Below, in pieces: positions 1 through 64,000 of a stretch of 64,000 bases of DNA. The notes below the pieces were generated by a model. The model saw nothing but the letters and a program-made list of their open reading frames with translations. It was not told where the DNA came from and did not search any database. The stretch is from Pomacea canaliculata (Eukaryota > Mollusca > Gastropoda > Architaenioglossa > Ampullariidae). The position numbers and the translations under genes were made by a program. The first letter of the stretch is position 1; each line of letters starts with the position of its first letter. Where the stretch lies: contig NC_037598.1 in NCBI RefSeq assembly GCF_003073045.1, positions 168,501 to 232,500 of the forward strand. The letters are read 5' to 3'.

Positions 1-471
1 ACACATTAACCATGTGTGGTGTGTGTGTGTGAGACAAACTCTTCGAGTGTTTTTCCCCTGTATAAATTGCACATTTTTGTAATTAGTACTTTTTAGATGG
101 CTGATTAGACCAATGGTTTGGTAGTTTAAGCACTGTTTAATATTCCTGTCTCTAGACCGATATGAACAGCGATTGAGTTTATTCTTTGTGTTGCTCATTA
201 GACTGGATGTGCGCAACAAGATCTTAAGGCTACTTTTTTAATATCCATGCTATTTTAATTGTTTGTGAAATGATTAAAAGTACACGAATCTTTTTAATTA
301 AGTCTACTTTATTAAAAATTTACTGCTTTAATTTTTTGTTGGCCTTCATTAATTTTTCTTAGCTTTCCCGGAATAACAATAGTATTTAAGACTTTGCAGT
401 AAGCAAAGTTTTGTTTCGGTTCAAGTATGTGTGTTTTGCATGTTGTGTCACCATTTTCTTCTGTCTGCTAG
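1..471 (+). other. Last intron of receptor copy A (partial)
   Basis: Non-coding AT-rich sequence with a short GT run near 20-32. It ends in a pyrimidine-rich tract and an AG at 470-471, directly before the coding exon of copy A. I read it as the 3' part of the intron that separates the TM1-TM3 exon, outside the window, from the final exon. The equivalent intron in copy C is 8422-8630. Confidence 0.6.
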
Positions 472-883
472 CATAACCTCTGGTCTGGCTGTGGTGGCCT
501 CCACTTGTATTGTCTTCTGCTGCTCACTACAGGGGACCGTCGGTCCCAAGACTTTACTGCTCTTCAAGCTTCTGCGCAAGATCATCTGCAAAGACCTACA
601 TGTCAGCAAACAAAGGGTAGACCCTCACATCCATGTTAAAATCCCCAATGAGAGCAAACTACACAAACAAGCAAGTCCTCGCTCAGCTGCGATTCACAAC
701 CTGTACGACTTACAGAAGGACAAACCCACCTCGCAAGAGACTGTAGCAAGAGATGATGAAGAAGACCACATCACTTGGAGGGAAGTGGGAGCTGTTCTGG
801 ACCAAGTCTGTTTTCGTATCACCATTATTCTTGTAGTTGGAATGACAGTCGTACTAATGCTTATTCTTTCTTTCGGCTCTTAA
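472..883 (+). CDS. Nicotinic-type Cys-loop receptor subunit, copy A, final exon (partial gene)
   Basis: This is the 3' terminal exon of a ligand-gated ion channel subunit whose upstream exons lie outside the window. The acceptor ends at 471, and entry is in phase 2, as in the matching exon of copy C. The exon encodes the rest of TM3 (ITSGLAVVASTCIVFCC) and a short cytoplasmic TM3-TM4 loop of about 90 residues. It then encodes a conserved pre-TM4 motif (WREVGAVLDQVCFRI), TM4, and a stop at 881-883. It is clearly homologous to 8631-9054, where the corresponding motif is WRDVAATLDQVCFRI. AATAAA overlaps the stop at 884-889, which is very close for a cleavage signal, so the real poly(A) site may be further on. 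The frame is intact, so this copy may be functional. The assignment rests on the resemblance to copy C, whose full-length model shows the family hallmarks. Confidence 0.85.
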
Positions 884-1885
884 AATAAAAAAAAGTGTTT
901 TGTTCACAGGTAAAACTGTGATGGACCGCTTGCATTGAGTGTCGGACACCTTGAGTGTTAATTATAATGATGTATTTTAATTTTAAACAATAGAAAAAAG
1001 TTCATTTAGTCATTGCTGATTACTCTCAGTCCTGACGACACAAGAACTGTCTCCAAACATGTTTACAGCTTACATTAGACTTTATACCCATATTACTAAT
1101 GAGTTACAGAATTTGTTTCTTCTTTAGTGTTTTAAATGTTTGAAACATGGTTATCGACATATCCATTAGCATCCAAGCGTACATTTTTCTCTTGGATTAT
1201 ACATTTTAGATATTTTTGTCTTTCTTAGAAATTGTTTCTTTCCCATTTTTCCTAGAAATGAGATGTCAGTCACTGATATCATGGTTAATTATAAATAAAG
1301 AGACGAACACTTGTATCAGTGCGAAATGCATCGTTATTCTTGACGGACATTTCTTTGTATATGTGTTCAAATCTTCGTTGCATTATTGCCTGCATTTAAA
1401 CTCTAGAGGTTTTTTTTATAGTCATTCCTAGCACAGGTCTTGGTTTTGCAGGTGGTGGTGGTGGTGGTGGTAGTAGTAGTGGTCGTAATAATAATAAATA
1501 AACGAATAATAGGAACAAGAAAACGCAATTTCTTACTTTACTAAAGACACAATGAGTTCTAAAACAAGTAGAAGAAAAACAGACACGGAATGCACATGTT
1601 TAGAGAGCCACACGAACCAGAGACAAATAAAGAAAAGCACACACAGTTTACTGGGACAGCGCAGAAAACAAAATCGACAGCTTTACTTAATTGTTTAATA
1701 GTCCAAAGAACTATTTTTTTTATTATCGATATCCCTTCACATATTTAGAAATAAAAGCTAGTTGAATTTATTGAACTTGCAAAGTCTTTTTTATTACACA
1801 ATTGTAAGACCTCACCGACAACCGCTAAGAGAAAGCAATGAATGTGCTGTAGGGTCCCGCACGGAAATCACTCTGATAGCATGAA
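884..1885. other. Intergenic spacer between copies A and B
   Basis: No gene seen. It contains a short GGT/AGT trinucleotide run around 1451-1482 and otherwise AT-rich unique sequence. Confidence 0.5.
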
Positions 1886-1893
1886 TATAAAAG
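1886..1893 (+). promoter_or_regulatory. TATA box of receptor copy B
   Basis: The sequence tataaaag lies 91 bp upstream of the ATG at 1977. The aligned position of copy C (about 4805-4815) reads attaaaaaag, a weakened TATA-like box. The alignment is anchored by the shared ttggtgtcct just inside the copy B ATG and at the equivalent place in copy C. Confidence 0.45.
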
Positions 1894-1976
1894 AGCAGAC
1901 GGCCAGAAGACCATTCAATGCCATTGTAAGAACTGTCACCACCTGTCAACAGAGTCAACTTGAAGTTTTGGCAGTC

Positions 1977-3326
1977 ATGTTGGTGTCCTCAAGATTGCCA
2001 TACCTGGGGTCAAAAGGTGGCAGTGTTGTGTGGTTGGTGTGTCTGGTGTTTGCCTTCAACAACACGAGCGCGCCTTTGACAGGACAGAGACTGACTATTA
2101 CCGTCTACAGACAGACTTGCTGACCGACTACAACTCTGCAGTCAGTCAGTTCTGGATGCCAGCACCACAACAACAATAGCTGTAAATGTTGTTATGCTAA
2201 GCATCAATGATGTAAGTACATAATTTAAATACATTTTCTACTTTTAGTTTGCTGCAGCTGCAGCTGCAGCTGTCGTTTTAAAGCCGCTGGGTAAAAGGAA
2301 AACATCAAAGACACATTTGCCACTGCTCTTTAATTACTACCTCAGGGGTAAAGCAGCACTCGTTGCTACTAGACATGAGACTATGTTATGATTGTTTTAA
2401 GAAAATAAGTCAAATGCACATTGTTGTCATGACATCAAGTATAGTGTTAGTACTTGTTGTTAGTAAAGTTAGTTGTAAAGTTTCATAACTAAATCATATT
2501 TGTTCTTCCAGAGAGAGGGTTAGTGTTAGATACCTAAGAGAACCACTCATTTCTTCTATGTCTGTTTTAGGTATTTGAACAAGTGTTCAGTAATATGTTT
2601 TGCTTATTTATTTCCCCACTTGTGTGCAGATTGTGACTCAGCAAAGCACGTTATATCAGCACATGCAGGGTGTGTTCGCATTCTATTCAGGGTACACCCC
2701 GTGTTATCAAGATCTCACACAACCTGCGCCGATATGTAGTATAGCAAAATGTCATAAAAATACTGCCAAAAAATTAACTGTAGCCGAGGGATATATTTTA
2801 GCACCAGTCCCTTCCATAGCTAAATAAGCTCGGTGTCCTCGATCAAAACCAAAGAGCGCCATGACAAACATTTCGGTTTCTTTCATGTCTGAGAGAAGAA
2901 GAAAAATAGCAAAGTAGTGTAAGTTTTTAAAATGCTTCATAACTTCTTTGTACTTTGCATTTTATGGCAGTTTTATAATACTAAGTTTAGTCCATATTCA
3001 CACAATAGCAAGCAATGTACCTTCTACATGCCAATGCCATTCTCTTTCAGTGATTATACATGGATTTCGTACATATTTAAAACAAAAACATTTAGAATTA
3101 TTCATTGAATGAGGGATTTTTTTCATTGTTCTTAGACTATCATTATACATTTACATAAATGTCAGCATGACTGTATTTGGCAACAAGTGGTTGCTACAGA
3201 CTTGTACACTTGCATAAGACAATGTGTAATAACATCCTGTTATTTTCTCCTCAGATTGACGAGTCCACCCAGACATTGACTCACATCTCTTACATTGACC
3301 TCACTAAGAATCGCTTCACTAAGTAG
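1977..3326 (+). pseudogene. Nicotinic-type receptor copy B, broken 5' fragment
   Basis: Two exons match the first two exons of copy C. Exon 1 (1977-2211, donor gtaagt) starts with a good signal peptide (hydrophobic core VVWLVCLVFAF). The mature N-terminal part resembling copy C (YYRLQTDLLTDYNSAV) is then in a second frame, and the continuation (VLDASTTTTIAVNVVMLSI) is in a third. At least two single-base frameshifts are therefore needed within about 100 bp. Exon 2 (from 3255, after ctcctcag) begins IDESTQTLTHISY, matching IDEMSQSMAQNSY of copy C, then loses similarity and stops at 3324-3326. I find no counterparts of exons 3-6 before copy C begins. This is most simply a decayed tandem duplicate. 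Sequencing error could explain one frameshift but not the missing exons. Confidence 0.7.
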
Positions 3327-4937
3327 CTTGTACATTATTTGGCATTAGGACATAACAATCACAAAATGAACAGAAAACACGGCTAGCAACCGAAAAGTGG
3401 AGTGTGCAATTGTCATTATTATTGGACTCATAAATAAAATTATTGCTACTTATTTTGAAAAGTTTGAAGCACCACTCAAGTGACCTATGTCTAGAAAATG
3501 TATTTCAACATTTTTTAACTTATATTTATTTACCTTGATAATTTGATACTTGTGTAGAGACTGCTTTCAGTAAGCAAGAATTTCATGAAAACATATTCGT
3601 GGTGAGTTTAAACTCCCTCCACCCCTCACGGGTTTTGACACCTGTGTGAAAATGTAGGGGAAAAATAAATATTGCTGGAGAAATTTAGTTCAACCGATGG
3701 GTTGTCAGATTGCCATTGTTGACTGAACACAGTGTCCTAGATAAACAAAAAGTAAAAGACTTTACGGCCTTTCATTTTGCTCTCTTTTATGTCGATGAGA
3801 AAGAGAAAATGACAAGTCAGTGGTAGTTTTTCAATTCTTGATAAAATCTTTACAATTTACATTTCATTACATGTTTATGGTGATGACTAGGATTCAGTAT
3901 CCACGCACACATACACAGGCATTGCATTGAGTGCATGTCTGAGACGAATAAGTGTACACGTGAAAGTTTCTACTCCACATAGATGGTGCTCATATTTAGA
4001 AACAATTCTTGGATGCTTTGCTCACCCATTTTCTTTCTACAAAATTTATATGAAACTTTTGCTTCAGACATTGCATAACTTGTGTTTTTCCAATGAAATG
4101 TGTTTCATAAAGTTATCTGCATTCTGAGCATCACTCCTTGCACGAACTTTTAAGCTTAATATTTTGGTTCAAGGCTATGCCATGTATATAGTATATATGT
4201 TTAGTATTTATTAAAACCATGGTGCTCTACTTTCCCTCTTTAATAAGACAAAGGTTGTGACACCAGTAACCAAAGCATTTCCATGGTTTAGCCACTTTAC
4301 TCAGGTTTTCCGCAAACACCAGCCGCACAGTCAAAAATTTGAGTGTGACACTGCTAAAAACTTCGACTGACCTTAAGTGTTATCTAAATAATGATGAGGA
4401 CGACTGTACAGTCGACTGAGTGAGTTTCATCAGATGCTCTCACGAGTTGTCATGCCGTCTGCTGGCTTGGTTCCTCCTGGTGCAAACACATTTGTGCACA
4501 CACGCAGCATACACAAATACAAGCATGTTTGTACTGATACAAAAATACACGCCCTCAAACACATCTACACTGATGTGGCATTGCCTATTGGGATATATCT
4601 CACCACAAGCAGTTACATTAGGTAGTCATGGAAACACTCTCTGGATGATGTGCAGGGTCGTACCTTCATGAAGTGGTTTACAAACACTAAGTGCAAACAT
4701 GAAAAAGTTTTCTGGTCTGGCACTAAATATTTCAATCCGAGTTAAGTGTTCTTTAAACATTTTGTAGCAGACAATCCATCATGAAATCAATGAGGATCAC
4801 AAGCGGATTAAAAAAGAGAGGCTGCAGTGAATCAGTAGTGTGTCTGAAACATCGGAGGCTGGTCCACTGGATGACATCTTGGTGTCCTATCGGCTTCTTG
4901 TGGACCCCGCTGCCAGAAGTTGAAAGGTCAAATTCCA
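3327..4937. other. Spacer between pseudogene B and copy C
   Basis: No exon resembling the later receptor exons is visible. The last 150 bp include the degenerate promoter and 5' leader of copy C. The position aligned with the copy B start codon (around 4876) has lost its ATG, reading catctt rather than tcatgtt. Confidence 0.45.
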
Positions 4938-9054
<4,117 letters not shown>

Positions 9055-10576
9055 TTACAACAGTCGAGGGCTTGAGTGTAATTAGTTGTGTGAATGACAG
9101 TAGAAATGAACATCTTTCTTCGTGGCACTCTATTTTTGTTTGTAGTTCAACATTGTTTAGTCTGCTAATCACAAAGAATAATTACTATTTTATTTTCAAA
9201 CTTGATGAATTTTAGCCTCTGTTTTTATTTCTTCTTGATAAGAAGATAACAAAGTTATAAGTGTCACCGCATCCTGACTTTTATGTACTACATTTAATTA
9301 TTTATATTTCACTTTATTGAATGTTGTGATTGTCTATTTTTAAACACATTTGTCTCATTATTGACACTGACACATTGAAAAGCGTATCATATCTGTGTTT
9401 AATTGTTATCATTTTATAAACATAATGAATAAATTCGAATGTAATGGTTCGAGGGCTAGAGCACACGAGAGGCACATATATTGTCATAAACAACCACACA
9501 CATTTAAATACATAATTACTCACAAACATGGTCATGTGCAGGAACCTCTCTGCTGCTTTATTTAACTGTGGTAACTGCTTCACAACTTCTCGGCAACTGC
9601 TAATGTGAATCATGTTCGAGACATTGCTGCATCAATACAAATGTTTGAGTTCCACCACGGAACTATTTTAGTTGTTTTAGACACGATAGGTACACCACTA
9701 CATACTATTACAACGTATACAAGTTTTGACTTAAATAAATTTCTAAGGAGTTTCCTAAATTTTCTGGAACCAGGAAGGTTCGAGCACGGAATACCAATAC
9801 ACTCCTTCTTCCTTTGTCGCAAGGCGTCTTGGGCTATTGGAAAAAACCCACCGCCTTTTGGATGATTCTTACAAAGATGTTTATCAGTCTACTGTGCATC
9901 CAGAAATAATTTATAGACTGATATACACCATCAGTCCCTCTGTGGCCAAGTTATACGCTTGATGATTTAATTAACACGTTTATACACTAAAACAATTTGC
10001 TGTTTCTGTTAATGCTAATAATTATAATTAAAAACTTAGTGTCTTACAATGACAAGAAGTTGTTGTTTTATCATTATAAAGTTTTTGCTTTTCATTTGTC
10101 GCTATGATCATCGTCGTGGTCATCATCATCATTGTCGTCGTCGTCCTCAAAACAGTAATAAACGATTTTTGAAGCGCGTTTTCACATTGTGCTGTACAGT
10201 AAAAACTAACTTATATATATATCAGAAGGATAGCATCTTTCCTCAGAGAGTTGTGCACTAACCACATTGTTCGGATTCAGGTAATGTACGTAAGACGTAC
10301 CACGTAAGACTGTACAGAAAACGTAGACACAAAATAACAGATATCCTCTTTTAAACCTGATACTAGTTTTACAATTATTATCAACACAAACGACTTAACA
10401 TATGAAACACATGCTTAATGCAAATACATAGAGAACAAGGAGCCAGTAACATGGTGAACCAAGAGGAGTGCAACTTTACTGTCAACTTATTATCAAATGG
10501 TGGACATTTCAAAAATATAAAAAATCGTGGTACAAAGCATTTTCAGAAATGCCTATCACAGGAATGCTTAATAAAA

Positions 10577-10657
10577 GTAGTAGTAGTAGTAACAACAACA
10601 ACAGCAACAACAACAACAGCAACAACAACAACAACAACTACTACTACTACTACAACA
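10577..10657. repeat. Compound trinucleotide repeat (GTA/AAC/ACT)
   Basis: GTA repeats run into AAC repeats with AGC interruptions and then ACT repeats. The compound structure gives spurious open frames on both strands (poly Asn, Thr or Val). Confidence 0.9.
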
Positions 10658-10900
10658 GGATTTGTATAGCACATTTTCGGATGCGCTTCACAAGATGATG
10701 CAGACTTCGCAATGGAGTAGAAGAAAGCACAACTGACATAAACGAATGTGCACCGGTTAGCAATGCAAGAACACTTGGTGGACAAGTTATAGTCCGTATT
10801 TCCGAAAGACAAATGTTTTAAGTCCAGATCGGAGGCCATGTACTGACTCATGTATGTGGAGAGACGGAGGCAGGTCATTCCATATAATGAGGATGGACAA
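10655..10900. repeat. Possible SINE-like dispersed repeat next to trinucleotide array
   Basis: Starts with tttgtatagcacattttcgg followed by tgcgcttcacaag. This resembles a tatagcgcattt...gcgctt core that is common in many animal short interspersed repeats (from memory, not searched). No second copy is seen in this window. Confidence 0.25.
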
Positions 10901-12416
10901 GGAGAAAGAGTGAATTCCGAATGTTTATGAATAAAGAAAGTCCGGCGTGGGGTTAGCTAACTGACCCCCGGGGCTGGTCAGACAGACAGATTGGGGGAGG
11001 GTCATAACAACACGATAACAAAACATGGCAATCTTGAAGTCGATGCGAGCTAGTTTCAAAATCGCATTAAATAAATAAACAACAAAATAAATAAATAAAA
11101 TGTTTTGAATAAGCGAAAAAAAAAACCAGTCAAATCTGTACTTGTCAATACAGTACATTGTTGTAAATATAATTTGTCATTTGAATCTGAGGGCAATCAT
11201 TTATTTGAGAAAAGACATTATATATTATCTCTGAAAGTAGTTCAGAACGTTCTTCATTTGAGTAAACAACAAGTAAGGTTTCAAGAAGGATATTGCAACC
11301 AAAACCTAAATAACAAAGCAAAAGACACAAACATATTTAACTTTTATTTTCGTTACTGTCAAGTAACTCGTCGATAAAGTATTAGACATAGTAGGTACGT
11401 ATACACATCGAAACATTTAAAAGTGGAAAGCCTCGAATATCGCAAATCTGAAAATTGTATCCTGATTCATATTGTGTTCAAATCAGTCAATTGCCATAGA
11501 AAAGAGGAAACAACCGAGATGAACAGATTGTAATTTGATGAAAATAAAATTTGTAACACGCAGGTAGGACTAAATTTCGTCAATGCAAATGTGTATTAGT
11601 GCGAATTTCTGTATACATAGAATAGAAGAATCATTACATATAGCTGAATTGTGTGTGCATATGTGTATGATAATAATGATAATAATTTATTATTTTTAAA
11701 ATTTAATTTTGGAAGGTCATTCGGTCTTTATAAACATCAAATGTATCTGAAGAAACCGATCACAGCCGACACACGAGGTGACGTGTTTTCAATTACAAAA
11801 CTTTTTTTCCTGTCTGGAGGAACAGCATCGGGTATGTGGTTGCCATCGGCGGTTGTCGTGTGCGACCTTCTCTACCTAAAGAGCAAATGTCCAGAACATT
11901 CATCAAGATAGAGGAGGCAATGTCAAGGCTACATACATACGAAGTGAGTTTTAAACCCTCGCCTACCCCGACACAAACCCATGACCTACTGAACATTATT
12001 AATTAAAATAAAAAACAAAATTCTTACGTCCTATATGACAGCCTTGAAGATCATCAACATGGCAACGGTGACACGTGACCATCCTGAATGCATTGCTGCG
12101 GTGTTGTAACTGGGGAAATAGCGTGGAACTACAACAAAAATATGAAATGGAGACAACAAAATGGAAATACGGGTATAACTGATTAAAACATTTAAATACT
12201 GGTTGTGTTTTATGTGCCATTAGAGTTAATTAATTTCATTTATTTATTTATTTCTATTTTATTTATCGATGAAACAGAAATATTAGCACGCGTCAGTTCA
12301 CACATATTTCGCTAAAAGTCTTCTCAAATTTTTGTTCGCTTTTATACACACACCTACACAGAAAGACAGCACAGCTCTTTAATTTATTTGGTGTTACCAT
12401 TCTAAATTGCAGTAAT

Positions 12417-12418
<2 letters not shown>

Positions 12419-12507
<89 letters not shown>
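12419..12507. repeat. (CG)n(CA)n microsatellite
   Basis: A short CG run followed by about 80 bp of CA dinucleotides, downstream of the G1 3' end. Confidence 0.95.
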
Positions 12508-12509
<2 letters not shown>

Positions 12510-12705
12510 ATTTATAATATTTAAGAATTATAAAACTGAAACAAATTTGCTAGTGATACGAATTGTGGTACTTTTGATTGTTGTATACTGCAATATTAAA
12601 TGTTAATAATAGTTGACAGAGACCTTAGCGTGACATGAGCCACGCGCCTCGGATGTGTTCGTGACAACAGAGAAAAGGTTAAAGTTTTAAACCTCATATA
12701 CAGAC

Positions 12706-14439
12706 CTAGTGAGAGGCAAGACACACACCAGCCATCACTAAATACCACAGGAAGAGGGAGATCCCAGGACGTTTTCTTTGGGAAAGACAAGAAGAGTGAC
12801 AAAACAGGAAAAAGGCAAACATACCGACCACCGGCTTGACTTGGTCTTGCTGAGTCGAAGTTCTGCTTAATGTCGTCATCGTTGTACTGCTGCTGACTGA
12901 AGTTGTGCTGTCCGTTACCGACTGTTCCGTTGTTGTTGTTGCACTGTTGTTGAGGACAGTTTCAGTGTCCATTACTTGCTGTGTTGTTGCTGTTGTTGTA
13001 CTGTTGCTGAATAAGGACAAGGCAGTCAGTGTGCTGTGTCTCTCTGTATCTGTCACAAGGGGCGATGTGGTGATGGCTACTGATTCCTTGGTTATTCGTG
13101 TCACTCCTTTGTTTGAACCGTTGGTCGCTAGAGAGGCCGAGGTGTTGGCTGTGATGGAGGACGTGGAAGGCATGATGGGAGGTGATGTAGGGCTGCCAAC
13201 TAGAACTTGTGTGGTTCTGTCTACGTCAGATTTTATTGTGTAAGTTATGGCACTTGTTGTGTTCCTGACCTCTAGAAGTGTTGTGGTGTTGGATGGTGTA
13301 GATACTGTGGTGATTCCTGGAGCTGTTGTGGCGTCTTTAGTAACCAGAGCGGTTATCGTGCTGTTTGCTGTAGTTTTGGTGATGATCTCACCCTGGGCTG
13401 TTGTATTGCTGGTTATTACGGAGGGTATTGTGGTGTTTGCTGTAGTTTTGGTGATGATCTCACCCTGGGCTGTGGTGTTCTTGGTTATTATGGATGGTAT
13501 TGTGGTATTTATTGTAGTTCCTGTGATGTTCGTTTGTAGTGCTACGGTGGTGCTCGCTAGGGTTGTGCTGGTTCTGGTGCTGGTGCTGATATTGGTAGAT
13601 ACATAAGCTATGGTGCTTGTTTTTGCTGTTGTTGATCTCGTATCTACAGATATCGTGGTGTTTGATACATTAGTTTGTGTGGTATTTGCTTGTGTCTTAG
13701 TAATCCATATTCTTATTATTCCTGTTGTATTATCACGTGGTTTGGTGGATGTGGAAAGCGATGTGACTACCCGTGTCGTAGGTGACCGTGTGGTTGTTAT
13801 GGGCGACGTGTCTTCAGTTACTGGAAACGAAGTGTCTTCAGGCGCAAGAGATGACATGTCTGCTGTGACATCTCCAGACATTGGAGTCTCGTCAGTAACT
13901 GAATTTACTGTACAAATAACATTGGGTTAAAATATTAGATGCATTAGAAGCATTTTCCCATGAAAAGTATAAATTTTTTTTAGAAAACAACAGACTTCAC
14001 GTGTTTAAAATACAACCTCATGAATACAACATTTTTATACATTAAAAAGATGAAGTTATTTCCATTAACCAATACACACATAAATAAATCGATTTTGTTG
14101 ATTTTAAGATAAGAAGCGCTGCGACAAAAAAAAAAAATTGAAACTAAAAACAGAAATTGAAACAAACCTCTTAGAAAGGAAGTATCTTTAAATAGATGAG
14201 AAAATTTACGAAATAATAATTTATAAAAATTTATAAGATTGGCGTATAAATTGTTTTATATTAGTAAATAAAATGTTTGGTTTTTTTTATAAATAGTTCA
14301 CACACATTAGCTCCTTTGTATCACCTTTGAGAAAATTTCTTGAGATTCTAATGTAAAGTTCGAATTCTTGTAATGTTAAAGTCTGACCTGGACTGATAAG
14401 TAGTAATCCAAGAAGATAAACTGCAAAAAGTGCTTTCAT
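12706..14439 (-). CDS. G1: secreted mucin-like Thr/Ser-rich glycoprotein, two exons
   Basis: Exon 1 (14439-14388) encodes the signal peptide MKALFAVYLLGLLLISP and stops in phase 1 at a GT. Exon 2 (13907-12706) continues in frame to a total of about 417 aa. The body is overwhelmingly Thr and Ser with many Asn-X-Thr sites (NTTQTNVSNTT, NITGTTINTT), as expected for a heavily O- and N-glycosylated mucin-like domain. Three 24-residue repeats lie at 13506-13291. The unspliced reading ends in a hydrophobic tail (GISLFLWYLVMAGVCLASH) that could be a GPI signal or membrane segment, as in G2-G4. A possible donor (g|gtatgt near 12823) and acceptor (cccaaag near 12772) would instead give a short tail without an anchor, so alternative forms are possible. 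No enzymatic domain is seen. The upstream TATA and ctagcaaca-like element match the family pattern. Specific function unknown. Confidence 0.75.
13291..13506 (-). repeat. Three 72-bp coding repeats in G1
   Basis: Two units are nearly identical (TTIPSIITKNTTAQGEIITK and TTIPSVITSNTTAQGEIITK, each followed by TTAN). The third is diverged (STITALVTKDATTAPGITTV). The period is 72 bp on the DNA: the + strand string gtttgctgtag recurs at 13363 and 13435. Unit length is a multiple of three, so repeat number can change without breaking the frame. Confidence 0.85.
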
Positions 14440-14534
14440 GTTTTACAGCATATTAGTTGAGGCTAAAGATGTGCTGAGATACTGACTGATCCACGGTCTG
14501 TGGGCCTCTAGCACAGTTCTGTTCAAGTCCTGGC

Positions 14535-14560
14535 TATTTATTATCGACTCCATAGCAACA
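14535..14560 (-). promoter_or_regulatory. G1 core promoter: TATA-like box plus tagcaaca motif
   Basis: On the + strand this reads ctatttattatcgactcc then atagcaaca, so the - strand has an ATAAATA-type box preceded by tgttgctat. It is about 100 bp upstream of the G1 ATG. The same order and spacing occur in front of G2, G3 and G4. Confidence 0.6.
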
Positions 14561-15073
14561 GGAATAATCAAACAAAACACAGTCACAACCCAGGTAAGTT
14601 ACTTGGGACAGGGCGGGACGAGATCACGTGACAGAACATTTTTACATCCTCCATACACACCTGAAGATTCCTTGTGCGAGTAACAATGGGTCTGAATTAC
14701 CTACTGTGTTTTGGATAATTGTCTACCCAAAATTTACCCATTCCTGAAAGGTACAACATATTCTACAACATTATCAGACACAATAATATAACAACACATC
14801 AACTCACCAGCCCGTGAGGTACTCTACTCACAACCACTTCCAGGAGAAGCAGGAATTGTCTATCTTGAAAATAAGCAAAATATCACAAGCGTAGTCTGTA
14901 TTATGATAGATAAATATCATTAGTTATTAACTAAATGGTATGGACCAGAGAGTATTGTACTTCATATAGACGCTGCAAAATAATCACAAAAACGACAACA
15001 AAAACAACAAAATTAAAATGCGATATTCAAAACAACTACTAGTACAATATCAATTTTCGACTCTCTCTGTCTC

Positions 15074-15116
<43 letters not shown>

Positions 15117-17509
15117 AAGAAATGATGCATGCTCGCGCGCACACACACAAAGGCACAAATTAAAAAGTTCGAAAGTACATAAACAGTAAAAGCAAGAATG
15201 TCTAAAAACATCTTTACCTGTAGCAGGAATAAGAAGATCACTACACTATGTACTATGAACATGACAGACCTCCAGAACACAAGAGCAATAATTACTAACA
15301 ACAGTAACTAACAACCATGATATTACAGAGCAGCCTTCATGCCCCTCCAACAGCTCAGCCATCTCCTCACCCTCCTCGCCCTTGTCATCGACACTAGCTA
15401 GTCTCGCTTTTATTTCTGTTTGTTATTTCTTTGTTAAGTTCTGATATATGTGGCCTTAGTCTACTGTTCTCAGGTTAGTTCCGGTGCTAATCATCATATG
15501 CATCGTTGACTATGTTCAAGTGGCCACTACTAATGAAGGGGACTTAATTCAAATGGTCATTACCATGAAGGGACACAACCACTGTACAAAATGAAAGCAC
15601 GGCAGTTAGAAGACTGTTTCAGTACGTTCTCCTTGCATGACCAGACTGTGTTTACTACAAAATAAAAGGTATAAAAATGGATATAAGAGGCATTTTCTCA
15701 GATTTTTTTCCATCTTGTGACAGCCACAACAGTCTGAAGTCATGGAGTTGTATGAACACCACTGTGTAACAAAGCTTTCGGCTCTTGTACTGAGAGTGGT
15801 CTTGTGTACTCTCTAAACTTCAAAGGTATTTGTGATTGTAAACTTTTTACAAACTAACCTCCAGATGTCGACTTTTCAAGGCATATACTTGGTCTTTGGA
15901 GGAGGGCTAGTTCAAGTTTGAGAAGTATTAATTTGTAAAAACATTTTCGAGCCCAGTCATCAGGTAAACATGTTAAGCAACATGTTGGTGGAATGTGATC
16001 TTTGGGTTCAAGAAAAAATAATTGGCATGGCACACGGGTAGTGCACGGGTATGTATGACTGTGTAACAATCTGTTTTTGGCATTTTACATGTGTATCTTC
16101 GTGTGAGTGATTCACGTATGTTTGTGTGCGTGCATGTTCGTATGTGTGTGAATGTGAATTTACGTGTGTGTGTTTTGGTGTGTGTGGATATTTCTGCTGC
16201 TAATATATACTGTATGTAAAACACAATATTTATACATAGTGGATAGTATGTGAGCATGATATGGGGAACAGTTAATGAGAAGCCAAGGAAAAGGTCAGAA
16301 TTTTCTAACACAAACAGACATGTCTTTGGTTTTGTGAGTGGAGGGAGGAGGGTAGGAAGGAATATCGGTCACCAGGCTCCCAATAATTGCAATCTGCATT
16401 CATTGTCAAGAAGACAGAATAATGCCGAAATAAGATTTCATTTTATATCGGGAATATGATAGTGAAATACTTGCACGGATTTACTTGACAAACAGCTGGT
16501 GCGGGAATACAGAGACAATCACAGTTGATAGGTTGAGACTGAAATTTAAAATACCTAATACTAAATGTAAGCACAAGTAAAGCAGTCAGTTCAGTCTTCA
16601 GCTCACGAGAAGCAGATGACTGTACTAAAGTATGCTGACGTTGGCGGCGATGGCGGTGGTGTCCGTGGGAGGCGATGAAGCAGGTAACTGAGATGTTAGC
16701 GCGGTGACGCCTGAGGTCAGAGGTGAGCACGTTAACCTCCTCAATCCTCTTGGGACTGATCATACACTCGAGTGAGCCCACCTGTCGACTGCGCTACCTG
16801 ATCCCTTTGATGATTGTGGAGGGGATCGGCACGGCTCTTACAATGACGGCTGCTCCTCCCCCACCGAGATAAGTGGCAGTGTGAGGAACAAAGATGTTTG
16901 TGTGTCTGTGTGTGTGTGTAAAGCACGTTTAAACGTGTCGGTGGTTAGGTCTCTGACGTAGGAGAAAGCCATTTCTATGTTTTTTTCTGAACATCAGTTA
17001 AAACGGCATCGACCTTATTTTTTTTTGTTTTTTAGTGTCAAACGTCTGTGTGCGCGCGCGTGTTTGGGTGTGCCTGCATATGCGTGTGTGTGTATGTGTG
17101 TGAGAGAGAGGGGTGTGTGTATGAGGAGTGTGGGTGCAAGTGTGTATGTACTTGTATGCATGCTCGCAAGAGAGAGAGAGAAAGAGAGAGAACAACAGAA
17201 AGTATGGGTGCATGAGTCCGATGATACGTGGATTCGAAACCGCCCGTTGCCGTGTGTATTTATTCCTGCCCAAAAAATCTGGGTCTTATATTTGTAGCTG
17301 ATTCATTCAATACTTTTACAGGTGGATGAGGATAAAAGATTAAGGTATAAAGAAATAGGTTAATAGCGATGGGGACTAACAAGTGCATTTCTCATGTGAC
17401 ACTCGAGTACAATCTGCAAAATATTTCATGCCTCATATAATGTTTTGTAAGGCATGAACACCATTCAGTGGAGGATTAACCAAACATTTTAACTCGCCCA
17501 TCTAATGCA
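14561..17509. other. Intergenic region with simple repeats
   Basis: No gene supported. It contains a CT then CA dinucleotide run (15061-15118) and a GT/GA-rich low-complexity stretch (about 17043-17190) that generates open frames on both strands. A tRNA-like box A (tagcgcagtcgacaggtggg on the - strand, about 16770-16800) hints at a decayed SINE but is not enough to call. Confidence 0.45.
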
Positions 17510-18005
17510 AGCTGAACAAATTTTTAAACCTCACGAGCTTGCAAGGAGTTTATTTTCACACGAAGCACCCTGTCGAGCAGGATTCTTGCTGAATGGCACA
17601 ACAGCTTTTGTTACTGTGACTGAGCCGCTGGAGCTCGGGACCACAGCAAACAGTGCACCACGACTCTCCCTCCCATCAATCACACTCTGAATACCTTCAC
17701 CTCTTGAAAGGTACGAATACCTGGCATAGGAGTGTCGGCATTACCACACCTTTTCCTTCATGACAGTAATAGGGAAGACGACCAGAGAAAGGATGCCACT
17801 AGGACTAGCATCAGTCGTGAGAGTACACTTGGAATTAGTAGACACACGTGACATACACTTACCTGGAGTTTTCTTAGAGGTATGGACCACTTGAAAATCG
17901 TCTAGGTGTCCAGCCTGGCCCATCCTCCAGGAGTACCAAAGATGTGGTAAGCACGATGTTGTATTGCCAAAGCAGATGGGCTGTCCTTTGATATCTTTAA
18001 GTCGT
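17510..18005 (-). pseudogene. Immunoglobulin-like domain relic
   Basis: Reading the - strand from about 18005, one frame gives KDIKGQPICFGNTTSC, LWYSWRMG and DDFQVVHTSKKTPGKC. It continues with KCTLTTDASPSGILSLVVFP and KEKVW, then a stop. One base shift further it continues NADTPMPGIRTFQEVKVFRV. The order Cys, Trp, a D/G turn and an aromatic position near the end, followed by a beta-strand-like tail, resembles an Ig-like domain. A following open frame of about 52 codons (17690-17510) includes SSSGSVTVTKAVVPF. There is no start codon, the domain's second conserved Cys is not at its expected place, and a stop and frameshift interrupt it. I read it as a decayed gene fragment or missed exons of a diverged one. 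No paralogue is present in this window. Confidence 0.35.
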
Positions 18006-18204
18006 GAGTATACTGAGGTCAGAGGCTAAGATAGGTCGTGAGCATAGAGAGGTCAGAGACTAAGATAGGTCGTGAGCATAGAGAGGTCAGAAACTAAGAT
18101 AGGTCGTGAGCATAGAGAGGTCAGAGGCTAAGATAGGTCGTGAGCATAGAGAGGTCAGAGGCTAAGATAGGTCGTGAGTATAGAGAGGTCAGAGACAAAG
18201 ATGG
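18001..18204. repeat. 34-bp minisatellite, six units
   Basis: Six head-to-tail copies starting at 18001, 18035, 18069, 18103, 18137 and 18171. Each begins gtcgtgag and contains gaggtcag and aagatag, with only scattered substitutions. There are no unique spacers, so it is a tandem repeat and not a CRISPR. It abuts the Ig-like relic. Confidence 0.95.
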
Positions 18205-19138
18205 GATCTTCTAAAGTGTTTCGTTCCTCATTTGACTCTCTTTAGTTGTCTCTGATAATCTGATAATTTTTAAGGGTAGTTTTTATGATTGAAATTCACA
18301 TCTCGTGTTTTCATAAGTTGAATGGAGTGCACTGCACTGGTCTAGGTTGGTCCACAAATCAGAGAGATACCTTTTGTTGTCTCTTGGTGCCAAACGATGA
18401 GCGGTACAATGACTTGAAAACAATCTTTGATCATAGACAAAAATAAGATAAAGGCGAAGTGGTAAACAGGGCAGCGATGATGACAGTTTCTGAAAACGAT
18501 GATAATAAAGATAAACGAATAAAACTGAAAACTTGAATGTGTTTTCTTTCCTCCGGATATCATACAGACTTCATAAAAATCAAGATACCTGTGATGTAGT
18601 AATAGTTGCATACTTGTGTGCATACTTGTGTGCAGATATGTGTAGGTACTAGAACGAATGATGCAGAAATGTCCTCTGTGTGCATCAATATTTTTGGTAT
18701 GACACCTTGTTGGTGTTATGTTGTGTAATTATAAAGATCAAAGAATTCTCACCAAATCCGTGCGATTCGGCTATTATTCTTTTCTGAGGACTACAATGGT
18801 GAAATAAAAACACGCTCAAGTCATGTTCTTTTTATTCAAGTTGTTAGTAGAGGTCAACACACTTTAATTGCTCGAACAAAGAGGAGCTGAACTGTACTGT
18901 CTAGGCCCTCGGCCTGTCACAATTAAGAAGAGCAGTCGATTGACAGCAAAGAAAGAGTAAGAAACAAATCATTTAACAACCATTCAACTTATTTATTTCA
19001 ACAAAATTAGACTAGTATATGTAAAACTCCAATGGACAATTACAGCTAAGATATCATCTGGAAGGCAGAAGTACAGAGCTGAAAAAAGAGAAAGTAATAA
19101 TATTGAGAACAGACAGGTCCTCAAAAGACATGGAAAAC
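18205..19138. other. Spacer between the minisatellite and G2
   Basis: AT-rich sequence without a supported gene or repeat. Confidence 0.4.
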
Positions 19139-19139
19139 A

Positions 19140-19225
19140 AAACTCTTTTTCTCTAAGGTATCGCAATCCCTAAGACTATGTCTTAGTTCATATTACACTT
19201 GTGTGTTTAGATACCAGAGAGAAAG
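19140..19225 (-). promoter_or_regulatory. Conserved block with hairpin in the probable G2 3' UTR
   Basis: This lies about 410-500 bp downstream of the G2 stop. It contains ctaagactatgtcttag (19170-19186), a perfect 7-bp inverted repeat with a 3-nt loop. A related block with the same stem and a 7-nt loop (33891-33911) lies downstream of G3. Flanking words are also shared (caatccctaagac, gtcttagttcatatta). The UTR assignment is inferred from distance, and no poly(A) site was fixed. Confidence 0.5.
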
Positions 19226-19638
19226 AAAGAGACAGAATAACAGATTTGACAAATTAACAAAATTAAAAGCAAGAGAATTATCGTTTATGTCTTACATTTT
19301 TGTGATTAAATTTCTTCGCTCATTCTTGTGTGTATGCACACAATGATAAAGATTGGAATAGCTGCAATTAGTGCGTTTGTGTACGTGTATAATACGTTGA
19401 TACACATGTATATGGTGACTATTCTCAGCTATTTAAAGGGTTTCAAAAGTTACTATGTAAAAAAGATTGAATCCAGTCACAATACGATGACAGGCAGCAA
19501 TCACAATCTTTAGTCTGGCAATCACGTTTATTGTCGACCTGTACGAGAAATGCCGACTGAAAGTAGTCATTCATGTAGAGAAATGTTTGTCTGTGTTAAC
19601 AGAACGAACTTTTCTCTCAGCCCACAGGAAGGTATACT

Positions 19639-22497
19639 TTAGAAGCCAGCAAGTAGAAGAGCTGTCAACATGAAGATGCTGATGGGAAGCCAGGTGATCC
19701 TTACTTCTTCACCCATGTTATATCCTGAAAAGAAAGACGATAGAAAGAAAATCCAAACTTTTGTATAAATTTGACGACATTTTAAGTAAATAAAAACACA
19801 AACAATGAATCTTCTTCCTGATTCCGGGACACTGATAATAGCGCTAGTGATTTTTATTTTTAAAGTATTTAACGGCAGATATTGTCGGCTAGAAGAGTAA
19901 ATACAAACATTAAAATTAAATCATATTATCTTACCTGTTGTACTGTTGCTGGAGTACTCCGTTGTAGTTGAATTCCCTGATGCTTCAGTTGCACTCCCGG
20001 CTACTGAACTGCCTGTTCCTTGGGGGTCACTCCCGGATGCTGAGCTGCCTGATGCTGCACTTACACCCACGGTTACTGAACTGCTTGTTCTTTGGGGGTC
20101 ATTCCCGGATGCTGAGCTGCTTGATGCTGCATTTACACCCACGGTTACTGAACTGCTTGATCCTTGAGCTGAAGTCCCGGCTTCTGAATTGACTGGTGCT
20201 CCAGTTGTAGTTGTTCTAGTTGAAGCCATAGTTGTAGTAGTAGTAGTAGTTTCAGTACTTGTAGAAGTTGTTGATTCAGATTCGCTCACCGATGAGTCAG
20301 TTGAAGAAGTGTCCGCCGTAGTTCTCCACTGACCTATAGTTGGTGTACGTATATGTCCAAAGTTATTGTAGATACTTCCTGTCCCCTTTACCCTATTCCC
20401 ACCCTGTTACTGGCCTGTCTGGAGAGCTACTCTCTAGCCTGCATACTAAGAAAAATAAAACTACCATGGCATTAATACATCAAACATATATCATCTAATC
20501 AATATCTTGCATCCTGTCGGCCATTTCTATTCTCTCTTCTCGCTGGCTGCCCCCAGTACCTCATACACGAGTCAAGTCTCGTTCTTTAACCTCGCAAATC
20601 TCGCACCACTGCGCACTTCTTACTGGCGGCTTGTTAAAGCAGGAACTGAATATCAAATCTCAACTCTCTGCTGGCTTCTCCCTCTCTAGTTTTCTTATCT
20701 CTTACTTGTCCACACTCTTGCTTAAAACCTTCTAAACTCTACAGAAAAATAAGGCATCCAGATTAAATTGTCTCTGGGCTGTCGCAATGTTACTCATATT
20801 TTTCAAGTGTATATCCCTAATTTTCTGACAGAATATACACCCACTCAACACCTTCACTCTTTCTTTTATCACTCCTTTCAGAGCATGCCCAAAATACAGG
20901 GAGATTCAATCAAGAGGATCGGATTATTTTGTCATGGTTCTCGTTAGGACAAAAATATCTAAGCGAAACACCGAACAGTGTGCTCACCATATCAGTTTGC
21001 ATATCCTACTTAAAAAGTCGAGATACCCGACATCCGAGCGATGAGGTGGGTGGTTCTAAAGTGTAAGCTCCATTTGGTAAATAAAGCAAGGCGTCTTAGT
21101 GTGTCTGTCATAAACCTTACATCATGACACATAATGAAATCGATTACGCATACATCAAGGAATGCACGGTATTTGTTGATTTGTTTGTTTATTTGTTTAG
21201 ATTGTGGAATTAGGATAATAATTATAGAAGAATATTCGGAGCATTTTCGAGTGAATCTCCTTGTTGAAGCGTGTAAGACTTTTGATGAGAGGATGAGTCT
21301 ATGCTGCCCCGCAAAGCTGTGGAATTCCCACTGTATACTCATTGTAATTTTTAAAATGCTATGAAGACATACCTATTCAAAAAATGATTTTGCTAGTTCT
21401 TTTCAAGACTTTGTTTCATACTTGCTGCCATGTGGTAACTTAAAACAAACGACGGCGGACCTGGAAGCGTTTGTGCAAACGTTGAGACCAAGGTCCCGGG
21501 GCGACGACTGAGTATGGTGGCGCCACTTGCCGCGAAATGCGATCAGATAATGTGTCGTATCCACTACCGTTCTAACACAAAGGCGCCGGTTCAGTATCCG
21601 GGTGGCGCAGTGTTTTCTTTGCTTAGACGACCTAGCTGACTCCACAGAGGGTTGACGAAAGTAAGACAACGAGTGATGGAAATAGGCATCCCACCTAACC
21701 TCAAAAAAGCTAGTTCTAGAAAAGTCCAGTTTGCAACACCGCACTCCTCAAACAACCTCAAAAGGTCAATTTCATTTCCATATGTAATGATACTAAGGTT
21801 GTAGATACTAAGGTTTTAGAGTCTGGGTTTATTTCCAACTTTCGGATACCCGTTTGCATATTATTTGCACCTTTTTTCTTGCTACTATAATTTTTGTCAA
21901 ACAGCTGATACACCTCGCATTGTAGTTAACAATATTTTCAAACCCACAGCTACACGTCGCTTTTCCTGTATTATTATATTTCTATTTCTCTTTTGCTTTG
22001 TTCTAACAAGAGAAGAATAATCTCTACAAAACAAACAAAAAACGTTTAGAAACAAGTAAACTCAAAACAATAAAATGAGATTCAAACTTAGTTTCATGAT
22101 TACACTACCTTAAGCTTCATTTAAACAGCAAACTTACTAAATGTCACCATTAAATCATTTTAAATGAAGAAGGTCATAACATCGTTGAAAAAAGAACTTG
22201 ACTGTCTGTCACCAGATATTTGTCAAGTAGATATTTTTTAACAAAAATATTATATAAAACTGTCGCTAATCGAAAACGTCTGGAAGAAAAAAAAAGGATA
22301 GAAGAAGAGCAGGAAAGAATAAAAAAGTGTCGACAATGGTACAAACAACATGTAACAAATTATTATATCTTGTGTCATTATGTGTAATAGAGGGTCACAA
22401 AACTGGGAATTAAGAAATGGATGTTTTCCAGTTATGAAGATGATGTCTTACCCTGGAGTATCAGCAGAAGTGCAAGAACACTGGCTACTCGACTCAT
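19639..22497 (-). CDS. G2: Ser/Thr-rich mucin-like protein with hydrophobic C-terminal anchor
   Basis: Exons on the - strand: 22497-22452 (signal peptide MSRVASVLALLLILQ), 20333-19935, and 19724-19639. All junctions are phase 1 and the frame is continuous, about 176 aa. Exon 2 begins GQWRTTADTSSTDS and is rich in Ser, Thr, Gly and Ala. It holds imperfect internal repeats (SSSVTVGVNAASSSSASG, SSSVTVGVSAASGSSASG). Exon 3 encodes ITWLPISIFMLTALLLAGF and a stop, a short hydrophobic tail typical of a GPI signal or a terminal membrane anchor. Exon 2 start and exon 3 align with G3 (GHWTAATST; SWLPGSIFMLTVLPLGLF), and exon 3 also aligns with G4. No enzymatic domain is seen. The product is predicted to be a surface-anchored glycoprotein. 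Intron 1 is 2.1 kb and holds a SINE-like repeat. Confidence 0.75.
21590..21770 (+). mobile_element. tRNA-derived SINE-like fragment in G2 intron 1
   Basis: Contains a tRNA-head-like ccgggtggcgcagtg followed by a segment from gactccacaga to ataggcatccca. That segment resembles 35891-35955 (gactccacaag ... ataggcaccca). Two diverged copies of a common 3' domain in one window support a short interspersed element. The boundaries are uncertain. Confidence 0.4.
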
Positions 22498-22540
22498 TCT
22501 GGCTTCCATAGATGACAGATCTTCACTTGACATTGATAGC

Positions 22541-22566
22541 ATTTTATAGAGCAGTCCCTAGCAACA
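22541..22566 (-). promoter_or_regulatory. G2 core promoter: TATA box plus cctagcaaca motif
   Basis: The + strand reads attttatag ... cctagcaaca, so on the - strand a tgttgctagg motif is followed about 8 bp later by a ctataaaat TATA box, roughly 45 bp upstream of the ATG. It matches the arrangement before G1, G3 and G4. Confidence 0.65.
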
Positions 22567-22569
22567 GCC

Positions 22570-23386
22570 ATGGGTGGGGAATAAACAGTCGTGACATAGC
22601 CTGACAACGAAAAGCTTCCCTGTGAATATATTAACCCCTTGCATTCGATCTTTCCTTGGAATTCGATTGCTTCATTTGGTGCCACTAGTTTCAACCAGTA
22701 GTTTAGTTCCAGTATTGGTAATATTAACCAATTTATGTTCTTGTTACTGGAATGACTACTTTTTAGACAGCATGTAGGAATAAACATGGGCTTAGGTGAG
22801 TGGCAACACTAGGACACCTTGATGTGCCCTTGAGATGAAGGGCGCCAAGTGTTCATCCAAGTGTTCAACTTGTCCAGGTGACAGTGAACTTAATTTACAT
22901 GAACAAAACAGGTGCAGGAATAACCACTAAAACAACAAAGCGCCATCTATCTGAATGCCATAGAGGATCATTTAAAAGGTAGTCACAATGTAGACGATAG
23001 GAATAAGGAAGAGAGGAAGAAAACAGCGCCCAGACTTTTTAGGTCTCACAACAGAGGGTAAAATGGTTACACATTTACAACAAATATTAGAGTTGTATCA
23101 CAGCCAGTAAAGATCATAAAACTTGACATAATCCAACAGCCTTTCTCTCCAGCATACCACACACACACACACACACATGTGCGCACAATTCCCCGATTCT
23201 ATCCTTTAAATGCACACACACAGTACATACAAGGAATGATACTACCTGCACTGATAAAAAAGAAGAAAGCAGAACAAGAAACATAACCTACAAACATTAA
23301 ATAAACAAAGATAAATATACAGTAAATCGGGAAATCAGTGGATCCTTTCTACAGATACACAAACTTAAACAGTGTAGACGGATGCA
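22570..23386. other. Intergenic spacer
   Basis: No gene supported. A short CA run occurs at 23157-23177. Confidence 0.4.
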
Positions 23387-23604
23387 TTAGAAAATAGAAG
23401 ACATAGAATGTATGCGACCTTCTGAAACATTTCCCGTGTTATTTAAGGGGATGGTCTCAGTTTGATCAACTGTAGCTCTTGACACTTCAACCTGAGAAAA
23501 TCCTTTGCTGTACTGAACGACCACTTGACTGAATGCAAGGTTTTCTCTTGTACAATCCTTTCGAGGACATCTGTATACCACGGCGATTGGCTTGCTTGTT
23601 CGAG
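23387..23604 (-). CDS. Orphan terminal exon, unknown protein
   Basis: Behind a pyrimidine-rich acceptor (tttttctctaacatgttcaag, exon from 23604) lies an open phase-1 frame of 72 codons ending at a TAA (23389-23387). It contains KPIAVVYRCPRKDCTREN, SQVVVQYSKGFSQVEVSRAT and VDQTETIPLNNTGNVSEG. The composition is balanced and not low-complexity. It could be the cytoplasmic tail exon of a membrane protein, but no upstream exon could be assigned in the 3-4 kb on the 5' side. It could also be a chance open frame. The family is not recognised. Confidence 0.3.
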
Positions 23605-26600
23605 CTTGAACATGTTAGAGAAAAACCGCGAAGCGGGACAAATAATTTTTTTTTAAAAAATGGTCATAAAGCATTTCTTTTACCTCTCCCTTTCTATCCA
23701 AGGTGTCTGACTCATACCACCTCACTGTAATATAATGACTTCTTCGAATCCTTTAGCGGAAGTCGTTTCTCTCTGAATACCTGTCGGTTTTTCTAGGGAG
23801 GCGGGTGGGTGAGCAACGGTCCAAGTGTTTATGGAGGGAGCAACATATGAATGATAAAATGAAAAGCAAGCAGAAGTTCGTTTTCCAGCCCACGCCTCTA
23901 GTTGTCCTTTCTGACACCAAATATTTCTTATGTGTAAGTTTATCTATACATAGTTTTTAGTAAGCATTTTTCACAAATAAGATTTGAAAACTTTTTAAAT
24001 ATTAAGTTCCTTGAATTCTTAAGTTACTTTTTGGAATAAAATAAATAAAGGGCTCAAAACCTAAATAACTTGTCTGCTAAACAAAATATAATAAATAAAA
24101 ATGTTACCAATATATTTATATTTTATCAGAAGAGAGAAGGAGCTATCAAGCCAGCAACAAACATAAGGCGACAATAAGTAATTCAGAACTAAGGGTAACA
24201 AAATAGCTCGAGTGTCTGTTAGATAACCAGCTTATTAAAATTTAATTTGTTATAAATATAACAGGTCTCACTAATCTAAAATAATTAAAGTAGGGCTTAA
24301 CAGATTATACTTAGCTAAATATTAAGACATTCTTTCATGCGCGTGTGGTGAGCATGATCTCTAAGTTAAAGATGAATTAAAAAAAAAGAAAAACGCAGAC
24401 AGGTCTTATCTAAATTTAAACTGGCATTTAACACTACTTCCAGCTTCATCCTACCCACAGATTTTTGTGTGCACTGAACTGTACATATATGTAACAACGC
24501 TAAATTTAGAATCGTTTAAACAAAGAGGACAGGATGTTATCCCATGTTATAGACATCTCATGGAAAACAATAACAGCTATAATCTGCTAACCAAGCCTAA
24601 CGATAAATTAATTAAAGTACTTTTTCGAAAACATCATAAATAATATCCGTCAACCTTATTTATTCATAGCCAAAGCCGTGATTAAGCATATATCAGAGTA
24701 ATTAAGGACGGACGGGGCATGTCCTGGACACCGAGAACAGAAGAACACAACAGGAAGAGGGCAACACAAGCAGTGAACACCTCAAACAGTGTGAAGTCCC
24801 CTTTTTTGGTTGAAGCACTTCTCCCTTCCAAACACGAAAACAACAACAACAATTTTAGTTTGTATTTGCAAGGAGACCAGCCAGGGGAAGAGAGCAGCGT
24901 GAGAAGTTCTGGCTTGTCTAAGAGAGGGAAGGAAGGAGAGAAAGAGACTAATCACACGCAGTTCTGTACTGAAACGGTTGAACGTTTGATTTGGAGAAAA
25001 ATAAAAAACAATTACAATTCGAGATACAGGAAATGAAAGATGAGTCTGTGATTGCCTAATATTCTTTGAGTCCTGTGGGATTGCTAGCTTACACTCTGCA
25101 AGGTTCCTAAGAGACGAATATATTGCAAATACTGATTGTTATCTGAACACCGCTAGTCTGTAGCTGAAAGGCTAATCTCTAGCAGTTAGCTAACCAGCTA
25201 TTAACGTGTACATGGTAAAGCTAAAAAAATACACAACAAAAACATGATACTAAAACAAAGGGCGACGAAAGTCAGATGTCAAAAAGGACTCGAGCTTGTA
25301 AGACATTTCACTCTAGGATACATTAGTCGACGAAAAAAACGATGTAGAGTAGCTATTCCTCCCATCTGGAGAGACACACCAGAGGTCAGCAGGTCTATAA
25401 ATAATGCTGTTAGTATGAGTACTGACCACATTCATCTGCGTTTTAAACATGCTAGGTAAGACTATATTGTACTCTTTAACATTGAGACAGAGAGATTGTG
25501 AAGCCCAGCGGTTCTCCTTGTTCAGGGCACGGTAATTCAAAAGTTGAGTCCTACTCTTATGCTTTTGCCTTGATAATAAATAAACACTCAAGTCTAGGTG
25601 TGTCTAGTTCCAGTATAGGCACGCATCTTTTTTACCGAATAGAAGTGTAAGTCTAGAAAAAAGTATGAGTGTAGGTGTGTATGTGTGTGTGTCTGTCAGA
25701 GAGAAAGAGTTTTAGCGATTTTTGTTCTGTCCCCAAGGGAGACTGTCAATACTGAATATAAGAAGCTAAAAATGTAGGAGCTGGCAATGTTATGTGAGCA
25801 AACACAGTTGACAGTTTTGTCATGAAGAAAAAAACAAGTTGCTGTTAACATTGCTTTTGTGAGATTGGATGAAGAGCTTCAGGGTGTTATACCCGTATTT
25901 GCGAAACATTTAAAAGCAGTTTCAAGTGGGGTGGCTGTATGCGGGGCGTGCGCGGACATTAATGCCCTCTTCAGTGGTTAAAAAAGTTGCTGTTGTGGGG
26001 TGGCAGTATACTACTAATGTATGCCATGTATGATTCTTGTACCCGCAGTTCTGTATGCCAGAGTTATTTTACATCTTAAACGGGTTGTGTGCTTTGTTTT
26101 ATGTTTCCCTTTATTTGTTTTTCTAGATGCAATCATGAAAAGAAAGTAACTATTGCTAGCTTAAATTTCGTTATCTATTCGTTTTACTTTTTGTGACCTT
26201 GTTCCCTTCTTCTAGGCCGCATTAGGGGAGATAATGTGTGGCTTACAAGTCTTACAGCAGCAGTTATCTATTGCTCGTCTTTCGGCCTTCAAGTTCTCAT
26301 ATAACATTAAATTTTAAAAAATAATATGCTACCTTTAGAATACTGAATTAAATATTTCATAGTTATAGGAAATGAGTAATGGGCGAAAATGTCATACAGG
26401 ACAAAGTGAACCGGATACAAAATCGATTGCAAAATTCCGCTTACAGAGCCAGCCAGCCAGCCAGCCAGCCGGACAGACAGAGCTAAGTAAAAAAGGTGTG
26501 AAAGCAAATGTAGACATGTAATGCGTAGAACAAAATGTTATCACATCTTTTTTATCAGTTGATACACTTAGTTGCATTAACCAGATACAAACAGGTAGCT

Positions 26601-27941
26601 GGCCTTTTGTTTTACAGGGTAGGCCTCTGAAAGAAAACTTTGAACAAGACAAGCTGATACAACATCAGAGTCTTTCTAGCTAAACTGTCTCTTTTATTTA
26701 CTTAGGGTGAACTGACATTCAGAAAAAAAATATTGTTTTTGAAACAACGTACCACGAGACTAGACTAATTTGTAAAAAGTACGAAATTTCACAAAAGTCT
26801 AGATGAAACAACATTGCACAGACAAATGTACATACCATTAGGATGTGGATTAGTGATCACTCTATGTAAACTGAAGTTCACAACCTACCATTGGGAGACA
26901 AAATAATTTCCTGAAAAAGGACTGAGAAAAATTATATTTGTCTGCTACCTTGTCCACGAAAGTAAAGATTGTGAAGTTGCCAAATATTGATAATGATGGA
27001 TGAAAGATGATCCACTACACATTTTGATATTCATACACATGGATTATGTTTCCGGTGTTTAGTTAGAGAATTCACACAGATGTCTGATAATTTCTAATCG
27101 CTTTCGTTTAATCTTGCTAGTCAGGTATAAGAACCTGTTGACGATGGGGGCCAAGCCTGAGCCTGTCAGTGGGGCTGTCAGTCTTTCGCCCACACAATCC
27201 CCTACATGGCGATGGGAGGGCAAGGGCTGTTTATATTGTGATAAGTGATGGAAGCAAAATCAAGAAGTCTTTCAAAAGTAGTTTGAAAGCGGTTTTTAAT
27301 CGGTCTGACAAGCGTTATTGTTCGCTGTTAAGATTACCGAGACGAGGACCTCCATACAAGAAATGTGGCCACACGGTAGTCAGGGCAGATGTTCAGGACA
27401 AGAATGTGTGTGTCGGGAGCAAGGTAATGTCAAACACTAAAGTAGGTCTTGCTAGATTGGGATCTTTGTTATCGTGGTAAATGTATTGAAATAGTGAACT
27501 TAGTCTCATGAAGACATTCTATACATGTGGGCGTTATCCTCCCTGTCCTACCATACCTCTTGTGATTCGACACAGAACATGAGACCAAGCCGCTTCTCAC
27601 TGCTAGGTTGCATAAGAAAAACCAGGATTTGATCAGCAGCACTAAGTGTTACGAGGTGTGATGAAAGGACTTTTTAATGTGACGGTTGAGGATATTTTAA
27701 ATTAAAGGATATACGATCGCATATAGATACGTATGTATTAAATCACAAACACACAGTCTGTAAGGTAGGTCAAGTGGTGCCAAGGTATTTTGTTGGTTAT
27801 AGAGAGGAACCAGTCCAGTGTTTGCCCTCCTGTCTACAAAGGCCAAGGCTGTTCACTCTCTGTCCTTCTACTGAACAAAGTCACGTGACTTTCATTTTAT
27901 CGGAAACTGGGACTCCTGTCCTCTCACTCCTCGTCTGTGTA
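23605..27941. other. Long intergenic region, no gene seen
   Basis: AT-rich sequence with a short AGCC/CCAG tetranucleotide run (about 26450-26472) and scattered short open frames without coding character. The string gcggggcgtgcgcggacatt (about 25940) has weak echoes near 29950 and 38368 (tgcggagcatgcgcagacac) and may mark an old repeat. Confidence 0.4.
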
Positions 27942-28200
27942 ACTACTTCCTGGTGCGGCAGGTCGGGTGGTACCCAGGTATTTTGCAAGGAGGACCTCGT
28001 GGGAGCCAATCCCGTGACGGAGTGAAGGTGGACAAAGGCCATGGCCAGACTAAGTCTCAACATCAACACAAAGTCACACCTTCCCTTTCACGGCTATTCA
28101 CAGTATTCACACCCACAGACTCTCTCCTTACCGCCAGCGACGCCATTTGTTGTAAACATTTTCTTTTTACTTGTTGTGTTGCCAGGCAGCACGTGTCGGT
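27942..28200 (+). repeat. Dispersed repeat, copy 1
   Basis: About 260 bp matching 31213-31482 in the same orientation. Shared words include acttcctggt, caggtattttgcaag, gggagccaatcccgtgacgg, aaaggccatggccagact, cttaccgccagcga and ttgttgtgttgccaggca. It is preceded at about 27766 by a partial extra copy of its start (aggtcaagtggtgccaaggt). The class is unknown. Confidence 0.7.
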
Positions 28201-29107
28201 AGTTTAGAATCTGTGAGTACAGGTTTGTTCATGTTTTAGTGCATGTAGGTGGCGCTGTGCCATAAATCTATAACATCACAGTGATTAAAATTTTTTTGAA
28301 ACTCATCAAAAAGTCACATAAAATGTGGTACAACAAAATTTTATAGCAGAAGAATACTAAATGAGAAATTTTCGCATTTGTCTAATGCCTTATCGTTACA
28401 TACTAACTTACAAACACATAACATGTAATGAAAAGCTTTAGATAAACCATTATGAAAGAATATGCATTCAGTGCACACACACACACACACGCGCGCGCGA
28501 AACATCCGTTGTGAAATACTAGACACAAAGATACGTGTTCATAGAATAAATTATTTTATTGCTTTTTGGGTTTTCAGTATATCCTTATGTCAAAACAGTA
28601 AATTGATAGTGATTTGTCGAAAAATGTCTAGATGTGATTTGTGGTGATTTTTCTTAGCTACCGTTCCAGTGTCACTAGGTAAATACTCGGGCAAACAGAG
28701 GGAGAGTGTCATTGAAGATGCTGATATGTTACAGCAGTTATGTCCCTGTATAGGAACAGATACAGATACGTATGATAACGCCCCTTCCTCCCCTGACAGT
28801 CTTTATACACTAAAGACTACCTTTAAAAACATACAAAAATAACTATAATAACGACCCAAATGCCTGATTAAAAAACTATAAAAAATATGTTGACCAAATA
28901 TTTTTAAAACAGATTTTTTAACTAACAAGCATTATCTATATATAAACCTCAAACGAATTGTTAGTGTAGAATAGAGAAAAAGTGTAGAGAGAAATAGAGA
29001 AGAGTGACAACCAACGCAGTGGATACAACAGTACTCCTGGTCACTTAAAAGCAAAAGACTACAACTACAATGCTTCCATCTAGTCCTTCCACGTACAGAG
29101 GGAACAT
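28201..29107. other. Intergenic spacer
   Basis: AT-rich, with a short CA/CG run at 28474-28500. No gene seen. Confidence 0.4.
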
Positions 29108-29156
29108 CACCACCACCACCACCACCACCACCACCACCACCACCACCACCACCACC
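29108..29156. repeat. (CAC)n trinucleotide repeat
   Basis: About 16 CAC units. Read on the - strand it gives poly-Gly and artefactual open frames. Confidence 0.95.
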
Positions 29157-31212
29157 AACCAAACACAAAAACACTTAAATACCAGAGAAAAAAGATAAGG
29201 TTAGAGATTTTTCTTTTAATTTTGTTTTATTTAAATTTAGAGATACAATCCCCATGATTCTAAAACTAGATTATCCTCACAAAAATTAGTGGTGGTGTAA
29301 GGCACCGTTAGTCTTTAATAAGTAACAGCAAACTAAGACGCTTTTAATATGTACAATAACACCAAGTTCTAAACACTGCAAGAGCAGAGTAAGAAAGGAC
29401 CTCTGCATGCCAGACCTGCAAATAAGAAGACAGGTTAATCGCAATTCAGAATATATTGCCAAGTAGCTATTTCCGTTTTGTAAAGAAAGAAACCACAGGT
29501 CTCCTTTAACTGCTTTTCGAAAAAGAAGCAAGGAGCCTGCATTATCAGGACTTACCACACCCATCTGCATCGTTTACGAGCTCAGTTTGTAGACAAAAGT
29601 GTGGCAGCATGTATGTTCATGTTAATGAGCACGCAAGCGATTCATTGTGTCTTTATTTGTTTGTGTGTGTGTGTGTGTTTGTGTGGTTGTGATTTTTTTT
29701 TGCGTCGTGTTATTTATGTACTTCTTCTGTGTCCAGGGGAGAGTGTTCAATGTTGAAGACAAAAGTTTGAACACTGAAAACATGGAGATACATGGTTAAC
29801 ACAAAGTCGACATTTCTGTCATGATGAAATATATAAACACCGTTTTGGTGAATTGGGTCACGTGCTTCATGACCTTGTACAAGTTACTGAATACAGAACA
29901 CTGAAGTGGAAGGAATAAAAGAAATCCCAAGCATTCTGTATGCGGAATGTAGGCGGACATAACTGTGTGATCGCCATGAACATCATAAAGTCGTTCGCTT
30001 CGCTCTGCTGCACGTGAAAAACGTTGTAAGTCGTGTGGCCGGCACTGAGCGGCGGTAAAGTGTGAATAAGTCTGTCGATGTGTAACTGTCGCAAAGAGGT
30101 GAAGATATCGGCGATGTGAAGCAGCCCACGGCGGTCGTGTCCGATAATGAGTAGTGCTCGACGAGCTTGATTCACAAATAAAATAAAATAAAATAAATAA
30201 AATTAAATGAACGACTTGAATAGTCGGACACTAATTAAATTTTACTATTAAGAGCAGTAGTAAGTTTTGTTCGTCTATCAAATTTGTCGACCTCGATTTG
30301 ATTGAAGACGAGAATAACGCGCTCGTATTTATCCAAATAATAAATCTTTTTCTCATTGCAGTGATTACCTAGAGAACTGACTTGTCTCCTGATTCTGTTA
30401 ACTCACTCAATTATAGGACTAGAGGAAAAGCTTTTGTATCAAAAGAAAGGTCAGAACCACCTCTACATTTAAAAAAAAAATGAGCAATCTGAAAAAAATT
30501 TAAATTTCTGAGTTCAGACTCATTTTGTCATAACGGGTCAAATAATTTCACTAAAAGGAGTAATATAGATATTTTGTCTTTGTATTTGCTTTCTACCTTT
30601 TTCACTAAAAGATCCAGTAGTTACATTGAGTTTATAATGATGGACGAAAGGTCCTGTCATCATATTATGTTCATACACATCGCCTATCACAGAGCTAGCA
30701 GTATATTGCAGCAAAAAGTTCTAAGATACATAGAAGAATAGTTTTGCAATGTATAATGTCCCTAAGATCAGTGTGCATACTTACTTTTGGAAAAACCGAA
30801 ACAGAGATGAAACAACTGCACCTACACACATTGAGGAGGACTGTGAGGTGAGCTAAGGAGAGGATGTCAGCTTCCAATTGTAAAAGTAAGATATTTATAT
30901 TGTAGATGTAGATGTCTGCGTTAGAATAAGCTTTCGGACATTTGTCCTAAATGTTAACAAGTTAAAATATTTTTTAATTAAACCCTATTACAAGAGGGGA
31001 TAGTTTGATGGTTATGGCTTTTTATGAGTTGGTATTTATTAATCATTATATTCCTCTCCATCTTTTCTTTTAATTCTTTGAACTTTTCATTATCTGTTTG
31101 CGCCCTGTCCTAGTTAGCAAAGGCACATTTTCGGTTTACCTAGAATTGGGACACCTTACTTTCTTTTTCTCTCTCTCTTTCCCCTTCTCTTATTTTCTTT
31201 GAATATTGAAAG
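29157..31212. other. Intergenic region, no gene seen
   Basis: No supported exon. A short stretch ending in a consensus donor on the - strand (gtgtg|gtaagt near 29551) has no credible coding sequence before it. Confidence 0.4.
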
Positions 31213-31482
31213 CCCTACTTCCTGGTACGACAGGTCAAGTGGTCCCAGGTATTTTGCAAGAGGACCCCGTGGGAGCCAATCCCGTGACGGAGTGAAGGTG
31301 AACAAAGGCCATGGCCAGACTGAGCCCCAAGTAGTGCAGAAGATCAGTCACACCTTTCTTGTCAAGGCTTTTCATAGTATTCACACCCACAGGTTCTCTC
31401 TTACCGCCAGCGAGGCCAGGTAACTGCTATTTAATTTGTTGTAAACATTCTTTGACTTGTTGTGTTGCCAGGCAACACGTTT
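31213..31482 (+). repeat. Dispersed repeat, copy 2
   Basis: Second copy of the repeat at 27942-28200, diverged by substitutions and small indels. Both copies end near ttgttgtgttgccaggca followed by acacgt or cacgt. Confidence 0.7.
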
Positions 31483-31844
31483 GTGGGGCGATGCAGTCTA
31501 TAGCAGCTGCTTTGTTCATGTTTTACTGCGTGGGTGGCGATGTGTCCTTTATCAATGTTCGAGGTAGGTCTGAGAAGTAACTGGACTGGTTCTAAAAGAA
31601 AAAAAAACAACAAAATTTTCTCATTTTAAACAACAGCTACGTCGTATGCCCTTTGAAAACAATCCCTCTTGAGCCTAATGCACTTTTTTAAACTTTATAT
31701 GCAAAACACTTTTGCGTTGCTGTGAGGACTCTTCTTGGATTGATAAAAGTAGAAGTTCCTGATGTCTAACGAATATTTTTTTTTTGTTGTACGCAGTCGT
31801 TTGTTATTTATTATTTTTTTTTAGTTTGTATTTGTATGCTAAAT

Positions 31845-32385
31845 CCCTTCAAGTCTATCCATTGCCGCTGTTACTGTCGCGATCCTAATGCGGGTACCTG
31901 GGTGGAGCTGGTGGGTGGCTCCCTAATACTTGCAGCTGCTGACCTCTTGGAGCTGTAGAGATTTCTGCTTTGCCACAGCGATTGGTCATAACTTTGCTCT
32001 TTTCCGTGCTAGTCTCCATTCCATATGTATTTGAATTATCTCTCAGTTGGTGAGTTCTTCCAGCTCCTGTTTAGAGCATGCAAAGGTTGTAGATCGGTCT
32101 GCCTTCAGTTGAAATAGTAGTAGGATGGTCGTGGAGAGCTCTGAGTATGATGTTCTCAAAGAACAGATTAAACAGCACCGGTGATAGCAGACATCCTGGA
32201 CGTGGTACAAAAGTAAGCTCCTGTTTGTTTATCCAGCAGTATTACATTTGTTGAGCTACTATACAGAGATGACTTGAACGAGGCTTTCTTTGATGTTGAC
32301 TTTTCGCATCACGAGCCTCCCTCGCGCTTCCACGTGGTCTGAAGCCAGCCTGTTCATCTGTCAGCAGTTCCCCTTCGGGGTTGCT
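31845..32385 (-). mobile_element. RTE-like LINE reverse transcriptase relic
   Basis: On the - strand, fragments of a non-LTR reverse transcriptase appear in order. They are GELLTDEQAGFRPRGS (32385-32320), then after degenerate sequence CLLSPVLFNLFFENIILRAL (32200-32140). These are followed by TEGRPIYNL (where the catalytic ADD segment should follow but is missing), TYGMETSTEKSKVMTN, and TRIRIATVTAAMDRLEG near 31880-31845. The order EQAGFR, then LSPVLFN, then a YGM..S.EK.K.M.N stretch is typical of RTE-like elements (family knowledge). Stops, frameshifts and the lost catalytic region make it a dead fragment. Confidence 0.75.
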
Positions 32386-33890
32386 GATGCTGCTCTGTAC
32401 TCGATTCTATTTGTCTTTATCTCCATTCATCTAATTTTTTTTACATTTGTCTCTATCGTTCGCTCTTTTATCTTTCTTCCCCCACCCTCTCTCTCTCACA
32501 TATTATCTCTTTCATCCTCTGTTATAGGCGCAGTCATTGAGACCTTTGAGTTAATTGTTCCCTAATTTGAGCCAGGAAAGTTGTAGTCCCCAAGAGCCAG
32601 CGTCAGTAATTTATTTACAGGTAATTTTTGGAATATATGTATATATATATCAACATCAGGCTCCAGTGTTGTAAGAGAACATTATCAAGTGTGAACAGTT
32701 AGAGTTGATCTTGTGTTACAAAACATTAGTTATATCTCGTAATGCCGTGTTAGCTTTCTATCTTGGAGAAAGACTATTTTCAGAAACATTTGAGTCTTGT
32801 GGGAACTTTTCTTTTAGACGATGTTTATTAATTCCGTTTAGAAAATACTTTAATATTCACTGAGTAGATGCATACACCTTATGTGCATGTCCTGTATATG
32901 CGAATAAATAGTTAACAGCTATTGTGTGCGATGACTTTAATTGACACTACACTGCTGTAGTGGTAGTACTGATGGTGGTGGTGGTGGTGGTGGTGGTGGT
33001 GGTGGTGGTAGTGGTGGTGTCAGCTGTGTGGTCAGTGTGGTAAAAAGAAGATGGCCACATTGCCTAACGGTGCTCAATGCTAGTAAAGTCACATTTCGTT
33101 TCAACATGCCAACCGATGTCAGATTGTTTTCTCATGGACGACTCAAAGCTTTGTAGACAATCTGTTTTGCAATTTGAAACTTATCTCAACTAATTAATGG
33201 TTTTTTTCTTGATCAGTAATATTTTTATCATGCTCGTTAAATTACCTACAGACCCTGCTCGTTAGTTTTTTTTAGCTATATAGATATATAGAAAAGCGAT
33301 TGGTGAAGATCGTGTGTTGGTGTACAGGTGTGCTTGTGTGTGCGTTCACATTTGTGAAACAAAAGGTGCGCGTGTTTGCGTTTCAGAATAAGAAGAGAGG
33401 GGAGCAAAGATTTGTTTTTGACCATGGAATCTCCATAATTATTTTGTATCAACGAATCCCGCAGTCGCATTCCTTTTGGTTTTGAAGTGTTGACAAGAAA
33501 ATCCAATGTGTTCCCTAAGTTGATGGAACTTTTTAGGACTTAACTTGTGAAAATAATAGCACTCCACTCATGTCCCTCAGCAGACTTCACTATACAATCC
33601 ATTTACACTAGAAATGCTTGAAAGAAAAAAAAAAGCTGCAATAGATGAACTTTATTTTACTATTAAGACCTATCAGATAAAGAAAGAATGACAGCAGGGT
33701 GTATAGTCAAATGCTAGCAATAGCAACTTTGGAAGAAAAGCAAAAGGATAAAAATAAGAAAAACAATAATACTAAGTTAAAAGAGAGGGAAGAAACAACA
33801 CAGGTAAAAACAATTAAATTATTAAAATTATCTAAAAAGAAAGGTCTTTGAAAGTGGAATTCTCTTCTTTCCTCCTTGGTAATACAATCC
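32386..33890. other. Intergenic spacer with (GGT)n
   Basis: Contains a GGT trinucleotide run at about 32970-33030 and otherwise no supported gene. Confidence 0.45.
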
Positions 33891-33911
33891 CTAAGACTAT
33901 ACATGTCTTAG
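33891..33911 (-). promoter_or_regulatory. Conserved hairpin in the probable G3 3' UTR
   Basis: ctaagac ... gtcttag with a 7-nt loop, about 600 bp downstream of the G3 stop. The same stem occurs downstream of G2 at 19170-19186, and about 80 bp around it are related. Confidence 0.5.
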
Positions 33912-34509
33912 TTCATATTAAACTTGTGAGTTTAGTTACCATAGAGATTAAGAGAGAGAGAGAGAATGGAAAACAAATTCTGTAATAAAAAAACAGTCAC
34001 AAGCAGCAAGATAAAAAAAAAACAGATACGTGTTTCATCTCGACTGAAATTTTGTTGTTATTGATGTGTTTATGCCCACGTGGACTCACATGTCTCTAGC
34101 TGGACAGAATGTATTTGTGTGTATGTTTGAGTGTATAGATACACAAGGGATGACTCTTCTTAATTCCTATTTTAAAGAGTGTTCAGTTGTTGAGAAAAAC
34201 AATTGCATGTGGAGAAAAAGTGTCCAGTAAGTCACATGATGATGCCAGGCACTACAGAGTTGAAATGGTAGTCGACTGAACATATCTCCTCATCTGGACA
34301 TCTGCCTATATGAAACAGAACACATTTGCCTGTAAATTATTTCTCGTGGTGTCAATGTAATTATAAATTTGAGACACAGAAAGCATACATTCCTATGGAA
34401 AAAGATATGTAACAAAACATGAATCCCATTAATTCTTAAACGTAAAAAAATTGTATAATGTGAACCTTGCCATTTAAACTCTGACATAAAGTTAGTGCCC
34501 ACCTAGGTT

Positions 34510-36781
34510 TTAGAAGAGACCAAGTGGAAGAACAGTCAACATGAAGATGCTGCCTGGCAGCCAGGACATCGCTACATATGTAGCCGTGCTGTTCATCGCT
34601 GGAAACACACCAGAGAACACAGATTAAGGGTGTTGAAAGAATAAACGACCGACACCCAACACATACGCACACACAAAATAAATAAACAAATAAAAAGCTT
34701 TTCAAATTGTGATCGCACTGCTGCCTAGGGATTTATATGCCAACTTCTCCTTAAGAAGACTTAAATATAGTTAATATTAAAACGCATAAATAAGAGAAAA
34801 TCGACAAATATTTGTATGAATGAACATTTTTACTTCAATGGTCGCATTTTTTACAACATGTTATGTTGTCATGTACCTGTTGCGGTAGTAGTTACACTTC
34901 CATTGCCTGCATTTCCATTCCCTGGTGACGTGGTTGTAGGAGCTGCAGTTGAATGCGCTGATGTTGATGCGTCAGTTGAAGCTGAAGTTGAAGTTGCTGC
35001 AGTCCAATGACCTACACATATTTTATCGACTGTTAAATTTTAAACACTAACAGAACAAACTGTCAATCATAACTAATAACTGTGATATACATTCTTTTAG
35101 GTGAGATAAGTACTTGTAGATTGGTCATCAGACTGACGAGACACTTGTTGTGACCTACAAACATGAGTCTGCTGCCGAGAGTTCTTGCACCTGCCATGCT
35201 GCTTACAGACTTCCGCACATGACACTTTCTGTCCAGACAGAGATTGCACGTGAAGGTACAGTCTGTATGTCATGCTGTTCACACAACTGATATCTACCTG
35301 CTTAATGTGATTAATGGTGTCTTTACTACACTGGATATCGGTGATAACTCTCTCCTTACCATGCATTTGTCTGCGACTTTTGACACAAATAATCACACTT
35401 TGAACGAATAGCAGGGCTGAGTCTTGTGAGCCGTGTGACGAGATGTGAGGAGAGTGAATGACATGTGTACGCAAAGTGCGAGTAATGTACGTAACATGTG
35501 AAAATTGTGAACGTGTGAGAGTTTAAGTGACGTGTGAATAATGCACTAATATGTGAACTTTGTAGTAACGTCGCGTGCTGGACCCGGCTGTATGAAGGAT
35601 GGGAACCAGTGTTTGGTATACTACAGCAATATCAACAACAGCACATCGCCATGATCACCAGAGACCGACACATTAGACTAATGCCACCTAGTGTCGCCGT
35701 AAACGACTGCAACAGCAACCTGAGACAAACCACGTGACAAACGTGTGACAGCAAGCAGGGCTGAGACAAGAGTACAAGGACTTCATCACACAAGGCTGAG
35801 GGGTTAGAGCACTGAGATCGAATTCCGAAGCACGGACACGATATCCGTCTGGTAGAGCACACGTCAACAGTCGGCTCAGGTGTTGGTCACGGAAGCCTGA
35901 CTCCACAAGGGAGTGGTGAGGGTAAAGCAAAGAGGGAGTGGGGATAGGCACCCAGCACGAGCTAGCACCGAAAAGATTGAGTTTACCCACCTTTTGTTTT
36001 GAAAAAAATGTTACAAAAAGTTAGGGCATGACCTTTACCCTCTTAACCTCAAAACACACCAATGTAGCCACGATCACACACTTTATAATAAACACTTGTC
36101 ATCGTTCGATAATCCTGATTACAAAATCCACCTGCGGTCGATAAAAATACAATAAAGTCCTTACAGTGATTATTTCTCCATGTTATATATCATAGTAAAA
36201 TCATACACCTAGACTTTATTATTTATAAGAACCATTACTCTAGTCTAAATAATGTTAGGCTCTCCACTTTTCGAGGGATTTTGTTTGCATAAAATTCACA
36301 CCCTCCTCCGATAAACATTGTGGAACAGCTTATAAAGTGATAACTTAGGTGAATAATATTTTTAACTGAAAAACTCATGCTGTATTCACATACTCCTCAC
36401 CAGTAAAACTTTAGCCTCTCTGTTTACCTCGAATGAGTGGACATCATCTCCATAAAAATTACCACAAATAAACCCAAAGAGAAAAATATTTACAGCACGT
36501 AAGCGCAAAACAGAAACATTCGATTAAATCCTAGTTCCTATGCTTCTTTACTAGATTACAGCAGTTCACACCCAACCACCTTAAAGTCAAACAAATAATA
36601 ACATCTATTGAAATGCTTCAAAGCCTTTTCTTTTTAATAAAACTGACAATATAGAACTATTTAAAAAAATAAAATTAGCACTGATGAAAATAGCAATGCT
36701 GAATTTTGTAAGTTATCAGTGCGTCTTACCATGCAGCATGAGCAGAAGAGCAAGGAAACTGTAGATAGCTAATGTCTTCAT
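34510..36781 (-). CDS. G3: small mucin-like protein with hydrophobic C-terminal anchor
   Basis: Exons on the - strand: 36781-36730 (signal MKTLAIYSFLALLLMLH), 35011-34877, and 34598-34510. All joints are phase 1, giving about 91 aa. Exon 2 encodes GHWTAATSTSASTDASTSAH and a Gly/Asn/Thr stretch (NGNAGNGSVTTTAT). Exon 3 encodes MSWLPGSIFMLTVLPLGLF before the stop, nearly the same as the G2 tail. The predicted product is a very short Ser/Thr-rich peptide held at the surface by a GPI anchor or tail anchor. The donor of exon 2 is gtacat, weaker than usual. A possible decayed Cys-rich exon (CAEVCKQHGRC, about 35215-35160) lies in intron 1 but does not fit phase 1. Confidence 0.65.
35750..35990 (+). 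mobile_element. tRNA-derived SINE-like element
   Basis: Contains a box A-like ggttagagcactga followed by a box B-like gatcgaattcc. After these comes a body from gactccacaag to ataggcacccag, which resembles 21650-21705. It lies in intron 1 of G3 in the + orientation. The ends are not fixed. Confidence 0.45.
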
Positions 36782-36831
36782 TGCTGCTTGATAAGATACT
36801 AACGGGTGCCCACCTCAAGGCAGCAACGATA

Positions 36832-36859
36832 GCCTTTTATTGACTCCCCCCTAGCAACA
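36832..36859 (-). promoter_or_regulatory. G3 core promoter: TATA-like box plus ctagcaaca motif
   Basis: The + strand reads gccttttattgactcccccc then ctagcaaca. On the - strand tgttgctag precedes a caataaaagg box, about 55 bp upstream of the ATG. Confidence 0.6.
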
Positions 36860-37651
36860 AGGTTACACAACAAACATGGGACTCACTTCTTGACAACAGT
36901 TGTGATTGGCATTAACACCGCCTACCAACGCGTCCATTTGGTCTTGAATGAAACCAAATGCTTGAGTCAGTTCTTTCATAATCCTATATCTCTGTTATTT
37001 ATCAAAAGTATTTTGTTAGTGATTGGTGTCTTGTTTCATATAATATAGAGATTTTTTTAGCTATATTTCTGAAAGTATTTCGTTTTCTTACAATTTCTAC
37101 CATGGTGACCGTATATAGGGGTAATTCAATAAATAAATAAAGACTGTCTGATAGAGCGAGATCGTTTCAATGTATCAGCTGGCACTGAGCTCACTAGAAC
37201 TACAGAAAAGCCGAGTTGCACAAGAAACAACTACGCGAAAAATGTTTACAAAGTACAAAAACAAAGGGGACAGACTAAAAAGGCGAAGAGGAAAGCTACT
37301 AATAAATAACTGCCAGGGTTGAGGTTCCAAGGTGTCACAAAATGAAGCGATATCAACAAGACATACTAGATACTGTTGCCAAATAGGATAAAGACATTGT
37401 TCTTGTTTAAATGAAAGATCTATTTTTAGGAAAGGAGACGGAATAAAATTAAACTAAAACTGAAAAATAATAAATATTCAACACAGCTGGTCAAATTAAT
37501 CATTAAATCACTAAAAATGGAAGTAACAATTAATCTGTGTCTCCTGCCCCGCATCACACACCAGTGTACCAAAGCGATCTGTGTGTGTGTGTCTGTTACT
37601 GAAGGCAAAAAGCTTAAAAATTGAGAAGGTGAGCATTCACTGAGTACAAAT

Positions 37652-38253
37652 GTGACCCTCCGAGACAAATTGAGTCTTGAGTCGGAAATTTGAGATTTGC
37701 CAAATTGCATTTTTTTTTTAAAGTACAGGTTCGGAACTTTCTTTTGATACAAAAGTTGTTCCTCTAGCCATAAAACTGAGTGAGTTACTAACGTTTGAAG
37801 TGTGAAAGTACGATGGCAGCCATTTTGAGAAAAGCGGGTTCAAAGATTAGTGTCAAGATGGCCGACCGGGTCTGCTTCCTCCTAAACTTTTGCAGACAAA
37901 TCTTTTGAACAGTTAATAGTTGAATCGTTCTTTTAAGAAGTTAAGCAGACTCTGGGCTTCCTGGCAAGGTGTAACACGATAGGTTATGACAGGGAAACAA
38001 TATCGACACAGCGTTTGAATTCCGTCTCAAAGCAGTACTGATCGCAGTAGGGTATCTCGATTAAAACGTATTTTAAGTCCATTTCTAACTTTTATTTTAA
38101 CATCGCAGTATATTTTCCTGATAGTTTAATAACTAAGGAATCCATTTGTAAAGAAAAGTCAAACTGTACTAAACTGACCCCTGTCACATTTCGGGGCCTC
38201 GAGCACAAAACTGTTCAGCGTGACTTGAGACTCATTTCGTCGTGGAGGGTCAC
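37652..38253. mobile_element. 602-bp MITE-like element with terminal inverted repeats
   Basis: The left end starts gtgaccctccgagacaaatt and the right end, read in reverse complement, starts gtgaccctccacgacgaaat. The inverted repeats extend about 32 bp with few mismatches (continuing gagtcttgagtc and gagtctcaagtc). Flanks are aaat on both sides (37648-37651 and 38254-38257), consistent with a 4-bp target duplication. There is no transposase frame inside, so it is non-autonomous. The superfamily is not assigned. Confidence 0.75.
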
Positions 38254-40846
38254 AAATAGCTTTCCTGTCCTGAGGAAAACAACAACATGTTGGTAAGATT
38301 CGATTGGTTGTTTAGCGACCTTGTACCCGTTACTGAACACTTCACGGATTTACAACATGTAGCATGCGGAGCATGCGCAGACACGAATGCAGCACCACAC
38401 CTGTGCTCCTCACACGGTCCCTGCACTCGCCTTTGTCAGCCTTCGTACACATCACGGACCAGTGAGTTTACCATAGTTTATGACAGGACCACCACGGCGA
38501 TGTCAAGCATAAACACCAACTGTCCTGTATTAGGAGTGCAGGTCGACAAACATCGGGCAGCAGTTGATGAATACTCAAATGGTCTGACAACAGTTGATGA
38601 ACACTTAAATAGTCAAACTTTTTAGTGTCTGATTGAACAGTACAACTGTAGTAGATCAATCAACGAACCACGATAAGTGTAAGAACAGTAGATAGTGAAA
38701 TAACAGAATAGGCTTTCCATGCAATATCACATCCTGTTACTACAGCCTCAACACTTGCCGAATCCTAGCTGAAGTTACTTTGTGCAAGATTCGTAAATAG
38801 AGCATTGTGAATCACTTCTTCACAATTAGATGTTTGCAATCATTCCTAAAAAATATTAATATTATTATTTTTCATCAGCTTAAATTAACTTATTATGTAT
38901 GTTTATGTTATATTCCACATTAATTAACAACAAAATGTCGATAGTTAATGTAGTTTTTCTTACAATAATAAGCTTGCTGCTAAGGAAAGACGTGAAAGTC
39001 AGTGAATGATGGTTGTTCTTTCTCTTTCACAAAACACCAGACTTTCTTTCCTGCAAATGAAAACTACTTACCATACAGCCGTACTCGAGTCGGTTGATAC
39101 CTTGACCTCTCACCTTCTACCCAACAGTGACTAAGTTCTAACGGCTCATGGTAACCAGTATTTGAAGCAGTTAGCAGAGGTCGAACAATGGTCTCTAAAT
39201 GCAGTTTTCTTGAGCAGACACTCCTTGACACACTAGCTCTGTGGCCACCACCTCTGCTTGTCCTTTCTTACACGAAATCTCTGTCAAACTTATATCCTCG
39301 ATCGTTTGTACCACATTCACCTATCAAAGATCAGCAGCGTGTGTAGGGGTCTGTCTTCTCCCCTCTATGGACATACAAACTGCTATCATTTATCACATTC
39401 CGACACGCGTCGTTGAACTGTTATCACCAGGAAGCTTAATGACATCCGCTAGTTTTTCTTTCTCCGATGTCAATGGTTTTGTCGTCCTTGTAAATGTGTT
39501 GAATCAGGTGGGCTTCTCGTTCTTTTCAAATAAATACTGTACTGTCGTAGATCTTCTGTTCGTGTCAGTGGTATCCTTTGTAGCGAGGTATGTCTCTTGT
39601 TGTTTGACACCTTTGTCTGCACAAAGAAACATGTCTCGGATGATACAGACCAGTGAGCAGTTGGCGTTTAACACCACTTGATGTTATAAGCCGGTGTAAT
39701 TAAAGTCTCCTTACAGGCTATAAGTTATGAGTGCTAGGTTTGATTTTAGGTTTAATAAAAAAAAATATATATATATATATACGTAATGATATAAACTGTT
39801 GGTTGATTTCAATTTAGGTCCCGTACCTGTCTCGCAGTGTAGGCTGTCAGTAGTTTGCAAGTGTGATAAAGTTTTACTACAAGCGAGTCGTTGTGTGTTG
39901 TATTTTACTACTAACAGTCTGGTAAAATAAATTAGTTTGTAAAATAAGATCGCTATGACAATGCACTATGATGCGAGAGTTCAAAGGATGGATAATGAAT
40001 TTAGTTGATTAGTTCATTTATTCCATGACAAAGGGCTTGAGGCAGTCTCGCACCATGAGGAGAGAGAGAGAGGGAAAAGCAGACTGGAGTTCCGAGAGAT
40101 AATGCATCATAGTCCTGCAGACATACTGAAATCATCCCGAGAGAATATATTAACCTAGTCTCTCTCTCTCCCTCTCTCTCAGTAGTCTTGACAAGAAGGT
40201 GTGTTAGCAGCTACACTACCGTCCCAGCACCCTTAATAGCACGGGGTATTTAACCGGGTTTAAAGCGCTTTCATTCACATCAAATAAACCTTCATACACG
40301 AAAAAGCGCACAGAAAGAGACAGAGAGAGAGAGAGAATAGATGCGAACACAGATATAAATTACCTTACATGTTACGATGTGACAAGAAGTGCCCACTAGT
40401 AGTTACTTGATTAAAGCAGAAGGGGAGACAAGCACTATATTATACATACTGCACTGACCTTTCCCGGTTACGTCCCTGTAATGCAATCTGATGCACATCC
40501 TGCTTCACATTGTCGTCTGGCTGGCTGGGTACAATCCAAATGACAGAGACTATTTACAGCCTGGGGTCAATTTGCGCAACATATTTCTAATTCTAAAACT
40601 ATTATTTATTTAGATAATTATTTTAAACACACAGAGCGCACAAAACAAATTGTATTTTTTTAATAAGGTAAAGCTGCTTAAGCCACACTTTAACCAGCAT
40701 ATTTTTCTGTATGCTCTCTAGATGGCATACGAGAAAGTTCCACTTCCATCTTACACTGTTCTAGTATCTACATCCCTTCATACCTTAATCTATTGCTTTA
40801 CCTTCTATTCTTGTACCTCATCTTTATGTTGTTCAGTGTGTCTATA
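38254..40846. other. Intergenic region, no supported gene
   Basis: Contains a GA-rich run (40060-40075), a CT run (40157-40180), a second GA run (about 40310-40335) and an AT run (39765-39782). An open stretch on the + strand at 39241-39681 has no recognisable domain, start context or splice partners and is not called. Confidence 0.4.
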
Positions 40847-40970
40847 CAGTGGTACCTCGACATACGAGTGCCCTGACATACGAGTGTTTTGAGATACGAG
40901 CCGCCGAGCGAGCGATATTTTGCTTCGAGATAAGAGCAAGATTTGAGATACGAGGACTCGCACATTACAC

Positions 40971-41021
40971 CGCTGCACACGACCCCAACATGCGGGGCGG
41001 ATGTTGGGGTCGTGTGCAGCG
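40971..41021. repeat. Perfect 21-bp inverted repeat (hairpin) inside the Tigger-like element
   Basis: The arms 40971-40991 and 41001-41021 are exact reverse complements. They are GC-rich, containing gcacacgaccccaac and gttggggtcgtgtgc, and are separated by the 9-nt loop gcggggcgg. The hairpin lies between the subterminal repeats and the transposase-like frame. Confidence 0.95.
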
Positions 41022-41169
41022 TCTAACAGTTTCTCCCACCTCAGACTAGACCTCAGTCTGTGTTGTGTGCTTGTTTCCCTCGTTTTCGAAGCATTTTTGA
41101 TAAGTTGGGTTCGCGTTTTTTTTGCTTTTTGTACATTTACTAAACATTATCCCATTTATTTTTGTAACC

Positions 41170-41541
41170 ATGGGTCCGAAAAAGAAGATGATGTCTATTG
41201 AATTAAAGCGCGAAATCGTAGAAAAACATGAGCAAGGTGTGCGAGTAATTGACTTGGCGAGGATGTACGGGTGTAGCACATCAATGATATGTTCTGAGCT
41301 TAAACAGGAGTTGATAAAGGGTACAACGCCAGCTAGGGGCGTTACAATAATTTCTAAGCTCCGGACTTCTCTCCATGAAAAGATGGAGAAACTATTGACT
41401 GTGTGGGTGACAGAGAAGCAGCTTCAAGGAGGAACCTTAACACAAAGCATCATGTGTGAGAAGGCACGAGCGATTTACGGTGATTTGCTGAAGCAGATCC
41501 CACACACTTCCACAAACGAAGAATTTAATATGTTTTTATAG
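41170..41541 (+). CDS. Tigger transposase DNA-binding region only, 123 aa, intact frame
   Basis: An ATG start in good context (accatgg) opens a frame whose N-terminus (KKKMMSIELKREIVEKHEQG, then VRVIDLARMYGCSTSMI) is the psq-type helix-turn-helix of CENP-B/Tigger transposases. Residues about 70-115 (KLLTVWVTEKQLQGGTLTQS, then IMCEKARAIYGDL) match the second, CENPB-type HTH. The frame ends shortly after at a TAG, and AATAAA follows at about 41561. The DDE catalytic domain, normally a further 250 or so residues, is absent, so the product cannot transpose by itself. It could bind element ends and interfere with an autonomous relative, or it could be a remnant. Confidence 0.8.
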   Translation: MGPKKKMMSIELKREIVEKHEQGVRVIDLARMYGCSTSMICSELKQELIKGTTPARGVTIISKLRTSLHEKMEKLLTVWVTEKQLQGGTLTQSIMCEKARAIYGDLLKQIPHTSTNEEFNMFL

Positions 41542-41765
41542 AATATGTATTTGTTATTCATAAATAAATGTTTCTTCTTGTAAATACACTTTTTCTTATT
41601 CAAAAACACTTAACAAAAACAACTGAGGTGGTGTTTTGGGAGCTGGAACGGATTAATGACATTTCAATGAATTTCAATGGGGAAAATTGCTTTGAGATAC
41701 GAGCAATTTGACATACGAGCAAGGTTACGGAACGAATTAAACTCGTATGTCGAGGTACCACTGTA

Positions 41766-44090
41766 CCTACCCCACTGTCCACTGTCTGCTATCTTTCATT
41801 TTTATTATTGGTCTGCAGAAAAGACGATCTATCTTGGTCGTGATGCTGCGCGTTTTAAGTTTCCATTATTATTAATAACAAAAGACAAACACAGAAGACA
41901 CAACAAGGAATCAAGGAACAGTGTCTAGCAAATGTTGGGCAATGAGCTTAATTTTCAGACGTAAGTAAATGAGAATAATATTGACAACACGTTTTATTTA
42001 AAAAAAGATAATAATATAGACCAATTTATTACACATTAGTTAAAAATATATGAGGTGTAAGATTTATAATATTAAGCAAAGAAAGAAACGAACCTTTAAA
42101 AACTAAAACTACAAGTGGCATTTATACTGCGATATGACTACAGTAAAGTTTTTAGTCTATAGGAAAAAAAATTGTGCAAAGAACAAAAATGTAGTGTTAT
42201 AAAGAAGTGATTTCAAATTAGATAACCTCCATTACCTTTAGTTTCTAAGAGAACACATTCTCCAAGACATGGTCCTGGATCATATAACATTTGAGTTTTT
42301 AGTTCTCAAAGAAGGAAATGATAAAGGAGATTAGGAAACAACAACAACATCCACGGCGTATGAAAAGGTCGCCGGTACATAAAGGTTTAATTAAAAGTTG
42401 TGTTTTACTGAGTGCAAGACCTATAAATACATCGTACAACATACAAATATTACTTCATAGATATCGTATTATAACACAGTGCATTGAGCTCCCAGTGTAG
42501 GAAAGACATAACTCCCAAAGCAACAGACCACAACTACTAAAACATATTCATATTTCTAAAGCGGTGTAGTAAATTAACTGTAAAAATGTATTTCACAACA
42601 AACAAATCTGGAATTAAAGTGCAAGTTTTCAAGTCCATTATCACATCTGCCTATTTTTCAAAGAGAAGTCAGTCCGCACAACACTGGATCAGTTTACGAT
42701 TCCATATCAGGCTCCCAGTAAATGTAAAGGACAGTGTGGAACAAAAAGTAACATCTATCACATTTTACAAAACATCAAGGCACATATGAAATAAAAAAAA
42801 TTATGAATCACCTAAAGTCTTTGATTTTAAAATAAATTTTAAAAAGTCTGGCATAGAGCTTACTAATGTTCTCTTCAGGATGACATAATATTTTTTAAAG
42901 CAACACACGAATTTTCAGCATAGGAACTTTTTCCGGAACATGTCTTTTGTGTCTGAGAGGTATCAACCTACTAATCTATCCCTAGGTAGACTTTACAGTT
43001 GTATGTTTCATGCTTTGAGAAAGAAGTAAAAAAAAAAAAAAAAAAAAAAACATCTACCAAGCATTAAAGTGTCAACTATATCTACACTCACAAAGTATAA
43101 ACAAACATAAGACAAAATTTATGTACTAATATTCCTGTTCGCATGCTTTGTTCTCTTTTTTCTTGTTGTTTTCGTTAATTTAATTTGTTGTTGTTGTTGT
43201 TGTAGTAGTATGACCGACCCTTGTTTCTTGTCGATAAAACGTTGATAATCAAGCTATTTATTACCCTTTAATAATTCTTTATTATGTTTCATTAAATCCA
43301 TTACCTGTACTTACTAAACTAAAACCAATGAAGCATAATTAGTGAATCTTTTCCCTGTATTCACTCAGATTTAACCCAATGGTTTCTAAGTGCGATATGA
43401 TAGTCTACATTACAAATAAATTATTAAGGATATCGTAGAGCACAGGTTTGAATATGAGGTCTAGAATCATTGGCGTCTTTTTACAAATAGAAGAAAGTAA
43501 TTCCTTCGTCGTGATGGAAGATAAATGGAAAGAGTGTTTACAATGTCAAGTAGCCCACTTGCTGACATACACCTGTAAGGATACAATAAAATAATCTAAA
43601 AAAAGTTTCAATAATAATGGTATTATTTATGTTTCTCCCATATCATATATCATATCCAGTAAGTGTTAACGTGTTGATAGTTGTATTTAAAAAATAATAA
43701 TGGCGACACACTTTGTGCAAACAATAGGTTAAACATCGTGCAAGAAAAAGTTTTATTTCCCTAGTCAGTAAAAGCATTTAAAAAGTTGATAATTCGTCAA
43801 ATACGAAATGAATGGTAATAAACTTACTGTTAATTTTACTAATGACGATAGTGTTAGTTTAAGTAATTCGGCACACGTGTGTGTGTGTGTGCGCGCCACA
43901 TTTTCCGACCAATTTTCCCGAACACACTATCTCTTTGACTCTCAAGCCTCGGACAACATAACATACTTACAGACCTACTAAAGTGAAGTTAGTAGAAATA
44001 CAGAAACAAACACACATACACACACACACACTTTATAAATCCAGATTAATCCCACTTCACTCACACACAAACACACATGTACCGTACAGG
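41766..44090. other. Intergenic region downstream of G4
   Basis: AT-rich, no supported gene. It contains poly-A at 43027-43051 and short GT/GC runs at 43876-43896. Confidence 0.4.
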
Positions 44091-55318
<11,228 letters not shown>

Positions 55319-55391
55319 CCTCGCTTAGTGTTGAGATGTGATAAGAAACCTACGATACCAAAATGTCTTGGTCTACACACCACCATCGGCT

Positions 55392-55420
55392 TCTTATAGA
55401 GGAGTCCTTAGCAGCAACAG
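55392..55420 (-). promoter_or_regulatory. G4 core promoter: TATA box plus ttagcagcaaca motif
   Basis: The + strand reads ttcttatag ... cttagcagcaacag. On the - strand a tgttgctgctaag element, which has an extra gca compared with G1-G3, precedes a ctataagaa box about 75 bp upstream of the ATG. Confidence 0.6.
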
Positions 55421-57139
55421 CTTTGCAACACAAATAAACAAACAAACAAACGAAAGATACATCGTCTTGACGACCGACGATTGTTTACTGAATGACTCTG
55501 TCGCCTTATATAGCACTGCTTATTCAAACCTTGAACATTGGGAAAGTTATCAGACGAAATTAAAATAAAATTTATTTGAAAAATTAAGCTCACACATGCT
55601 ACAAAGACATCAATGGGAACTAATATATTTCGTCGTGAACAGAAGTTTCTAATAGCACCTTCAGCGCCCAGGTACTGTTCTTGTTGTCGGCACTTTGCTG
55701 AAGTGTAGGTGTGAGTGGGTGTTGATGGGCGCACTTTAATCTGCTCTGTCCTGACACTTCTGTGTGAACTTTGCTGGAGTGCATGAGAGTAACGAGCTGT
55801 GTACGATGTTTCTTTTTTTTTTTGCTTTACCTCTTTCCCGCTTGTTTAGTGTTTCTGTTTTCTTCTGTCCTGTCTCTAGGTTTGTAATAGCTACGGCTAA
55901 ACCTACTTCTTTGAAAATAATTGCCACACCAACATTATTCAACGAATAACATGAAGTATTATTGGAGTTGCGATGTACTGTGAGACCTGTGGGATGTGTG
56001 TGTGTTTGTTCGTGATGCATGTGTAACAGGAATTGAGAGATAGCGTGGCTTAGTGTACATGTGTTGGTATGCGTGCGTGTGTACAAAAGTGTTGGTGTGT
56101 CTGCTTCAAGGGGTTGGCATAGCTGGGTATACACTGAACAGATAGACACGGGTGTTTATTTGAAGGTTTAATTTCATGTTGCAGTAGCATAATATGGTTT
56201 TACTATATTAACATGGTACTGTACAACTATGAGATGCAGCCTTCAATGTTTTTTTCTAAATGTTCGCTACATTACGAAAAGAAATTTATTATTAAATTAT
56301 AGCTTTTTTCTAGTTGGAACACAGCGGAAGTTGGTCTTAGCTTTCCATTTTGCTCATTTTACTCATTATATTACTAAATTTGTGTTACCTAGAGTATCTA
56401 TTATGTGTAAAGTAAAAAGCAATTTCCTGTTTTGTTTAGTAATTTAGATACAATTAACAGTGTATGTTAACCGCTTAGTCTATAGACCACTGAGTATTTT
56501 AAACATATACCACAGGACGAGAGAAACTTCACTTGAAAGATTTTCTAAGTTTATTACAATAAATCCAGATAAACTTTGATATGTCGCAATATTTTTCACA
56601 AAGACTGTATGGCTGCTCCAAACCAAGAGTATTTTAAATTGAGGAGGTGCTTTGGTGCTTTCTAGTGAGGTTGGATTTGACTGTCTATAGGTGAAACTTA
56701 CTGGTAGAAACTACTGCTGGTAAACAATCTTTGAAATATAACTTTTCGACAATAAGTCACCCAAATCCAATTAGCTTCAAAATAGCGCATTAAAGTCAAT
56801 TTCCTTTTTGTAGGCATCTGCTTAATTTCATACCCAATAAGAAAAAACCAACGATTTAAAACATTTCTGCAGTGTGATAAACATGTAGAGAATGTGCATA
56901 TTATGTAATAAGCTTCTAAAGTGGATTTCGATCAGTTTATTATGAGAAAACTCTGTGGTAGCGATGTTTGTACTTGCCCCGTGCTGTGTGCCACTCACAT
57001 TATAATAATATTTACCTTCCCTGTGCTGAGCTAGGGGCAACCCTATGGTTGACTTGTCCTTCATAAAGAAGGAAGGGTTACAAAAAGTTCACGAGCTTTA
57101 AAACCAACTGAAAATCAGTCATTCGAAACGTTTCTATAA
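55421..57139. other. Intergenic region upstream of G4
   Basis: AT-rich with a short AAAC run (55433-55452). No supported gene. Confidence 0.4.
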
Positions 57140-57235
57140 AACATGTTTAGACGCCCGTGGGGTGGGATTTGAACCCACTGACAACAACAGCAGTAGGTCC
57201 CCCTCCTTCGATGTATTTAAGCCTCTGTACATTAC
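57140..57235 (-). repeat. tRNA-like fragment, probably a SINE piece
   Basis: The - strand has a T-arm-like gtgggttcaaatcccac followed by cccacgg. No matching 5' acceptor strand (ccgtggg) or D-arm lies the right distance upstream, so it is not a functional tRNA gene. A tRNA-derived repeat fits better. Confidence 0.35.
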
Positions 57236-60200
57236 TTTTGTTCATAGATAATCAGGCATGCGAATGAAAACCTGCATGAAAGTTATTCAAACACCTGGGT
57301 GCACTGTTCTAAACAAGTATGGACAATATATACCTCGGCGGTGGATTTTGACAAGTTGATTCGGAAAAAAATTTGTACTTTTTAACAAAGAGTGTGAATA
57401 AGAACCTTTGCTGACTTTTACTCAATTTCGTTTTTTTTCTTCGCAGTCACTACATATTAAACGAGTTCTAATACATACACACAACAACATCTGCCTGATG
57501 TAAGGAGATGAGGCTGTAAATGTAGCTGAGTATGAAGAGTAGTTTATTTTTATTACGAACTTGTGTGGAATATTTTTTTCAGAAATTAATGATTTACGTG
57601 TTAATAACTATAATTATAAAAGTTCACAGCAAATTTAACTTTTAGAAAATAACCATCTTCAGTGGCGATATTCGAGGTACTGTAAGTAAACGGACTGGAG
57701 GAGTGTCTAAGTTAAGTTTTCATCCTTCCTTGCTTAACCCCTGTAGAACCAAGGCAATCAGTGTAAGTTGTTTTAAACTCTCCCCCAATTCGATTGAATT
57801 AACTCAGAGTGTGGAAGTTTTTGTAAAATATCTAAGTATGACAGTTACTTTTCATAATAACTGGTTGTTTGTATAAATAATTTTTAACAAACTTAAACAG
57901 ACGATGTACGAGCAAGACAAATTCTCGTTAATCTTTATCGGGGATATCTCTGACAAACTTACACTTTTGTTGTTTTTTTTTTTGCTGGTTTCTGAAAACT
58001 GTTTAATTGTGTGCAGAAGGACGTATTTCGTATTTTCTGCGTGTTAAAAAAATCTGGGGAAAATGGGTTTTAAGTAAAGACCATGGAATCTTTCAGCCAT
58101 GTTGATGCTCACTTTATCACAATCACAAAAGTTACTCGTGTACAACACTTCAGGTTCTGAAAGGGTTAAAAGCTTTAATCTTCTGTGTGTGCCTTGCACA
58201 TGCACTAGCGCTCAATGGGGATCATTTCTTAAGAAGGAGGTTATCAAAAGTTCAGGAGAAAAAAAAGTACGGGTGCAGGTTGACTGAGAAAAAAATGTAT
58301 AAAATAAAACCTGTTATCCAAGATTGGGTAAACTGACTTGATAAAAAAAAGTGATTGCCGCATGACTATACTTGTTTATGGAGACCACTGAATACACTTC
58401 AGTTGATGTTCCTTCGTGTGAAAATAACCACGTGAGTGAATAAAGTTGTTTGCCAAAGTTTCTGGCATTTGCTTGGAATAGGCCTGTAGTAATTGCAAAT
58501 ACAAATGCTTTTACATCTTCTCTTTCATTTAGGACAAATTTAGTAGGTACTATGCCTGTAATACCCGTTTAGGTTTGAGACAAAAGGTATCTTGTCTTGA
58601 AAAGTATTCTCCTGTGTCATAATCGTTATTAAACTTTCTATTATTTAAAAGTCAGAACAATATAGTATAGTCGAACGTTTGTCCTACATATACTAATACT
58701 TGAAATGAAACCAAAATTACAAAGCTTTTAAAACGTCCATAGAGTTTAATTCTAAGTAATGTATAGAGAAATAGAAAAGTAAAGTTTTAATTTAACGATA
58801 GTAGGCCCCCTTGTTTTAAGACCTAAGATTAAAGAAACTAAATGTAATGAACTGGAATTTAAGAAGAATTTATAAAAATAGATATGTTGCACCCAACCAT
58901 ACTTGTCATAACATGTTACATCAATATTTGCTATACCGTGTTCCCCTTTGTACACTAGGAAGACAGATTGAGCATCTGGTTCGTGTTCACTGCAGACAAG
59001 AAATTTGTTCGTGGCCTGTTCAGACCTGTGGCTGCAAATTTCCAGTTGTTTACCAAGCTACTGTGCAAGAAAAGGGATTTTCTCATGTACCTGTCTGTGT
59101 AGTAGACCGAACGACAGTGTCACCGAGGGGAGGCACACAAAATAAAACAGGAATCGAGAAGATCGATGATCTTCATTATTCAAGTCATTCCTCAGTCGAG
59201 ATCGTAAGTTTTTTAATAAGAGTTTTAACTGACATCTCAAAGTGCATCAACTTGGAATTTTTTTAAGAATGTAAACATTTACATATCCCAGTGAAGATCG
59301 GCTTGTCATTTTTTTACTTAAATGGAACCAGTGCGTGTATGAAGTTGGATTCTGTAGCAGTGTGAGTTGTACCAGTCTGACAATATTAGTTTGCAAGATA
59401 CATAAGTAGCCTTACAAATTGCAGCCAAGAAAAACTGAATCATGTACCCAAGTCCTTCTCTGTACTTATACACTGGGCAGATATCCTTGAACTGGATTGT
59501 CATGGTCCAAACAGCCCTGGGGTGGAGTAACGAATTAATCAGTGAAACCTCTCACCCAGTGATACTTTGTTCATATCACCCCCACTTTACTTCGTGAACT
59601 TCATCTGTTTCAAGAATACCCATGAGTCATACCTAACAGAAATATTTAAATGCTGGAATACACAAAATTACTTAGTGGGCAATAGTTTATAGACTCGTTT
59701 GATCAGTTGTTTGGTAAACAATTAACGACTCCCTCTTTTACACAGCAGAGTGTTGAGACACGTCACCTCGTGTGTCATAGTCAATCACGATGTGCCATTA
59801 TATTGCCTTTGTCATAAGAAAAAAACTGATTTAAAAAAAATTAATCGAGTCATGCCAAGAGAAGTAACCGACGTCAACAGAACGAATCCTGCAGTCTTTC
59901 AACAAGAGTTGTTTCCCTTGCCCTGCTGGACGACACGTAATGTGCGCGCGCAGTCGAGCCCCGAGTGTTTGTTGTTGTCAGTGGTCTTACTGTGCGTTCA
60001 CCTGCCTTCGCCGAACATTTCTTCGTCTCTAGTTTTTAGTAAAGCATATACACAACACCATTTTACATCAAAATAAAATTATTATAATAAAACTGTAATG
60101 CTGATATTTACACACGTAAACTTCACAAGCAAATAAATGAGCTGTGGTAGGCATTGACATATAGACAAGTGAATATACACACTCAGACTATGAGTCATTT

Positions 60201-60763
60201 TACATAGAACCACAAACCTCAGCAGCTTACTGGGCTCCCTACAGACATGTGAAGCAGACCGTGAGGTCTGTCAGTCGTGGAACATAAGCTAACAGGGTGC
60301 ATGGCACAGACACGCCAGCCGTCACACAGGTGTAGCATAGGACGGGTGGCAGTGCACCTCATCCCTTGCTTTTGGTAGTGGACAACAGCAGGGTGGAACT
60401 GGTGTCACAGAACTTATCATGCTAGCCAAACCACAATTTGTACAGAAAAGCCGCACTAAACAATGTGATGTGACTCGTAAGAACTGTATCTGTCATGTGA
60501 TGTGAGTATTGTATGGATTTGAACTAAAGCAGTCACTGATGTCTGTCCATCGCTCATACACTGACAAATCTCTGATTAACCCTCTGTTAACATTCAGCTC
60601 ATTTATAACAGTTTAAAGAGGCCAGCTGTATACTACGATCCACAAACTGATAGTGTGTCAGCGCCCATACTCTTCTCTAAGAATCACACGGCAAGAAGAC
60701 TGAGTTCGAGTAGTTTTGTTTACCAGTTCTCGTAGTGTCTCGTGCTGTCAGAGTAATACTCAC

Positions 60764-61143
60764 CCTGCTAGAGCTTGGCAATGGTTAGTAGACAGCTTCA
60801 TAGTCAAGACTGCTACATTGCCAGATTTATTTGGTATTGAACATATCATTAATGTGTTAGGCCAGGTGGTAAAACCCTCACAAAATTTGTTGTTTTGATT
60901 GCAAAGTGAAAAAGCAGACATGTCCAGTGGTGTGCGGCTTTGACAGCCTGACCTTTCTGTACAACCTTTAAAAAGTTTACTGACTTCTAACAGAAATAGT
61001 AATTCCACAGAAATAACCCACATGCACTCGTGACAGACACGCACCCTTCTTACAAACCGCAGTTTGCCCTTTTTAGAAGACAAGACGTTGTTGACCTCAC
61101 GTGTTGACCCCTCGCTGCTTGATCCCCTTTGTTCATTCTTCAT
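60764..61143 (-). CDS. Hypothetical first exon (weak)
   Basis: An ATG at 61143 opens a frame of about 126 codons (MKNEQRGSSSEGSTREVNNV ... STNHCQALAG) that runs to a consensus donor (cagg|gtgagt). A TATA-like ttatatct lies about 50 bp upstream. No domain is recognised and no second exon could be placed to the left. It may be a chance open frame. Confidence 0.22.
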
Positions 61144-62752
61144 TGTTCTCACTTAGCTACCTGGTCACCACACGCAGCGATGACGCGGGTAGATATAACC
61201 GGCGATGTATCTGCACGACTTCAGACAAGTTAAAAAGTCTCTAACACTGATTGCATTTTCTACTTTCTTGTCGGTCTACTTTGCAATCCTGAAACACAAT
61301 TACTGGTTCCCACACGTGCACTCACACCTACAGTCACACCTACAGTCACACCTACAGTCACACACACACACAAACAGTGCTTCTGATTGTCTGGGACTTG
61401 ATTGATTTTTTTACATTAATTAGCATACTTATCCTCGATAGTTCCCCATGTGTGCCTCTAGTGTTGAAACAATTACTGAGCTCTGAAAAATGATTTTCTT
61501 TCTTTATTCTCCTTATTCTTTCTTATTGCTTTGATTTTACTGCTTTGGAGAGCGTGTTGTAAGAACACCGGTGACAAGTAGACATTAAAGAGTTTGTCAA
61601 TGTTAGTGCAGTGCAGGTAACCTTTGAACAGAATTTAATACTGCAACCTTTTGAGGAGACAAGGAGTGCAAGGAAAGACAATAAAAATAAATGATGGCTT
61701 GACTCTTTTCAAGGTGGATTATGATGTTACAATACATTCTTATTACAATACATTTTTGTATTACATATATCTCTTTATTTGCTTTCTTCTTTTATTCTTC
61801 GTGCGTTCATTTCGATTTGTACTGCATTTCGACTTAAACAGTTTGGTTTAGCTTTTAATTTCTCGAATTTTTCTTTTTATATTTTTTTTTGTTAAAAAGA
61901 TTATTCATTGCAAATCACACCTGCAACATCAAAAGCGGCTTTAGGCAGGTAAGCCCACCGCAACAGGATGTAATTCTTTATTTGTCTTTAACATTGGTGT
62001 GGTGCTCCACGGCAGTTGTCTACCGGCAGGTTCTTGTCAAGGTGCACGTCTGCGTCAGGTGTACCTGATCACCTCCGCACTCGATGACAGTGTCCAGGTA
62101 GTCAGGCAGCGACGACGACGACACCTCGGTGACACGGATATGCACTCCAGAGATTAAACACGTTTTGTGGCTTCTTCAACGACTGTTATGCCCACACTTT
62201 GCCACATTGGTGTTAGTGGAATAATAACAATAATAATACTAACAACAACAAGAATAATACATTGTTTAATTTTAAAACTCGTTACCTAACCTACGAAGGC
62301 GGGTTTCAAGGGCTTACACAAATGAACTACCACATGCATACTTGTATAAGTAAGCATCAAACATGTCTGACAAATTCATTCAACATTATGTAACTCCTAA
62401 GTACTTATTCTATGTAGCTTTCGTCCCTCTCGTCTGTGTTTGTCTTTCTGTCTCACACACAGACAAGCGTGGATGGTGAAGGAAACATTCAGAGCACCCC
62501 AAGCAAACCTTTGACGACCAGCCCTGTAAACAAGTGTCACATTCAGAGAGGGAGAGGTGTGGTGTGTTGTAAGCCAGCTACTAAACCTTGAGACCTGAGC
62601 ATGAATGTCGTTTTAACAGGCGGTTTATGGAGCCACCGCAGGTAAAAATCCTTTTCTGTGGTCGCTGGTGTCCCGAGACGATGACTGTCAGTCCCAACGC
62701 TTCGTTGTCATTGCCTGGACTTCATCGTCGTTCTGCAGATTGTGCTTCCTGC

Positions 62753-62876
62753 TGTTTGTTTGTTTTTTTATTGTTTGTTTGTTTGTTTGTTTGTTTGTTT
62801 GTTTGTTTGTTTGTTTGTTGGTTGGTTTGTTGGTTGGTTGGTTGGCTGGTTTGTTGGTTGGTTTGTTGGTTGGTTG
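62753..62876. repeat. (GTTT)n / (GTTG)n tetranucleotide repeat
   Basis: About 65 bp of GTTT units pass into a degenerate GTTG/GCTG mixture. Open frames across it are artefacts. Confidence 0.92.
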
Positions 62877-64000
62877 CTTTGCTTTATTTAATTGTGTTTC
62901 TCTCGCATAGGTAAGGAGTATTTTTCTTCACTTAGGTGTCGGTCTCAAAGAAGTCACCTCCATGTCATTAAAGAAGTATCACGAGCACGCATTGATCTTT
63001 TCTTAAATTCCCTTTCTCCATTTCATACAGGTCAACACACATTAACCCTCCGGCGACTAATAAAAGCCCAGACCTCTAAAGGGCATAGCGATACCTCTTA
63101 AGTCCTCCATCACTTCGAGGTAGCTGTAGTCAACTCCACACAACCCTTTATTTCCACATCTGACCCAAGAGGCAACAGTTCATCGGCTACTATCTACTCT
63201 AATTGTGGCTCGCATCAGATACTACAACCAGAAATTTGTATTTTATCTCTGCTGTCAAAATATAAAGACTGAGAAGATGTGTCTCTGCAGTGCTTCATAT
63301 AAAGTATTATTTAGTTCAAGATGCAGTTGAAGTGTTCTACTAGTTCCATCTCTGTCTTTATTGCAATCGTTTCTAGACCTCGGTGTTGCTGTATCTGTCA
63401 TTGTCTAGTTCTCAATGTGTCTGCATTTCACAATCGTTTTCCCATTAAAAAGTGTTAATTTGCGTGCTGAAACCGTAAGATTCGAATTTGTGTCTGACTT
63501 TCACTGCCGAATATTTACAGCTCACGATCCATTTTAGTTGATAATAGAGTGAGTACAAGAGTGCACTTCCTACACAAATCTTTCTCAGAATAACTTAGAC
63601 ACAAGCTCACCGCACTCGCCACGTGAGTAAGAAAGTAAAAAAATGAACATGAAATATGTATGAGGAGTCTGTAGCTTCAATTCCGTGCAGTTCTCAAGGT
63701 CTGTTGGTAACCTGATGCCAAAATAATGTATTGTACCTGCCCTGTACAGACAGGTAATTTCGTTTATTCTAATCAGGGGCTCCAACCCCAGAGCTTCGTG
63801 AGACATTAAGCTATTCTTGACTTCCCTTCCAAAGATTTCTTTGACTTGATATCATTTGCTTGTTAGGATATTTTTAACAGCTACCTCAATTGCTGCAGTC
63901 AATATATCAAGTAAAGAGACTTTGATTGGGCAAGAATCACTAATGATCTGCTTACTTCATAAGCCTTTTAAGTACTGCACAGAAGTACAAACGATTTCAA

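What the first reader, a model, noticed from the sequence alone, without database searches (positions are those of the whole stretch)
12706..55420. Four-member minus-strand family of signal-peptide plus mucin plus anchor genes
G1-G4 share a short first exon (46-52 nt) that encodes only the signal peptide and ends in phase 1, a Ser/Thr-rich body, and a hydrophobic C-terminus. In G2-G4 the terminal exons clearly align (WLPISIFMLTALLL, WLPGSIFMLTVLPL, WIPNGLSLMTAFLL). Sizes range from about 91 to 498 aa. The pattern suggests tandem duplication followed by fast change of the extracellular part while ends and promoter stayed constant. It recalls polymorphic surface-glycoprotein clusters in snails (analogy only).
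Basis: partly seen in the sequence, partly recalled or inferred. Interest (0 to 1): 0.75.

Follow-up and report, generated by a model that had tools for sequence, protein, structure and literature searches.

The report
Snail cell-surface protein gene cluster
Four neighbouring genes, very likely of the apple snail, look set to make proteins anchored to the cell surface; they share a promoter design with other, partly related genes along the same stretch of chromosome, and what they do is not known.

Summary
The four-gene family is real but was drawn too small and partly misread. All four genes have a 46-52-nt signal-peptide exon ending in phase 1. G2-G4 share a C-terminal exon. G4 is not a plain mucin: between its signal exon and Ser/Thr stalk lie nine Cys-rich exons, all flanked by phase-1 sites; two of the four 6-Cys ones pass Pfam's EB cut-off. 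Part of this block is duplicated inside the gene at about 95% identity. G1's tail is unsettled.

The genome is very probably Pomacea canaliculata. The window lies within a stretch of contig C9 that holds many related module exons: 41 of 41 matches at E<=0.001 to a peptide composed from C9 modules are on C9, 40 at 141-1012 kb. A promoter model built from ten C9 sites outside the window ranks the four window promoters 1-4.

Best reading: one C9 family of probably GPI-anchored surface proteins with a shared core promoter and a modular ectodomain; G1-G3 are stalk-only members. Tail homology to module genes outside the window was not found. Function, polymorphism and GPI attachment are untested.

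The parts
14534..14559 (-). G1 promoter element GTTGCTATGG...ATAATAAAT, 120 nt before the ATG
   Evidence: rank 4 of window positions, score 16.7
14388..14439 (-). G1 signal-peptide exon, MKALFAVYLLGLLLISP, 52 nt, phase 1
12825..13907 (-). G1 Ser/Thr-rich body exon (1083 nt, phase 1-1 if spliced at 12825; otherwise reads on to 12706)
12031..12128 (-). G1 candidate tail exon, ...WSRVTVAMLMIFKAVI-stop; weak
   Evidence: not recognised by the G2-G4 tail profile
22540..22565 (-). G2 promoter element GTTGCTAGGGACTGCTCTATAAAA
   Evidence: rank 2, score 22.6
22452..22497 (-). G2 signal-peptide exon, MSRVASVLALLLILQ, 46 nt
19935..20333 (-). G2 Ser/Thr-rich body exon (acceptor weak)
19639..19724 (-). 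G2 tail exon, WLPISIFMLTALLLAGF-stop
36833..36858 (-). G3 promoter element GTTGCTAGGGGGGAGTCAATAAAAGG
   Evidence: rank 1, score 30.9
36730..36781 (-). G3 signal-peptide exon, MKTLAIYSFLALLLMLH, 52 nt
34877..35011 (-). G3 Ser/Thr-rich body exon (acceptor weak)
34510..34598 (-). G3 tail exon, WLPGSIFMLTVLPLGLF-stop
55391..55418 (-). G4 promoter element GTTGCTGCTAAGGACTCCTCTATAAG
   Evidence: rank 3, score 18.2, best register 55415
55267..55318 (-). G4 signal-peptide exon, MSPTTLYCLLGLVLIVP, 52 nt
53703..53795 (-). G4 4-Cys module exon a1
53300..53416 (-). G4 6-Cys EB module exon 6C1
   Evidence: PF01683 29.4 bits against 24.3 (C9:221801-221926)
52801..52895 (-). G4 degraded 4-Cys module b1 (frame broken, or used only to 52833)
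52254..52316 (-). G4 short 3-Cys exon, uncertain
51151..51270 (-). G4 6-Cys module exon 6C2
50496..50582 (-). G4 4-Cys module exon a2
49010..49087 (-). G4 4-Cys module exon b2
48072..48191 (-). G4 6-Cys module exon 6C3 (duplicate of 6C2)
47417..47503 (-). G4 4-Cys module exon a3 (duplicate of a2)
46740..46817 (-). G4 4-Cys module exon b3 (duplicate of b2)
45610..45732 (-). G4 6-Cys EB module exon 6C4
   Evidence: (PF01683 25.0 bits against 24.3)
44725..45078 (-). G4 Ser/Thr-rich stalk exon with 7-aa repeats (SSHAVET); both splice sites weak
44091..44179 (-). G4 tail exon, WIPNGLSLMTAFLLVGL-stop
46499..51847 (.). intragenic duplication in G4: 48769-51847 versus 46499-48764, about 95% identical, each copy holding 6C-a-b

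Best explanation
G1-G4 belong to one gene family on contig C9 of what is very probably Pomacea canaliculata, encoding surface proteins with a fixed frame and an interchangeable middle. Seen in the sequence: a shared promoter element (GTTGCTA.GG about 15-20 nt before a TATA-like box), a short signal-peptide exon ending in phase 1, nine Cys-rich module exons in G4 all flanked by phase-1 sites, and a last exon with a hydrophobic C-terminus (G1's is open). The middle is Cys-rich EB/EGF-like modules in the four C9 genes followed outside the window, modules plus a Ser/Thr stalk in G4, and a Ser/Thr stalk alone in G1-G3. Phase 1-1 exons can be duplicated or dropped without breaking the frame; one such duplication, of three exons, is recent in G4. 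Inferred: the tail is a GPI-attachment signal, the stalk is O-glycosylated, the shared promoter makes the genes active in the same cells, modules bind something, and stalk-only members form a coat or spacer. A role in defence or recognition at an exposed cell surface is the guess I would test first.
For: Promoter: a model from 10 distinct C9 sites outside the window ranks G3, G2, G4, G1 as the top four of about 128,000 positions (30.9, 22.6, 18.2, 16.7; 30 Markov-random 64-kb sequences gave maxima of mean 15.1, sd 2.2, highest 20.5). The 27-nt pattern with up to 2 mismatches occurs 11 times in 440 Mb, all on C9, 0 for the reversed control. Modules: phase-blind profiles find nine strong modules in the window, all in G4, and each is flanked by phase-1 sites. 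6C4 and 6C1 pass the EB cut-off; 36 of 39 six-Cys modules chosen from C9 match EB at E<=0.01. 41 of 41 matches at E<=0.001 lie on C9, 40 at 141-1012 kb, two of them G4's (the query was composed from C9 modules, which favours C9). Similar build outside: promoter, 46-49-nt phase-1 signal exons in three of four genes, module exons in four of four, hydrophobic terminal exon candidates in three. Intragenic duplication. Tails of G2-G4.
Against: The G2-G4 tail profile does not recognise tails outside the window (best 4.0 bits, a candidate in L052; 2.1 bits at C9:134237; the C9:146364 tail ranks 15th of 154 by ungapped BLOSUM62). The G3 tail finds only itself in the genome; the C9:146366 tail finds itself and one weak C9 match, E 0.54. 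So the link of G1-G3 to the module genes rests on promoter, signal-exon design and neighbourhood. G4 and G1 promoter scores alone lie within the range of random maxima. The 4-Cys exons tested match no Pfam family (a2, b2 none; a1 only a sub-threshold toxin model, 15.4 against 21), and b2 finds only itself, b3 and a weak C14 place. EB modules are not special to C9: of 150 scored EB matches 9 are on C9, most are on C2. No module remnant in G1-G3 introns. Phase 1-1 was imposed in the exon scans outside the window. Several splice sites are weak. No transcript, GPI predictor or other species.
Confidence: 0.7

Rival explanations
1. One reading: an isolated four-gene mucin family made by local tandem duplication, unrelated to EB-module genes; G4's modules belong to a separate gene.
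For: Tails of G2-G4 are alike and no copy was recognised elsewhere in the genome. G1-G3 have no Cys module.
Against: G4's module exons lie between its signal and tail exons, on its strand, in the matching phase. The promoter is shared with module genes. The scans found no second promoter or signal exon between 53795 and 45610 on the minus strand.
Confidence: 0.15
2. Unrelated secreted genes whose promoters look alike because they use the same transcription factor; similarity is convergence, not descent.
For: The left half of the element resembles an RFX X-box half-site (X-box consensus RYYNYY N1-3 RRNRAC, PMC2375033 passages). Tails do not match across the window border.
Against: Only 3 of 16 elements fit the full X-box consensus. 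At up to 2 mismatches all 11 sites of the 27-nt pattern are on C9, 12 of 13 with the 26-nt pattern; common descent explains that better than general factor binding.
Confidence: 0.1
3. Part of the set is decaying: G1-G3 and some G4 modules are pseudogenes or module-stripped remnants.
For: Module b1 has a broken frame; weak acceptors in G2 and G3 bodies; exon and intron divergence are equal in the recent duplication (14 of 285 versus 75 of 1966, p = 0.41).
Against: Modelled bodies, signals and tails of G1-G3 are open and the promoter elements are kept. All Cys are kept between the duplicated modules, though so few changes prove little.
Confidence: 0.15
4. The tails are transmembrane anchors or mark secreted proteins, not GPI signals.
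For: No GPI predictor was run.
Against: The hydrophobic run is at the very end, with no charged cytoplasmic tail, in G2, G3 and G4.
Confidence: 0.2

Closest known systems
EB-module proteins (Pfam PF01683)
   Same: Two of G4's four 6-Cys exons pass the EB cut-off; 36 of 39 C9 six-Cys modules match at E<=0.01.
   Different: G4 modules are single exons, 6-Cys ones mixed with 4-Cys ones of which the three tested match no Pfam family above cut-off, with a Ser/Thr stalk and hydrophobic end; G1-G3 have none. EB matches on C2 lie in open frames of up to 568 aa.
Biomphalaria GRC/PTC clusters of single-pass transmembrane genes (PMC7494358, passages; PMC4361660, listing only)
   Same: Clustered snail genes for surface proteins.
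   Different: There single-pass transmembrane and hyperdiverse; here a C-terminal hydrophobic tail without cytoplasmic part, EB modules, and no polymorphism data. No sequence comparison was made.
Trypanosoma cruzi MASP family (PMC5636173, start of the abstract in the listing)
   Same: Conserved flanking regions with a strikingly variable centre, as the abstract puts it.
   Different: Parasite genes; likeness of plan only, not kinship.
Gel-forming mucins (features recalled, from no call)
   Same: Long Ser/Thr-rich stretches in G1-G3.
   Different: No Pfam family at E<=0.1 in the G1 or G2 body; small.

Membership tests
EB-module proteins | PF01683 match above the curated cut-off | tested here: met
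   For G4: 6C4 25.0 bits and 6C1 29.4 bits against 24.3; 6C3 alone is below at 18.5; the 4-Cys exons a1, a2, b2 do not match.
EB-module proteins | module present in G1, G2 and G3 | tested here: not met
   Profiles of 39 six-Cys and 13 four-Cys modules find strong modules only in G4.
C9 module-gene family defined here | shared core promoter before a short phase-1 signal exon | tested here: met
   four of four window genes; outside, three of four genes followed (no signal exon found by the scan at C9:110450).
C9 module-gene family defined here | tail exon homologous to that of module genes outside the window | tested here: not met
   Same place, phase and hydrophobicity (phase 1 was imposed by the scan), but no significant sequence match. 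Tails are short, so a miss is weak evidence. The family is defined here by promoter and signal exon, not by the tail.
GPI-anchored proteins | N-terminal signal peptide and C-terminal hydrophobic end | tested here: met
   G2-G4, by hydropathy only; no predictor. G1 open.
GPI-anchored proteins | GPI attachment | not testable with these tools
   Needs PI-PLC or mass spectrometry.
Biomphalaria GRC/PTC transmembrane clusters | single-pass transmembrane segment followed by a cytoplasmic part | tested here: not met
   G2-G4 end within or a few residues after the hydrophobic run. That the GRC/PTC proteins have a cytoplasmic part is recalled.
Biomphalaria GRC/PTC transmembrane clusters | hyperdiverse alleles | not testable with these tools
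   One genome only.
RFX X-box promoters | RYYNYY N1-3 RRNRAC | tested here: not met
   3 of 16 elements fit in full.
Gel-forming mucins | VWD / cystine-knot domains (recalled) | tested here: not met
   0 Pfam families at E<=0.1 for the G1 and G2 bodies; G3 not scanned.

The most novel reading that the evidence does not exclude
An array near the start of contig C9 that works as a surface-protein generator: a constant promoter, signal exon and GPI exon around phase-symmetric cassettes (4-Cys, 6-Cys, Ser/Thr stalk) that are multiplied and dropped within and between genes, giving each snail a varying set of co-expressed recognition or coat proteins, with G1-G3 the cassette-free extreme.
Probability: 0.25. 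Interest if true: 0.65.

Novelty: new member of a known kind. Interest (0 to 1): 0.45.

Why it matters
If right, an invasive snail carries a clustered family of surface proteins with one promoter design and modular ectodomains, of which I saw no description in eight literature searches of the held library (of several only the best part of a long list was shown). It gives a ready panel for asking whether snail surface repertoires vary between individuals, and the promoter lets a member without any recognisable domain be assigned to the family.

Tried and rejected
RFX control: the element looked like an X-box half-site, but only 3 of 16 fit the full published consensus; dropped. The plain element GTTGCTANGGANTC with 2 mismatches is no more common in the window than by chance (4 against 3.9); only the combination with the TATA-like part, the position and the outside-trained model carry weight. 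With 3 mismatches the genome-wide pattern is not above its control (39 against 45).

Exon scans: with strict splice thresholds the first scan found no internal exon in any of the four genes; I lowered the thresholds. All exon scans asked for phase 1-1, so the shared phase is partly by design; the independent part is that nine modules found by phase-blind profiles are all flanked by phase-1 sites. Raw counts of Cys-rich phase 1-1 exons are not above a reversed-sequence control (minus 20, plus 9; controls 22 and 2; nine control rows come from one tandem repeat). The profiles were trained on the window modules, and the profiles contain window modules, so those E-values are circular; independent support is Pfam and the matches elsewhere.

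Positive selection: exon b2/b3 differs at 8 of 78 sites against 75 of 1966 in introns (p = 0.012), but the three exons together do not (p = 0.41), and one intron stretch is as divergent; not claimed. A weak module look-alike in the G3 intron at 36131-36060 did not score with the broad profile. No solved structure matched the 6-Cys profile at E<=0.1. The module's predicted fold (mean pLDDT 87.3, pTM 0.55, one two-strand element) could not be compared with known folds, because that tool was off. Ten other open frames gave no Pfam match above cut-off; no tRNA and no Rfam family in the window. PMC9178244 (apple-snail immunobiology, passages) holds none of the terms EGF, expanded, gene famil or pattern recognition.

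Dropped before counts: one of the 11 promoter sites (C9:2363756, same letters as C9:605375) in training the model; the loci copies of two window modules and one overlapping variant before alignment A5 (38 found, 35 kept, plus 4 from the window).

Full report
WHERE IT IS. The window is G000:C9:168501-232500 of a genome of 440,159,624 bases in 24 contigs; C9 has 27,161,898 bases (contig length). The published Pomacea canaliculata assembly has 440,071,717 bases, with 14 chromosome scaffolds, the shortest 27.2 Mb (PMC6129957, passages). The totals differ by 88 kb. I take the species as very probable; no tool gave a name.

THE FOUR GENES. On the minus strand there are four first exons that encode only a signal-peptide-like sequence and stop in phase 1: G1 14439-14388, G2 22497-22452, G3 36781-36730, G4 55318-55267. 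68-120 nt before each ATG stands GTTGC followed by a TATA-like box; a simple pattern finds these four and one further place, on the plus strand. G2, G3 and G4 end in a short phase-1 exon coding W(L/I)P followed by a hydrophobic end. The G2 and G3 tails align as DNA at 82% over 57 bp. G1-G3 bodies, as modelled, are 43, 53 and 48% Ser+Thr and have no Cys.

Between the signal exon and the Ser/Thr exon of G4 lie nine Cys-rich exons, five with 4 Cys and four with 6 Cys, all flanked by phase-1 sites, plus one degraded module at 52895-52801 and a 3-Cys exon at 52316-52254. The last 6-Cys exon scores 25.0 bits and the first 29.4 bits against Pfam EB, whose cut-off is 24.3; 6C3 scores 18.5. Of the 4-Cys exons tested, a2 and b2 match no family and a1 only a toxin model below its cut-off (15.4 against 21). 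Three exons (6C, a, b) sit in a stretch present twice at about 95% identity. Joined in order, with the 3-Cys exon and without the degraded module, the exons give an open frame of 486 codons with 49 Cys. The sites around the Ser/Thr exon are weak, so this model needs cDNA.

THE FAMILY OUTSIDE THE WINDOW. I read 100 kb on either side (5000 bases of the right side read N). To the left, on the plus strand, promoters of the same build stand at C9:81594, 92795, 110450, 128868 and 139895. I followed four of these five. A 46-49-nt phase-1 signal exon was found for 81594, 128868 and 139895, not for 110450. EB-like phase 1-1 exons follow all four (one low-scoring exon only at 128868), and three have a candidate hydrophobic terminal exon. 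To the right nothing of the family was seen as far as 332 kb. A tblastn with one G4 module gives 43 matches at E<=10, 38 on C9, 35 of these at 143-1012 kb, three being G4's own; only 6 of the 43 have E<=0.01. A majority-style peptide composed from C9 modules gives 41 matches at E<=0.001, all on C9, 40 at 141-1012 kb; the choice of query favours C9. Counts are lower bounds, since only the best candidates are scored. EB modules as such are not special to C9: the Pfam model gives 150 scored of 589 candidates, 9 of them on C9 and most on C2:18.94-18.99 Mb (its control genomes ring in 2 of 14, none over the cut-off). The C2 matches lie in open frames of up to 568 aa; I did not study C6 or C7. The 4-Cys exon b2 finds only itself, b3 and a weak place on C14.

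THE PROMOTER TEST. The 27-nt pattern GTTGCTANGGNNGACTNNNATAAAAGG with up to 2 mismatches occurs 11 times in the genome, all on C9, against 0 for the pattern read backwards. I trained a two-part score on ten of these sites, all outside the window, and scanned the window on both strands. The four best positions are the promoters of G3, G2, G4 and G1, all upstream of the signal exons. G3 and G2 exceed all of 30 random sequences; G4 and G1 do not on score alone, and stand out by where they are. This is the strongest link between mucin-like G1-G3 and the module genes.

WHAT DOES NOT FIT. The tails of G2-G4 do not match those of module genes outside the window, by profile or by ungapped scoring against 154 candidate terminal exons. 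One tail outside reads SWLLNGSILTLLMTLYLL and another SWLLTGSIITCLVTLCLP (L040); they resemble each other and, to the eye only, the G3 tail. A genome search with the first finds itself and a weak C9 match (E 0.54); one with the G3 tail finds only itself. No module remnant was found in G1-G3 introns. The X-box idea failed.

HOW IT PROBABLY WORKS. Seen in sequence: promoter element, signal exon, phase-symmetric cassettes in G4, hydrophobic end. Inferred: the same cells switch on many of these genes; the products enter the secretory path; the tail is exchanged for a GPI anchor; Ser/Thr stalks are O-glycosylated; EB/EGF-like tips bind a partner, and stalk-only members serve as coat or spacer. The recent three-exon duplication in G4 and the degraded module suggest gain and decay of cassettes within one gene. 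Divergence between the duplicated copies is near the intron rate (14 of 285 versus 75 of 1966), so no selection for change is shown.

COMPARISON. By domain G4 is an EB-module protein; G1-G3 are not. The plan is like other surface families with constant ends and a changing middle, for example T. cruzi MASPs (start of an abstract), without kinship. The Biomphalaria GRC/PTC clusters are described as single-pass transmembrane and hyperdiverse; the first is not met here and the second could not be tested. I saw no paper on this cluster in the listings; long lists were shown only in part, and subscription journals and preprints are mostly outside that library.

VERDICT. A real gene family, larger and different from what was described: new as a family as far as I could search, known in kind.

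Noticed in passing
window 383-883, 8210-8425, 8560-9054 (+); C9 window-relative -16519 and -10978: Tandem Cys-loop receptor genes: the 8210-8425 exon hits Neur_chan_memb PF02932 (34.1 bits, cut-off 28.1), and four similar last exons lie in a row. Tandem nAChR expansion is known in molluscs (PMC6896357, passages).
   Followed up: partly
window 41104-41541 (+): Transposase-like open frame; HTH_Tnp_Tc5 just below its cut-off (21.5 against 22.2 bits).
   Followed up: no
window 49341-50159: About 820 bp present in only one copy of the G4 duplication, with a 26-bp inverted match at its edges; perhaps a mobile-element insertion.
   Followed up: no
window 52895-52801 (-): A module of G4 with a broken frame; gene decay or assembly error.
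   Followed up: partly
G000:C2:18.94-18.99 Mb; also C6:13.29-13.42 Mb and C7: Many EB-module matches; on C2 in open frames of up to 568 aa.
   Followed up: no
window 27943-28259 and 31215-31544: Dispersed repeat, 78% identical.
   Followed up: no
G000:C9:2363756, 2387896 and 3712751: Promoter-like sites of the family well away from the main array.
   Followed up: no

What the first reader, a model, noticed from the sequence alone, without database searches (positions are those of the whole stretch)
12706..55420. Four-member minus-strand family of signal-peptide plus mucin plus anchor genes
G1-G4 share a short first exon (46-52 nt) that encodes only the signal peptide and ends in phase 1, a Ser/Thr-rich body, and a hydrophobic C-terminus. 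In G2-G4 the terminal exons clearly align (WLPISIFMLTALLL, WLPGSIFMLTVLPL, WIPNGLSLMTAFLL). Sizes range from about 91 to 498 aa. The pattern suggests tandem duplication followed by fast change of the extracellular part while ends and promoter stayed constant. It recalls polymorphic surface-glycoprotein clusters in snails (analogy only).
Basis: partly seen in the sequence, partly recalled or inferred. Interest (0 to 1): 0.75.

Follow-up and report, generated by a model that had tools for sequence, protein, structure and literature searches.

The report
Snail surface-protein genes sharing one promoter
Four neighbouring genes of the golden apple snail share one promoter-like DNA block and one kind of predicted signal-peptide exon but differ strongly in the middle, and they likely belong to a larger chromosome cluster of predicted cell-surface proteins whose outer parts would be exchanged while the ends stay fixed.

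Summary
Largely a true observation. The window is Pomacea canaliculata (golden apple snail). Four minus-strand genes have 46-52 nt signal exons ending in phase 1. These exons and a 31-bp promoter-like block (TGCTANGG, 7-bp spacer, WATAAR) are alike at DNA level: in each leave-one-out scan the left-out gene ranks directly behind its three training sites among ~127,900 positions. Tail exons of G2-G4 are related; G1's end is unresolved. Corrections: (1) G4 is not just a mucin. Its long "intron" holds eleven modelled exons, mostly Cys-rich (Pfam EB), with a three-module unit present twice. (2) The family is not four genes. The block with 8-bp spacing precedes five more genes on the same chromosome (C9, 60-697 kb), each with a phase-1 signal exon, then EB-like modules; the places of two were predicted by the block. 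(3) Membership in the Biomphalaria resistance clusters fails: those proteins have an internal membrane span, G2-G4 end in the hydrophobic stretch. Best reading: a likely co-regulated, modular cluster of surface or secreted glycoproteins, likely GPI-anchored, whose phase-1 introns would let bodies change in frame. Expression, anchoring and polymorphism are untested.

The parts
14531..14561 (-). G1 promoter-like block, 31 bp
   Evidence: leave-one-out weight matrix, rank 4 of 127,940 behind its 3 training sites; genome-wide pattern hit with 0 mismatches
14388..14439 (-). G1 signal exon MKALFAVYLLGLLLISP, phase 1
12825..13907 (-). G1 mucin exon, Ser/Thr-rich, 72-bp in-frame repeat
12031..12128 (-). 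G1 candidate terminal exon (unresolved; the alternative is read-through of the mucin exon to a stop at 12706)
   Evidence: no similarity support
22537..22567 (-). G2 promoter-like block
22452..22497 (-). G2 signal exon MSRVASVLALLLILQ, phase 1 (public model starts at an ATG further upstream)
19935..20333 (-). G2 mucin exon, 72-bp in-frame repeat (public model starts it further in)
19639..19724 (-). G2 terminal exon ...WLPISIFMLTALLLAGF*
   Evidence: joined in public model C0Q70_14497
36830..36860 (-). G3 promoter-like block
36730..36781 (-). G3 signal exon MKTLAIYSFLALLLMLH, phase 1
34877..35011 (-). G3 short Ser/Thr-rich exon
34510..34598 (-). G3 terminal exon ...WLPGSIFMLTVLPLGLF*
55387..55417 (-). 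G4 promoter-like block
55267..55318 (-). G4 signal exon MSPTTLYCLLGLVLIVP, phase 1
   Evidence: in P0001
53703..53795 (-). G4 Cys module exon 2
53300..53416 (-). G4 EB-type module exon 3
   Evidence: genome-wide EB hit C9:221801-221926
52833..52895 (-). G4 Cys module exon 4, truncated (its natural module end lies in another phase)
52254..52316 (-). G4 weak candidate exon 5 (absent from P0001)
51151..51270 (-). G4 module A, copy 1
50496..50582 (-). G4 module B, copy 1 (absent from P0001)
49010..49087 (-). G4 module C, copy 1 (absent from P0001)
48072..48191 (-). G4 module A, copy 2 (absent from P0001)
47417..47503 (-). G4 module B, copy 2
46740..46817 (-). G4 module C, copy 2
45610..45732 (-). 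G4 EB-type module, last
44740..45078 (-). G4 mucin exon, 21-bp in-frame repeat of about 13 copies (AVETSSH)
44091..44179 (-). G4 terminal exon ...WIPNGLSLMTAFLLVGL* (absent from P0001)

Best explanation
G1-G4 are likely one branch of a tandem cluster of genes for predicted secreted, likely GPI-anchored surface glycoproteins of the golden apple snail: one promoter-like block and one kind of signal exon are kept in all four, while the part between signal and tail is a mucin-like stretch in G1-G3 and Cys-rich EB modules plus a mucin-like stretch in G4. The modelled introns are in phase 1, so module or mucin exons could be lost, gained, swapped or multiplied without breaking the frame (shown: the phases of signal exons and tails, the duplication of three modules in G4, in-frame repeats in G1, G2 and G4; inferred: that this is how the bodies diverged). 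The same block, with one base pair more spacing, precedes five EB-module genes elsewhere in the first 0.7 Mb of the chromosome, so the whole set would likely be expressed in the same cells (inferred, no expression data) and would display a coat of stiff glycosylated stalks, some with Cys modules (inferred). Most likely use: a protective or recognition coat of an epithelium or of blood cells (speculative).
For: Promoter-like block: leave-one-out rank 4 of 127,940 positions, directly behind the three training sites, in 4 of 4 trials; whole 440-Mb genome, at most 1 mismatch: 5 hits, the four genes with 0 mismatches plus one 1-mismatch hit on C8, reversed control 1 (the pattern was built from these four, so the information lies in its absence elsewhere). 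Signal-exon DNA: leave-one-out rank 4 of 127,918 in 4 of 4 trials. Tails of G2-G4. Prediction test: the pattern with one more base of spacing gave 19 hits in the genome, control 4; of these 19 plus the stray hit (20 loci) 5 have a phase-1 hydrophobic signal exon whose ATG lies 96-112 bp from the start of the block, all five on C9 at 60-697 kb, and 0 of the other 15 do, three of which are also on C9. Three of the five (M1-M3) were known before the pattern was written; the places of two (C9:60549, C9:696537) were not, and both continue into EB-like exons. One of these two is the gene of P0004, a protein that one search had already returned without its place. G4 EB modules: Pfam EB E 1.7e-6, 28.4 bits, cut-off 24.3. 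G4 modules are homologous to the other EB genes: 0 of 100 Cys-fixed shuffles reach the observed score, for each of P0003, P0004 and M3. Model control: all 13 exons of my M1 model, signal and tail exon included, are in the public model 'protein draper-like' found later (P0003), which has three more modules.
Against: No transcript data. The inner exons were sought by requiring phase 1 at both ends, so 'all introns in phase 1' is partly built in; only signal exons and the public models test it independently. Public model P0001 ends G4 by read-through, lacks the tail exon and skips four of my module exons. P0004, the public model of the gene at C9:60549, does not begin with the signal exon that I predict there. 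G tails and EB-gene tails are not alike (hhalign probability 2.6%), and the EB-gene signal exons are not among the 12 best hits of the G signal-exon matrix, so the link between the two branches rests on the block, the architecture and the EB modules of G4. One site with no gene behind it (C9:135714) scores 23.5 with the two-part block matrix, above M2 at 22.9. No convincing EB remnants in the introns of G1-G3. G1's tail is unresolved. Phase-1 introns next to signal peptides are common in general (start of the abstract of PMC1626468 in the listing). The frame of G4 exons 4 and 5 is doubtful.
Confidence: 0.7

Rival explanations
1. Unrelated secreted genes that only look alike: short phase-1 signal exons and Ser/Thr-rich bodies are common, and any hydrophobic tail resembles another.
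For: An excess of phase-1 introns near signal-peptide cleavage sites is a general finding (start of the abstract of PMC1626468); bodies are not alignable except at the start of G2 and G3; the G1 tail does not match.
Against: Block and signal exon are alike at DNA level in all four genes and not elsewhere in the window or, for the block, almost nowhere else in the genome; the tails of G2-G4 stand far above all other terminal frames.
Confidence: 0.08
2. Secreted, unanchored mucins: the tail exons are rarely or never spliced in, and the proteins are shed into mucus or egg coat. This rival shares the cluster and promoter part of the best explanation and denies only the anchor.
For: P0001 ends G4 by read-through; the end of G1 is unclear; the hydrophobic cores are short (12-14 residues in G2-G4) and G4 has charged residues before its core.
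Against: P0002 uses the G2 tail exon; the tail sequence is conserved among three genes with in-phase splice sites; public models P0003 and P0004 end in hydrophobic stretches too.
Confidence: 0.2
3. A polymorphic single-pass transmembrane immune cluster of the type mapped in Biomphalaria (GRC, PTC2).
For: Snail, tandem cluster, predicted surface proteins with divergent outer parts.
Against: GRC proteins have the membrane span more than 50 residues from either end and outer domains rich in beta strand, most with fibronectin III (passages of PMC4361660); here 0-6 residues follow the hydrophobic core in all nine ends examined, read-through ends included, and Pfam shows no fibronectin domain in G1-G4 or P0001-P0004. 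Polymorphism not tested.
Confidence: 0.05
4. Decaying copies: G1-G3 are non-functional relics of an EB gene family that lost its modules.
For: Exon 4 of G4 has a module end out of phase; pN is about equal to pS in the G4 duplicate; no module remnants in the introns of G1-G3.
Against: Open frames over 1,083, 399 and 135 bp body exons, usable splice sites and a conserved block.
Confidence: 0.12

Closest known systems
EB-module (Pfam PF01683) proteins, public names 'prion-like-(Q/N-rich) domain-bearing protein 25' and 'protein draper-like' in Pomacea
   Same: G4 shares the EB modules; the two named genes lie on the same contig (C9:60 kb and 110 kb) and have the same type of block, modelled phase-1 exons and a hydrophobic C-terminus
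   Different: G1-G3 have no EB modules; G4 adds a mucin-like stretch and a tail of another sequence family
GRC and PTC2 single-pass transmembrane clusters of Biomphalaria glabrata
   Same: snail gene cluster of surface proteins with dissimilar outer parts
   Different: internal membrane span, fibronectin III in four of seven GRC proteins, proven haplotype diversity (passages of PMC4361660 and PMC11426442); the first two not found here, the third not tested
Draper/MEGF receptors (name used by the public annotation of the M1 gene)
   Same: repeated small Cys-rich extracellular modules
   Different: only EB found by Pfam in P0003; no signalling tail after a membrane span, as recalled for Draper
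GPI-anchored mucin-like surface proteins in general (recalled, no call)
   Same: signal peptide, Ser/Thr-rich repeats, C-terminal hydrophobic end with no residues after it in G2-G4
   Different: anchoring not shown; a shared promoter-like block over mixed EB and mucin bodies is not a feature I know from that group

Membership tests
EB-module family (PF01683) | EB module above the curated cut-off | tested here: met
   G4 28.4 bits against cut-off 24.3. G1, G2 and G3: no EB match, so this holds for G4 only
Membrane-tethered mucin | signal peptide plus Ser/Thr-rich tandem repeats | tested here: met
   signal peptide judged by hydrophobicity and exon structure, no dedicated predictor used; no tandem repeat reported in G3
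Membrane-tethered mucin | O-glycosylation | not testable with these tools
   needs biochemistry
GPI-anchored protein | C-terminal hydrophobic stretch preceded by a small-residue site, no cytoplasmic tail | tested here: inconclusive
   G2-G4: hydrophobic core runs to the last residue, small-residue candidates upstream; rule of thumb only, G1 unresolved, P0001 lacks the tail
GRC/PTC2 single-pass transmembrane cluster | membrane span more than 50 residues from both ends | tested here: not met
   definition in passages of PMC4361660; 0-6 residues after the hydrophobic core in nine ends
GRC/PTC2 single-pass transmembrane cluster | high allelic diversity | not testable with these tools
   one assembly only
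Draper/MEGF | EMI domain, EGF repeats, membrane span, signalling tail (recalled) | tested here: not met
   P0003 has EB only by Pfam and ends 5 residues after its hydrophobic core; tested on P0003; G1-G4 show no such domain either

The most novel reading that the evidence does not exclude
A promoter-tagged 'surface coat' superlocus: one compact core element (TGCTANGG, 7-8 bp, WATAAR) addresses a whole subset of a chromosome's surface genes to the same cells, and behind it wholly different extracellular bodies (Cys-module rods or mucin stalks) are exchanged as phase-1 cassettes between fixed signal and anchor exons: a body-swapping diversification system in a snail, possibly for parasite or microbe recognition.
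Probability: 0.22. Interest if true: 0.75.

Novelty: new variant of a known kind. Interest (0 to 1): 0.52.

Why it matters
In Biomphalaria, clusters of divergent surface proteins are where natural resistance variation has been mapped (PMC4361660, PMC11426442; passages). Here a promoter-like block is specific enough to find family members in a 440-Mb genome even where bodies share no sequence: it pointed to two EB genes whose places I did not know, one of them already annotated under another name. That gives a practical handle on fast-changing surface families that homology searches miss, and makes co-expression directly testable in an invasive crop-pest snail.

Tried and rejected
Rejected: GRC/PTC2 membership (topology). 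Rejected: EB remnants in G1-G3 introns (E up to 1, nothing convincing). Rejected: homology of G tails to EB-gene tails. Rejected: block hit C9:135714, no signal exon behind it. Rejected: diversifying selection in the G4 duplicate. A part failed in the script (non-coding comparison) and was redone; one search failed on a file name and was redone. The upstream pairwise alignments alone were weak: for G1-G2, G1-G3 and G3-G4 36 or more of 1000 random segments did as well on either side, and 5-14 for the other three pairs; the weight-matrix test is what carries the claim. An X-box (RFX) half-site reading of GTTGCTANGG is recalled only and was not tested. The first genome pattern was a loose rendering of the G2 tail that does not match the window's own tails; its one hit on C3 means nothing. 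The genome-wide search with the G3 tail found only itself, but its first look kept one candidate and missed even the G2 tail, so it says nothing on family size. In the 224-kb stretch around the window no further G-type signal exon or tail stood out. PDB search with the G4 modules: two matches at E 0.77 and 0.8, nothing usable. Protein searches: G4 gave 1 hit (its own public model) of 7,993 scored candidates, capped; the G2 tail 1 of 3; M1 2 of 6,179, both on C9: no relative outside this species at those thresholds, with limited sensitivity. Literature (open-licence library, listings only): no paper held the terms; some searches gave one paper each, by title on other subjects; of the 20 papers listed of 25 none is by title on these genes.
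Full report
WHERE IT IS. The window is part of the golden apple snail genome. A protein search with the G4 model returned C0Q70_14499 of Pomacea canaliculata, whose exons match the window nearly letter for letter, and the G2 tail returned C0Q70_14497. The assembly held for the window has 440,159,624 bases in 24 contigs, and the window is C9:168501-232500 of a 27.16-Mb contig.

THE OBSERVATION. All four signal exons exist, are 52, 46, 52 and 52 nt long and end in phase 1. Models made by phase and splice sites give G1 410 aa (end uncertain), G2 176 aa, G3 91 aa and G4 502 aa. G2 and G3 bodies start alike (GQW/GHW). G1, G2 and G4 bodies contain in-frame repeats with periods 72, 72 and 21 bp. Inner exons were sought by requiring phase 1 at both ends, so the uniform phase is partly built in; the signal exons were found without that condition, and the public models agree where they exist.

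IS IT MORE THAN CHANCE? A 31-bp block begins 70-122 bp upstream of each ATG. A weight matrix from any three genes puts the fourth directly behind its training sites among 127,940 positions, in 4 of 4 trials, with left-out scores of 25.5-31.7 against 11.1-17.1 for the best unrelated site. The same holds for a 42-bp stretch over the signal exon and its donor (4 of 4, left-out scores 17.7-35.2 against 8.7-10.9 for the best unrelated site among 127,918). In the whole genome the block pattern with at most one mismatch has five hits: the four genes without mismatch and one stray on C8 with one mismatch; the reversed control has one. The pattern was drawn from the four genes, so finding them is no test; finding almost nothing else is. 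Leave-one-out scores of the tails of G2, G3 and G4 are 49, 40 and 35, reached by 3 of 570 window frames, the tails themselves; with the own match included they score 53-58, the next of 673 minus-strand terminal frames 15.7, the G1 candidate 9.0 at rank 18.

G4 IS AN EB-MODULE GENE. Between its signal and mucin exons lie eleven modelled phase-1 exons, most of them small Cys-rich modules. Pfam gives EB at 28.4 bits, cut-off 24.3. A three-module stretch is duplicated at 95% identity (47068-48764 with 50160-51847; 46499-47069 with 48769-49340), with an 820-bp insertion in one copy. Two exons are doubtful: exon 4, whose natural module end is out of phase, and exon 5. The public model P0001 uses seven of the eleven, skips exon 5, modules B and C of copy 1 and A of copy 2, adds a short piece that my model lacks, and reads through the mucin exon to a stop.

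THE FAMILY IS LARGER. I fetched 160 kb of flanks (5,100 N in the 224-kb stretch) and scanned them. Three plus-strand blocks at C9:110448, 128866 and 139893 resemble the G blocks but have 8 instead of 7 bp between the two halves. A two-part matrix trained on G1-G4 alone scores them 27.8, 22.9 and 26.4; the best score in ten Markov-shuffled regions is 20.2, but one other site in the real region (C9:135714, no signal exon behind it) reaches 23.5. Each of the three is followed by a phase-1 signal exon and EB-like modules. A genome-wide pattern with that spacing gave 19 hits, reversed control 4. Of these 19 and the stray, 20 loci in all, five have a phase-1 hydrophobic signal exon whose ATG lies 96-112 bp from the start of the block: the three already known and two new places, C9:60549 and C9:696537; the other 15 have none, among them three elsewhere on C9. 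Both new ones continue into EB-like exons. The first is the gene of P0004, a protein that one search had returned before, without its place. Nine genes are thus found to carry the block, all in the first 0.7 Mb of C9. EB by Pfam is shown for G4, P0003 (M1) and P0004 (M0); M2, M3 and M4 are called EB-like on their Cys pattern, and M3 also on its similarity to G4. More EB-like exons lie nearby without a block that matched: plus strand 84.9-87.1 kb and 95.8-97.2 kb, minus strand 715.7 kb. Genome-wide, of 150 scored EB matches (590 candidates) 9 lie on C9 between 0.22 and 1.01 Mb; the main EB cluster is on C2 at 18.945-18.996 Mb. No C9 module at 60-146 kb is among those 150, so these counts are lower bounds.

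CONTROL OF THE GENE MODELS. I assembled the gene at C9:110550 from phase-1 rules, signal and terminal exon included. The public model 'protein draper-like' (P0003), found afterwards, contains all 13 exons I used and three further 27-aa modules. P0004, 'prion-like-(Q/N-rich) domain-bearing protein 25', corresponds to the gene at C9:60549, including its tail exon, but begins differently from my signal exon. G4 modules match P0003, P0004 and M3 above 100 of 100 Cys-fixed shuffles each.

HOW IT LIKELY WORKS. Shown: constant promoter-like block and signal exon in four genes, constant tail in three, duplication of modules and repeat growth in frame. Inferred: the block is a promoter and sets common expression; tails are GPI signals, since the hydrophobic core in G2-G4 runs to the last residue with small residues upstream; bodies can be gained or lost as cassettes because the introns share phase 1. 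Phase-1 introns beside signal peptides are common (start of the abstract of PMC1626468 in the listing), so this last point is permissive and not proof. Function as a protective or recognition coat is a guess.

WHAT DOES NOT FIT. The G tails are not related to EB-gene tails. The EB-gene signal exons are not among the 12 best hits of the G signal-exon matrix. There are no convincing EB remnants in G1-G3 introns. The duplicated modules show pN 0.049, pS 0.056 and non-coding 0.037, with no excess of amino-acid change (Fisher P 0.45). No relatives outside the species were returned, but these searches need shared five-residue words.

COMPARISON. The Biomphalaria GRC cluster consists of single-pass proteins with the span more than 50 residues from each end and a large outer domain, four of seven with fibronectin III (passages of PMC4361660), and PTC2 lies in a region rich in single-pass genes (passages of PMC11426442). 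G1-G4 do not meet the topology. 'Draper-like' is an annotation label; only EB was found in P0003.

VERDICT. A real gene cluster, on which my searches found no paper, with one unusual property: a compact promoter-like block that marks genes with unrelated bodies and is otherwise almost absent from the genome. New variant of a known kind.

Noticed in passing
window 1-9054 (+) and C9:148-168 kb: Tandem cys-loop ligand-gated ion channel genes between the two groups of surface genes: ligand-binding domain E 6e-13 and membrane region E 5e-8 on two window exons; terminal exons at window 383-883 and 8560-9054 (alike) and, alike by eye, at C9:151924 and C9:157741. No block hit lies among them in the top 14.
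   Followed up: partly
window 49341-50160: 820-bp element with terminal inverted repeats CAGTGGAACCTCGGTTA... in one copy of the G4 duplication, absent from the other; looks like a non-autonomous DNA transposon.
   Followed up: partly
window 41104-41538 (+): Open frame with a Tc5-type transposase DNA-binding domain at 21.5 bits, just under the cut-off of 22.2: likely a transposase relic.
   Followed up: no
L011:3551-3655 (C9:142051-142155): Short tandem stretch reading CSGYLTCGRYLTC within the M3 gene, likely a simple repeat and not a module.
   Followed up: no
C2:18945317-18995896: Large separate cluster of EB modules in long open frames, minus strand; no block hit lies there.
   Followed up: no
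promoters of the plus-strand genes at C9:60, 110, 129, 140 and 697 kb: Upstream of the block, four of five plus-strand genes share TGTCAACA (M0, M2, M3, M4), not seen in the stretches shown for G1-G4.
   Followed up: no
window 18001-18202 and 27943-28259/31215-31544: A 34-bp tandem repeat of about 6 copies and a dispersed repeat pair at 78% identity.
   Followed up: no
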